Positions 1 to 63,405 of a stretch of 63,405 nt of DNA are shown in pieces. The DNA lies in the IMG/VR virus record IMGVR_UViG_3300032893_000043, positions 1 through 63,405 of that record; one strand, given 5' to 3'. Position numbers and translations under genes: made by a program. Below the pieces are notes generated by a model. It worked only from the letters and a program-made list of their open reading frames with translations, ran no database searches and was not told where the DNA came from. Every line of letters starts with the position of its first letter. The stretch's first letter is position 1. This DNA is from a virus.

Positions 1-127
1 CGCGCGACGCTAACGTAGGAGGCTCTATTGCCACTTCCTGGTATCGGCGTCGCGCCGGCAGCCGGCGCACTCTACACCGAACTGGCGTCAGCGACGCGCC
101 GCGCTTTTGTGCCGCGGCTCTTTGTGC
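1..127. repeat. Terminal direct repeat, circular join (copy 1)
   Basis: This stretch is identical to 63279-63405. It contains the end of the scaffold gene (stop at 11-13) and the first third of the capsid leader and N-terminus. An exact 127-base overlap at contig ends is what short-read assemblers with k=127 leave on a circular molecule, so it more likely marks circularity or permutation than a true packaged terminal repeat. Confidence 0.95.
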
Positions 128-1068
128 AGATTTATTTCGGTTCGCCGACCCTGTTTTACATGACTGGCAACGCGCAACGCGCGGCCGGCGGCTTGAACCA
201 AATTACGGTTCCGGCGCAAGGCCAGAGCATGGTGCAGGGCCAGTTCACCGGTTATGGCGGCGGTTTCAACTCGCCGGTCATCACGCCCGGTATTCAAAAC
301 CTGCAGTTCAATCTCGCGTACTGGGTGGTGCCGATCCCGCTGCCCTTCGGCGAAACGGTGATCCAGGCGACCGATCGCGAGATTTCGATTCTCAAGGCGC
401 GCATGAACGACGTGTACGCCGTGACTCGCCAGAACATGGCGCGGCTGATTTTCACCAACAACTCCGGCAACCCGCTGCTGCCGAACAGCTATCAGGATGC
501 GTTCGACAACGGGACGAATTTTCCGACCTATGGCGGCATCAACCGCAACGCAGCTGGCTACTCGGCTTTCAAGGGTCAGTACATCAACTTGAATTCTGGT
601 ACGTTCTCGCTTGGGACGACCGGCTTCACGCGCAAGTCGATGTCGACGCTGCTGTCCTACGTCACCGACCAGGCAGGCGGTGAGGCGCCGACATACGTTG
701 TGATGAATCCCGGCGACTATGCGACCCTGAACAACGACTTTATCGGGATCGAACAGATCAACCCGCCGCCGGGTTCGCAGTTCACGATGGATACCGCGGT
801 GCGGTCGAGCTTCCCGAACCTTTTCGTGTCGGGCGTTCCGATCTTCGCCGACCACTTCGTGCCGCAGGGCAACGTCTACGGTGTCAACGTCAAGTACACC
901 TCGATGTATCTTAGCGAGGACGCGGCGTTCGACTTCTCGGGTTTCTACTCCTTGGTGCCGCTCGGTCAGATTGGGCAGCAGGGCGTGGTCGTCGTCGGCT
1001 ATGATATCATCACGGCAAAACCGTCCTCGGGTTTCTGGGGATACAATTTGCTCGGCAACCAGTACTAA
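28..1068 (+). CDS. Major capsid protein
   Basis: This 346-residue protein is the probable major capsid protein, forming the icosahedral shell. It follows the scaffold gene directly across the circular join, which is the usual order of portal, scaffold, capsid. The start is TTG at 28, chosen because a perfect AGGAGG lies at 17-22 with 5-base spacing and no ATG is better placed. The body is rich in Gly, Asn and aromatic residues. It has a capsid-like stretch PTYVVMNPGDYATL at residues 221-234, of the type seen in phage coat families, where a target residue is mapped on a beta hinge. No cleavage site or protease gene is visible nearby. The assignment rests on position, length and general resemblance, not on a precise family match. 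Confidence 0.8.
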   Translation: MPLPGIGVAPAAGALYTELASATRRAFVPRLFVQIYFGSPTLFYMTGNAQRAAGGLNQITVPAQGQSMVQGQFTGYGGGFNSPVITPGIQNLQFNLAYWVVPIPLPFGETVIQATDREISILKARMNDVYAVTRQNMARLIFTNNSGNPLLPNSYQDAFDNGTNFPTYGGINRNAAGYSAFKGQYINLNSGTFSLGTTGFTRKSMSTLLSYVTDQAGGEAPTYVVMNPGDYATLNNDFIGIEQINPPPGSQFTMDTAVRSSFPNLFVSGVPIFADHFVPQGNVYGVNVKYTSMYLSEDAAFDFSGFYSLVPLGQIGQQGVVVVGYDIITAKPSSGFWGYNLLGNQY

Positions 1069-1080
1069 GGAGATCGCACG

Positions 1081-2262
1081 ATGCCGGCTCCCCTCTCAGG
1101 TCCGGGCCTTGGGCTTCAAATCCCACAGAACCTCTATCCGACCGAGCTCACGAATGCGCCGCCGGATGCGGGCACGAATCGTGTCGCTCTTGCGCCTGGC
1201 GAGCAGCTGCCGATCCCGGCCGGCGACTGGTACATCTCGCTGGGGATGTACTGCGTGCTGCAATTTCTGGATCCGGTCACGGGCGTCTGGGTCACTACTT
1301 CGAGCGCGGCGTATGATCGTGGCATTCAGTTCGTCAAAAGCGATGGCTTCACTCTGCGCATTGCGAACTTGACGGGGTGTCCGACCGGCGCCGCGGTCAC
1401 GAACCAAGGCTCGAACTACGTTCAGGCTTCGACCACGATCGCCGTGACTGGCGGCGGTGGGTCGCTGTGGACGCCGCTCGTCGGCGGCGCGCTCGGTTTC
1501 TCGTCGGTGGTAACGGCGAACGCTGGTGCCGGCTACGGTGTTGCCCCGATCGTCTTTATCCCGCCACCTCCTCCGGCGTCCAACAACCCGAACGGCGTCG
1601 GCGGCATCCAAGCGTCCGGTTATTGCGGCATTTCGAGCGGCACGGTGAGCGGCTTCACGTTCACCAACCCTGGCGCCGGCTATCCGACAGCGCCGACTCC
1701 GGTAATTTTGCCGAATCCGACCGATCCGAACATCAATACCGGCATCACCGCGGCGACGCTGGCGTTCTCGCTGATTACCGGCGGCGGTATTACCGGTGCG
1801 CTTTGCACGAACAATGGGGCGCCGTTGTCGAACCCAAACAACATCACGCTGACCGTCAGCGGTGCGGGTACGAACGCGACGCTGACGCCGTTCTCGATGC
1901 AGACCGTCACAACGGCATCGGTTTCGACCGGTGCTGCGGCCGGCTTTGGCACGATTTCGGCGCTGCTCACCACCATCGGCGGCGTCCCGCCGCAAGGCAC
2001 GATCACCAACGCGCCGGATTATCTCCGGCTTGGCTGGCTCCCGCGCCCGGCGCAGATTGGCTTGGCCGTGACCGGCGCGGGTTCGCTGGCGCCGCAGGTC
2101 GGCACCATCTACGACGGCGGCTTGTTCAACACCAACGCCGTGCCGAACTTCGTGGTTGCGACGACGCCGGGCCTTGCCGGCACCGGTACGATCAACATCT
2201 CGACAATCGCGCTCACGATGGGCAGCGCCGCAGATATCGTGGTCATGCAACCGGCTCCGTAA
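1081..2262 (+). CDS. Virion protein with GSGY-type beta repeats, probably head decoration or head fibre
   Basis: This 393-residue protein starts 12 bases after the capsid gene with AAGGAG in the gap, so the two are probably co-expressed. Residues 1-90 form a compact domain. After that come repeats of the form (T/N)xGxxY-x(2-5)-P, seen as TNQGSNY, NAGAGYGVAP and TNPGAGYPTAP, separated by Gly/Thr/Val-rich beta segments. The same repeat occurs in the adaptor at 3288 and the hub protein at 4462. Placement directly after the capsid suggests a decoration or head-fibre role, which is inference. No enzymatic motif is visible. Confidence 0.6.
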   Translation: MPAPLSGPGLGLQIPQNLYPTELTNAPPDAGTNRVALAPGEQLPIPAGDWYISLGMYCVLQFLDPVTGVWVTTSSAAYDRGIQFVKSDGFTLRIANLTGCPTGAAVTNQGSNYVQASTTIAVTGGGGSLWTPLVGGALGFSSVVTANAGAGYGVAPIVFIPPPPPASNNPNGVGGIQASGYCGISSGTVSGFTFTNPGAGYPTAPTPVILPNPTDPNINTGITAATLAFSLITGGGITGALCTNNGAPLSNPNNITLTVSGAGTNATLTPFSMQTVTTASVSTGAAAGFGTISALLTTIGGVPPQGTITNAPDYLRLGWLPRPAQIGLAVTGAGSLAPQVGTIYDGGLFNTNAVPNFVVATTPGLAGTGTINISTIALTMGSAADIVVMQPAP

Positions 2263-2496
2263 ATGGCCGAGACGTTCAGCATTGGTGTAACAGGGGTGGA
2301 AGCGGATAGCCGCTTCCAACTGGCCAAGCAGTTGACCATCGGCGATTCCGTTTGCGCGAGCGCAGGCGACGAACAGAATGCCATGCAGACCAATACGCAA
2401 TTTTTGGTCAAGATGCCGGATGGCAGCAAGGTGTGGCATACCTACGACGCAGAACGGTCAATTCCCGGTGTCTCTCTGGTGCTCAAGCGCGTATAA
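2263..2496 (+). CDS. Small structural-region protein
   Basis: This 77-residue protein begins on the base after the stop of the GSGY protein (TAA then ATG), so it is likely translated by re-initiation. It is a mixed polar protein (MAETFSIGVTGVEADSRF at the start, VLKRV at the end) with no membrane segment or recognisable motif. Its location between capsid-associated and adaptor genes suggests a virion or assembly role. The function is unknown. Confidence 0.7.
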   Translation: MAETFSIGVTGVEADSRFQLAKQLTIGDSVCASAGDEQNAMQTNTQFLVKMPDGSKVWHTYDAERSIPGVSLVLKRV

Positions 2497-2520
2497 CGAT
2501 GGCAGAAAGGTCTTTCTGCC

Positions 2521-3291
2521 GTGCTGACATCTTACGAAACCGATCTCCAAAATCTACTACAGCTTCCGCAAGCGCCGACGACGCTTTATCCAACGGCATC
2601 ACTCGACCGTTGGATCAACATCGCTCGCGGACAGCTCTCTGGCGAAGCTGAATGTATCCGCGCAATCGGAACCATACCAACTGTTGTCGGGCAGCGCGCT
2701 TACAACTTTTCGAGCATCACTTTCGGAACGCCGAGCGCGACGGGCATCCAGGGTGCGATCAACGTTCGACGAATCAGTTACAACGTCGGTGCGGGGACGC
2801 AATGGATGACGCCGCGCGAGTGGGAGTATTACGATCTCTACCATCTCAATAACGTGGTCCCGGTCAACGGGCCGCCGACCGTATGGGCACAGTATGCGCA
2901 GGGTGCCGCCACTCCGGCAAGCGGCTCCGCGGCCTCGGGGTCATTCTATATCGATCCGCCCCCGGACGCGGTCTATACACTAAATTGCGACTGCACCTGT
3001 TACCCGATCACGCTGACGAACGATTCGACGGTCGAGGCAATTCCCTATTTGTGGACCGACGCCGTGCCGTTCTTTGCCGCGTATTATGCGTTTCTGACGG
3101 CGCAGACTGGAGCGCGCACCGCTGACGCCGAGCGGATGTACGGGTATTACAAAGAGTTTGTGAACCGAGCTCGTCAGGCGTCAAACCCGAGCGTCAACCG
3201 TACGCAATACGAACAGGCGGCCGATCCCGCGTCGATCAATAAGCTTGGCGTGCAGCGCTCGATGCAAGGCGGCGGGGGCGGTGCGCAATGA
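2521..3291 (+). CDS. Head-tail adaptor-like protein A
   Basis: This 256-residue protein starts at GTG 2521 with AAAGG upstream. An N-terminal helical part (ETDLQNLLQLP, then LDRWINIARGQL) is followed by a beta-rich part with the signature SGSFYIDPPPDAVY, a Cys-rich DCDCTCYP-like stretch, and IPYLWTDAVPFFAAYYAFL near the C-terminus. The next gene has the matching signature SGSFYVYPLPSQVY and IPDPWTDSVSYFSAHLGML, so the two are paralogues. Position after the capsid and before the tail hub, plus the helical N-terminus, fits a gatekeeper or adaptor of the T7 gp11/P22 gp4 functional class. That class assignment is inference. Confidence 0.65.
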   Translation: MLTSYETDLQNLLQLPQAPTTLYPTASLDRWINIARGQLSGEAECIRAIGTIPTVVGQRAYNFSSITFGTPSATGIQGAINVRRISYNVGAGTQWMTPREWEYYDLYHLNNVVPVNGPPTVWAQYAQGAATPASGSAASGSFYIDPPPDAVYTLNCDCTCYPITLTNDSTVEAIPYLWTDAVPFFAAYYAFLTAQTGARTADAERMYGYYKEFVNRARQASNPSVNRTQYEQAADPASINKLGVQRSMQGGGGGAQ

Positions 3292-4217
3292 CCACGCTGT
3301 TCGACTACCAGCAACAGGCGCAGCGCTTCCTTCGCGAGAAGAAGCAGGATCTGATCAACCCACAAGACTTGGTTGTTTACATCAACCGGGCGCGTCGCGA
3401 AGTCGCGATGCGAACGCAGTGCATTCGCGTTCTGACGCAGGTCAGCGCACCGATCGTCAGCGCAACTGTCATCACGCCAGGCTCGGGTTATAGCAATCTT
3501 CCGGTGATCGCGATCACGCCGCCGGATTTTCCGAGCGGCACGGGAGCGTTTCCGAATGGCGCGCAAGCGACGGCGCAGGCCATCGTGCAGAATGGGACGA
3601 TCGCCGCGGTCGACATCGTCAATGGCGGCTCGGGGTATTTTCAGCCGCTGGCGACGGTGACGGATTCGACGGGGACTGGTGCGTCGATATCGCTTTATAC
3701 GGGGCCGGTGAATCAGCTCAACGTGGCCCAAGAAGTCTACCCGTTTTCCGGCGTGTATCTTGGTGCAAATCCCGGCGTCAAATCAGTATTTGCGGTGCAG
3801 GGCATCAGTGTTATCTATCAAAATTACCGGTATTCGCTGCCAGTGTATAGCTTTACCGACTATCAAGCGATGATTCGGCAGTATCCGTTCCAATATCAAT
3901 ACGTTCCTACATTTGCTTCGCAGTACGGGCAAGGCACTTCCGGCTCTTTTTACGTCTATCCGTTACCGAGCCAAGTGTATCAATACGAGCTTGATTGTTA
4001 TTGTTTGCCTTCTGATCTCGCAACTAATAACGATTTTGAAGTAATACCTGACCCTTGGACCGACTCGGTTTCGTATTTCTCAGCGCATCTGGGAATGCTC
4101 GACATTCAGAATATGAACGCGGCAAAAATGTACTTGGAGTTGTTTGAAAAGCAGCTTGGCATTTACTCGCATTCCGCGCGTATCGGCCGGCGGGTCAACA
4201 TCTATGGAAGATATTAA
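3288..4217 (+). CDS. Head-tail adaptor-like protein B with inserted GSGY module
   Basis: This 309-residue protein overlaps the preceding gene by ATGA, indicating coupled translation. It is a paralogue of the protein at 2521: both begin with a short helical unit containing an IN.AR motif and share SGSFY and P.LWTD/P.PWTD blocks. The extra length comes from an insertion at roughly residues 48-145 that carries two GSGY repeats (TPGSGYSNLPVIAI and NGGSGYFQPLATV), the same module as in proteins at 1081 and 4462. It probably sits at the portal vertex beneath the tail hub. The insertion may project outwards, which is inference. Confidence 0.65.
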   Translation: MTTLFDYQQQAQRFLREKKQDLINPQDLVVYINRARREVAMRTQCIRVLTQVSAPIVSATVITPGSGYSNLPVIAITPPDFPSGTGAFPNGAQATAQAIVQNGTIAAVDIVNGGSGYFQPLATVTDSTGTGASISLYTGPVNQLNVAQEVYPFSGVYLGANPGVKSVFAVQGISVIYQNYRYSLPVYSFTDYQAMIRQYPFQYQYVPTFASQYGQGTSGSFYVYPLPSQVYQYELDCYCLPSDLATNNDFEVIPDPWTDSVSYFSAHLGMLDIQNMNAAKMYLELFEKQLGIYSHSARIGRRVNIYGRY

Positions 4218-4429
4218 TGAGTTTTTGCCCACGTACCGTGAAACTTACGCGCGGCTTGACAGTAAGCGGCGTAGGCTTCTTTAGCGCTGTTGAACGAGCC
4301 GAGATTATGCCTGTATCCGTTCAGCTTAATGCCGGCGATGTAGACTCCGCGGCGCCGATCAAAACAAACGCCCTTGTACCCAGTGGCTGTCAGATCGCAA
4401 AGCGCGTTTTTGTGCCCGCGTTTCATCAC
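4214..4429 (-). CDS. Stand-alone AP2 DNA-binding domain, possible homing-endonuclease remnant
   Basis: This short protein (71 residues, GTG start at 4429 or ATG at 4426) is antisense to the virion genes. Almost all of it is an AP2-type domain: TGYKGVCFDRRRGVYIAGI, then NGYRHNLGSF, AKEAYAAYCQAARKFHG. In phages this domain usually forms the C-terminal DNA-binding half of HNH-AP2 homing endonucleases. Here no HNH catalytic part is present upstream, so it is either a remnant or a free AP2 protein. The strand, its position in an inter-gene gap, and the absence of a clear ribosome-binding site all fit a selfish insert. Its last bases overlap the stop of the upstream plus-strand gene by 4 bases. Confidence 0.7.
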   Translation of the reverse strand: MMKRGHKNALCDLTATGYKGVCFDRRRGVYIAGIKLNGYRHNLGSFNSAKEAYAAYCQAARKFHGTWAKTH

Positions 4430-4461
4430 ACTTTGTTAATCTCAGGGGGAGGTACTGTCAA

Positions 4462-6777
4462 GTGACCCTCTCCAACCCTCCCCGCGCCCAAGAGCCGCAA
4501 GAAAACGCTTATGCGCCTCCGCTCCCAGCGCCGCAGATCATGGAACAGTTCGGCGGGGTCAACACCTCGACGACGCGAGCGGGCGTGCCCGACGCGATGT
4601 GTTACTGGATCGACGGCTTCATGCCGGTCGCTCCGCGCAATCTCCGGACGCTCCCAGGCGCGGGCGCGCAGCTCCGTGGCGCGTTCGGCATCCTGACCAT
4701 CGTGATGTTTGGCTTCTACAATATCGGCTCGACGCCCTACGCCGTTTATTTTTTGTCGGACGGCTCGGTGCAGACCGTCAACACCACGGGCACGCCAGTC
4801 ACGACGCAGATTCTCCCGCCGCAAACTATTATCTTGGCTTCTATCACCAACATGGGTTTTGCGCAGTGGGGGCAAAATTATTTGCTCATTGCTGCCAATC
4901 AGCCAAACGGCTATTGGATATGGGACGGCACGAATGTCTACAGCGCGGGCTCGTTGTCGCCGATCGTCACGCTGACAAGCCCTGGTTCAGGTTACCAGAC
5001 GGTCCCGTCCGTCACTGCCTCAGGCGGTTCTGGTATGGGCGCGACGTTTGCTGCGCAGATTGCCAACGGTGTCGTGACGAGCGTTTCCATCACCAACCCC
5101 GGTTCGGGATATCTTGCCGGACAATCTGTCAGTCTCGTGTTTCTTGGCGGCACCGCCTCGGGCAGAAACGCGACCTTGACGGCCAATATGGCGCACGCTT
5201 CTGGGAGCGGGGCATCAATATCATTGACCGTTCAATCATTTCGTTTTCAAGCAGGCGGTGAACTTTTTTACAACATAGTCGCTGCCGCAATCACAGCTGT
5301 CGGGTCTAATTATTCGCCCTTTACGACCGCTGGTGTTAACGAATCAGGCCAACCTTGTAATATAAATCTAACCATAAACCAGGGTACGATAGCTGGTCTT
5401 GCGCTTAGTGGAGTAGTTTACTCCGGTGGATATGGGCTATACGCAAATCCACCCCCGACTGCCGCAATTATTACCGACAATGGCGAGTATTATGTTTCGT
5501 CGGTGTCGATCAATGCCCCCGGCAGCGGTTATAGCAACTCGGCTTCGATCACCTCGACCGGTGGCGGCGCGAGCATCGTCGCGCAAGCTTCTTTTTCGCC
5601 GATCATAGCTGGTGGCACGATATCGTCCGTTGTCGTGACCAACCCCGGTATTTTCGGCAGCAACGTTGCGCCGACGTTGGCAGTTGTCGACACAACGGCA
5701 AACGCTGCAGCGACAGTATCGCTCATGCCTTTCGGCGTTTCTGGCACTGCGATCGAAACCTACCAAGGTCGCGCCTGGGTCGCCAACGGTCCAACGGTGT
5801 ATTTCGCTGCCCCTGGCTCTTTTACAAATTTTGCCACGTCGAGCGGCGGCGGCAATTTCACTTCCGGCGATAATTTTTTGAAAGTGAACTACGTCCGACT
5901 CGTCAATACCAATGGTTTCCTTTATTTGGTTGCCGACTCATCGATGAATTACATTTCCGGTGTGACAACATCGGGCACGCCACCGGTTACGACGTTCACC
6001 AATCAGAACGCCGATCCCGAGGCTGGTACGCCATATCCGGCATCTGTGCTCACACGCGGACGCGACATCGTGCTCGCAAATTCGTTCGGCGTGCATATGA
6101 GCCGCGGCGCTGGGCTCGACAAAGTCAGCGAAGCGCTCGACGGCGTTTGGAATAGCGTTGCTAATTTCGGTAGTTTGTCGCAGCTGTCGTCGGCGAAAGC
6201 GACGGTGTTCGGTAAAAAAATCTGGATGGTGCTCGCGCAAATTGTCGACCCGGTCAGCAATGCGACGGCCAACAAGCTTTTAATCTGGAACGGCAAGGAA
6301 TGGTACGCCTCGGTTCAAGACTTCGGCCCGCTGACGTTTATTGCCACTCAGGAAATCAACTCGGTGCTCACGGCGTGGGGCACGGACGGCAACGTGATCC
6401 GGCCGCTGTTTCAATCGGCGTCGACCGGCTTTCAAAAAACCGTGCAATCGCGTTATTGGGATGAGCCGGGCGGTTATCAGTTCAGCAAAGCAACCGGCCG
6501 CTTCTGGTCGGTATGGAATTACAATGTCGCAGGCAGCTTGAATATTATCGCTAACATTGATGCGGTCGGCATTCAAGGAACCAACGGGATGACGTTTACC
6601 AACACGGCGTCGTATACGATCCCGTCACCGTCCGGCGCCGGTTATTTCGTGACCCCGCCGCAAGCGGTGGGGCAGCAAGGCGTGCTGACCGGCATGACAA
6701 TCCAAACCAATGAGGCTGACGTGTCGCTCGTGAGCGCGATGATCCAGGGTGACCCGCGCATTTCGTATCGAGGTTAA
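4462..6777 (+). CDS. Tail hub/nozzle-like protein with GSGY repeats
   Basis: This 771-residue protein starts at GTG 4462 behind GGGGGAGG. The N-terminus contains GGVNTSTTRAGVPD then WIDGFMPVAPRNLRTLPGAG, resembling the start of podoviral tail-tube/nozzle proteins (T7 gp12, P22 gp10 class), in which a beta-propeller forms the tail channel. Residues about 165-430 contain several GSGY repeats (SPGSGYQTVPSV, NPGSGYLAGQSV, APGSGYSNSASI). The propeller-like part resumes after that (TYQGRAWVANGPTVYFA, LLIWNGKEWYAS). It follows two adaptor genes and precedes the internal virion genes, as expected for a hub. The functional class is inferred from context and the N-terminal motif. Confidence 0.65.
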   Translation: MTLSNPPRAQEPQENAYAPPLPAPQIMEQFGGVNTSTTRAGVPDAMCYWIDGFMPVAPRNLRTLPGAGAQLRGAFGILTIVMFGFYNIGSTPYAVYFLSDGSVQTVNTTGTPVTTQILPPQTIILASITNMGFAQWGQNYLLIAANQPNGYWIWDGTNVYSAGSLSPIVTLTSPGSGYQTVPSVTASGGSGMGATFAAQIANGVVTSVSITNPGSGYLAGQSVSLVFLGGTASGRNATLTANMAHASGSGASISLTVQSFRFQAGGELFYNIVAAAITAVGSNYSPFTTAGVNESGQPCNINLTINQGTIAGLALSGVVYSGGYGLYANPPPTAAIITDNGEYYVSSVSINAPGSGYSNSASITSTGGGASIVAQASFSPIIAGGTISSVVVTNPGIFGSNVAPTLAVVDTTANAAATVSLMPFGVSGTAIETYQGRAWVANGPTVYFAAPGSFTNFATSSGGGNFTSGDNFLKVNYVRLVNTNGFLYLVADSSMNYISGVTTSGTPPVTTFTNQNADPEAGTPYPASVLTRGRDIVLANSFGVHMSRGAGLDKVSEALDGVWNSVANFGSLSQLSSAKATVFGKKIWMVLAQIVDPVSNATANKLLIWNGKEWYASVQDFGPLTFIATQEINSVLTAWGTDGNVIRPLFQSASTGFQKTVQSRYWDEPGGYQFSKATGRFWSVWNYNVAGSLNIIANIDAVGIQGTNGMTFTNTASYTIPSPSGAGYFVTPPQAVGQQGVLTGMTIQTNEADVSLVSAMIQGDPRISYRG

Positions 6778-6778
6778 A

Positions 6779-6973
6779 ATGAGTGAGTATGAAACTATGC
6801 GTCGTTTCGACGCTGAAACCAAAAAATGGAATTACATTATTTGTCGGGTTGACCAAAAGACTGCTTCCGGAATGAGCATAACAATGGTTGCCGGGGAGGA
6901 ATTTAATACTGAGGCAGCCGGTGAAAAATGGGCAAAAGAAACCTTAGCAGCCAGACCGTGGGTCACGCACTGA
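6779..6973 (+). CDS. Small protein in tail-gene block
   Basis: This 64-residue protein starts at ATG 6779, immediately after the hub gene stop. An in-frame start 30 bases earlier would lie inside that gene and is less likely. The sequence (MSEYETMRRFDAETKKWNY) is charged and soluble, with no recognised domain. Its stop overlaps the next ATG (TGATG at 6971-6975), suggesting coupled expression. Confidence 0.6.
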   Translation: MSEYETMRRFDAETKKWNYIICRVDQKTASGMSITMVAGEEFNTEAAGEKWAKETLAARPWVTH

Positions 6974-7311
6974 TGGCGCTTGCGCAGCTGAGCGAGATCC
7001 CGCTGACGCACGAGGATGTGCAACGCTGGTCATTTGCGCATATGGCGAACCATCTCGATATAATCCGGCGTGTGCAGGAGACCAAGCAGATTACCCTGAA
7101 CGCCTTTCCGCTCGATCCGTTCGACCCCAACAATCTGGGACAGTGGCTTTACCAGCATTCGGTCATGCACGCCCAAATGGACCTCGTTTTAGGCATTGCC
7201 GGATATGACCTTTTGAGCCTAGACTGGCGAGACGAGGACCAACTGATCCAGTGGATCGGTTTCAACGTCGATGAGCACATCCAAGCTGGTCGAATTCTAG
7301 GGATCGCATGA
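6973..7311 (+). CDS. Conserved phage tail-region protein
   Basis: This protein of about 112 residues starts at ATG 6973, which shares a TGATG junction with the previous stop. An in-frame ATG at 6928 would add 15 residues. Its C-terminal half, with WLYQHSVMHAQMDLVLGI and SLDWRDEDQLIQWIGFNVDEH, matches a small protein often seen between structural genes of phages, whose role is not established. It is acidic and alpha-helical. It overlaps the following gene by ATGA-type coupling. Confidence 0.65.
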   Translation: MALAQLSEIPLTHEDVQRWSFAHMANHLDIIRRVQETKQITLNAFPLDPFDPNNLGQWLYQHSVMHAQMDLVLGIAGYDLLSLDWRDEDQLIQWIGFNVDEHIQAGRILGIA

Positions 7312-7769
7312 TGACAGCTGCAGCGCAACGCGTCGGTATCGAGCTTCCCGCAATCAGCCGTTTCGATCTCGGCGACCTGTCGCGACACGGCGCCTGGCTG
7401 ATCCCCCGGCTGACGACTGCGCTTGAGCTTCCCGAGCAGCGTTTGGGTGCGTGGCTTCGCAGCATGATCGACACCAACGAGCATCTGTTCTTGCAGCAGG
7501 AGCACTCGGTTGCGCTCGCCGAAGTGCAGCGCGCCAACGGGCTTGGCGACAAGCCGATCGTGCGCGAGCGGTTCGTGCTGTGCGAGGACATCGACAATCC
7601 CGATCACGTCAAGGAAGCCGCCGGCTTTTATGACGAGTTCGCGCGCTGGGCAAAAAATCTCGGCGCCGAGATCATTCTGGTCGAGGAACTGAGCAACGTT
7701 CCGCACGAGGTGATCAAGGAAAAGCTCGGGCGCATTTTTGTTCGTGAGCAGAAATTCGCGAGGGTCTAA
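7308..7769 (+). CDS. GNAT-fold-like phage protein (T7 gp13-like position)
   Basis: This 153-residue protein has the layout of acetyltransferase-like proteins that precede internal virion genes in T7-type phages. It has HGAWLIPRLTTALELP near the N-terminus, a central VRERFVLCED strand, and a C-terminal VPHEVIKEKLGRIFVREQKF that resembles the end of GNAT domains. A clear acetyl-CoA pyrophosphate loop (Q/RxxGxG/A) is not obvious, so it may be a structural relative instead of an active enzyme. It overlaps the neighbouring genes on both sides by a few bases, so the block is translationally coupled. Confidence 0.55.
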   Translation: MMTAAAQRVGIELPAISRFDLGDLSRHGAWLIPRLTTALELPEQRLGAWLRSMIDTNEHLFLQQEHSVALAEVQRANGLGDKPIVRERFVLCEDIDNPDHVKEAAGFYDEFARWAKNLGAEIILVEELSNVPHEVIKEKLGRIFVREQKFARV

Positions 7770-8911
7770 TGAGCTGGCTTTCGAGTCTCGGGCATGACAT
7801 CGCCAATGTCTGGAACGATCAGCCGAATTGGGCTAAAGGACTTGAGATCGGTGCGGGTGCGCTTCTCGGTGGCGGCGCTATTGCCGGGCTCGCGGGTTTG
7901 GGCGGCGGTGCAGCCGTTGCCGGCGGGGCGGCCGACGTCGCCGCAACCGGCGGCGGTTTCGATCTAGCGACGATCGGCCCTGGCGTGACGGAAGCGGGTG
8001 GGGCGCTAACCGGTGCGGATGCTGCCGGCGGGGTGGCGCTGGGATTTGCTGGCGACGCAGCTGCAGGGGGCTCTGGAATCGACACCATCAACGCGGCGCT
8101 CGGCATTACCGGCGGTGCCGGAGGCAGTGACGCAGGCTCGGCGCTCGCCTTGGCTGCGCCCGATGCTGCCCCCCTTGGGACGACCGCAGGGGCCGCCGCG
8201 GGGTCGGCACCGCTGAGTCTTTCCGCCGACGCCGGCTACGATCTGAGCACGATCGGCCCTGGCGTGAGCTCGACCGGCGGTGCAGTGACCGGCGCGACGC
8301 CCGCTGCAAGCACTCCCAGCTTTTGGGACTCGCTTGTCAGCGGCGCGAAAGGGTCGCTGACCAAGAACCCGCTTGGCATCGCCGCGGCGGGCGCTGGACT
8401 GGGGCTGAGTTTCCTGCGAGGCAATAAGACGGATCCTAACCAACAAGCGCTGCAGGCCGAGGCGCCGCAGTTGCTGGCGCAAGGCCAGGCGCTGACCGCG
8501 TCGGGGCAGCAGTTGCAGACCTATCTCACGAGCGGCACGCTGCCGCCGGCCTTGCAGAGTCAGGTCACATCGGCGGTGGAGGCCGAGAAGGCACGCATCA
8601 TCCAGAATCACGCCTCGAACGGGGAGAATACCAACCCGGCACAGAACAGTGCGCTCGCCGCCGAGTTGTCGCAAGCCGACATCAACGGGATCAATCTTGG
8701 CGGCCAATTGGAGCAGCAACTGTTCACCGCCGGCAATCAGCTTCTGCAGACTGGCGTCCATGAGACGGGTTTGTCCACGCAGCTCTACGAGACGTTGACC
8801 AAGATGGACGAAGCGAATACCACGCAACTGATGTCGGCCATTGCAAGCATGGCGGCGGCGCTTGGTGGCGGAACTAAGATTCAGATCGGCGGCGCGACCG
8901 CCACGGCATAA
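7769..8911 (+). CDS. Internal virion protein, Gly/Ala-rich
   Basis: This 380-residue protein has a long Gly/Ala-rich N-terminal half (residues about 25-200) with small-residue stretches that could insert into a membrane. A near-repeat (FDLATIGPGVTEAGGALTGA, then YDLSTIGPGVSSTGGAVTGA) is visible. The C-terminal half is helical and Gln-rich with coiled-coil character (QALQAEAPQLLAQGQALTAS). It is the first of three large proteins in the place of podoviral ejection proteins, so a role in DNA ejection through the envelope is likely but inferred. Confidence 0.6.
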   Translation: MSWLSSLGHDIANVWNDQPNWAKGLEIGAGALLGGGAIAGLAGLGGGAAVAGGAADVAATGGGFDLATIGPGVTEAGGALTGADAAGGVALGFAGDAAAGGSGIDTINAALGITGGAGGSDAGSALALAAPDAAPLGTTAGAAAGSAPLSLSADAGYDLSTIGPGVSSTGGAVTGATPAASTPSFWDSLVSGAKGSLTKNPLGIAAAGAGLGLSFLRGNKTDPNQQALQAEAPQLLAQGQALTASGQQLQTYLTSGTLPPALQSQVTSAVEAEKARIIQNHASNGENTNPAQNSALAAELSQADINGINLGGQLEQQLFTAGNQLLQTGVHETGLSTQLYETLTKMDEANTTQLMSAIASMAAALGGGTKIQIGGATATA

Positions 8912-10603
8912 ATGGCACCTGAACCGATCATTGAACCGGATGATCAGGACCAGACGGTCACGACGCCGTCCGGCAAAAAAGCCGTCTTGCCCCCGCCGCC
9001 GGGCAAGTCGAGCCCGATGTATAATGCCGAGCCTGATAAGGACAGCGACTCGCCTTACACGTCGGATTTCCTCAAGCGCTTCGACCCGGATGCGACCAAG
9101 GGCCTGACCACGGAGCTTGCCGGCATCGAGCGCGAGCGCGGCGCCGCTGAGCAAAAGCAATTCAGCTCGATCGACGCCCGGTTGGACCGCGACCGTGCAC
9201 AGATGGAGCGCGCATTTCACGCCGAGGCGCAGTCCGCCAACTCGATCCCGCCTGAATGGAACGCCGACAGGGAACGGCAGAATCGCATCGCCGATCCGAT
9301 CCAAAATTTCGGCTCGCTGGCGTCGATCTTCGGCATTCTTGCCAGCCAGTTCACGCGCAAACCGTTGACGTCGGCGCTCAATGCGTCGGCCGCGGCGATG
9401 ACCGCGATTCGTGCACATGACGAGGAAGGCTATAAGTCGGCTTATCAGGCGTGGAAAGACAACACCGAGCTCGCACTGAAGCGCTTCGGCATGGAGCGCG
9501 AGATGTTCGAGGACGCTAACAAGCTGATCTCGACCGATCTGGCACAGTGGAAGGTCAAGCAACTCGCCATTGCTTCCCAATTTGACAACAAGAAGACGAT
9601 CGCCATGCTCGACGCCGGCATGGACGACAAGGTGCTGGAGATGCAGGCGGCGCAAATCCGCGCGGCCGAGGGTATTCAGAAGGCGCGAGAGGATTTCGAG
9701 ACTTATGACATCCGGCGCAGCATTTTCAGTTCCGAGGTGAAAGCGTGGGATGCCGATCATCCCGATGCCAAGCCGAACCAGCGCGCCGCGGCTCGATTGC
9801 AGATTCTGCAAGGCATTGCCGAAGGTGGGCGCAATCTGCAGGTCGACTTGCTTCGGCAGTACCGCTTGGAGCACCCCGAGGCGACCGCCGAGCAGGAAGC
9901 GACGTTCCTGATGCAGCATCCGGTTGGCCTTGGAACTCGCGGAGCGATCGGTGGGGCGCCGACCAAGCAGCGCGAGATTCAGCGGCGTATGGACTCGTGG
10001 GTTGCTGCGCAAAAGGCGGCGGGGCACGAACCGACCGAGGATGAGTACGACGAGCATTATGATCAAGTTTCGCGCGAGATCGCGAACGCCAGCCAGCCAT
10101 CTATGTCGCCAAACAAGCGGGTCGATATCGAGCGCAACATTACGCAGTACGAGGAAGCCGACAAGACGCTCGACAAGGCGATTCACGTGCTGGAAACCTA
10201 CGTGGGAGCTGCGGGTCTTGCCGGACGGGTAACGCGGTTGGGTGAGCGCCTGCAAGATGTTTTCAGCAAAAGCAAGACTGGTCCGACCGATCGCGTTCAG
10301 TTCATGCGCGATATCGAGTATCTGCAGACGGCGGCGCAGAAGCTTCTGTTTGATCGCACTGGTCGCCCGTTGGCAGCGGATGCCGATCGCATCAGTGGCA
10401 TCATTGCCGGCTTAAGTCTCGGTGATACAACGGCCAACACGTTGCGCGATCTCCGCGACGTCAAGGAACGCTTGCAGCGCTTGAAGAAAAGCCAGGAGGA
10501 TCAGCTGTCAGGCAAATGGACGCCTGGGACGTCGGAGCCTGACGCAAAGCCCAAGAGCGGCAAGCCGGCGTGGGAAGAAGCACCGATCGTAGGTGGTCCG
10601 TAA
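8912..10603 (+). CDS. Internal virion (ejection) protein, helical
   Basis: This 563-residue protein begins on the base after the previous stop. The N-terminus is proline-rich and disordered (PPPPGKSSP). The rest is a long, highly charged, mostly alpha-helical protein with repeated Glu/Lys/Arg/Gln segments and no catalytic motif recognised. Length, composition and position between two other large virion genes match the ejection-protein set of T7-like and P22-like phages. The exact counterpart cannot be named. Confidence 0.6.
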   Translation: MAPEPIIEPDDQDQTVTTPSGKKAVLPPPPGKSSPMYNAEPDKDSDSPYTSDFLKRFDPDATKGLTTELAGIERERGAAEQKQFSSIDARLDRDRAQMERAFHAEAQSANSIPPEWNADRERQNRIADPIQNFGSLASIFGILASQFTRKPLTSALNASAAAMTAIRAHDEEGYKSAYQAWKDNTELALKRFGMEREMFEDANKLISTDLAQWKVKQLAIASQFDNKKTIAMLDAGMDDKVLEMQAAQIRAAEGIQKAREDFETYDIRRSIFSSEVKAWDADHPDAKPNQRAAARLQILQGIAEGGRNLQVDLLRQYRLEHPEATAEQEATFLMQHPVGLGTRGAIGGAPTKQREIQRRMDSWVAAQKAAGHEPTEDEYDEHYDQVSREIANASQPSMSPNKRVDIERNITQYEEADKTLDKAIHVLETYVGAAGLAGRVTRLGERLQDVFSKSKTGPTDRVQFMRDIEYLQTAAQKLLFDRTGRPLAADADRISGIIAGLSLGDTTANTLRDLRDVKERLQRLKKSQEDQLSGKWTPGTSEPDAKPKSGKPAWEEAPIVGGP

Positions 10604-13594
10604 ATGGCCGACATTGCTACGCTCGAAGACACAACCGATGCTCGCGTGCTCAAGCGTGACGGCGACAAAGCGTTCTGGCAACCGATCGGTGCCGACGAGC
10701 CCGCTATGGTGCGTGAGGCCGACGAGAAGGCTGCAGCCAAGCTCGCGCGCGGCAATCTCGGCGGACGCGACCCGATCACGGTACCGTCGATCAAGAGCGA
10801 TGAGGATTACCAGGCGCTGATGCCCGGCATGAAATTCAAGGACCCGCAGGGCAACGTCCGCACCAAGCCGTACACAGTCAAGAGCGACGACGATTATGAG
10901 GAAATCCCCGAGGGCTCTCAGTTCCTCGACCCCGAGGGCAAGCTTCGCACCAAGCCAAAATACGAAGGCATCGATTTTACAGCGCAGACGCTTTATGACA
11001 TGGCGGTCAACGACAAAGAGCGCCGCAAGGCGCTGGAGCGTTCCTACCCCGGCAAAGTCAAGGAGCGTGCCGGTAAGCTTTACGTCGACGATGACGGGGT
11101 ACTACGGCGCCCTAAAGGCTTTATGGATGCGCCCGGTGCCGGGCTGGCGGCTGCAGCCGCTCCGACCATCGGTGCGATCGGCGGCGAGATCGCAGGCGGC
11201 ATCGGTGGGACGTTCATGGCGCCTGGCCCCGGCACGTTCATTGGCGCGGTCGGGGGCGGCGTGGCCGGCGGCGTGGCCGGGCAGGGCTTTAACGACCTGA
11301 TCATGGGCCTGGCCGGCGTCTATGACCGCTCCGGCGGCGAGGAGGCGGCCGAACTGACTTTGGCGGGTGCCACAGGCGGCGTTGGGACGGCGGCTGGGCG
11401 GGGTTTGGCAGCCGTTGCGCCAGCCATCAAGGGGGCCGTCACCCAGGCGGCTCCCAAGGCCGCTGCGTCGTTCCTGGGGGCGGACGAAGGGGCGCTTGAA
11501 ACGGCCCTGAAGCTCCGCGATCAAGGTATTCTGGTGCCGCCGTCAACTTGGGCCAAGGAATCGCCGCATTTGGCCAACGTCGCCGAGGTGTTCGACCCGG
11601 CGTTCCGCATGCAGAAGCCGCTGCTTCAGTCGGCGACCGAGCATTACGAAACGTCGGCCGGAAAAATCCTTGAAGACATAGGGGTTAAGCCTGAAGGCAA
11701 GATTAGCGACCCGGCTGCCGCGCCGTCGACCCAGAAAGCGGGAGAGGCGGTCCTTGCCAAGCGCCTTGAAGCCCAGACCATCGCCGACAAGAAGCTCGAT
11801 GACGCCATCGCCGAAGCCCAGCTCACGGCCGCGGTCGGAACGGTGCAGCAGGCAACGCAGCGCGGCGCCGTCGAGCAGACGGCGGCCGAGTCACGGCGCG
11901 CTGCGCAGTCCCTGATCGACGCCGGTTTTCAGGACATTCAGAAAGACGTCGACACGGCGATGCGGACGGCGCAGGCGGGGCACAACAGCGGCGATCTGTG
12001 GGCCGCGGTGGGCGAGAAGCTGGTCAAGATCCGCCAGGGCATCGCCGAGCGCGCCAAGGTCTGGTACGCGCAAGCCGATCGCGCGGCCGAGGGGCATTTA
12101 CCGGAGACGGGCGACCTGCCGGCAACGGCGCGACAGTTCTTGGAGCAATTGCCCGAGCCGTTCCGGGCGAAATACCCGGATGCGGTCAAGAAGCTCGAAG
12201 ACCTAGCCGGCAAGGTTGGCGAAAACGGTGAGGTGATCAAGGAGCCAGTGCACCCGACGTTCGGGCAGCTTCACGAGCTGCGTACCTGGTTCCGATCCAA
12301 TGTCGACTATCATGACTTGACACCGGGCATCCGTGACGGCGTCTATAAATTCTTTGCCAAGCAGGTCGACGACGCGCTGCATGACGTCAACGCCGTGCCG
12401 GAGCTCAAGATCGCGGCGCAGTTGCTGGACGCGACCGACAAATGGTACGGCGAGCAGATACGCCCGCTGCAGGATGCGCGTATCCAGGCCGTGGTGCGCG
12501 GGCTGGAGTCGGGCTTGCCGGCCGATCCGAAGGTGCTGTTCGACACGCTGGTCAAGGAAGGCCGCACCGACCTGACGCGCAAGGTTGCCAATCTCATCGG
12601 TCCCAACCTTTGGGCCGGCGTCAAGGCTGCCGACGTGCAGCAGATGCTCGAAGCGTCTAAGACACTGGTGCCCGACGTGATCGACGGCAACGCGTTCACG
12701 CGCGAGGTGCTGTCGCGATCGCGGTCGGGGATGCTTGAAGCCGTGCACGGCAAGGAAGCTTCGGCGAAGCTGCTGCAGCAGGCGCAGAACGTGGCAATGC
12801 TCAACGGCAAGCTCGACGTTGCGGTGCGGCCGGGCGACACCATGACCGACATCATTGCCAAGGCGCGCACGGCGGCCGAGGCGGCAAAGGCGGTGGCCGA
12901 GAAAGACCCGTTGGCTATGCTGGCGCGCGAGATGAAAAAAATCCGCGCTGATCACGCGCGGCAATTGGCGCAGGGACGGCGCACCGACCCGCTCGGGTTC
13001 ATTTATGACCCAACCGTGGGAGCGGCGCAGGCGGTTGATCGCATCCTCAATAGCGAGGATCTGATCTTGGCAGCCGGTGGACGGTTCGGCGAGAACTCGC
13101 CCGAGTTCAACATGCTGCGCCAGGTGTGGGCGCAACGCATTCTGATGGGAACGCTGGAGCCGTCTGCGCGGCTCGCGAAATTCTCGCCTGAAGTGCAGAA
13201 TATCATGTTCCCTGGCGTTTCCGGCGAACAGATGCGCCAGCTGGCGAAGGAAATGGATTTCCTGTTGTCGTCGAAGGCTGGCAAGGATACGGCCAAGTCG
13301 ATGGCCGCGGTCAGCAAGGTCGAGCACCCATGGGGCTCGATCCCGCTTGGCAAGGCGTTCGGCAAGATCGTCCCCGGCGCCGATGCCGCGGGGCGCGCAA
13401 TGCTCGGGAAGTATTACAAGATGATCACCGAGCTCACGAACAGCCCGTCGCTGATGCGCTTTGTGCAACGCGGGCTCAAGGGCGATGAACAAGGTCGACA
13501 AATAGCGCGGCAGGCGGTACAGGCTTGGATGCGGCGCGGCGGCGCGGTCGGAGCCGGCGTCGGCGAAGCGGAATTTCAGGCACCGAACCAATGA
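10604..13594 (+). CDS. Large internal virion (ejection) protein with glycine-zipper region
   Basis: This 996-residue protein is the largest here. Residues about 66-121 contain two tandem copies of a short motif: IKSDEDYQALMPGMKF...RTKPY and VKSDDDYEEIPEGSQF...RTKPK. Residues about 185-235 form a glycine zipper (GAIGGEIAGGIGG, then GAVGGGVAGGVAG), a membrane-active pattern suited to a channel-forming ejection protein. The remaining 700 residues are helical and charged. No lysozyme or transglycosylase motif was recognised. It joins the next gene by ATGA at 13591-13594. Confidence 0.6.
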   Translation: MADIATLEDTTDARVLKRDGDKAFWQPIGADEPAMVREADEKAAAKLARGNLGGRDPITVPSIKSDEDYQALMPGMKFKDPQGNVRTKPYTVKSDDDYEEIPEGSQFLDPEGKLRTKPKYEGIDFTAQTLYDMAVNDKERRKALERSYPGKVKERAGKLYVDDDGVLRRPKGFMDAPGAGLAAAAAPTIGAIGGEIAGGIGGTFMAPGPGTFIGAVGGGVAGGVAGQGFNDLIMGLAGVYDRSGGEEAAELTLAGATGGVGTAAGRGLAAVAPAIKGAVTQAAPKAAASFLGADEGALETALKLRDQGILVPPSTWAKESPHLANVAEVFDPAFRMQKPLLQSATEHYETSAGKILEDIGVKPEGKISDPAAAPSTQKAGEAVLAKRLEAQTIADKKLDDAIAEAQLTAAVGTVQQATQRGAVEQTAAESRRAAQSLIDAGFQDIQKDVDTAMRTAQAGHNSGDLWAAVGEKLVKIRQGIAERAKVWYAQADRAAEGHLPETGDLPATARQFLEQLPEPFRAKYPDAVKKLEDLAGKVGENGEVIKEPVHPTFGQLHELRTWFRSNVDYHDLTPGIRDGVYKFFAKQVDDALHDVNAVPELKIAAQLLDATDKWYGEQIRPLQDARIQAVVRGLESGLPADPKVLFDTLVKEGRTDLTRKVANLIGPNLWAGVKAADVQQMLEASKTLVPDVIDGNAFTREVLSRSRSGMLEAVHGKEASAKLLQQAQNVAMLNGKLDVAVRPGDTMTDIIAKARTAAEAAKAVAEKDPLAMLAREMKKIRADHARQLAQGRRTDPLGFIYDPTVGAAQAVDRILNSEDLILAAGGRFGENSPEFNMLRQVWAQRILMGTLEPSARLAKFSPEVQNIMFPGVSGEQMRQLAKEMDFLLSSKAGKDTAKSMAAVSKVEHPWGSIPLGKAFGKIVPGADAAGRAMLGKYYKMITELTNSPSLMRFVQRGLKGDEQGRQIARQAVQAWMRRGGAVGAGVGEAEFQAPNQ

Positions 13595-13845
13595 CGCTGC
13601 GACAGACTCTCGAACAATTGGCTCAGGATATTTCCAAGCGGGCGGGCGAGGCGGCGACACCATTTGCCGAATCTGTTGACGCACTAAAGGCGCTCACGGC
13701 ACTTTACGGTACTCTGGCCAAGGACAAGAGCAAGGACCCCGACGAGCCGAACGGCTTCACCATGGCCGATGCGCGCTCTAGCATCGAGGAAGCGGAACAT
13801 GACGAGAGCGCAGTTCGAAGTCGTCGAAGACGAGCAACCCAATAG
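13591..13845 (+). CDS. Small charged protein after ejection genes
   Basis: This 84-residue protein starts at ATG 13591, overlapping the stop of the large virion gene by four bases. An upstream in-frame start would lie inside that gene. It has a helical N-terminus (LRQTLEQLAQDISKRAGEA), an acidic middle and a strongly basic tail (SRRRRATQ). Its end overlaps the next gene by 47 bases. The function is unknown. Confidence 0.6.
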   Translation: MTLRQTLEQLAQDISKRAGEAATPFAESVDALKALTALYGTLAKDKSKDPDEPNGFTMADARSSIEEAEHDESAVRSRRRRATQ

Positions 13846-14074
13846 CGCGCCAGCCGAGTCCGATACAAGCGGAGCGCTGGATGTCTTGCTTGCGATCTTT
13901 TCGCAGAAGACCGCCGCGGCGCTCAACGGATTCTATTCATTGCTCACCGTCGCGTCGGTGTTCTGGCTAGCATTTGTCATCATCCCGCACGACCCATCGG
14001 TGCAACAACTCATCGGGCTCGGCGGGTATGCGGCGTTCGTGATCGCGGTCAACATCATCGTGAGGCGCAAATGA
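13799..14074 (+). CDS. Small membrane protein with two transmembrane segments
   Basis: This 91-residue protein starts at ATG 13799 (MTRAQFEVVEDEQ), with GAGGAAG upstream. A soluble acidic N-terminus is followed by two hydrophobic helices (GFYSLLTVASVFWLAFVII and LIGLGGYAAFVIAVNIIV) and a basic end VRRK. The topology would fit a holin or another envelope protein. A second holin-like gene lies in the lysis block at 21646, so the role is open. The stop is part of an ATGA overlap with the next small gene. Confidence 0.65.
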   Translation: MTRAQFEVVEDEQPNSAPAESDTSGALDVLLAIFSQKTAAALNGFYSLLTVASVFWLAFVIIPHDPSVQQLIGLGGYAAFVIAVNIIVRRK

Positions 14075-14196
14075 TTCAAGGTAAGCTCGGCGCAGCGGCG
14101 CATGTGATTCCTCCAAAGAAAGAAGACAAGGCGCCTGCGAAAGATCAAGCCGACAAGACGCCGGTCGAGCAGCAAGCGGGCGGCGACAAAAAATAA
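14071..14196 (+). CDS. 41-residue Lys-rich protein
   Basis: A very short reading frame begins with an ATGA overlap (ATG 14071, previous stop 14072-14074). It encodes MIQGKLGAAAHVIPPKKEDK, then a Lys/Asp/Gln-rich tail ending GGDKK. It has low complexity and probably no fold. The coupled start, compatible strand and filling of an otherwise empty gap support it as a gene. Confidence 0.5.
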   Translation: MIQGKLGAAAHVIPPKKEDKAPAKDQADKTPVEQQAGGDKK

Positions 14197-14214
14197 CGCC
14201 GTTGAGATCGTCGT

Positions 14215-15720
14215 ATGGGCAACTCGCTCATCTTCACTTCAGCCTCGTCGCAAAATTTAACTGCGACGGGTAAGACCAGCATAAACCAACAAAAATTTAC
14301 TATATCATTCTGGTTCAAACAGTCTTCCACAGGCGCTACTAGAGTACTTTTTGATTTCAGCGACGGCACGAATAACAACAAAGTACTGTTCGAACTCGAC
14401 AGTACGAATCGCGCGCAGCTTATCGGAAACGTGTCCGGCTCGACGGTCATGCAGATCGTGCCGTCCGCGACTTACACGGACACTGCAAGTTGGCATCATT
14501 GGTGCGTTGCGGTAGACACGACGCAGGTTACAGCAGCGAACCGTATAAAACTGTACTTCGACGGTACGTTGATAACCGCGTTCACCACGAACACAATACC
14601 GGCGCAGAATACCAACCTCGGCAACAACTTTGCGAGCACGTACTATATCGGATCCGCACACACCGGAGTTCAGTTTTACAATGGAAACTTGGCTCAAGTT
14701 TATTATATCGACGGACAGCAACTAACTCCTGCATCCTTTATTAGTGGTACACCGGGAATTCCAATCACTTATTCTGGCTCTTATACTGGTACTTTTGATT
14801 TTTTTCTGTCGTTCAGCGACGCTACGTCCACGACAACGCTCGGATTGGACAGTTCTGGCGAAAATAATAACTGGACGCTAAACAACATGACGACGGCGAA
14901 CCAATCGCCGGATTATCCTTCGAGCACCATAGCGAATTTTGCCGGCGTCGGGCTTCTAAACGCGAATGGTTTTGTGACGCGCGTTGCTGGATATACAAGC
15001 TTTTCCGGTGCCGGGCTTTTTGGCGCAAATGGGTTTGCAACTCTCATATTGGATTCTGCAAACCTAACGGGCGCAGGACTGCTATCGGCCAACGCTACGT
15101 TGCTCATTCCGATCAACGCGTTTTTTTCTGGTGCTGGACTCCTCAATGCCCGCGCCGGCCTGCTCATTCCTACCGGTGCAAATTTTGCCGGCTCCGGCTT
15201 GCTTGGCGCGACTCTTTTCAGCGGCGGTATTGGCGGCGCGGCTTTTACTGGTAATGGCCTTTTAAACGCGAACGGATATGCGACCCTTGTTTTGGACGCA
15301 GCTAATTTGTCCGGCGCCGGAGCGCTGCTTGCCAATTCAGCGTTGTTCATCCCGCCATTGGTGCCCCAGCAAGTCCTTTATGTTTTTCGCGGCAGTCTGT
15401 TTGCCGATCCCCTTTTTGTGGCGCAGTCGTTTGCGCTTATTTTTGGCGGCATCGACTCGATCATCGCGGCCCAGGTCAATCACCCTCAACTACTCGTCAC
15501 CAAGCCGGACGGCAGCCAGTTGTCGATCGGATTCCCGCTATGTTTTGTGGGGGAAGTCGATATCCCATTTCGCTATTTCCCACCGTTTTTGGCCGGCACC
15601 TATTGCGTCGGCCAGGTCTACGGCAGCGTGATCAACGAGGCTGGAAACTGGGTATTTCAGGTACTTAATGGCGGGGTCCCGCTGACCGACCCCGTCACAA
15701 TTTTTGTCAACCCCCAATAA
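14215..15720 (+). CDS. Modular fibre protein A: LamG-like head, GAGLL repeats, shared C-terminal domain
   Basis: This 501-residue protein has three parts. Residues about 1-230 resemble a concanavalin A-like/LamG sandwich (FTISFWFKQSSTGA, WHHWCVAVDTTQVTAANR). Residues about 240-385 hold about seven imperfect repeats of roughly 20 residues built on F-x-GAGLL-x-AN. Residues about 388-501 form a domain shared with the protein at 17201 (LVTKPDGSQLSIGFPLCF, GEVDIPF, YCVGQVYGS, FVNP at the end). It probably forms host-binding fibres or spikes, with the sandwich domain binding carbohydrate. The carbohydrate ligand is unknown. Confidence 0.65.
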   Translation: MGNSLIFTSASSQNLTATGKTSINQQKFTISFWFKQSSTGATRVLFDFSDGTNNNKVLFELDSTNRAQLIGNVSGSTVMQIVPSATYTDTASWHHWCVAVDTTQVTAANRIKLYFDGTLITAFTTNTIPAQNTNLGNNFASTYYIGSAHTGVQFYNGNLAQVYYIDGQQLTPASFISGTPGIPITYSGSYTGTFDFFLSFSDATSTTTLGLDSSGENNNWTLNNMTTANQSPDYPSSTIANFAGVGLLNANGFVTRVAGYTSFSGAGLFGANGFATLILDSANLTGAGLLSANATLLIPINAFFSGAGLLNARAGLLIPTGANFAGSGLLGATLFSGGIGGAAFTGNGLLNANGYATLVLDAANLSGAGALLANSALFIPPLVPQQVLYVFRGSLFADPLFVAQSFALIFGGIDSIIAAQVNHPQLLVTKPDGSQLSIGFPLCFVGEVDIPFRYFPPFLAGTYCVGQVYGSVINEAGNWVFQVLNGGVPLTDPVTIFVNPQ

Positions 15721-15731
15721 GACGTGCTAGG

Positions 15732-16901
15732 ATGACAGTCATGGACAAACCGCGACGATCAAACGGCTGGGCAGGGCTTGCTCGTTTTGGAGGCGTAGGC
15801 GACAATTTGATTGTCGCCGTCGCGCTTCCCGGCTTGCGTAAAAAGTACGGCCGCGTCGAGGTCATTTCCGGCGGCGACCAAGCTGTCGTGTTCGAGAACA
15901 ATCCCTATATCGACAAGCTCAGCGTCGTTGGCAAAGACTCGATCCCGAATCCGAACCCCGACGAGTGGCAGGGCTGGTTTCGTCGCCGCGCTGCCGAGTA
16001 CGATTTCTTCATCCATCTTTCGCATTCCTGCGAGACACTGCGCGCACTGCTGCCGAGTCAGACCCAGTTCTGGTGGCCCAAGGAATGGCGCCGCAATTTC
16101 TGCAATCACAACTATCTCGAATCCGTGCTTGACATCTGCGGACTGCCGCACGAATTCGGTCCGCTGTTTTTTCCAACCACCGCCGAAAAAGAACAGGCGC
16201 AGGAAACCAAAAGCAAGGTTGGCGACAAGGCGATCGGCTGGGTGATCAGCGGCACGCGCGTCGACAAGTTTCATCCCTACGCGCCTCTCGTCATTGCCCG
16301 ACTACTTCGCGAAGTTGGACCAGTTGTCATGCTCGGAGCGCCCATGGCGCGCAATTTCGAAACCGCGCAGGCCATCCAGAACGACGTCATCAAGCAGAAT
16401 GGCAGCGATGCTGGGCTGCATCTCGCGCTGTCGGCGGACGAAAACAATCCGAACTGGCCGGTGCGCCGGATCCTGACGTTCGCGCAAGCCTGCGAGGTGG
16501 TCGTCAGTCCCGATACCGGCCCTGCCTGGGGCGTGGCATTCGAGCAGAACGCGAAAGTGCTTTTGCTGTCGCACGCCAGCCCTGAAAATATCACCAAGCA
16601 CTGGGTCAACACGACCACGCTTCATGCTGATCAGAAACGCGTGCCGTGCTGGCCGTGTCACCAGCTCCACAACTCGGGCGAGACCTGCACCCCGAACAAG
16701 GAGGGTAACGCTTCGGCGTGTATCTCGGACATCAGCGTGCAGGCGATCGTCGAAGCAGTGAAGCAATCAATGGAGAACGCCAGCCATGGCAAACGTCGGC
16801 TCATACGCAGAGAACCTGCTGCTGAACTTCTGTCTGAACGCCCAAGCGGCCACGCGACCAACGGTGTGGGGCATCGGCCTGTCGATCGGCCCCCCATCTA
16901 G
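15732..16901 (+). CDS. Glycosyltransferase, GT9/heptosyltransferase-like
   Basis: This 389-residue protein (ATG 15732; ATG 15741 is an alternative) has GT-B features of the ADP-heptose:LPS heptosyltransferase family. These are RFGGVGDNLIVAVALPGL at residues 18-35, GWVISGTRVDKFHP in the middle, and SPDTGPAWGVAFEQNAKVLLL as the C-terminal nucleotide-sugar site. It lies between two fibre genes, suggesting it decorates virion or host surface glycans. The last 38 residues are Arg-rich and read through the start of the next gene in another frame for 116 bases. This unusual tail suggests the original stop was lost. Confidence 0.7.
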   Translation: MTVMDKPRRSNGWAGLARFGGVGDNLIVAVALPGLRKKYGRVEVISGGDQAVVFENNPYIDKLSVVGKDSIPNPNPDEWQGWFRRRAAEYDFFIHLSHSCETLRALLPSQTQFWWPKEWRRNFCNHNYLESVLDICGLPHEFGPLFFPTTAEKEQAQETKSKVGDKAIGWVISGTRVDKFHPYAPLVIARLLREVGPVVMLGAPMARNFETAQAIQNDVIKQNGSDAGLHLALSADENNPNWPVRRILTFAQACEVVVSPDTGPAWGVAFEQNAKVLLLSHASPENITKHWVNTTTLHADQKRVPCWPCHQLHNSGETCTPNKEGNASACISDISVQAIVEAVKQSMENASHGKRRLIRREPAAELLSERPSGHATNGVGHRPVDRPPI

Positions 16902-17181
16902 CGTCTCGGGATCGGAGATCGGCACTGCGTCGGGCTACGCCCGGCAATCGGCGTTTTTTAACGCTGCGGCGCAGGGATCGATCATCAACTCGCAGGGCGT
17001 GACGTTCGGGCCGTTCTCGACCCAGGCAACGATTTCCGGCATCCAGGTGTGGGACACCGTGACGACCGCGGCGAACGGCGGTAACATGCTGTGGTATGGC
17101 ACGTTGGCGACCGCGCAGACTGTCGTCGTCGGCGCCTCGCTCGTAATCAACTCGGCCGGGCTGACAATCTCGTTGTCGTAA
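16786..17181 (+). CDS. Phage tail-fibre-associated protein
   Basis: This 131-residue protein begins MANVGSYAENLLLNFCLNAQ and has EIGTASGYARQSAFF followed by beta-rich Gly/Thr segments. This layout is common among small tail-associated proteins of phages (start with helix, then GxxYARQ). Its first 116 bases overlap the end of the glycosyltransferase in another frame. It precedes fibre B by 19 bases. A virion role is likely. Confidence 0.6.
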   Translation: MANVGSYAENLLLNFCLNAQAATRPTVWGIGLSIGPPSSVSGSEIGTASGYARQSAFFNAAAQGSIINSQGVTFGPFSTQATISGIQVWDTVTTAANGGNMLWYGTLATAQTVVVGASLVINSAGLTISLS

Positions 17182-17200
17182 ACATCGGAGCGACGATGCC

Positions 17201-18739
17201 ATGGCCGTCGCTCTCGACGCAACTGGCACATCGGTTGTCACCAGTGGCAGCAGCCCTGTAAGTTTCAATAACTTAACGGTAGGTTCAGGCGCCAATCGCG
17301 CGCTTTTGGTTTTTTTAACGTGGAATGGCAGCCCGGGCACGGTTGCGGTTGCCTGGGATAGCAGTGGCACAAATCAGTCTTGTGCGGCTATCGGTTCCTC
17401 GCCGTACAACATAACAACAACAGACGGCGTTGTTTATAACGGACTGTGGGGATTAGTTGCTCCGACCAGCGGCAACAAGACACTACAAATCACGTTTTCA
17501 TCCGGCACTCTGCTGGCCGTCGATGCAATGTCGTTCACTGGCGCGAACCAAGCGGGCGGTTCGACGACATTCGCCAATGTCAACACGGCTTCTGGCCTTA
17601 GCAGCACGCTGACCTTAACGGTAACCGCTACGGCTTCCGACGCGGCAGCGACCAATTGGGTTACGGATAACGCCGTTACTAGCATGACTCAGACGGCTTT
17701 ATTCGGCCCGACCGCTTCAAGTTCGTGGAGCGTTGGCGGTGCATACGCAATCAATCTCAGCAACCCGGCATTTCAAAACACGACTGCCGGGGGCAGCGAC
17801 GGCATGCTTGGCGTTGGCTGCACTATTAAAGCCGCCGTAACTCCAAATACGGGCGTCGCGAGTCTTTCGGGTGCAGGGGCGCTTAACGCCAGCGCTTTCG
17901 AAGCGTTTTTTGCCGGCGCTAATCTTTCAGGCGCAGGACTTCTGAAAGCCAGCGATTTTATACGCAATTTCACTGGAGCGAATTTCGCAGGTGTCGGGCT
18001 TCTCAACGTAAACAGCCATACCAATCCCGTGTTAGGCTCTGCCAATTTCAACGGCGCAGGTGCGCTCAACGCCAACGGCTATATTGGCATCGTGACTGGT
18101 GCCGCGCTTTTCAACGGCGCAGGTGCACTCAACGCCAACGGTTACATCGGCGTCGTTACAGGAGCAGCGTTTTTCGGCGGTGCCGGTGCGCTCAATGCCA
18201 ATGGTTATATTGGTAGTGTAACTGGTGCCGCGAGCTTTAACGGTGCCGGGCTATTGAACGGGATCAGCACGCTGCTGTTCGACGGCAGCGCTGCGTTTTT
18301 TGGTGCCGGTACACTTCTGGCAAGTACGTACGTTTCAATTCCAGAACTGACCCTTCAGCAGCTCGTGTACGTGCCGCCGACTGCGACGTTTATCAACAGC
18401 AACGTCGCACCGGTTTTTGTCGGGCAGAATATCGCGCTCTTTTTCGGTAATTCCAGCGGTCCTATCCCGCCCGACGAGACCCAGCTTCAAATGCTCGTCA
18501 CGAAGCCGGATGGCAGCCAGCTCTCAATCGGATTCCCGCTTTGCTTTATCGGCGAAGTCGACATCCCCTTCAAAACGACGAGCAACTTTCTCTATTATCC
18601 AGCGCTCATCGCGGGCAATTATTGCGTCGGGCAGGTCTACGGCAGCGAGATCAGCCAATCCGGAAATTGGACATTCCAGCTATTCAGCGGAACCAACAAG
18701 CTATCGCAACCTGTGTCTGTCTTCGTCAATCCGCGCTGA
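17201..18739 (+). CDS. Modular fibre protein B: different head, same repeats and C-terminal domain
   Basis: This 512-residue protein is the paralogue of the fibre at 14215. The N-terminal 220 residues are unrelated to the LamG-like head of fibre A and look like another beta sandwich (NLTVGSGANRALLVFLTWNG, TLQITFSSGTLLAVDAMSF). Residues about 225-375 contain the same F-x-GAGxLxAN repeats. The C-terminal 120 residues match fibre A almost residue by residue (LVTKPDGSQLSIGFPLCF, GEVDIPF, YCVGQVYGS). The DNA of the central repeat is still highly similar, as three 63-base units. Swapped head domains on a shared stem and tail point to diversified receptor binding. Confidence 0.65.
   Translation: MAVALDATGTSVVTSGSSPVSFNNLTVGSGANRALLVFLTWNGSPGTVAVAWDSSGTNQSCAAIGSSPYNITTTDGVVYNGLWGLVAPTSGNKTLQITFSSGTLLAVDAMSFTGANQAGGSTTFANVNTASGLSSTLTLTVTATASDAAATNWVTDNAVTSMTQTALFGPTASSSWSVGGAYAINLSNPAFQNTTAGGSDGMLGVGCTIKAAVTPNTGVASLSGAGALNASAFEAFFAGANLSGAGLLKASDFIRNFTGANFAGVGLLNVNSHTNPVLGSANFNGAGALNANGYIGIVTGAALFNGAGALNANGYIGVVTGAAFFGGAGALNANGYIGSVTGAASFNGAGLLNGISTLLFDGSAAFFGAGTLLASTYVSIPELTLQQLVYVPPTATFINSNVAPVFVGQNIALFFGNSSGPIPPDETQLQMLVTKPDGSQLSIGFPLCFIGEVDIPFKTTSNFLYYPALIAGNYCVGQVYGSEISQSGNWTFQLFSGTNKLSQPVSVFVNPR
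18047..18235 (+). repeat. Three tandem 63-base units in fibre gene B
   Basis: Units start at 18047, 18110 and 18173 and each encodes 21 residues beginning F(N/G)GAGALNANGYIG. The first two differ by only a few bases, showing recent duplication or gene conversion. A further, shorter and more diverged unit follows at 18236. The number of units could change by slippage, altering fibre length. Confidence 0.85.
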
Positions 18740-18820
18740 TTTGTAAGCGTTTTCACCGGCTTTTCAAACGGTTCTGCGTCCTGTATGCTTGGCGCTCGGT
18801 TTCGAGGGAATGAGTATCAG

Positions 18821-19486
18821 ATGCGGAAACGCTTCACGCTTTTTGCACTTGCATTGCTGATCACGCCGGCCGGCGCACAGGTGCAGCAATCCGGCGCCGT
18901 CACCCCGAACCATCTCACGATGTGGGTTGCTCCCGGCGTGGTTGGCGATGCTGGCACCGCGGCTGCCGGCGGCCCTTCTAGCTTCGGCGTCACTGCTTCT
19001 GGACCCGCCCTGTGTCAAAACAGCGGTCCCAACAGCGGGCCATATAACCAACTCTGTTTTGCTCCGACTGTAACCGGCGGCGGATTTACATTCACGAGCT
19101 ATGGCGGTGCAACCGGCACGCCGACGTTCAACGTCAACGGCACGGTCTACACGTTTCCGTTCACGACCAGCGGGATCGTCGGTCCAGGCTCGACGACATC
19201 CGGCGATCTCGTGTGCTGGAACAATCTTGTCGGCACACTGGTCAAGGATTGCGGCTCAACGCTGCCGTCCGGGCTTACGATCCCGTCTCCGACGCTTACA
19301 GGCACGCTGACCGCAGCCGATTCTGGAACTTGGGGAGCGAGCGGTATTGCCACGGGTGTTATTAACGCGACGACTGGCTTCAAGGCAAACGGCACGAGCG
19401 GCGTGTCGCAAACCTGTACCGTTAATCAGGCCAAAACTTTGATTTTTTCCGAAGGTATCCTGACAGGCGGCACATGCAACAGCTAA
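18821..19486 (+). CDS. Secreted or virion protein with signal peptide, tail-fibre-like
   Basis: This 221-residue protein uses ATG 18821 (MRKRFTLFALALLITPAGAQ), a clear signal peptide ending AGAQ. The mature part is Gly/Thr-rich and beta-type, with GPGSTTSGDLVCWNN and a C-terminal TGFKANGTSGVSQTCTVNQA stretch. That C-terminal pattern resembles segments of alphaproteobacterial phage fibre-like proteins. A signal peptide on a phage structural-type protein is odd and would direct it to the periplasm or outer surface. Only 81 bases separate it from fibre B. Confidence 0.6.
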   Translation: MRKRFTLFALALLITPAGAQVQQSGAVTPNHLTMWVAPGVVGDAGTAAAGGPSSFGVTASGPALCQNSGPNSGPYNQLCFAPTVTGGGFTFTSYGGATGTPTFNVNGTVYTFPFTTSGIVGPGSTTSGDLVCWNNLVGTLVKDCGSTLPSGLTIPSPTLTGTLTAADSGTWGASGIATGVINATTGFKANGTSGVSQTCTVNQAKTLIFSEGILTGGTCNS

Positions 19487-19695
19487 GATTGCTGCCGATC
19501 GCGCTTCTGCTGGGCGCGACGCCGGTTGCTGCGCAAGATCGTATTCAAGGCGCGGTGGATCCTCAGATCGTAATTTATCGACAGCTGCTGGATCAAGCCA
19601 ACGCCAATCTCGTCGCGGTCGCGGCGCAGCTCACTCAGACGCAAGCGCGCATCAAAGAATTGGAAGACAAGTGCGGAGATAAGTGCAAAAAGTAA
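19474..19695 (+). CDS. Small secreted coiled-coil protein
   Basis: This 73-residue protein has a signal peptide (LRLLPIALLLGATPVAAQ) followed by a predicted coiled coil (YRQLLDQANANLVAVAAQLTQ) and a short tail with two Cys residues (KCGDKCKK). It overlaps the previous gene by 13 bases. Signal peptide plus coiled coil in a region next to lysis genes could fit a spanin-like component, but there is no lipobox or transmembrane anchor, so this is only a possibility. Confidence 0.6.
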   Translation: MQQLRLLPIALLLGATPVAAQDRIQGAVDPQIVIYRQLLDQANANLVAVAAQLTQTQARIKELEDKCGDKCKK

Positions 19696-19715
19696 ATTAA
19701 CCGAGGAGAACTGAC

Positions 19716-20201
19716 ATGCGTTGCGGCATCATCGCATTTCTGGTTGTGACTTTCATCGGGACGTGCGGCGCACAGGCGCATGCCCGCTATCATCACGGCT
19801 ATCATCATAGTTATCATCACCGGCAGCACACCCACGTCATCCGCGTTGCTAATATGGCGCACGGTTTGGGCTACGGCCTCAAACACATGCTGGAAAGCAT
19901 GGAGCCGCATCCGGCTGGTTGTCCGGCGACGGCTTTTTGTGGCTGCGGCGTAAGTGTGCGCGTATTTGGACATTCGATTCGTGATTTGTGGCTGGCCGCG
20001 AATTGGTTTCGGTTTCCTCGTACCACGCCTCATGCTGGTGCTGTAGCTGTGCGCGCGCACCACGTCTTTTACATCGAGGAAGCGTATGGAGACGGTACTG
20101 TGCTGGCATACGACCCGAACAGCGGCGGGCACTTGACTCGCCGACACCGCGTTTCGCTGGCGGGATATACCATCGTAGAACCTCGTGGCGCGAGTATGTG
20201 A
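19716..20201 (+). CDS. Secreted His-rich, CHAP/NlpC-like protein
   Basis: This 161-residue protein has a signal peptide (FLVVTFIGTCGAQAHA) followed by a His/Tyr-rich stretch (RYHHGYHHSYHHRQHTH). Its C-terminal domain resembles a small cysteine-peptidase-like fold seen in rhizobial proteins, with the Cys site in CGCGVSVRVFG and the His in RAHHVFYIEEA. If active it would act on cell-wall peptides, which fits the adjacent lysis block. Catalytic residues are only tentatively placed. The His-rich linker may bind metal. Confidence 0.5.
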   Translation: MRCGIIAFLVVTFIGTCGAQAHARYHHGYHHSYHHRQHTHVIRVANMAHGLGYGLKHMLESMEPHPAGCPATAFCGCGVSVRVFGHSIRDLWLAANWFRFPRTTPHAGAVAVRAHHVFYIEEAYGDGTVLAYDPNSGGHLTRRHRVSLAGYTIVEPRGASM

Positions 20202-20410
20202 TGATCGGCGCGTGGTTTTGCCCCAAGCATTCGCACACGCTTTTGGAGAATTACGCGTGCGAGCCGGAATACAACCGCAAATGGGGCAGGACCGGATCGA
20301 GGAAATTGCGTAAACCGAAATGCCCGCGCTGCGTTGCCAAGAGCAAAATGAGGAGGGTGCGTCATGACAGACATGCTCACAGCCTTGCAGAAATTGTGGC
20401 CTCGCGGTGA
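20201..20410 (+). CDS. Small Cys-rich, possibly zinc-binding protein
   Basis: This 69-residue frame begins with a TGATG junction at 20199-20203, so it would be coupled to the upstream gene. It contains CPKHSH near the start and a C-terminal CPRC followed by a basic Lys/Arg/His run, a pattern compatible with a zinc ribbon. Its last 47 bases overlap the endolysin start in another frame. The spacing supports it, but no family was recognised. Confidence 0.45.
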   Translation: MIGAWFCPKHSHTLLENYACEPEYNRKWGRTGSRKLRKPKCPRCVAKSKMRRVRHDRHAHSLAEIVASR

Positions 20411-21029
20411 TCAGCATGTTCCAGGTTTGATTGAAGGGATCGCCGCCGCGGCTCCTACTGTCTTTCCAAAATACTTTCCGACCTCGACCGAGCTCGTCAC
20501 GGCGATCTTCATGGCGCAGTGCAGTGAAGAATGCGCGGCCGGTCTGGAAATGTCGGAAAACATGAACTACACGGCACAACGGCTGCTGCAAGTTTTTCCG
20601 TCGCATTTCACGCCAAGTCTTGCGGCGCGCGCCGCGCACAACCCGCAGATGATCGCCGAGATCGCTTACGGCGGGCGCATGGGCAACAAGCCGCCGCCGT
20701 CGACCGATGGCTGGATTTACCGCGGCCAGGGTTTGACGAATTGCACCGGACACGACGGGTTCGCGGCACTCCAGGCGTGGCTCGACAAGGAAGGGATCGC
20801 GCTCGATCTGATGAGCAACCCCCAGCTGATCTGTGCTCCTGAGCACGCACTTCTATGCGGTGTTGGCGATTTCATTCTCTGCGGCTGTTTGCCCTACGCC
20901 GAGAAGAATGAGGTTGTGAACGTATCGGCTATGCTGAACGTTGGCCATATCGTTCCTGCCAGCAGGATCAACGGTTTGGCTGATCGCGAGCATTGGACGG
21001 CTCTCTGGAAGCGTGAGCTCGGAATTTGA
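20364..21029 (+). CDS. Endolysin, GH19 chitinase/lysozyme-like
   Basis: This 221-residue muralytic enzyme degrades the host cell wall at lysis. The GH19-type core is visible as AQCSEECAAGLEMSENMNYT (residues 51-70), containing the catalytic Glu region, then LLQVFPSHF, IAYGGRMGN and DGWIYRGQGLTNCTG. In relatives the first motif usually reads HESGGF. Here it is SEECAAG, so the Glu is kept but flanking residues differ. No signal peptide is present, so export needs the holin-like protein encoded 1.3 kb downstream (21646). The start ATG lies behind GAGGAGGG. Confidence 0.8.
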   Translation: MTDMLTALQKLWPRGDQHVPGLIEGIAAAAPTVFPKYFPTSTELVTAIFMAQCSEECAAGLEMSENMNYTAQRLLQVFPSHFTPSLAARAAHNPQMIAEIAYGGRMGNKPPPSTDGWIYRGQGLTNCTGHDGFAALQAWLDKEGIALDLMSNPQLICAPEHALLCGVGDFILCGCLPYAEKNEVVNVSAMLNVGHIVPASRINGLADREHWTALWKRELGI

Positions 21030-21068
21030 TGGGTTGCTAACTCCCGCCACAATTGCTAGGGTTGCATC

Positions 21069-21653
21069 ATGACCAAGCAGGTTCACGGCTTCGAGATCTA
21101 CGGAATGTGGGGGCCTGTGACGGATCCCGGCGCGCGCGCCATGACGCAGCGAATGGGTGCCGAATTGCCGGGCATCAATATGCACGACAGCCCGTACCGC
21201 GATTACTACGTTAACGAAATCTGCGGGATCATCCGCGAATTGCCTGCCGATGCGATCATCCTCGTGTGCGGCACGTCGCTCGGTGCAAACAACACGCCGG
21301 TTGTCGGGGCTTACGCCTATCTGAACAATCATTCGCGCATTATCCACGGTCTCTGGGGCTTCCAAGCTTCGATCTGGGGAGCGCAAGCCGGTCAGAGCGA
21401 GTATTATCCCGGCATCACAAAAAACGTTCAGTACGCGCACCTGATCAGTTCGGACTTTCCGCTCAATGCCGGACTTGGTGCTTATCGATGGGTACTGGCG
21501 CCGGGCAATACAATCACGAACGGCGGGCATTTTGGTCCAGGCAATGGTTTAACCACGCACAACTATCCGCATCCCGGCGACGGCGTCGTTGCCGACCAAG
21601 ACATGTTTCTGTCGGAAATGAAACGAGTCATAGCGAGCGAGCAAAATGCCTAG
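21069..21653 (+). CDS. Alpha/beta-hydrolase-like protein in lysis block
   Basis: This 194-residue protein contains ILVCGTSLGANNTPVV, a nucleophile elbow of the G-x-S-x-G type with Ser at about residue 76. A possible acid and His follow in the C-terminal half (PHPGDGVVADQDMF, NYPHPGD). Between endolysin and holin genes, a hydrolase could cleave envelope lipid or glycan esters, as LysB does in other phages. That comparison is functional only. It overlaps the following gene by 8 bases. Confidence 0.55.
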   Translation: MTKQVHGFEIYGMWGPVTDPGARAMTQRMGAELPGINMHDSPYRDYYVNEICGIIRELPADAIILVCGTSLGANNTPVVGAYAYLNNHSRIIHGLWGFQASIWGAQAGQSEYYPGITKNVQYAHLISSDFPLNAGLGAYRWVLAPGNTITNGGHFGPGNGLTTHNYPHPGDGVVADQDMFLSEMKRVIASEQNA

Positions 21654-21906
21654 ATTTACAATCGATCCCAGATGGGCAACGTTTATGGTCATTGCCATTG
21701 CTCTCGGCAACTTTCTTGCGGGAGCGACGGCGCAGTGGACCGATCTTGGGCTTACTGCGGATCAGATCAAGCACGGCGTTGCTGCTTGGAATCTTGGCGG
21801 TGGTGCACTTGGCATAATCGCCGGTTTTCTTGCCGGCGTGCCGTCGAAAGACAGCCAAACCGGATTTATCATCAAAGCGCCGCCTAAACCGCCAGGTGCA
21901 GCATGA
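21646..21906 (+). CDS. Holin-like two-helix membrane protein
   Basis: This 86-residue protein has two hydrophobic helices (FMVIAIALGNFLAGATA and GGGALGIIAGFLAGV) joined by a short polar loop, and a Pro/Lys-rich tail (IKAPPKPPGAA). Size, two helices and position between the hydrolase and a lipoprotein gene fit a holin releasing the endolysin. It overlaps the next gene by ATGA. Confidence 0.6.
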   Translation: MPRFTIDPRWATFMVIAIALGNFLAGATAQWTDLGLTADQIKHGVAAWNLGGGALGIIAGFLAGVPSKDSQTGFIIKAPPKPPGAA

Positions 21907-22121
21907 ATTTTTTTGATCTTATCGGGCTCGCTTCCAAGATCCCTTACGAGTTGATTCAGAAGCTGCAAGGCGATGCCCCGAAATTCGAACGCCTGCTGGA
22001 GCTTGAAAAGCAGGCCGCCCCTCACGTCGAAGCTCTCATGCCGATCGTCAAGGAAGGCGAGAGTATCGTCAATTCGATCAGTCCCGACGTCCTCGCTCTC
22101 CTCAAAACACTAGGAACCTGA
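21903..22121 (+). CDS. Small helical protein in lysis block
   Basis: This 72-residue protein starts with an ATGA overlap. It is amphipathic and helical (FDLIGLASKIPYELIQKLQ, FERLLELEKQAAPHVEALM) with no strong membrane helix. It is possibly a regulator or partner of the lysis proteins. No family was recognised. Confidence 0.6.
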   Translation: MNFFDLIGLASKIPYELIQKLQGDAPKFERLLELEKQAAPHVEALMPIVKEGESIVNSISPDVLALLKTLGT

Positions 22122-22122
22122 C

Positions 22123-22509
22123 ATGAAAAAGCTTTTGCCGCTTTTCATTGTTTTGGCGCTCGGCGGTTGCGCCGAGTTTCAAAAAATCTATGGCGTTGTG
22201 ACCGGCACGACCGTTACGCCCCAGCAGGCCGTCGTCGCGATCAATGCTTTTGACGCGGTTGAACAATCAGGGACGAATTATCTCCGGCTCCCGACCTGTG
22301 GCCCGAATGTCTCGAAACTCTGCAAAACGCAGGCCGGCGTCGTTGCGGTGGTCAAGGCAATTCGCACAGCACGCGTGGCGCGTAACCAGCTTCAGGCAGC
22401 GGTGACGGGTTCCAACGGTGCCCCGATCAGCGCATCGCTTCTGCAGGCGTTGCAGTCGCAATACGTCACCATCCAAGCCCTCTATGCCAACTACGGGATA
22501 GGTCAATAG
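22123..22509 (+). CDS. Outer-membrane lipoprotein, lysis region
   Basis: This 128-residue protein has a signal peptide with lipobox LALGGC (LPLFIVLALGGCAEF), so Cys16 would be lipidated. The mature part is helical and small. In a lysis block this could be the outer-membrane subunit of a two-component spanin, but it is much longer than typical Rz1 and not proline-rich, so that is only possible. The gene starts two bases after the previous stop. Confidence 0.65.
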   Translation: MKKLLPLFIVLALGGCAEFQKIYGVVTGTTVTPQQAVVAINAFDAVEQSGTNYLRLPTCGPNVSKLCKTQAGVVAVVKAIRTARVARNQLQAAVTGSNGAPISASLLQALQSQYVTIQALYANYGIGQ

Positions 22510-22511
22510 CC

Positions 22512-22808
22512 ATGTCCATCGCATCAATCCTTGCTTTTCTCGGGCAGATCATCAGCCAGATTACCGGATCGTCATCGGCAATCAGCTCGACAATTTCGCT
22601 GCTGACGCAGATCATCGGGCTGATTGATACGGAGATCACCACGCTGGCGCCCGAGATCAAGAACATCATCGCGGCGCTGTCCAACAGCAGCACCGTGACC
22701 GCCGACCAGCTGGCGCAGCTCTCGGCTCTCAACGCGCAGGTCGACGCAGCTTTCGATGCCGCGGCAGCGGATGCAGGCGTTCCTCCCGACACTACGGCTG
22801 GCAGCTAA
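22512..22808 (+). CDS. Small Ser/Ile-rich helical protein
   Basis: This 98-residue protein starts ATG 22512 just after the lipoprotein. It begins with an amphipathic or hydrophobic helix (SIASILAFLGQIISQITG), continues with more Ser/Thr/Ile-rich helices and ends in an Ala/Asp-rich tail. It could associate with membranes. It has no motif that gives a function. Confidence 0.6.
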   Translation: MSIASILAFLGQIISQITGSSSAISSTISLLTQIIGLIDTEITTLAPEIKNIIAALSNSSTVTADQLAQLSALNAQVDAAFDAAAADAGVPPDTTAGS

Positions 22809-22874
22809 AACCACGCAAGGGACCGCCCGGAACGTAAAAGCGCGCCAGGGGTTTTACTAACCAGTTGCGGTCTC

Positions 22875-23072
22875 ATGAAGCTCGAAGATTTCGAACCAAG
22901 AGTTCCGACCGCAAGAGATGGACAGAAACTCGATTTTCTTTGGGCAAAGCACATTTTCATTGAAGCCCAGAAAGGCGCGTGGGCATTTTGGATAAAAATC
23001 GGATCTTCGGGGCTGGTAGGTTTGGCGGCAGCAGTGTCGCTGTGGACGATCACGCATGGAACGGGGAAATGA
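22875..23072 (+). CDS. Small single-pass membrane protein
   Basis: This 65-residue protein has a charged N-terminus (MKLEDFEPRVPTARDGQK) and a single C-terminal helix (IKIGSSGLVGLAAAVSLW). Its stop is in an ATGA overlap with the next gene. It may be a membrane regulator or anchor. The 66 bases before it hold no further feature. Confidence 0.6.
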   Translation: MKLEDFEPRVPTARDGQKLDFLWAKHIFIEAQKGAWAFWIKIGSSGLVGLAAAVSLWTITHGTGK

Positions 23073-23584
23073 AAACAACCCCGGTTGAAATCCCGTTTAC
23101 CGGAATCAAGATGGCAGCCTGCCACGGCATACCAATGATCGTCGTTGGTACGGTTGTAGCTGTGCTCGGATTTCTGATTTTGGCAACGGCCAGCCGCCTT
23201 GTCCCGCCGGTAACGCTCACGGCAATCTGGCTTGAGCCGCACCAAATCACGTCGGCTGAAATCAGAGCTCAGATCCCGGTCATGATGTCCAAAACAGGTT
23301 CGTGGGCGAGGCTCTGCCCGAGCTACGCAGTCGAGACATTTTTTGACGAGCGCGGTAACCGGCTATTGCAAAGCGACGAGCACCGGATCGATGTACCGAA
23401 CGTCACCGGACCAATATCGCACACGCCGCGTCCGGTACTGATCCCGTCGCTTCTTGCCGGCACGCCGGGACGCTACAAGCTGCATCTTGATGATTACTCG
23501 GCATGTTGGCCTTGGGAGAATTGGTGGCCGATATACAGCAGCTCGGTCGAAGCGCCGTTTGAGATTGTTGGTGATGAGCGCTAA
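23069..23584 (+). CDS. Membrane-anchored periplasmic protein
   Basis: This 171-residue protein starts at ATG 23069 (ATGA overlap); an earlier in-frame start would lie in the preceding gene. It has one N-terminal transmembrane helix (IPMIVVGTVVAVLGFLILA) and a large, probably periplasmic, domain with DEHRIDVPNVTG and several Trp residues near the C-terminus (YSACWPWENWWPIY). It is the last plus-strand gene of this block. The function is unknown, though a superinfection or envelope role is possible. Confidence 0.6.
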   Translation: MKTTPVEIPFTGIKMAACHGIPMIVVGTVVAVLGFLILATASRLVPPVTLTAIWLEPHQITSAEIRAQIPVMMSKTGSWARLCPSYAVETFFDERGNRLLQSDEHRIDVPNVTGPISHTPRPVLIPSLLAGTPGRYKLHLDDYSACWPWENWWPIYSSSVEAPFEIVGDER

Positions 23585-23669
23585 TTAGGCAAGAGTGGGG
23601 ACCTTCCATCCCCTGGGCGGACTTCGCCACGCGGCTATCCGCTCTAGTGGCCCGATCGTAACCGGACCA

Positions 23670-23696
23670 AACTCACAAATCTCTTGAGAGTGGGTT
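23670..23696. terminator. Possible hairpin between convergent gene blocks
   Basis: The sequence between the plus-strand gene ending at 23584 and the minus-strand gene ending at 23700 holds a stem of AACTCAC with GTGGGTT (one G-T pair) around CTCTTGAGAG. It lies where both transcripts should end. There is no uridine run, so it is a weak candidate. Confidence 0.3.
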
Positions 23697-23699
23697 GCC

Positions 23700-24014
23700 T
23701 TAATCGGCAACTGCTGCCGGGAAGCGATATCCCGTCTCGCGATTTCTAGCCTGCTTATCCCACCATATACGTATGGAGCCATTTTTCTTCACGACCTCGA
23801 TCAGATCGTCCAGCGGACGACCGCCACCGGCCGTCTGCATGGCCTCCAGCACCTTTATATCTTCGCGCCGTATAGTGATCGGGAAGTCGCCAAAATATCC
23901 CTCAAGGGCAACAAGGGACTTCTTATCATAGCAGAAGTTGATAAATTTTGCGGGCGTTTCTGGCTCCCAAAATAGGGCAAGTCCCTTATCAACGTAATCG
24001 CCAGCATGTCCCAT
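23700..24014 (-). CDS. Hypothetical early-region protein
   Basis: This 104-residue protein is preceded by AGAGGAG close to ATG 24014. It has a basic and aromatic mix (FINFCYDKKSLVALEGYFGD, IRIWWDKQARNRETGYRF) with no recognised domain. It is the last gene of the minus-strand early cluster. Its start overlaps the tail of the next upstream gene by one codon. Confidence 0.6.
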   Translation of the reverse strand: MGHAGDYVDKGLALFWEPETPAKFINFCYDKKSLVALEGYFGDFPITIRREDIKVLEAMQTAGGGRPLDDLIEVVKKNGSIRIWWDKQARNRETGYRFPAAVAD

Positions 24015-24015
24015 T

Positions 24016-24267
24016 TCATTTCTCCTCTGTTAATTGCCCAAGAGTAAGTCTCGCAATCTCATACATTTTCCAAACAAGCTCAGTCGTAGGTTCTGGGTTC
24101 TCCCACCCCGGGGCGTCAACGTAGGCCCGTTTAATGGCTTCTAGCCCGGCACGTAGTCGTGCCACCTCGCTTTCGAGGTATTTAATCTGATTTTCGTTTG
24201 TCGCGATCCTAGCGCGGTAGGCTACCGCTGCCTCTAGGCCTGGCGTGAAATCAGTATCTATAGGCAC
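24016..24267 (-). CDS. Small coiled-coil protein
   Basis: This 83-residue protein has a predicted coiled coil (IATNENQIKYLESEVARLRA) and an end TEEK. It overlaps the next gene at the translation start. Small proteins of this kind fill phage early regions and often inhibit host functions, but nothing specific is visible. Confidence 0.6.
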   Translation of the reverse strand: MPIDTDFTPGLEAAVAYRARIATNENQIKYLESEVARLRAGLEAIKRAYVDAPGWENPEPTTELVWKMYEIARLTLGQLTEEK

Positions 24268-24363
24268 ATCGTTTCCCCTTCAAAGTGAGAGAAAATATCT
24301 GCTCGTATGTAGTCGGCAATTCCGGCCGAAGCCATGGACATGGACACATTTCAAAGTCACCTG

Positions 24364-24528
24364 TTAATCGCTTAAGAGCGGCGGCGCTTGCGCGGACTGC
24401 AGTCGCGGATATAGAGCGGGATCAGTCCAAACAAATACCAGCCCTCCATTGGCCACTCGCGCAAACCACCCGCGGCAGTCTGTAGCCATTTCCTCTTGAT
24501 TATCATTTGTACCCCGCTCGCTGCTCAT
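24364..24528 (-). CDS. Small hypothetical protein
   Basis: This 54-residue frame has ATG 24528 behind AAGG at a good distance. A Trp-containing core (RGWFARVANGGLVFVWTDP) supports coding. It overlaps the upstream 45-residue gene by 26 bases. Another in-frame start exists earlier. It is only moderately sure. Confidence 0.45.
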   Translation of the reverse strand: MSSERGTNDNQEEMATDCRGWFARVANGGLVFVWTDPALYPRLQSAQAPPLLSD

Positions 24529-24640
24529 CAACCACCTTAACGCGCGACCAGTCGATAACAAATCGGCTTCGGGTGCGACGCGCCTTTCGGTTGTCGGCCT
24601 CTAAGAGCATCTCTAGTTCTTCCTGCGTGACGGCTATCAT
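24503..24640 (-). CDS. 45-residue basic protein
   Basis: A short frame from ATG 24640 to TGA 24503 encodes MIAVTQEELEMLLEADN then a basic DNA-contact-like run (RKARRTRSR) and VIDWSRVKVVDE. The start overlaps the stop of the upstream gene by ATGA, and TTAAC lies just upstream, as at many junctions of this cluster. The pattern of acidic helix and basic patch could bind nucleic acid. Confidence 0.55.
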   Translation of the reverse strand: MIAVTQEELEMLLEADNRKARRTRSRFVIDWSRVKVVDEQRAGYK

Positions 24641-24927
24641 GACGTTAACACTTTCCGGACGCGGCGAAGATCTCCGAGCGTGATGTCATATTCCATGCCG
24701 CCTTCGCAGTGCTCGATAATCATCGGATCGCCGTCATGCTCTGGTCCCCACACGTCATGTTCGATTGCCGGCTTCTTGAATGGCTCAAGCGCAGCACGGA
24801 GCAATTCCGTGGTTTTGGCGGCCTCTCGTAATTTCTCGATTTCGGTAAGCGCGTCCCGCAGCTCCCTCTCGTAGGCTGTGGGGCGATCGTTTATGATCCG
24901 CTGTAACCGATCCGCGATGTCTGTCAT
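24637..24927 (-). CDS. Small acidic helical protein
   Basis: This protein of about 96 residues starts at ATG 24927, with GGAGA just upstream; ATG 24954 is an in-frame alternative. It begins MTDIADRLQRIINDRPTAYE, has a helical middle, and a C-terminal DITLGDLRRVRKVLTS. It joins the next gene by ATGA. Similar short proteins are frequent in siphovirus and podovirus early regions. Confidence 0.55.
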   Translation of the reverse strand: MTDIADRLQRIINDRPTAYERELRDALTEIEKLREAAKTTELLRAALEPFKKPAIEHDVWGPEHDGDPMIIEHCEGGMEYDITLGDLRRVRKVLTS

Positions 24928-24961
24928 GTTCTCCGCTCTCTGACGCTTAGTCATTTCAAAT

Positions 24962-25231
24962 CTAGAATATGTCTCGCTCAGCAGCCCCACAGAACAGGCA
25001 TTTGTTCCGAAACGGATCGTCACCGTCCACGAACACACAGCACAGATCGGCAGGCGCTTTCCGGCAATAGATATTGCTAAGCTTGATTTGGCTCGGGGAT
25101 ACCTTTTTCCATGCGGCAAGGCCCGCCATGAGTCGCTTATGGGCGTCGTTTTCTTCTTCGGCTATCTGTTCCTTTTTCCACCGGATCGCCCTACGGTTTA
25201 TCGCAAGTTCTTTGATGTCCAACGGCACCAT
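24962..25231 (-). CDS. Small Cys-rich protein
   Basis: This 89-residue protein has a charged N-terminus (IKELAINRRAIRWKKEQIAE) and a C-terminal part with Cys pairs (NIYCRKAPADLCCVF, NKCLFCGAAERDIF), compatible with zinc binding. The TTAAG-ATATG start context resembles neighbours. The function is unknown. Confidence 0.55.
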   Translation of the reverse strand: MVPLDIKELAINRRAIRWKKEQIAEEENDAHKRLMAGLAAWKKVSPSQIKLSNIYCRKAPADLCCVFVDGDDPFRNKCLFCGAAERDIF

Positions 25232-25243
25232 ATGCTTAACTCC

Positions 25244-25453
25244 CTATTTGTCATTTGCTGGCTGCGGGGTGATCTTGTTCAGCAGCCCTTGCGCATAGGT
25301 GATTGCGGTTCCGAGATTGCGCTGGATTTCGGTTTCATCCGAAAATTCCGGGCCGCGCTCACCGAATATTTCCGCGAAACGCTTCTCGTCTTGACGCCAG
25401 CGCGCGAGCATGGCCCGGAGCGTTCGTCTTTTCAGCGGATTGCCCATCACCAA
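25244..25453 (-). CDS. Small charged protein
   Basis: This 69-residue protein is basic at the start (MGNPLKRRTLRAMLARWRQD) and acidic in the middle (GPEFSDETEIQRNL). It is a helical, probably soluble protein. Start choice between GTG 25453 and ATG 25447 is open. No family was recognised. Confidence 0.5.
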   Translation of the reverse strand: MVMGNPLKRRTLRAMLARWRQDEKRFAEIFGERGPEFSDETEIQRNLGTAITYAQGLLNKITPQPANDK

Positions 25454-25468
25454 AGTCCTATCGCCGCG

Positions 25469-25669
25469 TTAGTGGGTGTTCTCAAAATTGGTTTCACGCT
25501 TGATCGAGTTCACCACCTGAATGACGGCAAAAATTAGCAGTGGCACAGCAAGTCCGAAGGTAATGACGGAAAGCACCGCCCATCGTTTTAGATCGTCGAG
25601 TTCTTGTTCGCGGACGGGATAGACCTTCACTGGCCGATCTCCGTATGCCGTCAGCATTAGCGTTCCCAT
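25469..25669 (-). CDS. Small single-pass membrane protein
   Basis: This 66-residue protein has a polar N-terminus (TAYGDRPVKVYPVREQELDD) and one C-terminal helix (WAVLSVITFGLAVPLLIFAV), ending in basic residues. It lies downstream of TTAACAGAGAG. It is one of several small membrane proteins in this early region. Confidence 0.6.
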   Translation of the reverse strand: MGTLMLTAYGDRPVKVYPVREQELDDLKRWAVLSVITFGLAVPLLIFAVIQVVNSIKRETNFENTH

Positions 25670-25682
25670 CTGGTTCTCTCTG

Positions 25683-25856
25683 TTAACGGCGCAAAAGTGC
25701 GATCAATTCCAACCCAGTCTTGCGCATCGGCGCGGGCAACGGTCCCGGATTCATTTTGACGCTAGTGAGCCACAACAACGCGTACTCCCGCAACTCCTCT
25801 TGCGACAAGCTATCTAGCGTTCGACGCTCAGTCGAGACTGGCTGATCGTAAAGCAT
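25683..25856 (-). CDS. 57-residue hypothetical protein
   Basis: A short frame (ATG 25856, TAA 25683) encodes MLYDQPVSTERRTLDSLSQE, then LREYALLWLTSV and LPAPMRKTGLELI. It is an intact helical frame that fills the gap between its neighbours and overlaps the HTH gene end by 29 bases. No Shine-Dalgarno sequence is obvious. Confidence 0.5.
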   Translation of the reverse strand: MLYDQPVSTERRTLDSLSQEELREYALLWLTSVKMNPGPLPAPMRKTGLELIALLRR

Positions 25857-26115
25857 CAAGATGTTCGATCCGTTTTGCCCGCGTCATGCGCGGCACCGGC
25901 AAACCGCGCTTGCGCTTCAACAATTTTTCCAACCTGACTAGCTGCGCCTCGACAAACGCGACGTCGAGCTGCGCGCCACCAAGATCGTGGTCGCCGCTGA
26001 TCCAGCCTCGAACGGTCGGATCCGGCCTATCGAACCAGCGGGCGAGGTCGGCACCCGTTAGGTTGCCGTCCCGCATGATAGCCTGGAGCCGGTGCGAAAA
26101 AGAGCCGTTCTTCAT
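25828..26115 (-). CDS. Small HTH DNA-binding protein
   Basis: This 95-residue protein has a helix-turn-helix-like segment MRDGNLTGADLARWFDRPDPTVRGW at residues about 14-38, followed by a helical coiled part (VEAQLVRLEKLLKRKRGLPV). It is a probable transcription regulator of the early region. It lies directly upstream of the ssDNA-binding candidate's end, with 3 bases between them. Confidence 0.6.
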   Translation of the reverse strand: MKNGSFSHRLQAIMRDGNLTGADLARWFDRPDPTVRGWISGDHDLGGAQLDVAFVEAQLVRLEKLLKRKRGLPVPRMTRAKRIEHLDALRSASLD

Positions 26116-26118
26116 CGC

Positions 26119-27240
26119 CTACTTCCCGAACAGGTTATCGAGCATGTTTGTGACCTCGGCGTTCGGCGGCACGCCAGGCGCCATGCCGAAGGTCTGGGCC
26201 GGGCTGTTGGGCTGAGCGGACGGCTGGGTAAACGTCGGCTGTGGCGCGACCTGAGGCTGCGGTTCCATGAAAGGAGCTTGCAGCTGTTGCGGCTGCGCCG
26301 GAGGTGCCGCGGCAGCCGTATTGCGACGCCGGCCGCGCCCGCCAGGGGCGGAACTAGAAGGGGATGCGGTCGCAGGCGTCGCAGTAGGTGGCGCGGCCGG
26401 CGGCGTCGGTTGGGAGGCCGCAGGCTGGGCACCAAAAAGCTGCTGTGGTGTGGTCTGCGGCGGTATAAACCCCACCGGCTGTGTCTGGGGCGGCGTCTGT
26501 GGCGCCGGCAGCATGCCCTGGATCGGCACATCGAGGCGTCCGATCATCGCATCCGTCGCCTTGGCGGCATAAAGCTTGTCGCTCAGCGCGATCATCTGCT
26601 GCGGCGGCCAGCCGGACGGGATGAAAACCAGCGTGCCCTGACTGACGAACGACAGACGCGTCAGCACGGTGTCCATGTCAAAATCCCGACCGCGGAACTG
26701 CTCGGCATAGGCCCGGTAATTCTTCAGGCTGTTCGGCGGAATACGCAACAGGAACGGCATGTCGTGACCAGCGACCAGCACCGCGACGAGCTGGTACTGC
26801 GCACAGGCCGGAATGCCCTTGCCGCTGACGTTGGACGTCGCCGAGCCCCACGCGGCGTTCGGGCAAGCAGCACAGGTTGGCGACTGCGGCGACGACGCGA
26901 GCTTCGACGGCCCGACGCCATTATGCGAGAAGCAAGCTGGCGGCTGATATGACTGCGCAGTCGGGTCGTAATCCTGATCGTAAAAAATACGCGAAACGTG
27001 ATTGTTCACGTCGATGATCACGATGTCGGCGTAAGGGCCAGGCGCTTGGCCGCGCAAGAGCTTGTTGGGATCCATCTCGTAGGTCGGGATGATCTGCTCG
27101 TTGCCGGCAGCATCGACCAGGGTGAAACGGTTGTCTTTAAGTGACAAATACGGCGGGCTCGACGTGCCGAGGTTCTGACTGACGCGCTCGGCAAGGCCGC
27201 GAGACTGGCGATTCTGCAGATAGTCGGGAAGTTGATTCAC
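26119..27240 (-). CDS. Putative single-stranded DNA-binding/replication accessory protein
   Basis: This 373-residue protein starts at GTG 27240 behind AGGAGAG. Residues about 1-245 form the folded domain, with a Cys cluster (ACFSHN, PTCAACPNAAWG, IPACAQY) that could bind zinc. Residues about 250-345 are Pro/Gln/Ala-rich and disordered, and the last residues (TNMLDNLFGK) form a short hydrophobic/acidic tip, a layout common in phage SSB-type proteins. It sits between the HTH gene and the SNF2 helicase cluster. The assignment is by architecture and context. Confidence 0.5.
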   Translation of the reverse strand: MNQLPDYLQNRQSRGLAERVSQNLGTSSPPYLSLKDNRFTLVDAAGNEQIIPTYEMDPNKLLRGQAPGPYADIVIIDVNNHVSRIFYDQDYDPTAQSYQPPACFSHNGVGPSKLASSPQSPTCAACPNAAWGSATSNVSGKGIPACAQYQLVAVLVAGHDMPFLLRIPPNSLKNYRAYAEQFRGRDFDMDTVLTRLSFVSQGTLVFIPSGWPPQQMIALSDKLYAAKATDAMIGRLDVPIQGMLPAPQTPPQTQPVGFIPPQTTPQQLFGAQPAASQPTPPAAPPTATPATASPSSSAPGGRGRRRNTAAAAPPAQPQQLQAPFMEPQPQVAPQPTFTQPSAQPNSPAQTFGMAPGVPPNAEVTNMLDNLFGK

Positions 27241-27255
27241 TTGATTCTCTCCTGG

Positions 27256-27738
27256 TTAAGATCGACGCACATTTATTCGGGTGAAGAATGAAATTGTGAC
27301 GCCAGGCGGCGGCTTGCCCTCGTGGCTCTCGATATATTTTTTGACTGCATCTTTCTGCGGCGAGATGAGCAGTAGATCGTTACCGATGTCATCCCAATGG
27401 TCGAGCGCGAAATCAAGCAAAGCTTCGCGGCCGATCGACGTGCCTTTGTCCGTCTCATAAGGCAGCCCTTCCGGAGACACTGACACATTGAGCAACGTCG
27501 AGCGATAAGCTGTGCCGGCGTCGGTTCTGATGTTCTCCCACTTCTGAAGATTCGACAAAGCCAAGAGTTCGTTGCCGATCGCTTCCAGGCGCTCCTTGTG
27601 CGGCTTCATGAACTCACCGAAGCGCTTGGTCTCGGCTTTGATAAAATCGTCGAGCTTGTTATGTTCCTCGATCAGCTGCTCGGCGGTACGTTCGACCTTG
27701 ACGGGCTCGACAGGAACTGTTTGTTTTTTACGAGGCAC
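27256..27738 (-). CDS. Conserved phage replication-region protein
   Basis: This protein of about 160 residues starts at GTG 27738; an upstream in-frame extension would run into the helicase gene. The helical N-terminal half (AEQLIEEHNKLDDFIKAETK) is followed by RTDAGTAYRSTLLNVSVSPE, KKYIESHEGKPPPGVTI and a final INVRR, a pattern found in a widely distributed phage protein near replication genes. Its biochemical role is not known to me. It overlaps no neighbour. Confidence 0.6.
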   Translation of the reverse strand: MPRKKQTVPVEPVKVERTAEQLIEEHNKLDDFIKAETKRFGEFMKPHKERLEAIGNELLALSNLQKWENIRTDAGTAYRSTLLNVSVSPEGLPYETDKGTSIGREALLDFALDHWDDIGNDLLLISPQKDAVKKYIESHEGKPPPGVTISFFTRINVRRS

Positions 27739-27787
27739 GAGCAAATTCTCCGAAATATTTTTTGCCACTGATCTGGAATTGGACGTT

Positions 27788-29383
27788 TCATATATCCCCC
27801 CGCTGGATTGCTTGTAACAGCGCGCCTTGCATCGAGGTGTTGGTCTCAAGTCGTCGGTACATTTCTTTCTCAAGCGGGTTGGACTGAACCTGCCAAACCG
27901 TTACCGGATTTTTTTGTCCTGGGCGATACACGCGCGCATTTCCTTGAATCCATAACCGCGTCTTGTCAACCGGAGCGGCGTGAATTACCGTATCTGCCAC
28001 GACGAACTCATTAATGCCGTGCGCAACTGACTGCGGGTCAAGTATCATGAGTTTGAAATCGTCCTCGCTCTCGAATGCCCGGATGATCTCTGGCCGATCT
28101 TTAACTTTCACATGGCCGTTGATGTAGCCGCACCGCCATTTCTTGTTAAATCGCTTATATAGTAAGTTTACGACACTTGTCAACCCCGCGAATATGACGA
28201 CTTTCCGGGGGGTGCCACCGATCAATTTTTCAAACATTTGCCAGCGCGGCGTAGCGTCGATCTCATGTACCAAATGCTCGTCATCGTAGACCGCTCCAAG
28301 CGACAGTTGTAGAAACTTGTTACGCGCGGAAGCCTCGTTGACGGCTGATATTTTTTTGCCGCTACGCATCGTGATTTGCATCGTGCGCTTAAGCAGCGCC
28401 ATCTGCTTTTTTTGATCTTCAGTCAACTCGACAACAGCCGGCAAAATTTGAATCCCCGGCGCGTCTTTCCAAGTTTCTGCGAGAGAAAAACGAACCACAG
28501 GAACGAGAAGCCGCCGCGCAAGGTCGTAGCCTTCCTTTTTCGGTATCCACTTGAAATTTGTCACTTGAATCATCGTCTCGCGCCGGAAACCGGTGAAGCT
28601 CTTACCCATGGCGTTGTTGACGAGTTTTGCCAAGCCGTAAGCATCGGTTGGTACTTGCGCTACAGGTGTCCCGGATAATTCCCAAAGATAAGGACGTTTG
28701 TTAAAAATTAGCTGCGCAATGCGATGCCGCTTGGTACTAGCGTCGATATAGGCATCGGCTTCGTCAGCAATGATGATTTTAATGCCATCATCCTCGTAAA
28801 GCGCTTTAGAGAAACCGTCGAGTGACAGACCTTTTCGTGTGTGAGCCCCGACACCAAGACCGTCCTGATTGATGATCGAGAAGTCAGCTTTTTTGTTGAG
28901 AAGATTGATTCGCTTCTCAGCCGAACCATGAAGTATTTCGAATGACCGATGCCCGAGGAAACTCGAAAAAATATTTTTTGCCCACACGACCTCCAGAACG
29001 TTGAGCGGTGCGACGATAAGCGCCCGGTAACCGGGAAACGTTCGCATTAGCCATTCGGCGGCCCACAGAGCTGGTAAAGTCTTTTTGGTGCCGGCGTCAG
29101 ATAGGTTGAAACATCGCGGGTGCATGACCTGGAAATTGGTCATTACCTTTTGATGCCATTCCGGCGTCTTACCTGGCTCGATCGGCCAATCGTAATTGGC
29201 GTCGGTGATAATAGGCATCACCGGATAATTCAACCAACGCAAGACCTGACTGTTTCGCAGCGTGCGCGGCACCGCGACGTAATTGCCGTTGAGCTGTTTG
29301 GCCTCGGGGATGTGCTGCAGGACCAACGACGACGGCTGGTCGTAAATCAGAAGGTTGCGCGGCTGGTCGTAGAAAAAGTTCAT
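27788..29383 (-). CDS. SNF2-family DEAD-type helicase
   Basis: This 531-residue superfamily 2 ATPase probably remodels or translocates on DNA during replication or recombination. Motif I is SDAGTKKT at residues 95-102, a variant of the usual DxGxGKT with Lys in place of the third Gly. Motif II is DEAD at 207-210 (IIIADEADAYID). Motif III is LSGTP, and motif VI lies in QGNARVYRPGQKNPV. The C-terminal helicase lobe (VVIFAGLTSVVNLLYKRFN) is complete. It starts at ATG 29383, oriented away from the plus-strand gene at 29450. Confidence 0.75.
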   Translation of the reverse strand: MNFFYDQPRNLLIYDQPSSLVLQHIPEAKQLNGNYVAVPRTLRNSQVLRWLNYPVMPIITDANYDWPIEPGKTPEWHQKVMTNFQVMHPRCFNLSDAGTKKTLPALWAAEWLMRTFPGYRALIVAPLNVLEVVWAKNIFSSFLGHRSFEILHGSAEKRINLLNKKADFSIINQDGLGVGAHTRKGLSLDGFSKALYEDDGIKIIIADEADAYIDASTKRHRIAQLIFNKRPYLWELSGTPVAQVPTDAYGLAKLVNNAMGKSFTGFRRETMIQVTNFKWIPKKEGYDLARRLLVPVVRFSLAETWKDAPGIQILPAVVELTEDQKKQMALLKRTMQITMRSGKKISAVNEASARNKFLQLSLGAVYDDEHLVHEIDATPRWQMFEKLIGGTPRKVVIFAGLTSVVNLLYKRFNKKWRCGYINGHVKVKDRPEIIRAFESEDDFKLMILDPQSVAHGINEFVVADTVIHAAPVDKTRLWIQGNARVYRPGQKNPVTVWQVQSNPLEKEMYRRLETNTSMQGALLQAIQRGDI

Positions 29384-29449
29384 GGGAACTAAAAAACCCC
29401 TCGCGCGTTATCGCACTAGCCCGCTATCAGGTGGGCAGCGAGGCGTCCC

Positions 29450-29674
29450 ATGACCGGCCTAGTCGTCCAAATCATCATAGCCCTGCTTGTCGCCGGCTTC
29501 CTGTTCTGGGCTGCACGCCAGCTGCTCGGGCTCATTCCCCTCGAACCGATTTTCACCCAAGCGATCAACGTGCTGCTAATCATCGTGGTCGTCGCTATTA
29601 TCCTGTTTTACGTCGTCATCCCGGTGCTGCACGTCCTGGCCGGCGTCACCGTGAACATCGGCGGGATACACTAA
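29450..29674 (+). CDS. Small two-helix membrane protein on the opposite strand
   Basis: This 74-residue protein is the only plus-strand gene inside the minus-strand early region. It has two hydrophobic helices (VVQIIIALLVAGFLFWAA and INVLLIIVVVAIILFYVVI) and a short tail. It resembles small holin-like membrane proteins. It starts 66 bases from the helicase start, so both may share a divergent promoter region at 29384-29449. Its expression is probably independent of the surrounding genes. Confidence 0.55.
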   Translation: MTGLVVQIIIALLVAGFLFWAARQLLGLIPLEPIFTQAINVLLIIVVVAIILFYVVIPVLHVLAGVTVNIGGIH

Positions 29675-29958
29675 ATCCCCAGCGCGGTCTTCAGCTCATC
29701 GATTACCTTCTCGGCCGAGTCGCCCCACACCGCGATGCCGCCAGCGCGCTTGATCTCCTGCATGGTCAGGAGCTGGCGCGGCGTCGGTGCCTTGCCTGGC
29801 GCCTTGTACTCGATACCGATAAACCGCCCGCCGACGCAGCACAGATCGTCCAGCGTCGGTGCGCCCATACCCATCTGCACCGGACTGAAACGGTATGCGC
29901 CGATCGACTTGAGGAATTTGCGAACGGGATCGCGCGTATAAGATTCTGGGGTCTTCAT
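29671..29958 (-). CDS. VRR-NUC family nuclease
   Basis: This 95-residue protein starts at ATG 29958 (MKTPESYTRDPVRKFLKSIG). It matches the VRR-NUC fold: the acidic residue in TLDDLCCVGGRFIGIEYKAP (D, then E-x-K) and a following Gln-rich helix (TPRQLLTMQEIKRAGG). Such stand-alone domains in phages process branched DNA. It overlaps the upstream RecB-like gene by 4 bases, so the pair is co-expressed. Confidence 0.7.
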   Translation of the reverse strand: MKTPESYTRDPVRKFLKSIGAYRFSPVQMGMGAPTLDDLCCVGGRFIGIEYKAPGKAPTPRQLLTMQEIKRAGGIAVWGDSAEKVIDELKTALGI

Positions 29959-30659
29959 TTTTTCTTCGCCACAAACCAGTTTTCGCAATCCTGAATATCG
30001 CACCAACCACAGAGACCGGTCTTGTTCTTTGCAAACTCGCCGGTCCTGCGATCGGCCTCGATCTTGTCGACAAGGCGGTTGATCTCTTTCCACGTATCCT
30101 GAAAGCGCGAGAGATCGTAAAGCTGGCCGACGCGGTTTTCCTTGAGCCAGGTATAGTGGCCTTTGACCAGCGTCAGCTCGGGATAGCGCGCCTTGAGCAG
30201 CAGCGCGCCGACTTCGAGCTCGAACGGATCTTCATACTTCGATCCGCCGGTTTTCCAGTCGTTGATGTAACCTTTGTCTCCGCTCAACAGCGACAAATCG
30301 ACCTTGCCCCGGAACCAGCAATCGGCATCCCAATATCCGGTCGGCTGGCCTTTAACGGTGATGCCCAGCTTCTGCTCGACGATGGCGCCGCGGTTGGTGA
30401 ACGGTGAGGCGAACGATTCCCATTGCTGCATCGTCGTCGGCAACGGTTTGCCTGAGCCGACGCGGTGCTCGAAAGCGACGTGCACATCGTCGCCCCACTT
30501 CGCTTCCGGGCTTTGGACATATGGAATGTCTTTCTTGATATAGCGCCGGAACATTGCATGACCGCAGTTCCGATACTGATTGAGTATCGTGAACGTATAG
30601 ACCAGCCGGCGTCGATCTAAAAACGGCGGGATCGTATTTAAGTCGACTTGCGCGTTCAA
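29955..30659 (-). CDS. RecB-like PD-(D/E)XK exonuclease
   Basis: This 234-residue nuclease (TTG 30659) is of the Cas4/RecB family. It has the catalytic region WGDDVHVAFEHRV, then GKVDLSLL (the Asp of the active site) and INDWKTGGS (the D/E-x-K motif). A Cys cluster near the end (GLCGWCDIQDCENW, with an early Cys at NCGHA) suggests an iron-sulfur or zinc site, as in Cas4-like proteins. Its role in recombination-linked DNA processing is inferred from the adjacent VRR-NUC and helicase genes. Confidence 0.7.
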   Translation of the reverse strand: MNAQVDLNTIPPFLDRRRLVYTFTILNQYRNCGHAMFRRYIKKDIPYVQSPEAKWGDDVHVAFEHRVGSGKPLPTTMQQWESFASPFTNRGAIVEQKLGITVKGQPTGYWDADCWFRGKVDLSLLSGDKGYINDWKTGGSKYEDPFELEVGALLLKARYPELTLVKGHYTWLKENRVGQLYDLSRFQDTWKEINRLVDKIEADRRTGEFAKNKTGLCGWCDIQDCENWFVAKKK

Positions 30660-30714
30660 ATGCTTAAGTCCTTGTTAACAGGGGCGCACCCATTTCCGAG
30701 CGCGCCCCGCTCGA

Positions 30715-31467
30715 CTATTTCACCATCCGATCGATGCCGAATCCCGGTTCATCCCACACGTCGATGATGAAGCGTCCCTTGCCGTGCGCAACTGCGCTGT
30801 TCGGGATGACTGCCATCAAAAACGGGTCGGGATTGACGACGATGTGAGGCGATGTGGTGTATTCCGTCACCAAAAAGACCGGCTTGCCAGCAGTGAAATT
30901 CTTTTCCACCAAGGCGATCTTCTTGAGGGCGTGCAGCGGCAGAGTACGCGAATAGGCAGGGGACCGCTGAGTGCGCCAGTCAATTGGCGTCGGCGTATGC
31001 TGGCGCATTTGATTATAGTTGCGGAAAGCATGGCTCTCGTAAAAATCGGACGACGTGACCTGCTTTTCGTTGCGGCCATAATGGCGGACAGAGGGGCGCC
31101 CAAACGTCATTTCGACATCGGCATCTTTCGGACGAACTGGGCACCAGTGCCAGCCGAGGCCGGTGGGATTGTCCTTAGCGGCGATGTTGTCCATGTACGC
31201 GACAACCTCTTGGAGATTGAAGGTGGGAATATCGTGCTTCATCAGAAAAACACGAAATTCCTCCACCAGCATATCTTGGTCTGAAATGCCGATTTCCTTC
31301 GCCACTTTTCGATATTCGGCAATGGCAGTCTCCGCCATCTCGTCAGTATCAATGCGCGGCGTAAGTTTCTTCGGTGCCGATTCCATGCGCTGAGCGGGTT
31401 GGTCGTAGACGACAACGCCGCCGTTATCCTTTGCTCCAGTCCATGATGCTAAGTTGAAAAGTGCCAT
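30715..31467 (-). CDS. Conserved replication-cluster protein of unknown function
   Basis: This protein of about 250 residues starts at ATG 31467 (MALFNLASWTGAKDNGG). Another start 45 bases upstream is possible. It contains GWHWCPVRPKDADVEMTFGR and a C-terminal GKGRFIIDVWDEPGFG. A similar position near nucleases and polymerase occurs in other phages, but I do not recognise the activity. It is not a shadow: its composition is typical and it is well spaced from its neighbours. Confidence 0.55.
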   Translation of the reverse strand: MALFNLASWTGAKDNGGVVVYDQPAQRMESAPKKLTPRIDTDEMAETAIAEYRKVAKEIGISDQDMLVEEFRVFLMKHDIPTFNLQEVVAYMDNIAAKDNPTGLGWHWCPVRPKDADVEMTFGRPSVRHYGRNEKQVTSSDFYESHAFRNYNQMRQHTPTPIDWRTQRSPAYSRTLPLHALKKIALVEKNFTAGKPVFLVTEYTTSPHIVVNPDPFLMAVIPNSAVAHGKGRFIIDVWDEPGFGIDRMVK

Positions 31468-31469
31468 TG

Positions 31470-31682
31470 TTAGACCCTCCTTCCGGGCCATTGTGGTTGC
31501 AGAACGAACCATTCAACGTAAGTAAGATAGATGTTGACGGCGGCCAGAATGGCGTTGACCACCGCCCACGCGCTTCGTCCCTGGGAATAGGCCCAGGCTC
31601 CGTTCGCTATTGCCGCCAGCATGACCAGTGGGCAGGCGATTCGCATAAACCAAAGCTTGATGATCCAGTTTCTAGGCATCAT
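31470..31682 (-). CDS. Small membrane protein
   Basis: This protein of about 70 residues has an N-terminal helix (WFMRIACPLVMLAAIANGAWA) and a second hydrophobic stretch (WAVVNAILAAVNIYLTYVEW). Start choice among closely spaced codons (GTG 31691, ATG 31682, ATG 31679) is uncertain. Its end is 3 bases from the next gene's start. Confidence 0.55.
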   Translation of the reverse strand: MMPRNWIIKLWFMRIACPLVMLAAIANGAWAYSQGRSAWAVVNAILAAVNIYLTYVEWFVLQPQWPGRRV

Positions 31683-31701
31683 GTCACCCACTAAGCAGAA
31701 G

Positions 31702-31947
31702 TTAAGCGTTTATCGCTTCCCAAATTTCCAGCGCCGCCTTGTCATCGTCGCTCGTCATGCGGCAGACATCAGCTGCAGTTTTCGCGCCGGCATCTCTGTG
31801 CAAGTTGGCTCGCACGACAGCGATAGCCGCCGCGGCATGACGGGGCGTCGCGAGCGCCCGGAGGATTTTCATGATATCGACCGCCGCCTGATTGGTAGCG
31901 TCGAGTTTCCTTCCCGGCGGATCGCGATCAGAAGCGTGGAATCCCAT
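31702..31947 (-). CDS. Small hypothetical protein
   Basis: This 81-residue protein begins MGFHASDRDPPGRKLDATNQ and has an Ala-rich helical body (ILRALATPRHAAAAIAVVRA) with an acidic end (MTSDDDKAALEIWEAINA). It lies between small genes on the same strand, with TTAAC motifs at both junctions. No function is apparent. Confidence 0.5.
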   Translation of the reverse strand: MGFHASDRDPPGRKLDATNQAAVDIMKILRALATPRHAAAAIAVVRANLHRDAGAKTAADVCRMTSDDDKAALEIWEAINA

Positions 31948-31972
31948 AACTTTCTAATCCCCAGTTAACAGA

Positions 31973-32317
31973 TCACACGACGTTGTTTTCGGCTGGATTC
32001 GCCAAAATCTGTTCGGTTTCCCGGATGCGCTTGTCGAGCGTCGAGACCAAATCTTCGCCCATGCCGATGCCCTGGCGCGGTAGCAGATTCAGCACCTGAG
32101 AAATTTTCTCATAAGCCTCGGCTCGCGGCTGCAGATAATCGATCTGTTTTCGCAGCGACACGATTTCCTGCTTACAACGCTGCATCATATCGATAGCTTC
32201 TTTGTCGTGCATGGTGGCTCCTAGTTGTCCGGCGCGCGAGTAGATGTCGGTTTTAACATTTGAAACTATCGCTCTGGCGATAGCGTTCGCGGCAATCTCA
32301 GACGCGCTTTTGGTCAT
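31973..32317 (-). CDS. Small helical protein
   Basis: This protein of about 114 residues starts at ATG 32317, overlapping the previous stop by ATGA. A helical coiled region (DMMQRCKQEIVSLRKQIDYL) and a central Lys/Glu-rich segment are visible. A longer in-frame start exists but lies within the upstream gene. It is part of the early-region set. Confidence 0.55.
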   Translation of the reverse strand: MTKSASEIAANAIARAIVSNVKTDIYSRAGQLGATMHDKEAIDMMQRCKQEIVSLRKQIDYLQPRAEAYEKISQVLNLLPRQGIGMGEDLVSTLDKRIRETEQILANPAENNVV

Positions 32318-32565
32318 GGATTGGCCTTTGCAATTTCTGACCCGTGATGCAGCCCTTCGAGATAGGCCACTGTAATGACCTGCCACAGCTCTAAACACTG
32401 GCCCTTGAAGTTGCGGCGCATATTCTTCTCAACGCTGGGACCAACGATTGACCAAGCAGCCTCGAACTGCTCAATGGTTAAACCCATCTTTGAAAAGTCG
32501 GGGATCGGAACGACCGGCACCGGAGGTCCGAATGCGACAAAGTTGGGCTTCTTGAAATTTGTCAT
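32314..32565 (-). CDS. Small hypothetical protein
   Basis: This 83-residue protein is Pro-rich at the start (FVAFGPPVPVVPIPDF) and helical after (LTIEQFEAAWSIVGPSVE). It is coupled to the next gene by ATGA and preceded by a TTAAC motif. No family was recognised. Confidence 0.55.
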   Translation of the reverse strand: MTNFKKPNFVAFGPPVPVVPIPDFSKMGLTIEQFEAAWSIVGPSVEKNMRRNFKGQCLELWQVITVAYLEGLHHGSEIAKANP

Positions 32566-32587
32566 CCGTTAATCTGTGGTTAGTCAG

Positions 32588-32812
32588 TTAGAGTTTTTGA
32601 GCGTCGTGAAGAACCGAAACATGCTTGCCCTCAAAATAATCCGCCCCATCCAATTTGCCCTCAATGACAAACCGGCGCGCCGCGCCGATAACCGGGCTTT
32701 GATAGGCTAGGATTGCATCCTCGGGCAGCTTGCCCTCGCGAATTGACGTATGCAGCCCACAGATGCAGCGGTAGGCGCGCTCAAGTTCTTTCCGAAGATC
32801 AATGTCAGACAT
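32588..32812 (-). CDS. Small hypothetical protein
   Basis: This 74-residue protein begins MSDIDLRKELERAYRCIC and ends DGADYFEGKHVSVLHDAQKL. It is helical with two Cys residues. Context is the early small-gene cluster. No function is apparent. Confidence 0.55.
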   Translation of the reverse strand: MSDIDLRKELERAYRCICGLHTSIREGKLPEDAILAYQSPVIGAARRFVIEGKLDGADYFEGKHVSVLHDAQKL

Positions 32813-32830
32813 GATTATGTCCCTTTGCGC

Positions 32831-33013
32831 TCATGGCATCATTTCCTCAATCGCATCCTTGGCCTGCTCAAACGTCCATTCGCCCTCAATCGCTCGTGTA
32901 AGATACCGCAGGGCCTGCTGTGCGTAGGCCGTCTCTATCCTCTCGGCGCGAGCCCATAGACATTCATCTTCGGCCTGTATCGCGGTAAGCTTTCTCAGCT
33001 GCTCCAATGTCAT
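32831..33013 (-). CDS. Small hypothetical protein
   Basis: This 60-residue protein (MTLEQLRKLTAIQAEDECLW) is mostly helical and ends FEQAKDAIEEMMP. It has no recognised domain. TTAACAG lies directly before the start codon, as for neighbours. Confidence 0.5.
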   Translation of the reverse strand: MTLEQLRKLTAIQAEDECLWARAERIETAYAQQALRYLTRAIEGEWTFEQAKDAIEEMMP

Positions 33014-33027
33014 CTGTTAATTTCCAA

Positions 33028-33201
33028 TCAAGCTTTTGGCGGCTCAGATACCAGCGACATTCGTTTGATCGCTTCGATCAAGCAGAGTCGGTCGGTTTCG
33101 TCGTTTGCCGTTTCAAGACGGCGCACGATAAGCTTCACAGCAAAATTGAAGCCCTCGTTCCAGGCTGATGTTTCTTCGGCCGTGCGTGGTTTCAGTTCCA
33201 T
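33028..33201 (-). CDS. 57-residue helical protein
   Basis: A complete short frame from ATG 33201 to TGA 33028 encodes MELKPRTAEETSAWNEGFNF, then AVKLIVRRLETANDETDRL and IEAIKRMSLVSEPP. Codon and residue use are normal for this genome, and the frame exactly fills the gap between two genes. The upstream gene ends just before its start. Confidence 0.6.
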   Translation of the reverse strand: MELKPRTAEETSAWNEGFNFAVKLIVRRLETANDETDRLCLIEAIKRMSLVSEPPKA

Positions 33202-33203
33202 GA

Positions 33204-33473
33204 CTAAACTTCCGTGAGTGGAAGTTCTGGCAATGGCATCCAGTGTGTGGTGCCATACAGGGAACGTCCGTTACTGACGTTTTCTTTCCAGCATGCCGGC
33301 CGTGTACCGCCCCACGCTCCGATTGCAATGCTGTACTTTCCAGCGAGCAGAATCCGAGAACCGTCCTTTGGAGCCGTCTCAATCGGCTGCCACTTAAGCC
33401 GTGCCTGCAACTCCTCGATCTCCTTCATCGCATCCGGGAACGCGAAGCTTGTGTGCTCTGTGATCTGTCTCAT
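33204..33473 (-). CDS. DUF551-like small protein
   Basis: This 89-residue protein starts at ATG 33473. The pattern WQPIETAPKDGSRILLAGKY with a C-terminal THWMPLPELP matches the DUF551-type family frequent in proteobacterial phages and prophages. The N-terminal 22 residues add a short helix (PDAMKEIEELQARL). The function of the family is not established. Confidence 0.7.
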   Translation of the reverse strand: MRQITEHTSFAFPDAMKEIEELQARLKWQPIETAPKDGSRILLAGKYSIAIGAWGGTRPACWKENVSNGRSLYGTTHWMPLPELPLTEV

Positions 33474-33483
33474 GTGGGCTCCG

Positions 33484-33681
33484 TTAGTGGCCGGTTGCGG
33501 ATGCGTAAGCGTAGAGCGCCACGGCCGTCGCATAGAACGATATGCCGATAGCATCAATCCAGAGACACGCCCGAGGATTGGTATGGAACGTGAGGGATCG
33601 ATAAACCCCCCAGGCTGTGGCGCTCGCAACAAAAGCGGTAAAGAACCAAATCCAAACTGCGAACGTGAGCGGATGTGTCAT
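33484..33681 (-). CDS. Small two-helix membrane protein
   Basis: This 65-residue protein starts at ATG 33681 (MTHPLTFAVWIWFFTAFVAS), giving one helix, and has a second (IDAIGISFYATAVALYAYAS). It sits between small soluble genes. It is one of the envelope-directed peptides of the early region. Confidence 0.55.
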   Translation of the reverse strand: MTHPLTFAVWIWFFTAFVASATAWGVYRSLTFHTNPRACLWIDAIGISFYATAVALYAYASATGH

Positions 33682-33695
33682 CTGTTGATCTCGCG

Positions 33696-33929
33696 TTAGG
33701 CATTTCGCTTTGCAGCACGCCGGATGCGGTCGGCGATCTCTTGAGCGAGGCTGGCCTGACATTCCAATTCCTCGTATCGGTCGTAGTGGTCGGGATCGTC
33801 ATCATCGTCGTGAACACGTTTGGCATTGCGCATGATCGAATTAGCCACGCGCTCTGCGATTTTGGCGGCTTCTTCCATCGCCTCGCTACGGGCCAGTTTC
33901 GCCATCTGTCCAGCGGTTTGAATGCTCAT
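33696..33929 (-). CDS. Small acidic-patch helical protein
   Basis: This 77-residue protein contains a run of five Asp (HDDDDDPDHYDRYEE) between two helical segments (AMEEAAKIAERVANSIMRN and SLAQEIADRIRRAAKR). It could mimic nucleic acid or bind metal. It is preceded by TTAACGAGG. No family was recognised. Confidence 0.55.
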   Translation of the reverse strand: MSIQTAGQMAKLARSEAMEEAAKIAERVANSIMRNAKRVHDDDDDPDHYDRYEELECQASLAQEIADRIRRAAKRNA

Positions 33930-33967
33930 GTGATCTGCTAAATCCTCGTTAAGCGTTTGGTGGGCGC

Positions 33968-34348
33968 CTACGCAAAGATCTTCGAAAGCGCGGCGGCAAT
34001 CCGTCGACGCGATTTCTTAGGCGCGTCGCTGAGCATGTCAGCGACCGTTTCCAGCAAACTCGCGTCGCTTTCGCTAAGGCCGACAAGCGCGGTCAACGCC
34101 AAACCAACATCGACCTTGTATGCGCGCGATGCCCCGATTTTCTTGGTCTTGCGCGGCTTTTTGATGCGCGCGCCCCCGGCCGGCTTTGCCGGTTCGGCAG
34201 CGGAGCCTGCTACGGCCTTTTTCGGCTTGGTGCCGCGGTTCTTGCCTTTCTTGCTCGTCGAGCCCTTGGCCGGCGTTTCCGGAGGCACAGGCGGCGCGTC
34301 GGGCGACGGCTGGAACGAAGCGAACGGGGCTTGTTGTTCATTGTCCAC
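33968..34348 (-). CDS. Basic, Lys/Pro-rich protein
   Basis: This 126-residue protein starts at GTG 34348, selected because AGAGGAG lies 7 bases upstream. The middle is strongly basic and disordered (STSKKGKNRGTKPKKAV, then RIKKPRKTKKIG), like histone-H1-type tails, while the C-terminus is helical (VDVGLALTALVGLSESDASL) and ends RRRIAAALSKIFA. It may bind DNA non-specifically in replication or packaging. It overlaps the next gene by 11 bases. Confidence 0.6.
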   Translation of the reverse strand: MDNEQQAPFASFQPSPDAPPVPPETPAKGSTSKKGKNRGTKPKKAVAGSAAEPAKPAGGARIKKPRKTKKIGASRAYKVDVGLALTALVGLSESDASLLETVADMLSDAPKKSRRRIAAALSKIFA

Positions 34349-34535
34349 TGGACTTCTCCTCTTTGCGTTTAAAATCCTGACAACGAAATCGGGCGTCGGT
34401 CTTTTCACCGTAATTGAGCGAAGCGGCATTGCCGCATGTACCGTTCCAATCACCCTCCTTGATCCAAGGGCCTGCGCAACTCTCGCAGCAATTCGGCGGC
34501 CAACGCAACCACGAGGGCCTTACCGCCTCGGCCAT
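34338..34535 (-). CDS. Small Cys-rich protein
   Basis: This protein of about 65 residues (ATG 34535) contains NCCESCAGPWIKEGDWNGTC and a later RFRCQDF. This Cys spacing, with an aromatic between, is found in small phage proteins that probably bind zinc or iron-sulfur. It overlaps the upstream Zn-ribbon gene by 16 bases. Confidence 0.6.
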   Translation of the reverse strand: MAEAVRPSWLRWPPNCCESCAGPWIKEGDWNGTCGNAASLNYGEKTDARFRCQDFKRKEEKSSGQ

Positions 34536-34726
34536 GTCTTGCCCTTCCGGCACTCGCTCAGGATCTCGGGTTCCTTGCCGTCCTGGATCTCAACCTCGTA
34601 ATTGCACGAGAACTGAACGTGGCCGGCAACGCGCTGCCGCGTCTTCGGATCAACGACCACTGCCATGTCATTGCGCACGACGTCGCCGCACAAAGGGCAA
34701 GTGTCGGGGAGGGGGTGTTCGATCAC
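34520..34726 (-). CDS. Small zinc-ribbon protein coupled to DNA polymerase
   Basis: This 68-residue protein starts at GTG 34726, overlapping the polymerase stop by GTGA, so it is translated by coupling. It carries CPLCG near the start and a further Cys pair later (FSCNYEV, SECRKG). It may act with the polymerase or bind DNA. A longer start would lie inside the polymerase gene. Confidence 0.6.
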   Translation of the reverse strand: MIEHPLPDTCPLCGDVVRNDMAVVVDPKTRQRVAGHVQFSCNYEVEIQDGKEPEILSECRKGKTWPRR

Positions 34727-36570
34727 TTGACATACCTTTCTGACATCACAGCGTCCGCGTCGAGAGGAATTCCGGGGAGCCAAACAGGTACGCGCTTCAA
34801 CTCGGCTTTGCAAACCTCAAGATGGCGTTCTTCGTTGCCGTCTTTCTTGATCAGCACTACGAGCTCGTCATGCGTCGTCGTCACGATCCGATAACCCATT
34901 GCGATCAAGCGTAGCATACAGTCGGACATGACGACGCGCGCGAGAGCTTGAATTAAATTTTCAACAAGCTTTGCGCCGTAGAGCTTAGACCAGCCTTTGC
35001 GCGTCTTGATACGCCAGTAGGAATCGTCAGTTTCGTTATCTCGATAATACTCAATAGAACCGAATTGTAAAGGGCAACCGTTCGGCAGCCAGATTTTTCC
35101 GTCCTTGATGACGGTTGGCCCCCACTCGATCGGCGGCCCACCGGCAAGACGCGCCAGCATACGCCCGCCAGTTCCCCACAGGTCGACAACGTTTGGATGC
35201 GTATCGCGGTAGGCGCCACGAGCTTTCAAGCCTTCAGCCGACGTCAGAATAATCTTTGCTTTAGTTCGCAGCGTCGCACGAATCTTCTCGCCACCCGATC
35301 CGTAGCCGGCCTGCAGCTCCAGCACCTTGCCGACATTTCTCTCGGTCGGGTGCTTTTCCTTGGTGACAGGAAAACCATAAAATTCGCTGGCGACGTTCAC
35401 ATAAGGATCGCGACCATCGCGGAAATTCTCGATCACGTCCCACTGACCGGCAACGAAATTGAGCAAGCGACACTCGATTTGCGAAGCGTCGATCGCACCT
35501 AGCAAATATCCTTCCGGCGCCAGAATGGCTTCGCGAATATTCAGCCCGCCATCATCCGCGGGAAAGTCCGGGTCGCTCTTTTTAAGATTCTGAAAGTTAC
35601 TTCCGTCTCCACCGGACCACCGTGTTGTATGAGCGCCATACATGCGCAGATAGACGCACAAAGGTCCTCGACGAGCCATCCAGCCCAAGGTCTCGGCGCG
35701 CGTTTGCAGCAGTGTCGACTTGATCCCAAGCCGCGCCTCGGCAAGTGTCCTGATTCGCTCATCTTCGTCCTCCAACAAATCCTGCATGAACGGGTCGGTC
35801 TTGGCGAAAGCCCATATTTGCTTGTCGGGGTTGGTCGGCGACGACTTTTTGCCAGGCTCAATTCCCTCGGCGCGCAGCAGTTCGGCAAACTTGTCGCTCG
35901 ACGACAATTCTTTGGGATCTACACCGAGACTAGCGACGCGCTGCTGCTTGGCATCGTTCTCACTTTTCCAGATGCGCCCCAGCAAGTCCATGTCAGCACG
36001 CAAACACGGCTCGCTGAACATCTTGATGGTCATGTCGATGATCGGCAGCTCGCTGCGCGGAAAGCCTGCCTGGAGCAACATGCCGAATAGCTTCCAAATG
36101 CTCTCGACTTCGTCGCACGCTCCCTCGGCAATTTGTTGCTGCACGTCGTTTGACAACTCGTTCCAATGCTTGCCGTCAAAGGCGCTGTATGGAGTTTTCT
36201 TCGCCGGCAAACCAAACTGTGCGCGTACCGAGTCGAGGCTGACGCCGATGTGATTGCCAAGCAGCAGCCGCGCCATGGCAAGCGTGCAACCAATCATTTT
36301 GGGATGCACGTCGTAATGAAAACTTTCTATGCCGGCGTCAAACTGCGCATGATGGTGCACCATGAAGGTGTCGGACCAATCCTCTTGCGCGAGGATATAA
36401 CGTGCCTGGCGCTCGTCGTACCAGCGTGCGGGCGTGTCGGCGGACCACTTGATGGCGACGCCGTGCGCTTCGAAGCGCTTGTCGCGTAAGTACGCTTCGG
36501 TCGATAATTTCGACAGCGTGAAATCTTTGGAGCTGAAGAACGTCTCCCAGTCGGCAACAACCAATCTCAT
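34723..36570 (-). CDS. DNA polymerase, family A with 3'-5' exonuclease
   Basis: This 615-residue replicative polymerase starts at ATG 36570 (MRLVVADWETFFS), which overlaps the upstream stop by ATGA. Exonuclease motif I is DWETF (residues 7-11), motif II is HHAQFDAG, and motif III lies in ACDEVESIW. Polymerase motif A is IDASQIECRLLNF, with Ala in the Tyr position as in T7-type enzymes. Motif B is the helix GKVLELQAGYGSG, and motif C is TTHDELVV with the catalytic Asp. No helicase or primase domain is fused. It probably works with the primase-helicase at 38267 and the SNF2 protein. Confidence 0.9.
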   Translation of the reverse strand: MRLVVADWETFFSSKDFTLSKLSTEAYLRDKRFEAHGVAIKWSADTPARWYDERQARYILAQEDWSDTFMVHHHAQFDAGIESFHYDVHPKMIGCTLAMARLLLGNHIGVSLDSVRAQFGLPAKKTPYSAFDGKHWNELSNDVQQQIAEGACDEVESIWKLFGMLLQAGFPRSELPIIDMTIKMFSEPCLRADMDLLGRIWKSENDAKQQRVASLGVDPKELSSSDKFAELLRAEGIEPGKKSSPTNPDKQIWAFAKTDPFMQDLLEDEDERIRTLAEARLGIKSTLLQTRAETLGWMARRGPLCVYLRMYGAHTTRWSGGDGSNFQNLKKSDPDFPADDGGLNIREAILAPEGYLLGAIDASQIECRLLNFVAGQWDVIENFRDGRDPYVNVASEFYGFPVTKEKHPTERNVGKVLELQAGYGSGGEKIRATLRTKAKIILTSAEGLKARGAYRDTHPNVVDLWGTGGRMLARLAGGPPIEWGPTVIKDGKIWLPNGCPLQFGSIEYYRDNETDDSYWRIKTRKGWSKLYGAKLVENLIQALARVVMSDCMLRLIAMGYRIVTTTHDELVVLIKKDGNEERHLEVCKAELKRVPVWLPGIPLDADAVMSERYVK

Positions 36571-36917
36571 AGCTCTTGTATCCGCCAAGTTGAGCCCGGT
36601 CCCGGATGGCTGGCCTGGACACGCAGCTGCACATGCGCAATGATTTTGTTGAGACAGCGAATCATGACGTGGACGCTCTGGTTGGCGCATAAGGGCGCCG
36701 CGCCGCCGCGGTAGACCTCCTGCACGATCTCGTTGAGTGTCAGCGGCATGCGCTTTCTATAGAGCGCGCGGAACACGGCGTATTGCCCGAACGACAGCGC
36801 AACCGCCTTGCCGTGACGCATGATGACGCGAAACGAGTCGTCGACCGTGAATGTCAGCGGCGGAAGTTTTTGGCCGCAGCACGGACAATCCGTCGAGGCA
36901 CGCGTTTTGCGGCTCAC
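36567..36917 (-). CDS. Small winged-helix protein
   Basis: This 116-residue protein (GTG 36917) has an N-terminal Zn-binding CPCCGQ motif and a C-terminal domain with LSFGQYAVFRALYRKRMPLT, NEIVQEVYRGG and RCLNKIIAHVQLRV, resembling OmpR/CtrA-type winged helices. It may regulate the polymerase operon. It is coupled on both sides: GTGA with the upstream peptide and ATGA with the polymerase. Confidence 0.6.
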   Translation of the reverse strand: MSRKTRASTDCPCCGQKLPPLTFTVDDSFRVIMRHGKAVALSFGQYAVFRALYRKRMPLTLNEIVQEVYRGGAAPLCANQSVHVMIRCLNKIIAHVQLRVQASHPGPGSTWRIQEL

Positions 36918-37018
36918 AGGTCAAACTTCCCTTGCCGTAGCACGCCGAGCAGCAGGACCGCATACATGATCGCGGCGAGCGCGCAGACGGAGTGCGAGGC
37001 GATGAAATTGAAAATCAT
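36914..37018 (-). CDS. 34-residue membrane micro-protein
   Basis: A frame from ATG 37018 to TGA 36914 encodes one hydrophobic helix (FIASHSVCALAAIMYAVLLL) flanked by basic residues. Its start shares ATGA with the upstream stop and its stop shares GTGA with the next gene. It is far below normal length, but the two-sided coupling argues that it is real. Confidence 0.55.
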   Translation of the reverse strand: MIFNFIASHSVCALAAIMYAVLLLGVLRQGKFDL

Positions 37019-37149
37019 AGCCCCACCCCCAAAGCATCGGCCCACACCAGGATCATCGCGACGAAGGCGCCGACCGCCAACAGCGCGAGCACGTCACACG
37101 ACGCGTAGGCAACGAACGCCACGATCTCGTTTTCCTTGGGTATTGTCAT
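37015..37149 (-). CDS. 44-residue membrane protein
   Basis: A frame from ATG 37149 encodes MTIPKENEIVAFVAYASC then LALLAVGAFVAMILVWADAL, a single-pass membrane protein. The start is in ATGA overlap with the upstream HTH gene. It belongs to the chain of small coupled genes in front of the polymerase. Confidence 0.55.
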   Translation of the reverse strand: MTIPKENEIVAFVAYASCDVLALLAVGAFVAMILVWADALGVGL

Positions 37150-37409
37150 CTCCAATCCCAATCCTCCACATCCTTGCCGGCGCGCTTGAGCATGTCGACC
37201 GCCAGGCAGATCATCTTGTACCGGCGCCACGCTTTGGGCGTCACCGGGTGCTCGCCCATGGTCTGGCTCGCCGGCACGGTGCCGAGTTCGAAGCGGCAAA
37301 TCGCGGATGGCGAGTAGCCGGTCAGCGCGGCGAGCTGATCCATGGTGATGCCGTGGGCAGCCCGCCACTTTTGCGCGCGCTCGATCTCGGCTTTGCTGAC
37401 TCGGGTCAT
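37146..37409 (-). CDS. HTH transcription regulator (XRE-like)
   Basis: This 87-residue protein (ATG 37409) has a helix-turn-helix MDQLAALTGYSPSAICRFE at residues about 23-41, typical of Cro/CI-type regulators. A positively charged N-terminus precedes it (VSKAEIERAQKWRAAHG). It is the first gene of a coupled minus-strand operon leading to the DNA polymerase, so it may control that operon. The IS fragment lies just upstream. Confidence 0.65.
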   Translation of the reverse strand: MTRVSKAEIERAQKWRAAHGITMDQLAALTGYSPSAICRFELGTVPASQTMGEHPVTPKAWRRYKMICLAVDMLKRAGKDVEDWDWR

Positions 37410-37445
37410 TCTTCGTTCACTTCTGGTTCGAAATCCCAACAAGGT

Positions 37446-37719
37446 CAGTTTGCTGGCAACGGACTCTTGGCGCGGCTACAGCGACTATCTGCGCCGCTTC
37501 CCGCACGAGAAAGTTGACCACAGCAAGCACCAGTACGTTGTCGGTGCCGTGCATACGAACACGATTGAAGGCTTCTGGAGCATCTTTAAGCGCGGTGTGG
37601 TTGGCACGTTCCACAAAGTCAGCGCCAAATATCTCCCGCTCTATGCCGCTGAATTTCAGTTCCGCTACAACAACCGCACGAACCCCGATATGTTCGGAAC
37701 GGCGATAGCAGGCTGCTGA
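37446..37719 (+). pseudogene. Truncated IS1595/ISXO2-family transposase fragment
   Basis: The plus strand here encodes about 90 residues of the C-terminal part of an ISXO2-like DDE transposase: TDSWRGYSDYLRRFPHEKVD, HTNTIEGFWSIFKRGVV, AEFQFRYNNRTNPDMFG. The N-terminal two thirds are absent, so it is inactive. In the window it joins an unrelated upstream reading frame. A 12-base inverted repeat (CAGTTTGCTGGC at 37446-37457, its complement at 37761-37772) brackets it and might reflect the insertion ends. It interrupts the minus-strand gene chain. Confidence 0.75.
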
Positions 37720-37796
37720 GGCGAGGTCACTGGTCACCGTCTCAGCTAGAGACGAAAGAGGCCAGCAAACTGGAGCAATTGAAATTGCCTTTTGGA

Positions 37797-37976
37797 TCAT
37801 GGCCATTTCCCCGCAAGGTGAAGAGAAATGCAGATAATAAGGGCAAAAAGTGATGTGACTGCGTAAACAGCAGCCGCTTTTTCCAACTCAAGGCGCAGGG
37901 TCATGACAAACACAGGGACAAGCGCAATGAGCGAGCCTATTGCGACCCTCAAATCAAAGTACGACAACAAGCTCAT
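37797..37976 (-). CDS. 59-residue two-helix membrane protein
   Basis: A frame from ATG 37976 to TGA 37797 encodes MSLLSYFDLRVAIGSLIALV and a second helix VYAVTSLFALIICISLHLA. An excellent GGGAGG stands just upstream of the ATG, so the start is well supported. The IS fragment lies just downstream, between this gene and the HTH gene at 37146, which were probably once adjacent. Confidence 0.6.
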   Translation of the reverse strand: MSLLSYFDLRVAIGSLIALVPVFVMTLRLELEKAAAVYAVTSLFALIICISLHLAGKWP

Positions 37977-38266
37977 TCCCGCCTCCCGTTGATGTCGTGA
38001 ACCTTATGACACGCCGTGACGCGCTTGTAAAGAGTAAAATGCAAAACCGGCTAAGTCCCGGATTCCGCTTGACGAAAATATGAAATGGGAACAGTCTGCC
38101 CCACCCGGTTGATGGCGCGCGCACGGCGCCGCGGGCAAAAAGGAAAGCCCCCCGCCAAGCGAATGGCGAGGGGCTGATTGAGGTCCGGCGGACGGACCTA
38201 CGAGCGACAGAGCGACTGCCGCTTGTAGCCTCCCACGACCGGTTCGTCAAGTGGTAGAGGATCGGC
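37977..38266. other. Intergenic region before the primase gene
   Basis: About 290 bases separate the minus-strand membrane gene and the plus-strand primase, so divergent promoters should lie here. I can see an imperfect hairpin (listed separately) and AGAGGA in front of the primase ATG, but no convincing promoter pair. A minus-strand reading frame across this stretch has the composition of an antisense shadow. Confidence 0.4.
38146..38175. promoter_or_regulatory. Hairpin in the divergent intergenic region
   Basis: AGCCCCCCGCCA pairs with TGGCGAGGGGCT around AGCGAA with one mismatch. On the minus strand the stem is followed by a T-rich run, which would look like a terminator for a minus-strand transcript, but no minus-strand gene ends there. 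It may be an attenuator or part of a regulatory element ahead of the divergent genes. Confidence 0.4.
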
Positions 38267-40579
38267 ATGTCCCTCATTGAATACGCTCTGCAATACGCCG
38301 GCCGTGGCTGGCATGTGTTCCCGCTCCGTCCTCGCGCCAAGCTTCCGTTACTCTCCAAAAAGTCCGGCGGTAAGGGTTTTCACGACGCCACGTCGGATCC
38401 CGGCCAAGTCACCGCCTGGTGGTCGCGGGCGCCCCAAGCCAATATCGGGCTCGCAACCGGCGCGTCCGGCCTCGTGGTGCTCGACGCCGATGGACCAGCG
38501 GGGTTAGCGCAGCTTAAAGAGCTCGCGGCGCCGCACGGCGGCTTACTTCGCACGCTGACGGCGCGCACCGGGCGCGAAGGCGGGTTCCACCTGTACTACC
38601 GCGGAACGGGTATAGCCAGCTGGCAGGACAACCGCAAAGGCGACACCAAGCAATGGCATTTCGACATCCGCGGCTCCACCGGTTATGTGATCCTGCCGCC
38701 CTCGATCCACCCCAGCGGCGCGCAGTACGCGTGGGTCGACGCGGCGCAGCCGATCGCCGAGGCGCCGGCCTGGCTCGGCCCCCTCCTTGCCTCGCTCCGC
38801 GGTTCCGTGCACACTGCGGCCGCGGGCAATCCCGCCCGTGACACTGAAACGCTTGCGGCCTTGAGCCCGTCTGCCCCGTCGTCCCGGACGGTGCCGGCGG
38901 GCTCTTTTGCGTCCGGACGCGGGCTTGCGGCCCGCTCGGTCGCGAACCTCAGTTCCGGGCCTGCTTTCAGCGAATCCGAGGCCGATCGTCTGTTTTCGGC
39001 ACTATCGGCGATAGACGCCGCAACCGATGGCGCGACCTGGGCCAGCTACGGCGCGGCGCTGCACGATCTGAAGTGGATTGTGAACGGTGTCGACGAAGGC
39101 TTTGAAATTTTTGATGAATGGTCTAGCACCTCGACAGGTAAGGGTCCGGGTAATGGGGAGTACAAAGGTCGCGCGGACCTAGAGAAGCGCTGGGTCAGTT
39201 TTGATAAGGAATACAACGGAGTACGCAAGACAATTGCGTCAATTTATAAGGACGCAATGGATCGCGGGTGGCAATACGATCCAACACCGCCGCAAGAGCA
39301 AAAAGTCAACGGCAACCATAGCTTAGAAGTCTTACCTCCCACATTTCAACAAGCGGCGTTCGCAAGCCCGATCATCTGGCCCGATCGCGACCAGTGGGGG
39401 CGGCCCAAAGCGACCTGCCGCAATGCCCGCGCCGCCATTCGGCACATGGGCCTGACATGCGAGCACGACCGGTTTCACGACAAGTTGATCATCGGCGGAC
39501 AGGCGATCGAGCAATGGGCCGGCGAACTCACGGACAACACGACGCACATGCTCCGGGTCACCATCGCCCAGCGATACAATCTCGATCCGGGCAACACCAA
39601 CACTTTCGACGCCGCGGTCCAGGAATGCCTGCAGGACAGCTTTGATCCGGTTGCCGACTATCTCGACGGGTTGACTTGGGATGGCGTGCCAAGGCTCCGC
39701 ACTTGGCTTGCGACCTACATGGGCGCCGCGGACACGCCGTTAAATGCCGCCATTGGGGGCCTGATCCTGATTGCGGCCGTGCGCCGCGTGCGGCAACCCG
39801 GATGCAAATTCGACCAGATCCTCGTGCTTGAAGGCCCGGAAGGGCGCGGCAAGTCGTCGGCGATCGAGATTTTGGCGGGCCAAGAGAACTTTTCGGACCA
39901 GACGATATTGACCGCCGACGACAAGGGCCAGCAAGAAGCAATCAGCGGCGTGTGGCTTTACGAGATCGCGGACCTGGCCGGCATGTCAAAGGCCGACACC
40001 GAGAAGGTCAAGGCGTTTTGTTCCAGGACCGTGGATCGCGCGCGGCCGGCTTACGGGCGCACCAGGCAGGACAAGCCGCGGCGCTGTGTCTTCATTGCGA
40101 CGACGAACCACGCGACGTTCCTCAAATCGCAAACCGGCAATCGGCGGTTCTGGCCGGTCCAAACGGGCAGGGTTGACCTGGAAGCGTTGCGGCGAGACCG
40201 GGACCAGCTTTGGGCGGAAGCCAACGCGATCGAGCGGCGCGGCGTGTCGCTGTTCTTGCCGGAAGGGCTTTGGCAAGAGGCCGCGGCGATACAGGACGCG
40301 CGGCGCGACGCGGACCCGTGGGAAGACATTCTAGCAGACGTCGAAACGCATAAAGCGACGTCGAAAAAACCGGCGGCAGACGGGCACGGAATGGAGTACC
40401 GGATCACAAGCCGGGACGTGCTGGAAACCGTGCTTAGACTGCCTTTGGACAAGCTGAATGATGTAACTGCGAAACGGGCCGCGCTGGCACTTCGAAGGCT
40501 CGGATGGGACGGACCAAAGCCATTGCGAAGCGAAAAAATTGTGGCGAAAGGTTTTACAAAAAAAGCAGAAGACGTGTAA
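38267..40579 (+). CDS. Bifunctional primase-polymerase with VapE-type helicase
   Basis: This 770-residue replication protein has an N-terminal prim-pol domain (GLATGASGLVVLDADGPAGL, with catalytic Asp73 and Asp75, then FHLYYRGTG and FDIRGSTGYVILPPS). A PriCT-2-like linker lies around residues 240-340 (WASYGAALHDLKWIVNGVDE). A C-terminal VapE-like ATPase follows, with Walker A GPEGRGKS at residues 523-530 and a downstream IATTNHATFLKSQTGNRRFW. It should prime and unwind at the origin. It is the first gene of its block. The GTTAC-repeat region lies directly downstream. Confidence 0.85.
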   Translation: MSLIEYALQYAGRGWHVFPLRPRAKLPLLSKKSGGKGFHDATSDPGQVTAWWSRAPQANIGLATGASGLVVLDADGPAGLAQLKELAAPHGGLLRTLTARTGREGGFHLYYRGTGIASWQDNRKGDTKQWHFDIRGSTGYVILPPSIHPSGAQYAWVDAAQPIAEAPAWLGPLLASLRGSVHTAAAGNPARDTETLAALSPSAPSSRTVPAGSFASGRGLAARSVANLSSGPAFSESEADRLFSALSAIDAATDGATWASYGAALHDLKWIVNGVDEGFEIFDEWSSTSTGKGPGNGEYKGRADLEKRWVSFDKEYNGVRKTIASIYKDAMDRGWQYDPTPPQEQKVNGNHSLEVLPPTFQQAAFASPIIWPDRDQWGRPKATCRNARAAIRHMGLTCEHDRFHDKLIIGGQAIEQWAGELTDNTTHMLRVTIAQRYNLDPGNTNTFDAAVQECLQDSFDPVADYLDGLTWDGVPRLRTWLATYMGAADTPLNAAIGGLILIAAVRRVRQPGCKFDQILVLEGPEGRGKSSAIEILAGQENFSDQTILTADDKGQQEAISGVWLYEIADLAGMSKADTEKVKAFCSRTVDRARPAYGRTRQDKPRRCVFIATTNHATFLKSQTGNRRFWPVQTGRVDLEALRRDRDQLWAEANAIERRGVSLFLPEGLWQEAAAIQDARRDADPWEDILADVETHKATSKKPAADGHGMEYRITSRDVLETVLRLPLDKLNDVTAKRAALALRRLGWDGPKPLRSEKIVAKGFTKKAEDV

Positions 40580-40765
40580 CCGGTAACACCGAAATGAGAG
40601 GTTACGCGCAAACGCTTGATTTTTATAAGGTGTTACTGGTGTAACCTCTGTAACTTCTAATAACTCTATAGCTAATGGAATATGGGTTATAGTAAGGTAG
40701 CTTATATAAACTTAGATTCTATAGAGTCTTAGGAAAAGGGGGGTTACGGCGTTACGGGGTTACAC
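40575..40765. other. GTTAC/GTAAC repeat cluster, candidate replication origin
   Basis: Nine exact copies of GTTAC or its complement GTAAC lie in 190 bases, at 40576, 40583, 40601, 40632, 40641, 40650, 40743, 40751 and 40759. Two groups of three are spaced by 8 or 9 bases. An AT-rich stretch (about 40655-40735) lies between them. The pattern resembles origin iterons flanking an unwinding element and sits immediately after the primase-helicase gene. It is otherwise unexplained by any coding sequence. Confidence 0.5.
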
Positions 40766-40796
40766 AGCTCGCGCCAGCCTTTTTGGGGGAACCGGC

Positions 40797-40825
40797 CTTG
40801 ACAGGCACAAATTGAAAGAGTATAT
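40797..40825 (+). promoter_or_regulatory. Promoter with TTGAAAGAG spacer (copy 1)
   Basis: TTGACA, a 17-base spacer ending in TTGAAAGAG, then TATATA form a near-consensus sigma70-type promoter in front of the gene at 40857. The TTGAAAGAG block recurs in two other intergenic regions (near 41222 and 41752), each after a TTGAC box. This shared spacer block is unusual and may be recognised by a phage factor. Confidence 0.65.
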
Positions 40826-40856
40826 AAACGAGACGGTGACCAAGGGAGACTTTAGT

Positions 40857-41051
40857 ATGACCAAAGCCAAGCGCATCACACTCGCACTGCGGAACCTGGA
40901 AGCGGAGTATCGCGCATCGAGCGATCAAGCGGAGAACGCTTGCGCCGAGACAGTGCGGCGGATCAACGTGGATCTGCCGGACTACTCCAAAGAGCGCCTG
41001 TTCGACATCCTGATGTCGAATTCCTACCGTGTGTCGAGTACGACTTTATAA
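40857..41051 (+). CDS. Small helical protein
   Basis: This 64-residue protein starts at ATG 40857 behind GGGAG. It is a helical, charged protein (MTKAKRITLALRNLEAEYRA, AETVRRINVDLPDYSKERL). It is transcribed from its own promoter. The function is unknown. Confidence 0.6.
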   Translation: MTKAKRITLALRNLEAEYRASSDQAENACAETVRRINVDLPDYSKERLFDILMSNSYRVSSTTL

Positions 41052-41062
41052 GGGGAACGGCT

Positions 41063-41212
41063 ATGGGCGGCGTTCCTTACTACTACCAACTCGGCTATAA
41101 CGACTTTATCGCTGGCCGCAAAGCGCGACGACGCGTTCCGTACAATTTCAAGCTTGCGTATCTTTGTGGCCGTTCAGACGCGCGCGAGGGAAAGCCAAAC
41201 CGACACGCTTGA
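41063..41212 (+). CDS. Small basic, Tyr-rich protein
   Basis: This 49-residue protein starts at ATG 41063 behind AAGGGGAA. Sequence MGGVPYYYQLGYNDFIAGRK then LAYLCGRSDAREGKPNRH is basic and aromatic. It is a compact gene with good spacing to the preceding one, 11 bases away, so the two are likely co-expressed. Confidence 0.55.
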   Translation: MGGVPYYYQLGYNDFIAGRKARRRVPYNFKLAYLCGRSDAREGKPNRHA

Positions 41213-41235
41213 CTTCCCCACTTGAAAGAGTAAAC
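41208..41235 (+). promoter_or_regulatory. Promoter with TTGAAAGAG spacer (copy 2)
   Basis: TTGACT, a 16-base spacer ending TTGAAAGAG, then TAAACC lie before the gene at 41289. The -35-like hexamer overlaps the end of the preceding gene. The match to copy 1 covers the TTGAC box and the whole TTGAAAGAG block, so the copies are related and not chance. Confidence 0.6.
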
Positions 41236-41288
41236 CAACGCATGCCCGCGCCGATCCAGGTCGCGGGGTTAGGGAAAGGGGAAAGATC

Positions 41289-41669
41289 ATGCCCGAATTT
41301 GTTTTAGAAGGCCGCGACAACGTTGCGTTCCAACGTTGCAGTGAGCTGGAACAAGCTTACATCGAAGCCATGTTTTTCGCGGATGAGCCGCAAAACGAAT
41401 CGTGGTCGTTTGACGAATTGAGCGAATCGGCGTTGCGTAAGATCAAGGAAGATTGCGCGGCGTTTTGCGCGGACCAAAAGACGCTCGATCTAATCGACGG
41501 CGAGGAAAAGCAGGCGGGCCACGATCTATGGCTTACGCGCCAAGGACACGGTACCGGCTTTTGGGATGGTAACTGGCCAAAGGATGCTGGCGAGTACTTG
41601 ACAAAGCGCGCCAAGGATCTCGGCGAGTGCTGGCCGTATAAAGGCGATGACGGCCGGATTTATTTTTGA
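41289..41669 (+). CDS. Conserved phage protein with GHDLWLTRQGHGTGFWD motif
   Basis: This 126-residue protein is acidic. The central GHDLWLTRQGHGTGFWDGN, followed by LTKRAKDLGECWPYKGDDG, is a pattern repeatedly seen in small proteins of phages and prophages with no established activity. It has its own promoter and is followed by a strong terminator. Confidence 0.65.
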   Translation: MPEFVLEGRDNVAFQRCSELEQAYIEAMFFADEPQNESWSFDELSESALRKIKEDCAAFCADQKTLDLIDGEEKQAGHDLWLTRQGHGTGFWDGNWPKDAGEYLTKRAKDLGECWPYKGDDGRIYF

Positions 41670-41698
41670 TTTGTTGCAACGCGGTACGCGACTAACTG

Positions 41699-41730
41699 GG
41701 CGCTGTCTTGGACGGCGCCTTTTTCTTTTT
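41699..41730 (+). terminator. Rho-independent terminator
   Basis: A 9-base stem GGCGCTGTC / GACGGCGCC (one G-T pair) with a TTG loop is followed by TTTTTCTTTTT. It lies right after the gene ending at 41669 and in front of the next promoter. Confidence 0.8.
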
Positions 41731-41739
41731 GGACGGGTT

Positions 41740-41768
41740 GACATTTGGGAATTGAAAGAGTAGATATT
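41740..41768 (+). promoter_or_regulatory. Promoter with TTGAAAGAG spacer (copy 3)
   Basis: TTGACA, a 17-base spacer ending TTGAAAGAG, then TAGATA precede the gene at 41800. It is the third copy of this promoter type within 1 kb. Each copy drives a separate very small gene. Confidence 0.65.
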
Positions 41769-41799
41769 GGGAATAGGGTTCAAACGAGGATCGACGATC

Positions 41800-41967
41800 A
41801 TGGTTTTCACTTCGATTCGCCAAGCACTCAAAGCCGCCCGCCGCTTTCATCGCGAATACGGTTGCCAAGGCTATCGCTATAAGGCGACGTCGGGCTACTC
41901 ATATCATGCTGGCCGCTTTTGTGTCGCGGTCTATGCTCACAATGGCGCGTTTGTGACGCTGATCTAA
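41800..41967 (+). CDS. Small basic protein
   Basis: This 55-residue protein starts at ATG 41800 with GAGG upstream. It is basic at the start (SIRQALKAARRFHREYG) and Tyr-rich after (CQGYRYKATSGYSYHAG). It is expressed from its own promoter and ends before a terminator hairpin. No family was recognised. Confidence 0.55.
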   Translation: MVFTSIRQALKAARRFHREYGCQGYRYKATSGYSYHAGRFCVAVYAHNGAFVTLI

Positions 41968-42344
41968 AGCGGCGTATCAGCGCTGGAATGGGGAAGGCCG
42001 CTTAACCCGCGGCCTTTTCTTTTTGGGCGCCGGCCATGCGCCTCTAGCCAATTTATCAGCGTGTGGCCGAGACCAGGACTAGGGCGCAAATCAAATACGG
42101 GTGCCACACGTTCGCGTAAACAATCTATGGCCCATTGAGGGATATGGCGTCGGCCAGCTCGCCAGTGTTGAATTGCAGGCCAAGTGACGCGATTCTGGAA
42201 CAGAGCGCAGATGTCGGCGGGAGCACCACTCGGCGCCAGCGTGCGAATCAGCTTGTCCAGCGCGGCCGCGCTACCACTATCGGGGATCAAACGCCGAGGC
42301 ACCCTTTTGGGACTGCGCTCGATCGGCTGTGTTGCATCGTTCAT
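41964..42344 (-). CDS. HTH regulator, divergent from the 42704 gene
   Basis: This 126-residue protein on the minus strand starts at ATG 42344. It carries an HTH-like region ALFQNRVTWPAIQHWRAGRR followed by HIPQWAIDCLRERV, a pattern of rhizobial phage repressors in which a Trp-rich helix docks the DNA-reading helix. Since it is divergent from the operator-bearing region at 42640, it could be the repressor of that promoter. Its 3' end overlaps the terminator hairpin of the opposite gene. Confidence 0.55.
   Translation of the reverse strand: MNDATQPIERSPKRVPRRLIPDSGSAAALDKLIRTLAPSGAPADICALFQNRVTWPAIQHWRAGRRHIPQWAIDCLRERVAPVFDLRPSPGLGHTLINWLEAHGRRPKRKGRGLSGLPHSSADTPL
41994..42024 (+). terminator. 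Rho-independent terminator
   Basis: An 8-base perfect stem AAGGCCGC / GCGGCCTT with a TTAACCC loop is followed by a T-rich run. It terminates the transcript of the gene ending at 41967. Its tail sequence matches that of the terminator at 41699. Confidence 0.75.
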
Positions 42345-42703
42345 GCCGCATTTTACCGGCCGCGGCGCTGCGCAGTAGCTTTTGACGGCTACCACTGGGG
42401 GTTCGCAGGCGATTTTTCTCCTCGCTACTTTCAGTCTTACAAGACCGATAGCGAGCTTAGTGCCTTGTATTGCTTAGGCTTTCGGCGACCTGGCGAGCTC
42501 ACGCGGGAACTTTGCATGCGGCGATCGGTCGCAGCTACCGAGAGGTATTTAGACACCCGAAGGCCCGCGCGAAGAACGGAATCGAGGGCACCCCACCCTG
42601 CGCCACCCCAAAAACTTCCAAAAATTTTTTCTGAAAATTGTAGTAGCCGCGACTACGCGAGCCGTGCTACATCGCTTCGACGCACTCAAAAAGGAGACGC
42701 ATC
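42345..42703. other. Regulatory intergenic region with GTAGT operator
   Basis: This 359-base gap between the minus-strand HTH regulator and the plus-strand gene at 42704 contains the GTAGT-N7-ACTAC operator at 42640-42656. A good ribosome-binding site (AAAAAGGAGA) stands before the GTG start. It also holds an isolated plus-strand stretch resembling the end of a tyrosine recombinase (SVAATERYLDTRR), too short and uncertain to annotate. Confidence 0.5.
42640..42656. promoter_or_regulatory. GTAGT-N7-ACTAC operator, site 1
   Basis: GTAGT and ACTAC are a perfect inverted repeat separated by 7 bases (AGCCGCG). It is one of five identical-format sites in the genome. Site 1 lies between the divergent HTH regulator at 41964 and the plus-strand gene at 42704. 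A -35-like hexamer (TAGCCG) overlaps it and a -10-like TACATC follows 18 bases later. Confidence 0.75.
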
Positions 42704-43333
42704 GTGGCCGAGCGCACAATCGAAATTCCCGAAATCAAACTTGATCGCATGACCGTGAACGTCGTTGGTACGTCTCCGCTGCTAACCAATCGCTTCGGCG
42801 AGAACGCGATTGCTTCGATCGAGAACAAACAGCAGAAAAAAGCGAAGGGTGTGAAGGAGGCGCGCGATCCCGAGGCGGAATTTCTTGAGAAGCTGCACGT
42901 CATAAAGGCTGGCAAGACACCGTTGGAAGGTACGTTCGGTTATCCGTCGATCGGTATCAAAAAATGCCTGGTGGTTGCCGGCGGCCGTTTTGCCGACGAA
43001 AAAATGACGCATCTACGCGGCGCCATCAACATTCTTGGAAGCTTGATCGAGATTCGATCGCCGGCTCCGACGATGCGTACCGACACTGTTCGTTTGCAGG
43101 GTGGCGTCACTAGCATCGCCTATCGCCCGCAGTTTTGGCCGTGGGAGATGGAAATACCGGTCGTGTTTAACGCCGGCATTATCGGCCCTGCGCAGATTCT
43201 CAACCTTTTCCAGATTGCTGGATTTGCTGTAGGCTTCGGCGCGTGGCGTCCCGAGCTGAACGGCGTGTTCGGTCAATTTGTTTTGAAGAATTCCGGCGAG
43301 GTCTCGACGAAAGAGAAGACCAAGGCGGGATAA
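42704..43333 (+). CDS. Conserved phage protein of unknown function
   Basis: This 209-residue protein (GTG 42704, AAGGAGA upstream) contains VVGTSPLLTNRFGENAIASI, KKAKGVKEARDPEAEF, a central TDTVRLQGGVTSIAYRPQFW and a C-terminal FQIAGFAVGFGAWRPELNGVFG. The order of these motifs is found in a widespread phage protein encoded near the winged-helix protein. Its biochemical role is not known to me. It is probably controlled by operator site 1. Confidence 0.65.
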   Translation: MAERTIEIPEIKLDRMTVNVVGTSPLLTNRFGENAIASIENKQQKKAKGVKEARDPEAEFLEKLHVIKAGKTPLEGTFGYPSIGIKKCLVVAGGRFADEKMTHLRGAINILGSLIEIRSPAPTMRTDTVRLQGGVTSIAYRPQFWPWEMEIPVVFNAGIIGPAQILNLFQIAGFAVGFGAWRPELNGVFGQFVLKNSGEVSTKEKTKAG

Positions 43334-43791
43334 AAAGCCAAGAGCAGAGTCGATTTGATAGGCGTTGCACAGACCATAAGACCGCAGACGCGATGCAGAA
43401 AAGTACGGCAAACACCAGATGTGCTTTGCAAGGACGTGAGGTCAACTGAAGCGAAAAGTTTATTTTGTTGGTTTGCCAAAAGAGGAGTGCAGCACGGAAT
43501 AGTCAGGACAAGTCCTGCAGCGATGTTAGTTGAAATGAAAAGTTTAATCCATTTGCCATGTGAAAAGAGCAGCCGCGTGAACATGTGACACGACGACACC
43601 AGATGTTACCGGAATAGAAATGAAAAGTTTGTTTGATCCATTTGCCAGAAGAGAACACTCGATGTGCGGCGCTTTGCGTTGAGGCGATAGGAAAACACAA
43701 CAAATGAAAAGTTTCATTTTTGATTTGGCAGAAGAGAACAATAGCTGTGCAGCGTTTTGAGTCGATAGCAGTTGCAAACAAATGAAGTGAA
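43334..43791 (+). repeat. Tandem ~84-base degenerate repeats (leader of the 43792 gene)
   Basis: This 458-base non-coding stretch contains four clear repeat units, about 82-86 bases apart, marked by GAAAAGTTT at 43450, 43536, 43621 and 43704, followed by a TTTGCCA-like box and a GA(A/G)AGA-like box. Upstream of each is a CGATAG or TTAG region and an AAATG. A last, partial unit precedes ATG 43792 (CAAACAAATGAAGTGAAATG). Each unit could begin a micro-peptide starting MKS, but frames differ after three residues, so conservation is at the DNA or RNA level. The function is unknown. Confidence 0.75.
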
Positions 43792-44850
43792 ATGTCTATT
43801 TCTCTCAAAGAGTATTTCGCGCTCGCCGGCTCTAATTTCACAAACGACGATGCTAGGGTCATTGGGCCGGTACTGCAAGAATTGGTGCACGCCGGGCAGT
43901 CGCGACCAAACGAGATTGTCGACGCCGCGCGCTCGACGAATTCCCCGCTGCACGAATATTTCGAGTGGAATGACCAGCGCGCTGGGCAGCTGTATCGCGA
44001 AGGCCAGGCCCGCGACATGGTGCAGGCTATTCGCGTCCGCGTCGTTCCGCGCGAGCAACCCAAAGAACCGCGGCAGTATAAAGTTACGGTTCAGAAGACA
44101 GAGTGGAACACCCTGAGCGACGTCACCGTTCGTAACGAGATCGATGTTCTTGATGGCGCGAGTCTGGCGCTACGCGCGCTTGACGAATGGATACGAGTAT
44201 TCGGTACGCTGGCACAAGCCAAGGAAGTTGCTGATATCTTGCAGCCGATCCTTAATCAGATTTCTGAATTTAAAGAGGAATGTCGCGGCGAGATCCCACC
44301 GAATGACGTGGTTGCGGTTTTTCAAGATTTGCAGCAGATCGAGCAAGCTTGTCAGAAGCTGATCGGGCTACGTGACTATGGCGAGCAGACACAGTATCTG
44401 ATTGAAGCGATCGACGATGCGTGGAAGGCGTATGGGCAGCTGGTTGAAGATAAGAAAGCGCGCTTGACGGTTGTCGAACAGGAGAACGAGGAGCTACGCG
44501 AGAAGATCGATTTTTTGGAGCGCTTGTTTATTGGCGACCAGCTTATGCCTCGGCAATTGCGGCTGACGAAGCAGGAAGGCAAAGTTGTTGGTGCGTTGCT
44601 AAACAACAAGACGGTGAACCGTGAAGCCATCCACTATATTTTGTATTCGGACAAACCGGATGCTGACGAGGCGGACATTAAGATTGTTGACGTTCTGGTT
44701 TGTAAAATTCGTCCGAAGCTAGACCGGTTCGGCATCAAGATCGAAAGCCTTTGGGGCGTAGGTTACCAGATGCCTGATGACTCGCGTAAGCGGCTGCAAG
44801 GTTTGATCGAGGCTGACAAATCGCACCCGCTTGAGGAAGGGATGATCTAA
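43792..44850 (+). CDS. Phage protein fused to OmpR/CtrA-like winged helix
   Basis: This 352-residue protein has three parts. Residues 1-105 resemble a common phage protein (VDAARSTNSPLHEYFEWND, RIRVRVVPREQ-like end). Residues about 130-245 are coiled coil (LQQIEQACQKLIGLRDYG, VEQENEELREKIDFLERLF). Residues about 250-345 form a winged helix with LRLTKQEGKVVGALLNNKTV, IKIVDVLVCKIRPKLDRFG and a final GYQMPDD, close to CtrA/OmpR-type DNA-binding domains. It may act as a phage transcription factor. Its leader carries the tandem repeats. Confidence 0.7.
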   Translation: MSISLKEYFALAGSNFTNDDARVIGPVLQELVHAGQSRPNEIVDAARSTNSPLHEYFEWNDQRAGQLYREGQARDMVQAIRVRVVPREQPKEPRQYKVTVQKTEWNTLSDVTVRNEIDVLDGASLALRALDEWIRVFGTLAQAKEVADILQPILNQISEFKEECRGEIPPNDVVAVFQDLQQIEQACQKLIGLRDYGEQTQYLIEAIDDAWKAYGQLVEDKKARLTVVEQENEELREKIDFLERLFIGDQLMPRQLRLTKQEGKVVGALLNNKTVNREAIHYILYSDKPDADEADIKIVDVLVCKIRPKLDRFGIKIESLWGVGYQMPDDSRKRLQGLIEADKSHPLEEGMI

Positions 44851-44865
44851 AATAATATCTCCCCG

Positions 44866-44882
44866 GTAGTTGCCACCACTAC
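44866..44882. promoter_or_regulatory. GTAGT-N7-ACTAC operator, site 2
   Basis: This is a perfect inverted repeat, GTAGT TGCCACC ACTAC, upstream of the methyltransferase. The 16 bases before it (AATAATATCTCCCCGG) also occur before site 3, showing a duplicated control region. A possible promoter (TTGCCA, 18 bases, TACTCT) overlaps it. Confidence 0.8.
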
Positions 44883-44905
44883 AAACAGTCTGGTACTCTC
44901 GTAAA

Positions 44906-45943
44906 ATGTCGCTGGCTTACTACAACGAGATCGACCCATACTGTGCGCAGTGGCTGCGAAATCTCATCGCAAAAAATCTGATCGCGCCCGGTGTGGTCGA
45001 TGAAAGGTCGATCCTTGATGTCAAACCTTACGAGCTCGAACCCTACACCCAGTGCCACTTCTTCGCCGGTATCGGCGGATGGTCTTACGCATTGCGACTC
45101 GCGGGTGTTGCCGATCATCGAGAAATTTGGACTGGAAGTTGTCCTTGCCAGCCTTTCTCCACGGCAGGCCGCCGCCGCGGGTTTGATGACGAGCGACACT
45201 TGTGGCCATACTGGAGATATCTCATTGCGCAGCGACGTCCTCCAACAATCTTTGGAGAGCAGGTTGCGTCGGCAGCTGACTGGCTCCGACTTGTGCGAAG
45301 TGACCTGGAAGCCCTGGACTACGCCGTGGGGGCAGTCCCTATCGAAGCCGCGAGCGCGGGTGCGGACCACCTTAGAGATCGGTTCTGGTTTATGGCCTAC
45401 CATACGCGCCAACAAGTGGGGGCCGCCGGACAGTCACGGGAACGTAGCGATGTGGCCCACAGCAGCAGCAGCACGCGATTACAGGAGCGAGAGCGCGACG
45501 GAGGAATTCAACGAGAAACACTGGGCGCACAGCCGCGGCAAGACGTTGCCAATGCAGGCGCTGCACGCGACATGGGCGACGCCAACTTCTTTGAGCGGTG
45601 GTTCGGAAACCAGCAATCCGCCTGGCAACAGCCGGAACAACAACGAGATCAGACGCCACGCTTTGTGGGCAACGGCAGCTGCCCAGGAGGCGGGCGGAAC
45701 GGCGGAACAGTTTTTGGAACGCAAGCGCAAGGCAGTGGCGAACGGCTCGACATTGGGCGTCAGTCTGACGAGCCTGAACCTTCAGGCTGGATCATCGGTG
45801 CCGACGGAAAAGCGCGGCGCGTTAAATCCGGAATTCGTTTGCTGGTTGATGGGTTTCCCAATCGCGTGGGTCTCCTGCGGGGTTTCGGTAACGCGATTGA
45901 CCCGCGGCCGGCGGCGCAATTCATCAAAGCCGCGCTCGACTGA
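44906..45943 (+). CDS. DNA cytosine-5 methyltransferase
   Basis: This 345-residue enzyme starts at ATG 44906 (MSLAYYNEIDPYCAQWLRNL). Motifs: I FFAGIGGWSYALRLAG, IV GSCPCQPFSTAG with catalytic Cys, VI FGEQVAS (Gln-Val instead of Asn-Val), VIII RDRFWF, and X GFGNAIDPRPAAQFI near the C-terminus. The region between (Arg/Gln/Gly-rich) would be the target-recognition part. Methylation may shield phage DNA from restriction. A second reading frame overlaps nearly the whole gene. Confidence 0.85.
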   Translation: MSLAYYNEIDPYCAQWLRNLIAKNLIAPGVVDERSILDVKPYELEPYTQCHFFAGIGGWSYALRLAGVADHREIWTGSCPCQPFSTAGRRRGFDDERHLWPYWRYLIAQRRPPTIFGEQVASAADWLRLVRSDLEALDYAVGAVPIEAASAGADHLRDRFWFMAYHTRQQVGAAGQSRERSDVAHSSSSTRLQERERDGGIQRETLGAQPRQDVANAGAARDMGDANFFERWFGNQQSAWQQPEQQRDQTPRFVGNGSCPGGGRNGGTVFGTQAQGSGERLDIGRQSDEPEPSGWIIGADGKARRVKSGIRLLVDGFPNRVGLLRGFGNAIDPRPAAQFIKAALD

Positions 45944-45947
45944 ATAA
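45018..45947 (+). CDS. Overlapping (+1 frame) protein within the methyltransferase gene
   Basis: This 309-residue frame starts at ATG 45018 behind AAAGG, in the +1 frame of the methyltransferase, and overlaps it for 926 bases, ending only four bases beyond it. It has low-complexity Ser/Pro at the start and then LASLSPRQAAAAGLMTSDTC, SDLCEVTWKPWTTPWGQSL, LWPTIRANKWG, and LNPEFVCWLMGFPIAW near the end. Proteins with this motif order occur in other proteobacterial phages, from memory, also overlapping methyltransferases. Such conserved motifs in an overlapping frame make a real dual-coding gene plausible. Expression is unproven. Confidence 0.6.
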   Translation: MSNLTSSNPTPSATSSPVSADGLTHCDSRVLPIIEKFGLEVVLASLSPRQAAAAGLMTSDTCGHTGDISLRSDVLQQSLESRLRRQLTGSDLCEVTWKPWTTPWGQSLSKPRARVRTTLEIGSGLWPTIRANKWGPPDSHGNVAMWPTAAAARDYRSESATEEFNEKHWAHSRGKTLPMQALHATWATPTSLSGGSETSNPPGNSRNNNEIRRHALWATAAAQEAGGTAEQFLERKRKAVANGSTLGVSLTSLNLQAGSSVPTEKRGALNPEFVCWLMGFPIAWVSCGVSVTRLTRGRRRNSSKPRSTE

Positions 45948-45957
45948 TATCTCCCCG

Positions 45958-45974
45958 GTAGTTGCCCCCACTAC
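45958..45974. promoter_or_regulatory. GTAGT-N7-ACTAC operator, site 3
   Basis: This is a perfect inverted repeat, GTAGT TGCCCCC ACTAC, with the same upstream block as site 2. A promoter-like TTGCCC, 18-base spacer and TATAGC overlap and follow it. It precedes the small gene at 45999 and the J-domain gene. Confidence 0.8.
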
Positions 45975-45998
45975 AAGAACCGTGTTATAGCAAAGCGC

Positions 45999-46208
45999 AT
46001 GACCGAATGCCCTCCAGCAGTAGTTAATAAATACCGCTGGTATTCGAAGCGCGCGTCGCCGTATCGTGAAAGCCGTCAAGAAATGAATGCGATGTGGCGC
46101 AAGCTTCGAAAGACCGAGCGCTTCGAGCTACGCCGGCTTCTGTGGCGCCGGTACGTGCTCGCTCAAAGTTTGTTTTATAAGGCGGTAGCAAAAGCGATTT
46201 TGAATTAA
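45999..46208 (+). CDS. Small basic protein
   Basis: This 69-residue protein starts at ATG 45999 after operator site 3. It is very basic and Arg-rich (ASPYRESRQEMNAMWRKLRK, ELRRLLWRRYVLAQ). It ends right before the J-domain gene, so the two are probably co-transcribed. It could bind nucleic acid. Confidence 0.6.
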   Translation: MTECPPAVVNKYRWYSKRASPYRESRQEMNAMWRKLRKTERFELRRLLWRRYVLAQSLFYKAVAKAILN

Positions 46209-46841
46209 ATGTCCCTTTACGAAACTCTCGATCTCACTAGCGACCCGCCGCCCGACGCCGCAGCCATTAAGCGCGCTTACAAGCGCAAGGCCAAAATGAC
46301 CCATCCCGACCGCGGTGGCAAAGTCGAAGATTTCCAGAAAGTCTCGCGCGCTTATCTCGTGCTTAGCGATCCCGTGCGTCGCGCCAAGTACGACGCGACG
46401 GGAGACATCCCCGAGATCACGCCGGAAACGGCCCCGCTGAATTTGCTGGTGCAGTTCTTCGTGACCGTGGTGCAGATGCATTGCGCCGGTCAGGGGCCGG
46501 ATCCGCTGACCACCGATCTGATCAAGCTGGCGCGCGACCAGTTCAAGACCGACATTGCCAACGCCGAGAAGGAGATCGTCAAGATCAAGCGCAGCATCAA
46601 GGTGTGGCAGAAGGTCGAAGCGAAGTTTGGCAAGGCCAAGAAGGGCGCGATGCCGGTGACGATCAAGCGCGCGATGTTGGCGCAAGTGGCGCCGCTCGAA
46701 GCGCATTTGCAGACCATGCAGAGCCAGATCGAGCTGCGCAACGACGCGATGAAGTTGCTTGACGGCTACACGTTCGATTTCGATGCGTCTCCGGCCACGC
46801 CTACGAATTTGTCGGGAAGCTGGATACGCTTCACGAGTTAA
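46209..46841 (+). CDS. J-domain (DnaJ-like) protein
   Basis: This 210-residue protein has a J domain at residues 1-62: YETLDLTSDPPPDAAAIKRA, MTHPDRGG with the essential His-Pro-Asp, FQKVSRAYLVLSDPVRRAKY. The remainder is helical (LLVQFFVTVVQMHCAGQGPD, RSIKVWQKVEAKFGK). No zinc-finger or C-terminal DnaJ domains are present. It likely recruits host Hsp70 to a phage process such as capsid assembly or replication, a known strategy of phages with their own J-domain proteins. It is probably under operator site 3. Confidence 0.75.
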   Translation: MSLYETLDLTSDPPPDAAAIKRAYKRKAKMTHPDRGGKVEDFQKVSRAYLVLSDPVRRAKYDATGDIPEITPETAPLNLLVQFFVTVVQMHCAGQGPDPLTTDLIKLARDQFKTDIANAEKEIVKIKRSIKVWQKVEAKFGKAKKGAMPVTIKRAMLAQVAPLEAHLQTMQSQIELRNDAMKLLDGYTFDFDASPATPTNLSGSWIRFTS

Positions 46842-46865
46842 AAATTCTTCTTGCATCCCCCTTCT

Positions 46866-46882
46866 GTAGTTGCTATGACTAC
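46866..46882. promoter_or_regulatory. GTAGT-N7-ACTAC operator, site 4
   Basis: This is a perfect inverted repeat, GTAGT TGCTATG ACTAC, at the head of the glycan-modification block and upstream of the RHH regulator gene at 47021. TTGCAT lies 17 bases before a TATGAC overlapping its right side. Confidence 0.75.
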
Positions 46883-46959
46883 CAACGCTGATGGCTGGGC
46901 CAGCCCCCGTCCCCTCAACCCCAGGCCCCGCTTTCAGCAGGTTGTGTGTAGCAACCAAG

Positions 46960-46998
46960 CCCGGCTCCTCGCCATCCTCCCTGATCAGGGGAGCCGGG
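46960..46998 (+). promoter_or_regulatory. Leader hairpin before the RHH gene
   Basis: CCCGGCTCC pairs perfectly with GGAGCCGGG over a 21-base loop that contains most of the palindrome CCCTGATCAGGG. It lies in the leader between operator site 4 and the RHH start. It could act as a translational or transcriptional control element, or a weak attenuator. Confidence 0.45.
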
Positions 46999-47020
46999 CC
47001 GTTGCACAAGAGGACTGGAA

Positions 47021-47179
47021 TTGTCTGACGACTATCCGACGTCCGTAAGATTTTCGAAGCAGCTCAAGGCCGACCTGAAAAGGTTTGCCAAGGAGCAAGG
47101 CTGCTCGGTGACGTGGCTCTTGAACCACATCGCCGAGGAATGGGTGGAGCATAAAAAACAAGAGGGTAAGGGCAAATGA
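47021..47179 (+). CDS. Ribbon-helix-helix DNA-binding protein
   Basis: This 52-residue protein starts at TTG 47021, with AAGAGGA at good spacing. The sequence PTSVRFSKQLKADLKRFAKE, then QGCSVTWLLNHIAEEWVEH, has the strand-helix-helix layout of RHH (CopG/Arc-type) regulators, which bind inverted repeats as dimers. It is encoded after operator site 4, so it may regulate this operator family and itself. It overlaps the next gene by ATGA. Confidence 0.75.
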   Translation: MSDDYPTSVRFSKQLKADLKRFAKEQGCSVTWLLNHIAEEWVEHKKQEGKGK

Positions 47180-48231
47180 AAACCGCGCTGGTCACCACCA
47201 CTATCAACGTTCCGACCGTCCTCGCGCTGTATCGCAAGCTCGACCCAAGCGTGAAATTTTTTGTCGCCGCCGACGAGAAGACGCCGCTCGATGCCTACAG
47301 CTTCTGCGCCGACATCCCCGATTGCGAGATGTATTCGCCCGATCGGCAGAAGGAGCTTGGTTACGAGTGCTCCCCGCTGCTTGGTTGGAACAACGACAGT
47401 CGGCGGAACATCGCGCTGCTCGAAGCGCTGAAGTGGGGCGCTGAACTGATCATCTCGATTGATGACGATATGATCCCGATGAACGCGGACTACTTTGCGA
47501 CATTCAAAAAGCTGTTTTTTGGCCGGCGCCAGGATTTCCACGATCCAGGAATTTTTCATAGCTATACGCCAGCTTATTCTGGCCTTCAACTCGGCACGCC
47601 TCTCTACTGGCTTGACGCCGGGCAGCTCACGGTACCGATCGCCAAGCAGCGCGGCCTCCCGCTCGATCACCTCGCCGTCGCGAGTGCCGGCGCCGCGGTC
47701 GGCGTCAATATCGGCATCGCGCAAGGCGTCATTCTCGGCGTGCCGGATACCGACGCCGCGACTGCCGCGACAAGCCAACCGATGGTGCATAGCGCAAGCG
47801 ACATCCTGCGCAACGGGTTCGTGGCGCATCCGCAAGCGCGCGCCGTGGTGAACTCGCAATTCACCGCGTTCCGCCGCGAGCTCGCCCCGGCCTTCGCCCA
47901 GTTTTACGAGCACCAGGGGCGCAACACCGATATCCTCGCCAGTCTTTTGATGCGCCGCATCGCCGCCGAGCGCGGGCTGTTCACCTATTTCGGTCCTCCA
48001 TTTGGATTCCATAATCGCCGGCCGCGGCGGATCCTGCCGGATTTGCGCGCCGAGATGTACGGGCTGGAGCGTATCGAGGCGTGGGCCGACTATCTGGAGC
48101 GCGCACCGCTGTCTTCGGCGGCATCCGTCGCTGTCCAATGTCACTCGTTGATGCGCGGCTTTGCCGGTTTCGACGGCGATCTCAAGGCGTGCGCGGACGC
48201 GTTCTATTCGGATGTGGAGAAGGTGCTGTGA
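47176..48231 (+). CDS. Glycosyltransferase-like protein (GT-A, STELLO/RGP-like)
   Basis: This 351-residue protein has MKTALVTTTINVPTVLALYR at the start and a D-D-D motif in IISIDDDMIPMNADYF at about residue 96, as in STELLO and reversibly glycosylated-type GT-A enzymes that bind nucleotide sugar with metal. The C-terminal part (NTDILASLLMRRIAAERG) is typical of these folds. It is the first enzyme in the glycan cluster. The acceptor is unknown. Confidence 0.65.
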   Translation: MKTALVTTTINVPTVLALYRKLDPSVKFFVAADEKTPLDAYSFCADIPDCEMYSPDRQKELGYECSPLLGWNNDSRRNIALLEALKWGAELIISIDDDMIPMNADYFATFKKLFFGRRQDFHDPGIFHSYTPAYSGLQLGTPLYWLDAGQLTVPIAKQRGLPLDHLAVASAGAAVGVNIGIAQGVILGVPDTDAATAATSQPMVHSASDILRNGFVAHPQARAVVNSQFTAFRRELAPAFAQFYEHQGRNTDILASLLMRRIAAERGLFTYFGPPFGFHNRRPRRILPDLRAEMYGLERIEAWADYLERAPLSSAASVAVQCHSLMRGFAGFDGDLKACADAFYSDVEKVL

Positions 48232-48641
48232 CCTTGTTCAGCATCGACATGGTGGTGCAGACCTGTGTCAATAAGGATTGCGGCATCAGTTTTGCGGTCC
48301 CATCGTGGTGGGACAAAGGGAAACGAGAAACGCGTACAACATTCTATTGCCCGAACGGGCATCCGCAGTCGTATTGCGCTGAGAGCGACCTTGATAAAGC
48401 GCGGCGCGAACGTGACATTGCGCGCCAGCAGGTTGCTCGCGCCGAGCAGGAAGCCGCCGAAGCGCTTGCTCGCGCGCAAAAGGCCGAGCGCGCCGAAAAG
48501 CGTTTGAAGAAGCGAGCTTCGGCCGGCACCTGTCCGTGTTGTCAACGCACATTTTCAAACATGGCGACGCATATGAAGAACCAGCATCCCAATTTTGTTG
48601 CAGAAGGCGGCGCCAAGGTCGTGCCGATCAAGCGCGCATGA
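48228..48641 (+). CDS. Zinc-finger protein
   Basis: This 137-residue protein starts at GTG 48228, overlapping the previous stop. The N-terminus has CVNKDCG and YCPNGHPQSYC, then an acidic/basic coiled coil (RRERDIARQQVARAEQEAAE), and a C-terminal C2H2 finger (CPCCQRTFSNMATHMKNQH). This layout occurs in phage proteins of unknown role. It could regulate or scaffold in the cluster. Confidence 0.6.
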   Translation: MTLFSIDMVVQTCVNKDCGISFAVPSWWDKGKRETRTTFYCPNGHPQSYCAESDLDKARRERDIARQQVARAEQEAAEALARAQKAERAEKRLKKRASAGTCPCCQRTFSNMATHMKNQHPNFVAEGGAKVVPIKRA

Positions 48642-49927
48642 ACCGCGTCGCTATCGCTTTCCTCACTTGTGACCGTGTCGAGCTGACCAAGCGCTCGATC
48701 GAGCCGCTGCTGCAGCCCAACAAGTTCGACTTGCACTGGGTCGATGGCAGTAAGACTGGCGAAGGCATTGATCTGCCGCGCGAGTACAGCCAGCACAAGT
48801 TCTCGACGCATTACGGCGTGGTCGGCGGCTCGGGCGTGGCGATCGTCTACGCCCTGACGACGTTGCTGAAGAAGGGTCTCGGCGAGGGCACCGCCTACGA
48901 TTACATCGGCCTCGTCGAGAACGACGTGCTGCTCGATCCCGACTTCTTCGAGCCGATGATGGCGCTGTTCGAGCAGGGCCGGGCTGAAGGGATGGAAGTC
49001 GGCGCCGTATCCGCGCGGGCTTATGAGGACCGCATCCTGATCCAGCGCGACGGTTATGGCGTCATGCACAATCTCGGCGCCGGCATGATCGTGTTCTCGC
49101 GCAACGCCGCAAAACTGGTGCTGCAGCATTATCGCACCGTGTGGACCACCGAGAACCGGCTGCTGTTCGCCCAGCTGTCGGGAATCGACATCGGCAAGTA
49201 TTGGGCGTTCCGCGGCAACGAGAATTTTTTGGTCGCTGACTGGAATTTTGACCGGGTGTTGGCGTCGTATGGCTATGCTTCGCTGGCACTGACGCCGAAC
49301 AAGGCAACCATGCTCGATCAGGATATTGCCCCGCTCGGTTTGAAATATGCAGACGGCAATTTCGCGCTCGCGAGGAATCCGGAAGCGTTCAATATCTACC
49401 GGCGCAATCTCAAGCGTGTCCAGATCGGTGAGTGGCAGCCGGGGGTTCACGAGCCGTTTTTTCGCGACGATCAGGGCCAGATGATTTTTGCCCATCAGAT
49501 CCCGCAGATTGGCGGCGTGTATAGCGGCAACTGGCGCATCCGCGATTTTCTTCCCTTCGGCCCCTTCGTGTGGAAGGCGGGCGCCGCGGTGCAGGATGAA
49601 GCGTGTTCGACGCAGATGCCTGGTGAGTATCCGACGCTGACGGTGCCCATCTCGGGGCCGTGCTCGTTGATGATCTCCGGCGGCGAGCGGGGCGGCGTGA
49701 TGCGGATCGAGGACGAGCAGTCGGGCTTCGTCGCTGAGCCGGCGCTGCCTGCCGAGTCTGTCAATGGACAACTGATGCAGATCAGCGTGCCGTCCGGCGC
49801 CGGATACCGGGAGATCAAGTTGACGGCGCTGGGCCGGGGCTTATGTTTCTTCGGCGTCAAGACGCGCGATCCGCAGCCGGTGCTGCCGCATGTCCGTTTT
49901 GATTTTGATACGTTACCGCCGCCATGA
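48638..49927 (+). CDS. Glycosyltransferase (GT2-like) with C-terminal beta domain
   Basis: This 429-residue protein (ATG 48638, ATGA overlap) has a GT2-like catalytic domain: MNRVAIAFLTCDRVELTKRS, IGLVENDVLLDPDFFE (in place of DxD), and LGAGMIVFSRNAAKLVL. After residue 320 the sequence changes to a beta-rich part (WQPGVHEPFFRDDQGQMIFA, MRIEDEQSGFVAEPALPAE), possibly a carbohydrate-binding domain. It probably adds a sugar to virion or host polysaccharides. The start and end are coupled to neighbours. Confidence 0.65.
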   Translation: MNRVAIAFLTCDRVELTKRSIEPLLQPNKFDLHWVDGSKTGEGIDLPREYSQHKFSTHYGVVGGSGVAIVYALTTLLKKGLGEGTAYDYIGLVENDVLLDPDFFEPMMALFEQGRAEGMEVGAVSARAYEDRILIQRDGYGVMHNLGAGMIVFSRNAAKLVLQHYRTVWTTENRLLFAQLSGIDIGKYWAFRGNENFLVADWNFDRVLASYGYASLALTPNKATMLDQDIAPLGLKYADGNFALARNPEAFNIYRRNLKRVQIGEWQPGVHEPFFRDDQGQMIFAHQIPQIGGVYSGNWRIRDFLPFGPFVWKAGAAVQDEACSTQMPGEYPTLTVPISGPCSLMISGGERGGVMRIEDEQSGFVAEPALPAESVNGQLMQISVPSGAGYREIKLTALGRGLCFFGVKTRDPQPVLPHVRFDFDTLPPP

Positions 49928-50907
49928 GAGTTTTGATCACAGGCGGGGCTGGCTTCGTAGGTCGAGCATTCACACGCCGATTGGTCGACGACGGTCATCG
50001 CGTGACGGTTGTTGACAACCTCTGTGCCGGGCAGATGCGCGAGAGCTGGTCGTTCAAGCCGAAGTCGCTTTATGCGTTCGAGTTCGCGGTGATGAACATT
50101 CGCGACTATTTCGAGAACCATTCCTGTGACCAGTTCGACTTGATCATCCACTGCGCCGCGATCGTCGGCGGCCGTCTGAAGATCGATGGCGACCCGCTGG
50201 CGGTAGCGACCGATCTCGCGATTGACGCGGATTTTTTCAACTGGTGCGCACGGGGTAAGAAGGAAAAGCAGATCATCTATTTCTCGTCGAGCGCCGTGTA
50301 CCCGCTGGAGCTGCAGACGCGCGACAAGAACATGGATCTCAACGAGCGTCTGGTGTCGTTCGCCGGTACACGCGTCTCTTTACCAGACCAAAGTTACGGT
50401 TGGAGCAAGTTGTCGGGCGAATATCTGGCGAAGATCGCGGTTGAGAAATACAAGCTCGATGTGAAAATTTTTCGCCCGTTCGGCGGCTACGGTCCCGACC
50501 AGGCGTTCGATTATCCGTTCCCGAGCATCATCGCCCGGATTCTGGAGAAGCGCGATCCGGTGGTGGTCTGGGGCTCCGGTGAGCAGGTCCGCGATTTCGT
50601 CTATGTCGACGACGTGATCGAGTGCGTGCTGTCGACCAAGGACAAGCTCAAGCCTGGCGAGGTGTTGAATATCGGCACCGGCCGCGGCGTGTCGTTCCGC
50701 GAGCTCGCCGAGATGGCGTGCAACATCCTGGGGCACAAGGCCGAGATCGTCAGCAATCCGGATCGGCCGGAGGGCGTGTTCCGCCGAGTATCGGACACCT
50801 ACAAGATGCTGCCGCTGTTCAAGCCAAAAACGAAGCTGGAGCAGGGCATTATGAAAGTGGCGCACCACGTCAAAAAGCATCTTGACAGATTTAAGAAGCC
50901 GGTGTAG
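49924..50907 (+). CDS. NAD-dependent sugar-nucleotide epimerase/dehydratase
   Basis: This 327-residue SDR enzyme starts at ATG 49924 (ATGA overlap). The Rossmann motif is ITGGAGFVG at residues 5-13, followed by DNLCAG, a Ser-containing FSSSAVYP, the catalytic YGWSK at about residue 160 and a FRPFGGYGP substrate loop. It resembles GDP-mannose epimerase or fucose synthase-type enzymes. It supplies an activated sugar for the neighbouring glycosyltransferases. The exact substrate cannot be determined by eye. Confidence 0.75.
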   Translation: MRVLITGGAGFVGRAFTRRLVDDGHRVTVVDNLCAGQMRESWSFKPKSLYAFEFAVMNIRDYFENHSCDQFDLIIHCAAIVGGRLKIDGDPLAVATDLAIDADFFNWCARGKKEKQIIYFSSSAVYPLELQTRDKNMDLNERLVSFAGTRVSLPDQSYGWSKLSGEYLAKIAVEKYKLDVKIFRPFGGYGPDQAFDYPFPSIIARILEKRDPVVVWGSGEQVRDFVYVDDVIECVLSTKDKLKPGEVLNIGTGRGVSFRELAEMACNILGHKAEIVSNPDRPEGVFRRVSDTYKMLPLFKPKTKLEQGIMKVAHHVKKHLDRFKKPV

Positions 50908-50910
50908 TTA
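50882..50910 (+). promoter_or_regulatory. Promoter overlapping operator site 5
   Basis: TTGACA at 50883-50888 (inside the epimerase end), a 17-base spacer, then TAGTTA at 50906-50911 form a good sigma70-type promoter for the recombinase gene. The -10 lies inside the left half of operator site 5, so a bound regulator would block it. Confidence 0.55.
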
Positions 50911-50920
50911 CGGTGACTAC
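50904..50920. promoter_or_regulatory. GTAGT-N7-ACTAC operator, site 5
   Basis: This is a perfect inverted repeat, GTAGT TACGGTG ACTAC. It lies directly before GGGAGG and the ATG of the serine recombinase and overlaps the predicted -10 box, so occupation should repress it. Confidence 0.75.
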
Positions 50921-50934
50921 ATCGGGAGGATATC

Positions 50935-51642
50935 ATGATTCTAGCCTATGCACGGGTTTCCACGGTAGAGCAGGCAGCGGACGGCACCACGTCGATTGAG
51001 GAGCAACTGCGCAAGGGCAAGGCTATCGCCGATCTCCGCGGCGCCTCGTCGTTTGATTTCATGACCTTCAAGGACGAGGGCGTGTCGGGTTCGATCCCGC
51101 TCAACGAGCGCCCCGCTGGCAAGGACATGCTGGAGACCGCCAAGAAGGGCGACGTCATCGTGGCCGCCAAGATGGATCGCCTGTTCCGTTCGGCGGCAGA
51201 TGCGCTCAACACCGCGGAAGCGCTCAAGGAGCGCGGCATCAATCTGATTCTGGTCGACATGGGTACGAGCCCGGTAACCGAGAACGGCACCGCAAAAATG
51301 TTTTTCGGCATGCTCGCGTTGGTCGCCGAGTTCGAGCGTGAGCGCATCCATGAGCGCATGCAGGACGGCCGCAAGGGCAAGAAGCTCCGTAACGGTCATA
51401 TCGGCGGCGAGGCGCCCTACGGTTTCAAGGTCGTCGGCAAGAAGCGCGAGTCGCGGTTGGAGCCGGTCGCGGCCGAGCAGGCCGTGGTCAAGGAAGTGCA
51501 GCAGCTTGCCGAGCAAAAAATGTCGTCGTGGAAGATCACCAAACAGCTCAACGCCGCTGGCCGGCGCAACCGGGTCGGTCAGCCGTTCGAGTGCTTCCAG
51601 ATCAAGCGCATTATGGAACGAGCACAGGGAGTAACGCCATGA
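50935..51642 (+). CDS. Small serine recombinase (resolvase type)
   Basis: This 235-residue protein has the resolvase catalytic domain: YARVSTVEQ with the nucleophile Ser at about residue 9, AAKMDRLFRSAADALN and FFGMLALVAEFERERIHERM. It continues with a recombinase-type DNA-binding region (GGEAPYGFKVVGKKRESRLE, KQLNAAGRRNRVGQPFECFQ). At 235 residues it lacks the zinc-ribbon and coiled-coil parts of large serine integrases. It could act as a dimer resolvase, an invertase or a minimal integrase. Its promoter overlaps operator site 5. Confidence 0.75.
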   Translation: MILAYARVSTVEQAADGTTSIEEQLRKGKAIADLRGASSFDFMTFKDEGVSGSIPLNERPAGKDMLETAKKGDVIVAAKMDRLFRSAADALNTAEALKERGINLILVDMGTSPVTENGTAKMFFGMLALVAEFERERIHERMQDGRKGKKLRNGHIGGEAPYGFKVVGKKRESRLEPVAAEQAVVKEVQQLAEQKMSSWKITKQLNAAGRRNRVGQPFECFQIKRIMERAQGVTP

Positions 51643-51800
51643 AGATCCTGACTCAAATCGCCATGCTGACGCTCGTAGCAGTCCTGGTTGTCAGCGGCCG
51701 GCATCCCAAGCATCCGCCGAAGCACGCTGTGATGCTGCATCAGTCGGGATACAGCGGCCCGAGCATTGCCAACCTGCGCGGCGCGTGGACGTTACCCTGA
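51639..51800 (+). CDS. Small secreted or membrane-linked protein
   Basis: This 53-residue protein starts at ATG 51639 (ATGA overlap). It has an N-terminal hydrophobic helix (ILTQIAMLTLVAVLVV) followed by His/Pro-rich SGRHPKHPPKHAVMLHQ. It may be exported or anchored. The function is unknown. Confidence 0.55.
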   Translation: MKILTQIAMLTLVAVLVVSGRHPKHPPKHAVMLHQSGYSGPSIANLRGAWTLP

Positions 51801-51988
51801 TGCAGATCACCGCTGATTTCGACGAGCTCTGCCGGATTGTATGCCCACACTGCGAGAAGGGCATTGCGTACCGTTACCGCACTGACTCGCGCGAGTACGT
51901 CCACGATCAGGTCACCGGCACGAGTCATCTTGTGCATACGATTTGTTGGGCCAACGGCTTGAGGAAAAAGTATCAAGATGGGAAATAG
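51800..51988 (+). CDS. Small zinc-binding protein
   Basis: This 62-residue protein begins at ATG 51800 with a TGATG junction. It contains CRIVCPHCEKG at about residues 11-21 and a later HTICWANG, so a metal site is plausible. It ends overlapping the next gene by 11 bases. Confidence 0.55.
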   Translation: MQITADFDELCRIVCPHCEKGIAYRYRTDSREYVHDQVTGTSHLVHTICWANGLRKKYQDGK

Positions 51989-53351
51989 AAAATTCGCCGT
52001 CGATTTTTTCAACCAAGCAGTCGAGTCGGTCAACGATCACAACAACCCGACGCGGCTCAATCACGCTTATCAGCTTTTCAGCTCCGCATGTCTAACCGAC
52101 CCGACGTGGGGCGAGGCGTGGTACTGGAACGGCAACAACAACAATGATCTCAATCTGCATCCCGCGGCGATTGCGTGCTGGCGCCAGGCGGTCGAGAACC
52201 TGACTGACCCGACTGCCAAAGCCAAGGCAATGTGTAATCTGTCTTGGCGGCTGCACGGTCTCGGCCGGATCGACGAGGCGCATTCGTTTGCGATGAAGTC
52301 GATTGATCTCGACGATTCGCTCGACGCGACGTGGATCAACTTGTCGGTGATCAATACGACGCTCGATCAGACCGACACGGCGCTGTCGTGCGCGCTTCGC
52401 GGCTACAAGCTGGCCCCGGACAACGCGATGAATGAGTTCGCGCTTGGCATGGCCTATATGTTCAATCGTCAGTGGGCCAAGGGGCTGCATCACAACGAGG
52501 CGCGGTTTGCGTACCGGCTGCGCAATTATCTGCAGTATCCGTACCCGAAATGGCAGGGCGAGCCGGACAAGCAGGTCTATGTTGTGTCGGACCAGGGGCT
52601 TGGCGACACGCTGAGTTTTTCGCGGTTTTTGCCAGCAGCGTGCAAGCGCGCCAAGTACGTGCACGCGTCGGTGCAGCCGGAATTGTTCCTGCTGTTCCAG
52701 CGCGCGTTTTTTGACATTCCGAATTTGAATTTGATGCCGACTGGCAACCAGTTTCCGCCGGCCGACTCGTGGACGACGTTTGTCAGTCTGCCGGCGACGC
52801 TCGGCTTGGGCGATGAAGAAATCATCAACGCGCCGCCGATCCGCATTGATCGGTACGACTTCACGGCGAACTGGCGCATCCCCGATCGCAAGCTGCATAT
52901 CGGCATCGCCTGGGCGGGCTCGCCGCTCAACGACATCGACAAGCACCGCAATATCCCGGTGACGCAGTTCCTCGATCTCTACAAGGTGCCGGGCATTCAG
53001 CTTTATTCGCTGCAGAAGTCTGACCGCAACAAGGAGATGTACGACGCTGGCTGCATGTCACTGATCTGGGATCTGACGCCGTACATCGCCAGCGTCGTCG
53101 ACACCATGGCGTTATTGAGCAAGCTCGATCTGGTGATCTGCTGCGAGTCGGCGCTGTTGCACATGTGCAATATGCTCGGCGTCGAGTGCTGGGTGCCCTA
53201 TAGCTACCTCGGCCGCGACTATAGGATGGGGGTCGACGGCAAAAATGTGCTGTGGGGTCCGAAGGTCCGAACGTTCCGGCAGGGGCCGGATATGCGGTGG
53301 GACAAACCGTTTGACGAAATTGTCGAGGCGTTGCGCGAGCGGGTTGCTTGA
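51978..53351 (+). CDS. TPR-GT-B glycosyltransferase-like protein
   Basis: This 457-residue protein has TPR-like helical repeats in residues about 15-180 (HAYQLFSSACLTDPTWGEAW, AIACWRQAVENLTDPTAKAK, LSVINTTLDQTDTALSCALR). A GT-B-type domain follows (VVSDQGLGDTLSFSRFLPAA, IGIAWAGSPLNDIDKHRNIP, DLVICCESALLHMCNMLGV). The layout resembles O-linked sugar transferases and heptosyltransferase-like enzymes with TPR arms. It is a further enzyme of the glycan cluster and could modify virion proteins. Confidence 0.65.
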   Translation: MGNRKFAVDFFNQAVESVNDHNNPTRLNHAYQLFSSACLTDPTWGEAWYWNGNNNNDLNLHPAAIACWRQAVENLTDPTAKAKAMCNLSWRLHGLGRIDEAHSFAMKSIDLDDSLDATWINLSVINTTLDQTDTALSCALRGYKLAPDNAMNEFALGMAYMFNRQWAKGLHHNEARFAYRLRNYLQYPYPKWQGEPDKQVYVVSDQGLGDTLSFSRFLPAACKRAKYVHASVQPELFLLFQRAFFDIPNLNLMPTGNQFPPADSWTTFVSLPATLGLGDEEIINAPPIRIDRYDFTANWRIPDRKLHIGIAWAGSPLNDIDKHRNIPVTQFLDLYKVPGIQLYSLQKSDRNKEMYDAGCMSLIWDLTPYIASVVDTMALLSKLDLVICCESALLHMCNMLGVECWVPYSYLGRDYRMGVDGKNVLWGPKVRTFRQGPDMRWDKPFDEIVEALRERVA

Positions 53352-53370
53352 TGCGCCGTGAGTGGATGAC

Positions 53371-53559
53371 ATGACCAACAACGAAATTGCCGAATCATTG
53401 CTCTTAATGGCAGCGCGACGCTCAGCCGAGACACAATTCGGCTGGTCGCACCCAGACTGTGAAGCCCTGCAAGAGGCCGCCCGCATCTTGCGCGGGGAAC
53501 CGATACCTGAAATCGAGATGCCGGAAGTCGTTTTGTCTGATCCGTTAACGCGGCGATAG
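53371..53559 (+). CDS. Small acidic protein
   Basis: This 62-residue protein (ATG 53371) is helical at the start (MTNNEIAESLLLMAARRSAE) and acidic and Pro-rich at the end (IPEIEMPEVVLSDPL). It lies between enzymes of the glycan cluster. It has no recognisable motif. Confidence 0.5.
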   Translation: MTNNEIAESLLLMAARRSAETQFGWSHPDCEALQEAARILRGEPIPEIEMPEVVLSDPLTRR

Positions 53560-53566
53560 GAAGATA

Positions 53567-54379
53567 ATGAGCGGCGCAATCAAACTCGACTTCAAGCTCG
53601 CTGGCAAGCACGTCGGGTTCTCGATGTGGACTGACACTACGTGCGTCGCCGATCAGGCGATGCTGTTCGCACTGCGTCATGGCGGTTGCGTCGAGCCAGA
53701 AGTTTCGCACCTTTTGGCGCGCACCTTGCGGCCGGGCGATTATGCGATCGACGGCGGCGCCAATGTCGGGTTTTTTACCATCCTGATGTCGAAGCTTGTG
53801 GGGCCGGACGGTTTCGTGCTGGCGTTCGAGCCGGGACCGAACAATCTCTACAAGCTCAAGGAAAACATCAATCTGAACAAATGCAAGAACATCGAGATCG
53901 TCGCTAAGCCGTTGTCGGATAAGCACGAGACGCTGCAATTTTTCTTGTGCCAAGACGGCAGCAAGAACTCGCTGGCTCCGCATCTCGACACGCGCGGCAA
54001 CACTCTTTTGGAGGCTGCGGTTCTTGACGACTATGCGACCGAGGACATCTGCCGGAAGCTGCGGCTTATCAAGCTCGATATCGAGGGCGCTGAGCTCCTG
54101 GCGATGCAGGGCGGGATGCAGTTGCTGGGCGAGGAAGGCTGTCCTTATATCGTCATGGAACTGAACAACGAGGCGCTGCCGAAGTTCAAGGCCAGCTTCG
54201 AGAGCGTGCGGGACTTCATGCGCGAGCAGGGCTATGACATGTTTTTGCTCCACGAGAGCGGCGTGTTGCCGACCTACGTGCCGCGGCATACGAAGGTGCT
54301 TCCGAATCGATTGAACTGGAACGTGTTGTTTTCCACACTCGACATGGTTGGCGCGGCTTGGCCGGAGACGGAATTATGA
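53567..54379 (+). CDS. FkbM-family methyltransferase
   Basis: This 270-residue protein has DGGANVGFFTILMSKLVG at about residues 62-79 (SAM-binding motif I), FEPGPNNLYKLKENINLN, and KLDIEGAELLAMQGG at about 167-181. These are the diagnostic motifs of FkbM-type methyltransferases, many of which O-methylate sugars or surface polysaccharides. With the glycosyltransferases and epimerase it completes a glycan-decoration pathway. It overlaps the following gene by ATGA. Confidence 0.8.
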   Translation: MSGAIKLDFKLAGKHVGFSMWTDTTCVADQAMLFALRHGGCVEPEVSHLLARTLRPGDYAIDGGANVGFFTILMSKLVGPDGFVLAFEPGPNNLYKLKENINLNKCKNIEIVAKPLSDKHETLQFFLCQDGSKNSLAPHLDTRGNTLLEAAVLDDYATEDICRKLRLIKLDIEGAELLAMQGGMQLLGEEGCPYIVMELNNEALPKFKASFESVRDFMREQGYDMFLLHESGVLPTYVPRHTKVLPNRLNWNVLFSTLDMVGAAWPETEL

Positions 54380-54777
54380 GCATCACTGACGACGAACGAA
54401 CAGTTCTGATGATCGCCGACCGCGGCGAGTACATGCTGGCGATCGGGCGTTGGGAATTACCGATCAAAAGCCTTGCAAAGCGCGGGTTGCTGGCGAGCCA
54501 GATCCTCAACGGCGGGCCTCAGTACACAATCACCGAGGCTGGGCGCACCGAGCTCAACGCTGCCGAGCACGAGGAAGACCAGCAGTTAAGAGAAATCATT
54601 AACCGGTCCTCGGCGACGCTGGCGAGCATTCGCGGCAAGGCCGAGCAGTCGGCACAACTGCTGGCGCAGGCGGCGAAGGAATCAGAGCAGGCGACCGGCG
54701 ACTCGCCCAAGGTCGCGGCCGAGCGCTGGTCGGAAATGATCTTGAAGCGTGCGCTGGATATCATCGCCAATGGATGA
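54376..54777 (+). CDS. Small winged-helix-like protein with coiled-coil tail
   Basis: This 133-residue protein (ATG 54376, ATGA overlap) has an N-terminal segment suggestive of a winged helix (LPIKSLAKRGLLASQILN, GGPQYTITEAGRTEL) followed by a helical, Gln/Ala-rich tail (SATLASIRGKAEQSAQLLAQ). Its role is unknown. The next gene begins inside its last codons. Confidence 0.55.
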   Translation: MSITDDERTVLMIADRGEYMLAIGRWELPIKSLAKRGLLASQILNGGPQYTITEAGRTELNAAEHEEDQQLREIINRSSATLASIRGKAEQSAQLLAQAAKESEQATGDSPKVAAERWSEMILKRALDIIANG

Positions 54778-55111
54778 AGACGCCCAGTTCTTCACGCAGC
54801 ACCCCGACCGCTACGCGCATATCCGCGAGCCGAGAATGGTGCTGACGAAGACGCCGCAGCGGGCGGTGCATTACCGACCCGAGATGGAAGGCGAGTTCTG
54901 GAGCCTCGGCGAGCACAACAAAGACCGTCGACGAATTCTGTTGTGGCGCGTGCCGGAGCATCATCCGGCGTATGATCCGAAATCGGTCAAGATCTTGCGT
55001 ATTCCGTTCTTGCTATTTTCTGACGAAAATATCGAGGACACGGATGCCAATCTTTTGCCGTTGATCCACCAGATCATGACGGACGCGGCGAGGAAGCAGG
55101 GAGTGCGATGA
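54770..55111 (+). CDS. Hypothetical protein
   Basis: This 113-residue protein starts at ATG 54770, overlapping the previous gene by 8 bases. It is soluble, with aromatic and charged residues (FFTQHPDRYAHIREPRMVLT, RRRILLWRVPEHHPAYDP). The C-terminal helix LLPLIHQIMTDAARKQG is typical of small accessory proteins. No family was recognised. Confidence 0.6.
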   Translation: MDEDAQFFTQHPDRYAHIREPRMVLTKTPQRAVHYRPEMEGEFWSLGEHNKDRRRILLWRVPEHHPAYDPKSVKILRIPFLLFSDENIEDTDANLLPLIHQIMTDAARKQGVR

Positions 55112-55308
55112 AAAAATTTGTTCAGCCTGATCCAGCGACCGGCTATCGAATTACTTCGTACCGCCTAGAAGGCTCAGGTCCATGGCCGTTTACGGAGACC
55201 GGTTATATTTATCACAAGATTGATCTCTCTGACTTGGAGGAGCCGTATTTGTCGGCGGTTAAGGAATCGCTGGCCAAGGACCTAACACCAAAAGAGCAAA
55301 AAGAATGA
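55108..55308 (+). CDS. Small hypothetical protein
   Basis: This 66-residue protein begins with an ATGA overlap. It carries Tyr-rich segments (GYRITSYRLEGSGPWPFTET) and an acidic helix at the end (LSAVKESLAKDLTPKEQKE). It belongs to the chain of coupled small genes before the terminase. Confidence 0.55.
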   Translation: MKKFVQPDPATGYRITSYRLEGSGPWPFTETGYIYHKIDLSDLEEPYLSAVKESLAKDLTPKEQKE

Positions 55309-55520
55309 GCTGGTCTCGCTCGGTTTTCAGTTCTAACGTGTCTGAGGTCGGTTACGACAGCGAAACGCAGGAGCTGCTTATCACATGGCTCAAGAGCGGC
55401 AAGACCAGCGCTTATGCAGGGGTGCCCGAGGATGTTGCTGAAGCTTGCTCGCGGGCGCCAAGCGTTGGGCAGTTCGTGAACGCGGAAGTGAAACCTTTTT
55501 ATTCGCATCGTTATAGGTAA
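55305..55520 (+). CDS. KTSC-domain protein
   Basis: This 71-residue protein is a clean KTSC domain: SSNVSEVGYDSETQELLI, then TSAYAGVPEDVAEACSRAPS and FVNAEVKPFYSHRY. This small beta domain is common in phages and bacteria, with no settled function. It is coupled to its neighbour by ATGA. Confidence 0.75.
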   Translation: MSWSRSVFSSNVSEVGYDSETQELLITWLKSGKTSAYAGVPEDVAEACSRAPSVGQFVNAEVKPFYSHRYR

Positions 55521-55523
55521 CGC

Positions 55524-55688
55524 ATGACAGAAGATGAGGCTTATGAAAGAGCAGTGGCAGCGTTGTCTCGTCCAAGAGTGACAACTCGGATGCACTTAAG
55601 CGGACCTATGTCGGAACCGCGGCGTCTCACCGTTGAAGACCTTGTCAAAATACTTAAAGATTTAGGTTTGTTGGAAATTCCAAAATGA
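55524..55688 (+). CDS. 54-residue small protein
   Basis: A frame from ATG 55524 to TGA 55688 encodes MTEDEAYERAVAALSRPRVT and PRRLTVEDLVKILKDLGLLE. The helical C-terminus and the ATGA junction with the next gene support it as coding. No family was recognised. Confidence 0.55.
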   Translation: MTEDEAYERAVAALSRPRVTTRMHLSGPMSEPRRLTVEDLVKILKDLGLLEIPK

Positions 55689-55948
55689 ACGACGAAACCC
55701 AACCGCCGAGCAATGCCGATCGTTTCCGCAAGATGGCCGAGCGCATCGACCACAACGTAGATGCTGGTTTCGGCGGTGCCTGCGTCATTATCCCGCCGAC
55801 CGGCTCCGGCGACCCGATCGAGGTGCTGCTGCTCGACAACGCCGCAGATCCGGCAACCTTCTATTCGACGGTCTCGACCCGGCTGCAGTTGGCTTTGGAC
55901 AAGATCGCCGAGACGAAGGCGCAGCAAATGGGGTTTGGAAGACGTTGA
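55685..55948 (+). CDS. Small hypothetical protein before terminase
   Basis: This 87-residue protein (ATGA start at 55685) contains FRKMAERIDHNVDAGFGGAC and a C-terminal helix (ALDKIAETKAQQMGFGRR). The terminase starts 32 bases after it. It may be the small terminase partner by position, but no HTH or terminase motif is visible, so this is only possible. Confidence 0.5.
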   Translation: MNDETQPPSNADRFRKMAERIDHNVDAGFGGACVIIPPTGSGDPIEVLLLDNAADPATFYSTVSTRLQLALDKIAETKAQQMGFGRR

Positions 55949-55958
55949 ATTTGCTGAC

Positions 55959-55975
55959 GTAGTCGCGTAAACTTG
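55959..55975. promoter_or_regulatory. Degenerate GTAGT-N7-ACTTG site before terminase
   Basis: GTAGT CGCGTAA ACTTG keeps the left half and three of five bases of the right half of the operator family, and it lies just before the terminase start, where the packaging operon begins. It is weaker than the five perfect sites and might be a diverged or lower-affinity copy. Confidence 0.4.
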
Positions 55976-55979
55976 CCCA

Positions 55980-58898
55980 ATGTCAGGCTGGTCCCGCGCA
56001 AAGCGCCTCAAGGTCGAGGCCGCGTTCTACAAATATTTGGATACGTGCTTCGTTAATTCGAAGGACGCCGGGCGTATCTGCCTCGGCAAAAATCTTTACC
56101 AAGGTCAGCGCGACTGTATCACCGGCATTTTCGACGCGCTCGAAGCCGGCATCCATAACATCTACATCCTGAAATCCCGCCAGCTCGGCATCTCGACCAT
56201 CATCCGCGCGCTGTCCATCTTCTGGCTCGGTGTTCACCAGGGTCTCAAAGGCGCTCTTGTATTTGACACCGCGCCGCACAAAGAGTCGGCGCGTAAAGAA
56301 CTCGTGGTAATGCTGCAGAATCTGCCCGCGAGTTTGAAATTCCCAAAGGTCAAGGGTACAGGGGCAGGCAATCGCGACAGCCTCGAACTGGTCAACGAGT
56401 CGTCGATGATCTTCATGTCGGCGGGCGTGAAGAAAAGCAAGTCGTCGGGCACTCTCGGCCGATCCGAAGGTCTGACAATGGCGCACCTGTCGGAATTGTG
56501 CTCCTACGACAATGACGAAGGTTTGAAGTCGTTCGAGCAGTCGCTGTCCGAAATTCATCCTGATCGGCTTTACATCTACGAGTCCACGGCTCGGGGATTC
56601 AATAGTTGGTACGTACTTTGGCGCCGCGCTAAAAAGGACGAGGCGCATTGCAAGTGCATCTTTCTCGGCTGGTGGTCGAAGCCGTCGCAGACAATCCAGC
56701 GCGACGAACTGGATTTCCAGACTTACGGCATCGCGCCGCCGACCGACAAGGAAATCGAAAAAATTAAAGCCGTCAGGGAACAGTATGGTCACGAGATCAC
56801 GCCGGAACAACTCGCTTGGGTTCGTCGAAAGTTTGATCCTAACTACAGCGATGAGGAAGACGCTGATGATGCAGACGGCGAAGACGATTCGGTTATGCTC
56901 GCCGAACAGGCGTGGACTGAAGAAGAAGCGTTCCAGCAAACGGGAGCGGTCTTTTTTGGATCGAAACAGCTCACCGATCAGACCAATGCTCACGTCAAGC
57001 ATAAAGCCAAGACCTACATGTATATCGCTGGCGACGATTTCACTGCTATGCGGGTATACCCTGCTCAGAACATGCGTTCGGTTGAGCTCAAGGTTTGGGA
57101 GGAGCCCGAGATTGGTGCGCAATACGTTATGGGCATCGACCCGGCTTTTGGCGAAAACGAGAACAACGATCGATCCTCGATCGAGATATGCCGGTGCTAC
57201 GCTGACGGGCTTGATCAGGTTGCAGAGTATGCTTGGCCGTTGATCACGACGCGTCAATTCGCGTGGGTGATTGCCAGTCTTCTTGGTTGGTATGGCCAAG
57301 GCGCCGAGATTAGCTACATCCTTGAGATCAATGGCCCTGGATCCGCGGTGTTCAACGAACTCAAGTCGCTGAAATTCCAGATCGACAATGATCGCTCTGC
57401 ACGCCGCGATCTGGAAGAACGCGGGCTGCTCAACGTCTTCAAGAACGTCAAGACCTACATCTACACGCGCCCGGATGCGATGGGTGCGGGATCCAATTGG
57501 CATTGGGAATGCTTGGCATTGGATACAAAACTTCCGACGCCCACTGGATGGACTACGATCGGTGGAGTTAAAGCAGGCGATAGGCTTTTGGGAACGGACG
57601 GTAGTCCTTGCGTCGTACTTGGCGTCTCGCCGGTTCATATAAACCGCAACTGTTATAAGCTTGTGTTCGACGACGGTTCGGAGATCGTTGCGGATGAAAA
57701 CCATTTGTGGAATGTCACGTACCGTCCTTTTCATAACGAGGTAAAAACGCTTCGGACGAAAGAATTAATTGCCGATTTTCATAATGTGACGGTTGCCAGA
57801 GCTTTTGATTTACCCGAAGCAAGTCTTCCTATTGATCCTTATGTTCTTGGTGTTTGGCTTGGAGATGGGAACGCCGGATCAGCTTCCTATTTTTCGTCGG
57901 CTTCAGATATAGAATCGATGGCCGCTAATCTGAAAGCCTGTGGTTACGACCTGGGACCAGTGCGGACTGATCGGACTGTTTGCAGGCAACTTATAAAAGG
58001 ACTCTATGAGCAGTTGTCAGCCATCGGTCTTTTAAAAAATAAGCACATTCCAGAACCATATTTGCGAGCTTCTTATTCGCAACGACTCGCGTTGCTGCAA
58101 GGCTTGATGGACACGGACGGTAACGCGGGTAGCGGTCGAAATAGCCAACAATGTGGATTTTCGACATCTAACGAGCGTCTCAAAAATCAGTTTTGTGAAT
58201 TGCTTCGCTCTTTCGGGATAAAAGCAAAATATTGTCGGCGAGAAGCTAAATTGTTGCGAGCGGCTAATGGAAAGCAGTACACCAGTGAAGCTTGGTATCA
58301 ATTTTGGTTCACGGCTGATCCTGGTGTTCGTGTTTTTAGGCTAGAGCGCAAACAAGCTGCGATAGATTCTGTAAGTCGGAAATTTCGTCAGCGCCGCATG
58401 CACAAAATACTTTCGGTTGTGCCGGTTAAGTCCGTCCCGGTTAAGTGTTTGGAAGTAGATAGTCCTGATCGGATGTTTCTGGTCGGCGAAGGAATGGTCC
58501 CGACGCACAACACAAACGTCAAGCGCAAAATTCTGATCCTGGAGCGCATGCGGGATTTCGTCTCGACCGGCAAGCTTCATATTCGCTCTGCCTCGCTGAT
58601 CGAGGAAATGAAGACGGTTGCGCGCGAGGGCGACTCCATTGGTGCACCACAGAGCATGCGCGACGACCGCGTGATCTCCATGGCTTTGGCCGCCTATTAC
58701 TGGGACACCAAGATTAAGAACAACCTGATTACCCAGCGCCGGACGCGAGAGGCGGAAGCGGCCCGGAAGCGGGCTTCTATCGTCGATCAGGTCGCCTTGT
58801 TCAATCGCAATCATCTTGATATGTTCTTTAAACAGAAGCAGGCGGTGCGGGCGGTTGCGCATCGTACCCAGATGCGGAATGCCTGGAGGTATCGATGA
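55980..58898 (+). CDS. terL: Terminase large subunit containing an intein
   Basis: This 972-residue precursor codes for the DNA-packaging motor with an intein. The ATPase part has Walker A in ILKSRQLGISTI (residues 63-74), Walker B around MAHLSELCSY and a coupling motif YESTARG. The nuclease part has MGIDPAFGENEN with Asp387 and a later DDRVISMALAAYYWD. The intein occupies residues 511-844. Excising it leaves 638 residues, a normal length for TerL. The start is ATG 55980. Both ends of the intein lie in the conserved nuclease region, between NWHWE and TNVKRK. Confidence 0.9.
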   Translation: MSGWSRAKRLKVEAAFYKYLDTCFVNSKDAGRICLGKNLYQGQRDCITGIFDALEAGIHNIYILKSRQLGISTIIRALSIFWLGVHQGLKGALVFDTAPHKESARKELVVMLQNLPASLKFPKVKGTGAGNRDSLELVNESSMIFMSAGVKKSKSSGTLGRSEGLTMAHLSELCSYDNDEGLKSFEQSLSEIHPDRLYIYESTARGFNSWYVLWRRAKKDEAHCKCIFLGWWSKPSQTIQRDELDFQTYGIAPPTDKEIEKIKAVREQYGHEITPEQLAWVRRKFDPNYSDEEDADDADGEDDSVMLAEQAWTEEEAFQQTGAVFFGSKQLTDQTNAHVKHKAKTYMYIAGDDFTAMRVYPAQNMRSVELKVWEEPEIGAQYVMGIDPAFGENENNDRSSIEICRCYADGLDQVAEYAWPLITTRQFAWVIASLLGWYGQGAEISYILEINGPGSAVFNELKSLKFQIDNDRSARRDLEERGLLNVFKNVKTYIYTRPDAMGAGSNWHWECLALDTKLPTPTGWTTIGGVKAGDRLLGTDGSPCVVLGVSPVHINRNCYKLVFDDGSEIVADENHLWNVTYRPFHNEVKTLRTKELIADFHNVTVARAFDLPEASLPIDPYVLGVWLGDGNAGSASYFSSASDIESMAANLKACGYDLGPVRTDRTVCRQLIKGLYEQLSAIGLLKNKHIPEPYLRASYSQRLALLQGLMDTDGNAGSGRNSQQCGFSTSNERLKNQFCELLRSFGIKAKYCRREAKLLRAANGKQYTSEAWYQFWFTADPGVRVFRLERKQAAIDSVSRKFRQRRMHKILSVVPVKSVPVKCLEVDSPDRMFLVGEGMVPTHNTNVKRKILILERMRDFVSTGKLHIRSASLIEEMKTVAREGDSIGAPQSMRDDRVISMALAAYYWDTKIKNNLITQRRTREAEAARKRASIVDQVALFNRNHLDMFFKQKQAVRAVAHRTQMRNAWRYR
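57510..58511 (+). other. Intein with LAGLIDADG endonuclease
   Basis: This 334-residue in-frame insertion in TerL begins with Cys (CLALDTKLPTPTGW) and ends MVPTHN followed by Thr, giving C1, His-Asn end and Thr+1 as splicing residues. Internal motifs are block B around DGSEIVADENHLW and two LAGLIDADG-type segments, VLGVWLGDG (intein residues 112-120) and LLQGLMDTDG (195-204), so a homing endonuclease is probably active or recently so. Base composition looks AT-richer than the flanking terminase sequence. Confidence 0.85.
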
Positions 58899-59407
58899 AG
58901 CTGCGCTGCACATATTGCCGAGGCGCTTTTCCGTGGCAGGCCGACCTCCCCTGGCCCAAGTCCTGCCCGCTTTGCGCCGAAGATATCAGCATTCCGGACC
59001 GCGGCGATGGCGGCGTGGTCATGCCGTTTATCCGCAGCGCCAAAATGGCGGCGACGGACAAGACTTACCGCGATATCGAGAAAGGCTCGGAAATCCGGGT
59101 TGAGAAGGCAGCCGAACTGACCGGCGCAACCAAAGAAGACATGGCCGGGCTCAAGATCACCAACATGCACGACAATATGCGCCACGGTGACATCGCCTCG
59201 ATGGAAACGAGCCAAGCGGATGCGGCAATGGCGCGTTTGCAGGCGAGCACCAAGACGCCGATAGGTTTTCAGGCCAACGGGGCGGAATTCAGTTCCGGGA
59301 TTTCGACAGGTGCCGTCGCGGTTAATGGCAAGATCGTGACTGGGATCGAGCCCAATGCCGGCGCTCGTGCTGCCCAGCGTGTCGCTCGCAAGATGCAGAA
59401 CTGGTAA
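58895..59407 (+). CDS. Zn-ribbon head-assembly protein
   Basis: This 170-residue protein (ATGA overlap with terminase) has an N-terminal zinc ribbon: CTYCRGAF and later SCPLCAED. The rest is helical and Gly/Ala-rich (TGAVAVNGKIVTGIEPN), with KKEGSEI-like charged segments. Between terminase and portal it may link DNA packaging and portal functions. No exact family was recognised. Confidence 0.6.
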   Translation: MKLRCTYCRGAFPWQADLPWPKSCPLCAEDISIPDRGDGGVVMPFIRSAKMAATDKTYRDIEKGSEIRVEKAAELTGATKEDMAGLKITNMHDNMRHGDIASMETSQADAAMARLQASTKTPIGFQANGAEFSSGISTGAVAVNGKIVTGIEPNAGARAAQRVARKMQNW

Positions 59408-61129
59408 ATGATCACTGTCCCCACAGACAAACGCGATCTTTTGGCATTTGCCAACGAGCACATCGAGATGTGCCGGATCAGTGTGGGGATGCGAGCCGCT
59501 TATTGCCGTCTGATGAACGCCATTGCCGAGACCGGACGATACGACGGCACCAAAGCACTCATCAACATGCTGACGACGCATCTCAATCGGACGACGTCGC
59601 ATCTTTTCAGCCCGGTGGAGCTTAAATTTTCGATCGACTTCGAGCGCAGCTACCCAAAGAACTATCTGCAGCGCGCCGCGGTCGTCGCCAAAATCCTGAC
59701 GCGTTCGTGGGAGCGCACCAACATCGATCATGTCTTTGCGCTTGGCGTATTTCAGGCGCTGAAGTACGGCGCATGCCTGCTTAAGCAGTGGGTGCAAGTC
59801 GAAGGGCCGGATCAAATCCCGCACTATTACAAGAAGCTGGTGATGCCGTGGCAGTTCGGCGTCTATAATGAATCCGAGAACGAGATCGACCGGCAGCCGG
59901 CGATGGTTGAGACCACGACGATGACGTTGCCCGAAGTGTGGCGGCGTATCTATCATCTGCCAAACGCTAAAGACCTGTTCAACCGCGTGCGCGGCCATTC
60001 CATGCGCGGACAGGCGATGTCGGACCCCCAATCGTACTTTCATCAGGTGCTGTCGACATCGGCGTTGCAGACCGGTGTTCAGGGAGCGACGCGTCCGTTG
60101 CCGGGCGGCATCGTGCAGCTCAACAACGATCCGAATTATGCGATCATGGGACCACAGGTCGGCGCCGACGTGGTCAATGTGCATGAACTGTGGGTGCAGG
60201 ATGACGAGGACTACACGACGATCATCATGATCGAGCCGGATATCATCATCGCGCCGTTTGGCAAGAAGATGAATCTGACCGGCGTTGATGGATTGCAGCC
60301 ATACACGTTGATCCAGCCGAACGAAGTCGCAAATTGGTTCTGGGGCCGTTCTGAGTTGGTCGACCTGATCGAGCCGCAAGCTTTGCTGTCGTCGTGGTGC
60401 GACGACGCCAAGCGGTTGTTTGGATTGCAGGTCGACAAAATTCTGGCATTCACGGGTGATAACGGGATCGACGACGAGAAGTACGGCCAGTTCCGCGGCG
60501 CCGGCTTTGTCAATCTTCAGCAGGGCTCGGACGTCAAGGATCTTACGCCGAAAATACCGCCTGAGATGATGCCGATGATCAAGTTTGTCATCGAGCAAAT
60601 CAACTGGCTGTCGGGTTTCCCCGACATCATGCAGGGCAAGGGCGAACCGGGTGTGCGCGCTGATTCGCACGCCAACACCTTGATGAAGACCGCATCGCCG
60701 TACTTGCGTGACCGTGCTTTGCTCGTGGAACGCCAAGTTGCGACGGCGGCCGACAAGACGCTGTCGCTCAAGGAAGCCAAGGACGGCAGTAAATACTGGA
60801 CCGATGGCAGCACGATCAAGTCCATGGAAGAAACGTCGTTTTTGCTGACCGATCTGCCGGATGACTGGCGGGTCAGCGTCGACTCGCACTCGTCGAGCCC
60901 GATCTTCTCCGACGAGAACACGCAGCTCATTATGGCGGGGCGCAAGCTCGGCATCGTCACCGACGATTACGTCATGGATAACCTGCCGTTTCCGAACAAA
61001 GAGGAAGGCAAGGCTCAGAAGAAGGAGCAGGACGAGAAAAAGCAGGCAATGCTGCAAAAGCTCGTCCAGGAAAATCCCGATCTTGGCGACTGGCTTGCGA
61101 AGAAGCAGCTCGGCGGGCCGAAGCGTTAG
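59408..61129 (+). CDS. Portal protein
   Basis: This 573-residue protein begins right after the previous stop. It has typical portal features: N-terminal helical wing, central KYGACLLKQWVQVEGPDQIP, and a long C-terminal helical region with VRADSHANTLMKTASPYL. It should form the dodecameric ring at the unique vertex. It sits between terminase and the small head genes, before the scaffold and capsid across the circular join. The acidic, Lys-rich C-terminus (EGKAQKKEQDEKKQAMLQ) fits podoviral portals. Confidence 0.8.
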   Translation: MITVPTDKRDLLAFANEHIEMCRISVGMRAAYCRLMNAIAETGRYDGTKALINMLTTHLNRTTSHLFSPVELKFSIDFERSYPKNYLQRAAVVAKILTRSWERTNIDHVFALGVFQALKYGACLLKQWVQVEGPDQIPHYYKKLVMPWQFGVYNESENEIDRQPAMVETTTMTLPEVWRRIYHLPNAKDLFNRVRGHSMRGQAMSDPQSYFHQVLSTSALQTGVQGATRPLPGGIVQLNNDPNYAIMGPQVGADVVNVHELWVQDDEDYTTIIMIEPDIIIAPFGKKMNLTGVDGLQPYTLIQPNEVANWFWGRSELVDLIEPQALLSSWCDDAKRLFGLQVDKILAFTGDNGIDDEKYGQFRGAGFVNLQQGSDVKDLTPKIPPEMMPMIKFVIEQINWLSGFPDIMQGKGEPGVRADSHANTLMKTASPYLRDRALLVERQVATAADKTLSLKEAKDGSKYWTDGSTIKSMEETSFLLTDLPDDWRVSVDSHSSSPIFSDENTQLIMAGRKLGIVTDDYVMDNLPFPNKEEGKAQKKEQDEKKQAMLQKLVQENPDLGDWLAKKQLGGPKR

Positions 61130-61473
61130 CTGTTGAACCGGCCGTTCATTGCCGGGACGGGAGACAGAACCGCCGGCCCGCGCATTGCGGCGCGAATGAT
61201 CGGATCGGCTTCCGCGGCTTTCTGATACTCGGTCTGGGTGCGCTGCTGATGCAGTGAGCGCTCGATGTGCGCGCGCTTGGATAGATCGCAGTCCTCGATG
61301 ACGCGGCAGGCAATCTGTTCAGCTTTGAAAATTCCGATCTGTCCAAAATCGTCGGTGACAGTCACTTCGCCGGCAGCGTTTGCGTAAGCATTCCACGCAG
61401 CGTCGGCGCTTTCCTTGGTCTTGAATACGAACTGGAGCGCAACGGGAGCGCAAGCGATGGTGATGATGTGCAT
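61126..61473 (-). CDS. Antisense hypothetical protein paired with HTH gene
   Basis: This 115-residue minus-strand protein starts at ATG 61473, coupled by TGATG to the HTH gene. It has MHIITIACAPVALQFVFKTK, VTVTDDFGQIGIFKAEQI and an Arg/Gln-rich end. No family was recognised. Its stop overlaps the portal gene end by 4 bases. It belongs to an antisense two-gene insert. Confidence 0.55.
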   Translation of the reverse strand: MHIITIACAPVALQFVFKTKESADAAWNAYANAAGEVTVTDDFGQIGIFKAEQIACRVIEDCDLSKRAHIERSLHQQRTQTEYQKAAEADPIIRAAMRGPAVLSPVPAMNGRFNS

Positions 61474-61721
61474 CAGTTTTGTCCTTCGTTGAAAGTGTCG
61501 GCCCACTTCTTGAATTCGGTGATCGGAAGCCGGATGCAGTTGGGACCGAAACGTCGAACCGGCGGTGGAGGCCCGATAAGTTTGCAGGGTCGCTCTTTGT
61601 TTTGATCGGTGATCCATCCGTAGACGGTGGCGACGTGGACGTTGAGATATCGGGCGGCGTCTTTGACCGTCCAGTATCTCTTTTCGGCGCGCGATGTTTC
61701 GGGATTTGCTCGGGTTTTCAT
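61473..61721 (-). CDS. Excisionase/HTH_17-type DNA-binding protein
   Basis: This 82-residue protein starts at ATG 61721. It has KRYWTVKDAARYLNVHVATV followed by YGWITDQN and a wing-like FGPNCIRLPITEFKKWADTF, the pattern of small excisionase-like winged helices (HTH_17/AlpA-type). It is antisense to the structural genes and coupled to 61126-61473. It could regulate lysogeny or another accessory switch. Confidence 0.65.
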   Translation of the reverse strand: MKTRANPETSRAEKRYWTVKDAARYLNVHVATVYGWITDQNKERPCKLIGPPPPVRRFGPNCIRLPITEFKKWADTFNEGQN

Positions 61722-61871
61722 CGCGGAGCATCTTATTCCATGTGCGACACTAAAAGCAATAGCCCAATAGAACGGCACTAATGTCCCAGAATAGAGGCTT
61801 GGGAAAGTATTGCGTGGCCGCCTCGAAATTCGTCGGCGCGGTGGACTTCAACCCAACCTGAGGAGAGTCGC
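61722..61871. other. Intergenic stretch between HTH insert and micro-gene
   Basis: This 150-base gap lies between the divergent HTH gene and the micro-gene at 61872, so it should carry the HTH promoter and possibly a start for the downstream head genes. GAGGAGA lies just before 61872. No clear -10/-35 pair was identified. Confidence 0.35.
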
Positions 61872-61916
61872 ATGACTCGCTTTAAGCGCAAGGGTCACCG
61901 CAAGGGTCGTCGGTAA
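61872..61916 (+). CDS. 14-residue Arg/Lys-rich micro-protein
   Basis: ATG 61872 to TAA 61916 encodes MTRFKRKGHRKGRR, with GAGGAGA well placed upstream. Nine of 14 residues are Lys, Arg or His. The strong ribosome-binding site makes it likely to be translated. It may be a leader peptide or a tiny DNA/RNA-binding protein. Confidence 0.45.
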   Translation: MTRFKRKGHRKGRR

Positions 61917-61921
61917 TACCG

Positions 61922-62323
61922 ATGCCAGGTCCCACCCCGCCCGCAGCTGCTCCGCAAGGAGCGCAACCGCAGCAAGCCCCGTTTGGATCGAGCCCGGCGA
62001 CGGGTCCGACTCCAAACAAAGGCTATGAGGCGGCGGCGATGCAGCGGGTGGGGGTTCTTGTTAAAGCGATGGCCGAGATTTTGCCGACGATCGGCGCGAC
62101 GTCGGACATCGGCAAAACGCTGCTGGAATGCATGACGAAGCTTGCGAAGCACGTTCCGCCGGGCACGACCAGCAACGCCGCCGAGAAGAACGCCATTGAA
62201 AAAATGGCAATCCAGAATCAGCAGAACGGCGCCATGCAGCAACAGCTCAAGCAGCCGGGCGCGCAACAGCCGCCGGCCGCCATGCCGCCCAAGCCCCCGC
62301 AACAGATGCCGCAGGCCGCGTGA
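61922..62323 (+). CDS. Pro/Gln/Ala-rich head-region protein
   Basis: This 133-residue protein starts at ATG 61922. It has disordered, Pro/Gln-rich ends (PPAAAPQGAQPQQAPFGSS) and a helical centre (RVGVLVKAMAEILPTIGATS, LLECMTKLAKHVPPGTT). Similar proteins stand between portal and scaffold in other podoviruses. A structural or assembly role is likely. The stop overlaps the next start by TGATG. Confidence 0.6.
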   Translation: MPGPTPPAAAPQGAQPQQAPFGSSPATGPTPNKGYEAAAMQRVGVLVKAMAEILPTIGATSDIGKTLLECMTKLAKHVPPGTTSNAAEKNAIEKMAIQNQQNGAMQQQLKQPGAQQPPAAMPPKPPQQMPQAA

Positions 62324-62490
62324 TGAACGTTTTCAAGACCAAGGAATCCGACATCCCCGAGCAGAAGCCGGTCAAAGTTGCGCAGGGCATGGATGAGAAG
62401 TCCGTTAATTTCGCGCCCGGTCAGATGGGCGATTTCGGCGCGCGTTCGATCCAGCATGCCGAGCGCCCGCGCTACGGCCACAAGGTTTAA
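62323..62490 (+). CDS. 55-residue small protein
   Basis: ATG 62323 to TAA 62490 encodes MNVFKTKESDIPEQKPVKVA then FAPGQMGDFGARSIQHAERP and a basic end. TGATG coupling at the start and an intact frame filling the gap support it. It is a probable virion-assembly accessory protein. Confidence 0.6.
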   Translation: MNVFKTKESDIPEQKPVKVAQGMDEKSVNFAPGQMGDFGARSIQHAERPRYGHKV

Positions 62491-62502
62491 AAGGAGTCAG
62501 TC

Positions 62503-62688
62503 ATGTCTAACGTGAACATCTTCCAGAACGCCGCAAAGACGGTGCCGACGAGCGACGAGCAGATCGTCCGCGTCGACATGGAGCAGATCGACATTCAGGG
62601 CCGCAAAAGTCATCTGCCGCAGACCATGAAGTCGGGCGCGCTCGGCATCAATCATGTGCCGAACGCCGGCTCAACGGTGGGAAAGTAA
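62503..62688 (+). CDS. Small structural-region protein
   Basis: This 61-residue protein starts at ATG 62503 behind AAAGGAG. The sequence MSNVNIFQNAAKTVPTSDEQ and SHLPQTMKSGALGINHVPN is polar. It lies immediately before the scaffold gene. The function is unknown. Confidence 0.6.
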   Translation: MSNVNIFQNAAKTVPTSDEQIVRVDMEQIDIQGRKSHLPQTMKSGALGINHVPNAGSTVGK

Positions 62689-62691
62689 ACC

Positions 62692-63291
62692 ATGCCGGAA
62701 GTCAGCGAGCTTGAGCTTCAGCAGAACAGCAAGTTGAAGCAGACGTTCGAAACCTGGCTGAAGAACCCCAAGGCTCGCCGCAAGGTGCTTGAGGCGCAAA
62801 AGATCGTCGACCCCAAGGCCGACATCCCCGAGCTCGACGAGCCGGATCCGCTTGAAGCGATCAAGAAAGAATCCGACGAGAAGATCGCTGCGCTGCAAAA
62901 GCAGATCGAGGATGACAAGGCGGCCCGCGAGCGCGACGGCCGCTTGGCGCAGCTTCAGGCGCTCAAAGACAACGGCATCGCGAAGCTGCGCGAAAAGCGC
63001 TACACCGATGACGGCATCAAGGCTGTTGAGAAGATCATGGAGGAAAAAGGCATCCTCGATCCGCTCGACGCCGCCGCGATTTTCGAACGTGATCATCCGC
63101 CGCAGGCGCCGATCCAGCAAACCGGTACGGGTGGCTGGAATTTCGGCGAATTGCCGTCCGCAACCGACGACGCCGATGACAAGTACGTCGACAGTCTTCT
63201 GAAGGCCGGCAAGAACGGCCTTTCGGACGGCGCTCTTTCGCAACGAATCGCTCAGACGATCAACGAAGTCCGCGGCAACGCGCGACGCTAA
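62692..63291 (+). CDS. Scaffold protein
   Basis: This 199-residue protein begins at ATG 62692. It is charged and helical, with a long coiled-coil segment (KKESDEKIAALQKQIEDDKA, ERDGRLAQLQALKDNGIAKL) and an acidic, Ala-rich C-terminal half ending RQRIAQT-like basic residues. This composition and the position just before the capsid gene are characteristic of podoviral scaffolds, which guide capsid assembly and leave before maturation. Its stop (63289-63291) coincides with the copy at window bases 11-13. Confidence 0.7.
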   Translation: MPEVSELELQQNSKLKQTFETWLKNPKARRKVLEAQKIVDPKADIPELDEPDPLEAIKKESDEKIAALQKQIEDDKAARERDGRLAQLQALKDNGIAKLREKRYTDDGIKAVEKIMEEKGILDPLDAAAIFERDHPPQAPIQQTGTGGWNFGELPSATDDADDKYVDSLLKAGKNGLSDGALSQRIAQTINEVRGNARR

Positions 63292-63405
63292 CGTAGGAGG
63301 CTCTATTGCCACTTCCTGGTATCGGCGTCGCGCCGGCAGCCGGCGCACTCTACACCGAACTGGCGTCAGCGACGCGCCGCGCTTTTGTGCCGCGGCTCTT
63401 TGTGC
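63279..63405. repeat. Terminal direct repeat, circular join (copy 2)
   Basis: This is identical to window bases 1-127, including the AGGAGG and TTG start of the capsid gene. The gene order reads continuously over the join from scaffold to capsid. Confidence 0.95.

Follow-up and report, generated by a model that had tools for sequence, protein, structure and literature searches.

The window analyzed here, a stretch of 63,405 nucleotides (IMG/VR record IMGVR_UViG_3300032893_000043, window 1–63,405, one strand), contains a family of exact palindromes which probably serve as operators of the phage's own ribbon-helix-helix (RHH) protein (47021–47179), a putative autorepressor of several promoters. 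The presence and positions of these sites, their conservation in related phages, and their covariation with the strand of the RHH protein can be read directly from the sequences.

The 17-base inverted repeat GTAGT-N7-ACTAC was found at positions 42640, 44866, 45958, 46866, and 50904 of the whole window, in agreement with the preliminary description. No exact site appeared in 100 dinucleotide shuffles of the window, about 0.04 per window were expected from base composition, and one-mismatch copies were absent from the whole window. In an unbiased scan of the window with 5- and 6-base half-sites and gaps of 0–15, GTAGT-N7 was the highest-ranked repeated palindrome.

Each of the five sites is intergenic or overlaps a stop codon, and all were confirmed to lie upstream of a gene or operon, at distances of 14–138 bp from the gene starts. 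The preliminary description had called the family phage-wide, which does not hold for this genome, as the five sites span only 8.3 kb (42.6–50.9 kb); a few relatives do carry extra sites elsewhere. An exact-site search of the window revealed none at the replication or structural genes of this phage. A degenerate sixth site before the terminase (55959) had also been proposed and was rejected as an operator, since its score is at chance level (10 two-mismatch matches versus 7.2 ± 2.6 expected) and its position is not kept before the terminase in twelve relatives.

Operator 1 (GTAGTAGCCGCGACTAC, 42640..42656, plus strand) ends 47 bp before gene 42704 (42704..43333, plus strand), whose product matches PHROG 4652. 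Its proposed −35 element, TAGCCG (42644–42649), lies within the palindrome, with TGC and the −10 element TACATC (42668–42673) beyond it and an A/T tract on the upstream side. The same layout is repeated in G005, G025, G019, L306, and L308–L310. Conservation at gene 42704 itself was not borne out, as no site lies upstream of its homologues in four other phages.

Operator 2 (GTAGTTGCCACCACTAC, 44866..44882, plus strand) ends 23 bp 5′ of the ATG (44906) of a C5 DNA methyltransferase gene (44906..45943, plus strand; PF00145 and PHROG 363), with a proposed −35 element TTGCCA (44870–44875) and −10 element TACTCT (44894–44899). Operator 3 (GTAGTTGCCCCCACTAC, 45958..45974, plus strand) is separated by 24 bp from the gene of a small unknown protein (45999..46208, plus strand), which is followed by a J-domain gene (46209..46841, plus strand; PF00226, E = 2.7e-14); the proposed elements are TTGCCC (45962–45967) and TATAGC (45986–45991). 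Directly 5′ of both operators lies the block AATAATATCTCCCCG (44851..44865 and 45943..45957, plus strand). This shared block had been given as 16 bases; it is present, with a length of 15 bases, and the identity continues through the operator, so that the two sites look like a duplicated promoter.

Operator 4 (GTAGTTGCTATGACTAC, 46866..46882, plus strand) lies in the promoter of the RHH/glycan operon, with a proposed −35 element TTGCAT (46851–46856), a 17-bp spacer, and a −10 element TATGAC (46874–46879) within the palindrome. The RHH gene starts 138 bp past the end of the operator, after a structured leader (46883..47020, plus strand) with a GC-rich inverted repeat; in some relatives the corresponding leader ends in a terminator-like hairpin. 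An Rfam search of 40.5–51.7 kb, leader included, returned no match. Operator 5 (GTAGTTACGGTGACTAC, 50904..50920, plus strand), in the recombinase promoter, spans the epimerase stop codon and ends 14 bp 5′ of the ATG of a serine recombinase gene (50935..51642, plus strand; PF00239, E = 8.7e-31). Its proposed −35 element, TTGACA (50882–50887), is followed by a 17-bp spacer and a −10 element, TAGTTA (50905–50910), within the palindrome.

When the window and its relatives were considered together, TTGAC was present no more than 32 bp upstream at 39 of 56 distinct sites (1.5 expected), and at 13 sites it stood at the 22-bp distance found at operator 5. None of the five proposed promoters reached the threshold of a generic sigma-70 scan. 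The palindrome covers the −35 element, the spacer, or the −10 element, varying by promoter, and for this reason a steric repressor fits better than an activator. It is unlikely that the same RHH protein activates these promoters, or blocks elongation like a stoperator-binding protein, instead of repressing initiation. Precedents exist for both, as the RHH protein AmrZ activates as well as represses (PMC3325190) and Cluster A phage repressors halt elongation at dispersed sites (PMC9283540); however, the changing overlap is a poor fit to a fixed activator position, and the sites are located in promoters, not within genes.

The RHH gene (47021..47179, plus strand, start codon TTG) encodes the proposed repressor, a protein of 52 aa with the strand PTSVRF. 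It matched RHH_5 at 23.9 bits, under the Pfam cut-off of 26, and the PHROG 582 Arc-like repressor with E = 3.5e-5. Profile matches in the PDB were obtained to CopASO (6iya), which was the nearest, CopG (1ea4), and Arc (1par). In the structure model (pLDDT 92), helices span residues 12–25 and 29–49; these helices and the PDB matches correspond to the Arc/CopG/MetJ superfamily, whose members consist of a strand and two helices in about 45–50 aa and form an intertwined dimer. The inverted-repeat operator over the protein's own promoter, typical of Arc/CopG-type repressors, is also present, as operator 4 and as palindromes before the RHH genes of about 20 relatives.

The gene following RHH encodes a sugar-transfer-like protein (47176..48231, plus strand; no Pfam match), which was used as the query for finding relatives. 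The glycan cluster continues with a second conserved gene (48638..49927, plus strand; no Pfam match) and ends with an NAD-dependent epimerase (49924..50907, plus strand; PF01370, E = 3.9e-38). A type II RHH antitoxin was considered and rejected, since the protein has no toxin-binding tail (52 aa, RHH domain only) and the next genes are sugar-related; no toxin partner was found in the RHH operon. Gene 43792, encoding a 352-aa protein with an OmpR-type winged helix, was likewise rejected as the regulator: it was found in the site-free contigs G002–G004 and G043 and was absent from most site-bearing contigs. A search with its protein as the query retrieved no relatives.

In related phages, the exact palindrome recurs at the same genes, namely before the recombinase, the RHH/glycan operon, the methyltransferase (G005, L319), and the J-domain gene (L306, L309, L310). 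Equally good sites within genes, or absence of the sites at the same genes in relatives, had been named beforehand as findings that would count against the family; a background scan of genes found no such sites. Both outcomes support the core of the preliminary description, namely that several promoters share an operator for one phage regulator. Among twelve site-bearing contigs, 27 copies had a spacing of 7, versus at most two at any other spacing; other spacings were not enriched, except that L303, L370, and L367 each have a single N8 site. In L307 and L313 the RHH strand is present and no exact site precedes the RHH gene itself. When viral contigs were scanned for GTAGTTGCCNNNACTAC, the matches listed were mostly single background ones, and among them the contigs of L306 and L309 were recovered independently.

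The occurrence of the sites follows the strand of the RHH protein. Sites were present in 23 of 24 phages with a PT[S/T]xR strand and in 2 of 17 others (Fisher, 3e-8), and the sole exception, L303, carries GTAGT-N8-ACTAC before its RHH gene. Nine loci fetched later, with another RHH strand or no detected RHH gene, were all without a site. Phages with a P[V/I]x[I/L]R strand had GTAGC-type N7 sites in five of five cases, at up to four places within one phage, versus 2 of 41 others (p = 1.5e-5). This comparison was run between phage groups, as CATCG/CGATG occurs often in coding DNA and makes a read-backward control unfair for GTAGC sites. In L329, with the strand PTSIDV, CTAGT-N7-ACTAG precedes the RHH gene. 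After tree correction, one supported independent pair was left for the association of strand and site, which is not significant in a test without power. The covariation of strand and operator is based on few lineages.

The preliminary description had named two candidate binders, of which the RHH protein is favoured and the HTH-like protein 41964 (41964..42395, minus strand; no family match) fits worse. The HTH gene, divergent from operator 1, adjoins it in the window, G005, and G025, and its protein is kept in most relatives, so that it could be taken for the regulator binding the palindromes. This is improbable, as it was also found in site-free phages (L318, L320, L325, L329, L330, L338, L362, L363, L366, L368–L370, G027, G040, and G048), and the RHH type remains predictive of the sites when only HTH-positive phages are counted (19/20 versus 1/6). 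Its predicted recognition helix is highly variable whereas the operator is constant. Moreover, the upstream region of the HTH gene contains a different conserved palindrome, CAGTCTTACAAGACCG at 42432, and the HTH start is 245 bp away from operator 1, which sits at the opposite promoter. The fragment of L364, also site-free, gave no HTH match.

The promoters resemble those of a host, with TTGAC boxes, and the phages might have adopted the regulon of a host regulator that binds the sites; this is very unlikely, since site presence and letters track the phage RHH type. The palindromes are almost certainly not crossover or accessory sites of serine recombinase 50935, which is encoded in most site-bearing phages with a site at its own gene, as G018, G024, G029, and G043 have the recombinase, a different or absent RHH, and no promoter sites, G037, in which no recombinase homologue was detected, retains an N7 palindrome in front of the RHH gene, and all sites are in promoters, with half-sites lacking a constant core between them.

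Repression by the RHH protein can be compared with several known systems. P22 Arc and CopG have the same small RHH fold and are transcriptional repressors on inverted half-sites, and CopASO acts on GTANTAC repeats to repress the operon that encodes it (PMC8706911); here, in contrast, the half-site is GTAGT, the spacing is N7, and several promoters would be served by one protein. The strand residues also differ from those of Arc. Phage P1 C1 resembles the present case as a phage regulator with dispersed operators, 22 over many promoters (PMC8546580), but its sites are asymmetric (ATTGCTCTAATAAATTT), as opposed to a palindrome and an RHH protein. The SPBRE of SPbeta, likewise a repeated element in the intergenic promoter regions of one phage, was found in silico years before the MrpR protein (PMC10516654), which differs in its tyrosine-recombinase fold and 15-bp motif and maintains lysogeny. 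In Cluster A phages, dispersed sites also vary in their letters along with the repressor (PMC6550527). Their stoperators are 13-bp, asymmetric, and uniformly oriented, with as many as about 30 per genome, and stop elongation (PMC6550527, PMC9283540); a system of this type was rejected here, the sites being palindromic, all at promoters, and five in 63 kb. Aca proteins are small autorepressors shutting off a phage accessory operon, and in G019 the RHH promoter likewise serves an Acb2-like gene; the ten known Aca families are HTH proteins (PMC9410906), whereas an RHH protein and several separate promoters are involved here.

RHH binding, repression, and its timing are inferred as follows. Two RHH dimers would bind, one per GTAGT half-site, 12 bp apart, at promoters presumably read by host RNA polymerase, and the bound protein would block initiation because the palindrome sits on the −35 element, spacer, or −10 element. 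The circuit would be negatively autoregulated, since one of the target operons begins with the RHH gene itself. The promoters may fire early after infection, after which accumulating RHH protein would jointly shut down the glycan operon, the recombinase, the methyltransferase, the J-domain gene, and gene 42704.

A wider reading is possible, though doubtful: across a large group of uncultured phages, a single RHH autorepressor may run a plug-in regulon, with operator letters and RHH strand having coevolved into the specificity groups GTAGT, GTAGC, and CTAGT. Cassettes of promoter, operator, and ribosome site would receive changing accessory and counter-defence genes, such as Acb2-like, methyltransferase, J-domain, exoribonuclease, PAPS-reductase-like, and small unknown genes.

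For a phage group without a cultured member, the analysis identifies a regulon together with its probable regulator, and the operator may serve as a sequence tag for co-expressed accessory genes. Known dispersed phage operator systems use other folds, and an RHH-run multi-promoter network would be added to them. The apparent coevolution of a few residues of the strand and the operator letters across whole regulons would make RHH recognition directly testable with natural variants. If the plug-in reading is true, new counter-defence genes could be sought with the operator as a tag.

Five exact copies of GTAGT-N7-ACTAC, the palindrome reported in the preliminary description, were confirmed in the 63,405-bp uncultivated virus record (42640, 44866, 45958, 46866 and 50904; sites 1–5), and none occurred in 100 dinucleotide shuffles. 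When every half-site of 5 or 6 bases was scanned without bias at gaps of 0–15, it ranked first among the repeated palindromes of the window. The sites lay between genes, except the one at 50904, which overlaps the stop codon of the gene preceding it. No copy with one mismatch was found in the window, and the two-mismatch search returned 10 matches in all versus 7.2 by chance, i.e., chance level. The degenerate sixth site proposed at 55959, before the terminase, was among these chance matches, was absent before the terminase of relatives, and was discarded. The terminase-like gene itself (55980–58898, 972 aa) appears to be interrupted by an intein-like stretch (CLALDTKLPTPTGWTT...MVPTHN).

Relatives were collected with the portal-like protein (59408–61129) as query, yielding 79 loci, and with an alignment of the sugar-transfer-like gene (47176–48231) located 3' of the gene for a ribbon-helix-helix (RHH) protein, yielding 39. 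Exact sites were present in 10 of 50 contigs of the portal set searched whole (at most four per contig) and in 16 of 27 contigs searched from the sugar-gene set (at most five), IMG/VR contigs being possibly incomplete. In twelve site-bearing contigs (572 kb), 27 copies had spacing 7 versus at most two at every other spacing from 0 to 21; these contigs were selected for N7 sites, and only the between-spacing contrast is informative. One relative's whole contig (G026) also carried a highly repeated hairpin family, CCCGCC-N3-GGCGGG (19 copies, plus 14 with N4), possibly terminators.

Across different phages, sites preceded the serine recombinase gene (50935–51642 in the window), the RHH operon, the methyltransferase gene and the J-domain gene (46209–46841). 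The slot before gene 42704 (PHROG 4652) is not conserved, since its homologues in four relatives (L005–L008) had no upstream site. The stretch 43448–43797, which separates genes 42704 and 43792, contains a unit of ~84 bp (GAAATGAAAAGTTT...ATTTGCC...AAGAG) in four to five copies, and a similar repeat separates the homologues in L005 and L006. The methyltransferase gene (44906–45943; PHROG 363/PF00145) encloses a second open frame (44991–45947, 318 aa) matching PHROG 1008 (E=3e-23). Both frames are kept as proteins in unchanged relation in G005, G012 and G019 (44–49% and 35–37% identity) and roughly so in G027, suggesting dual coding.

TTGAC occurred at most 32 bp upstream in 39 of 56 distinct sites (expected 1.5). 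At recombinase promoters it usually started 22 bp 5' of the palindrome, whose left half would then contain the -10 (TAGTNN; TTGACA-17-TAGTTA in the window). At RHH promoters the distance was mostly 8–19 bp, with the -10 within or just past the palindrome (TTGCAT-17-TATGAC in the window). A third class, comprising sites 1–3 of the window and sites in G005, G019, G025, L306 and L308–L310, had an upstream A/T tract, a -35 (TTGCC) within the palindrome, then TGnTAC or TGnTAT. A generic promoter scan did not report the site-associated promoters of the window, so their identification as promoters relies on conservation. The palindrome overlaps differing promoter parts, and steric repression would therefore be the simplest mode of action. 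Separately, TTGAAAGAGTA occurred three times in the window (40812, 41222, 41752), each a little 5' of a small gene, and may mark a second family of promoters or operators.

Two candidate binders, both conserved, were considered: the 52-aa RHH protein (47021–47179) and an HTH-like protein (41964–42395, minus strand). Sites were present in 23 of 24 phages whose RHH strand reads PT[S/T]xR (PTSVRF in the window), versus 2 of 17 others (Fisher 3e-8). The sole exception, L303, had GTAGT-N8-ACTAC before its RHH gene, and the two site-bearing others (L320, L334) carried one site each, outside the 6 kb surrounding the sugar gene. GTAGT-N7-ACTAC was absent from nine additional loci (L362–L370; L366 and L369 near-identical): L367 is truncated at the sugar gene, and in the other eight the RHH gene either encoded a different strand or was not detected, the profile search being able to miss RHH genes of about 50 aa. 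The RHH gene of L318 was detected only with a better profile; its strand is not PT[S/T]xR, so the presence/absence table is unchanged.

Possession of the HTH protein was also associated with sites, but more weakly (p 0.009), and among HTH-positive phages RHH type still split site-bearing from site-free (19/20 vs. 1/6, p 5e-4). Moreover, the HTH helix is variable despite a constant operator, and a different palindrome lies upstream of the HTH gene. This near-palindrome (CAGTCTTACAAGACCG, 42432–42447; variants kept in G001, G005, G012, G025 and G039) is perhaps the HTH protein's own operator.

Phages with the RHH strand P[V/I]x[I/L]R had N7 palindromes with GTAGC on at least one side in 5/5 cases (L315, 3 sites; L318, 4; L325; L330; L338) vs. 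2/41 others (p 1.5e-5); TTGAC or a near form preceded the L318 sites and two of three in L315. In L329/G018 (strand PTSIDV), CTAGT-N7-ACTAG occupied the corresponding place, before the RHH gene. Both variants, GTAGC-N7-GCTAC and CTAGT-N7-ACTAG, sit at corresponding promoters alongside changed RHH strands. Covariation of operator letters with the strand is suggestive, not proven, because the changes span few lineages and the sugar-gene tree offers one supported independent pair only.

The predicted RHH model has two helices (pLDDT 92). When the PDB was searched by sequence and by fold, CopASO, CopG, MazE/VapB antitoxins and Arc were among the top matches; the fold-search E-values were weak, as expected at 51 residues. 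CopASO represses its own operon at GTANTAC-N3-GTANTAC (PMC8706911). Dispersed operator sets are described for C1 of phage P1 (PMC8546580), MrpR of SPbeta (PMC10516654) and Cluster A phages (PMC6550527), each with a protein and site unlike those here; in the open-access literature, no description of the GTAGT-N7-ACTAC site or of an RHH-run dispersed phage regulon was found.

The distance from the palindrome to the first start codon was 12–16 bp at several sites of the recombinase type, regardless of which gene was first, as though a cassette combined promoter, operator and ribosome site. Slot genes in relatives included methyltransferases, 3'-5' exoribonuclease-like and PAPS-reductase-like genes, small genes of unknown kind, and an Acb2/Tad1-hairpin-like gene (L231, oriented G019 5672–5890; PF24729, E=1e-4, below cut-off) between operator and RHH gene. 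In the window, the RHH gene is the first of one target operon; if RHH is the repressor, it would therefore be negatively autoregulated. The remaining targets in this genome are accessory genes, replication and structure genes not being among them. By analogy with Arc and Aca, the target genes may undergo an early burst of expression, followed by shut-off.
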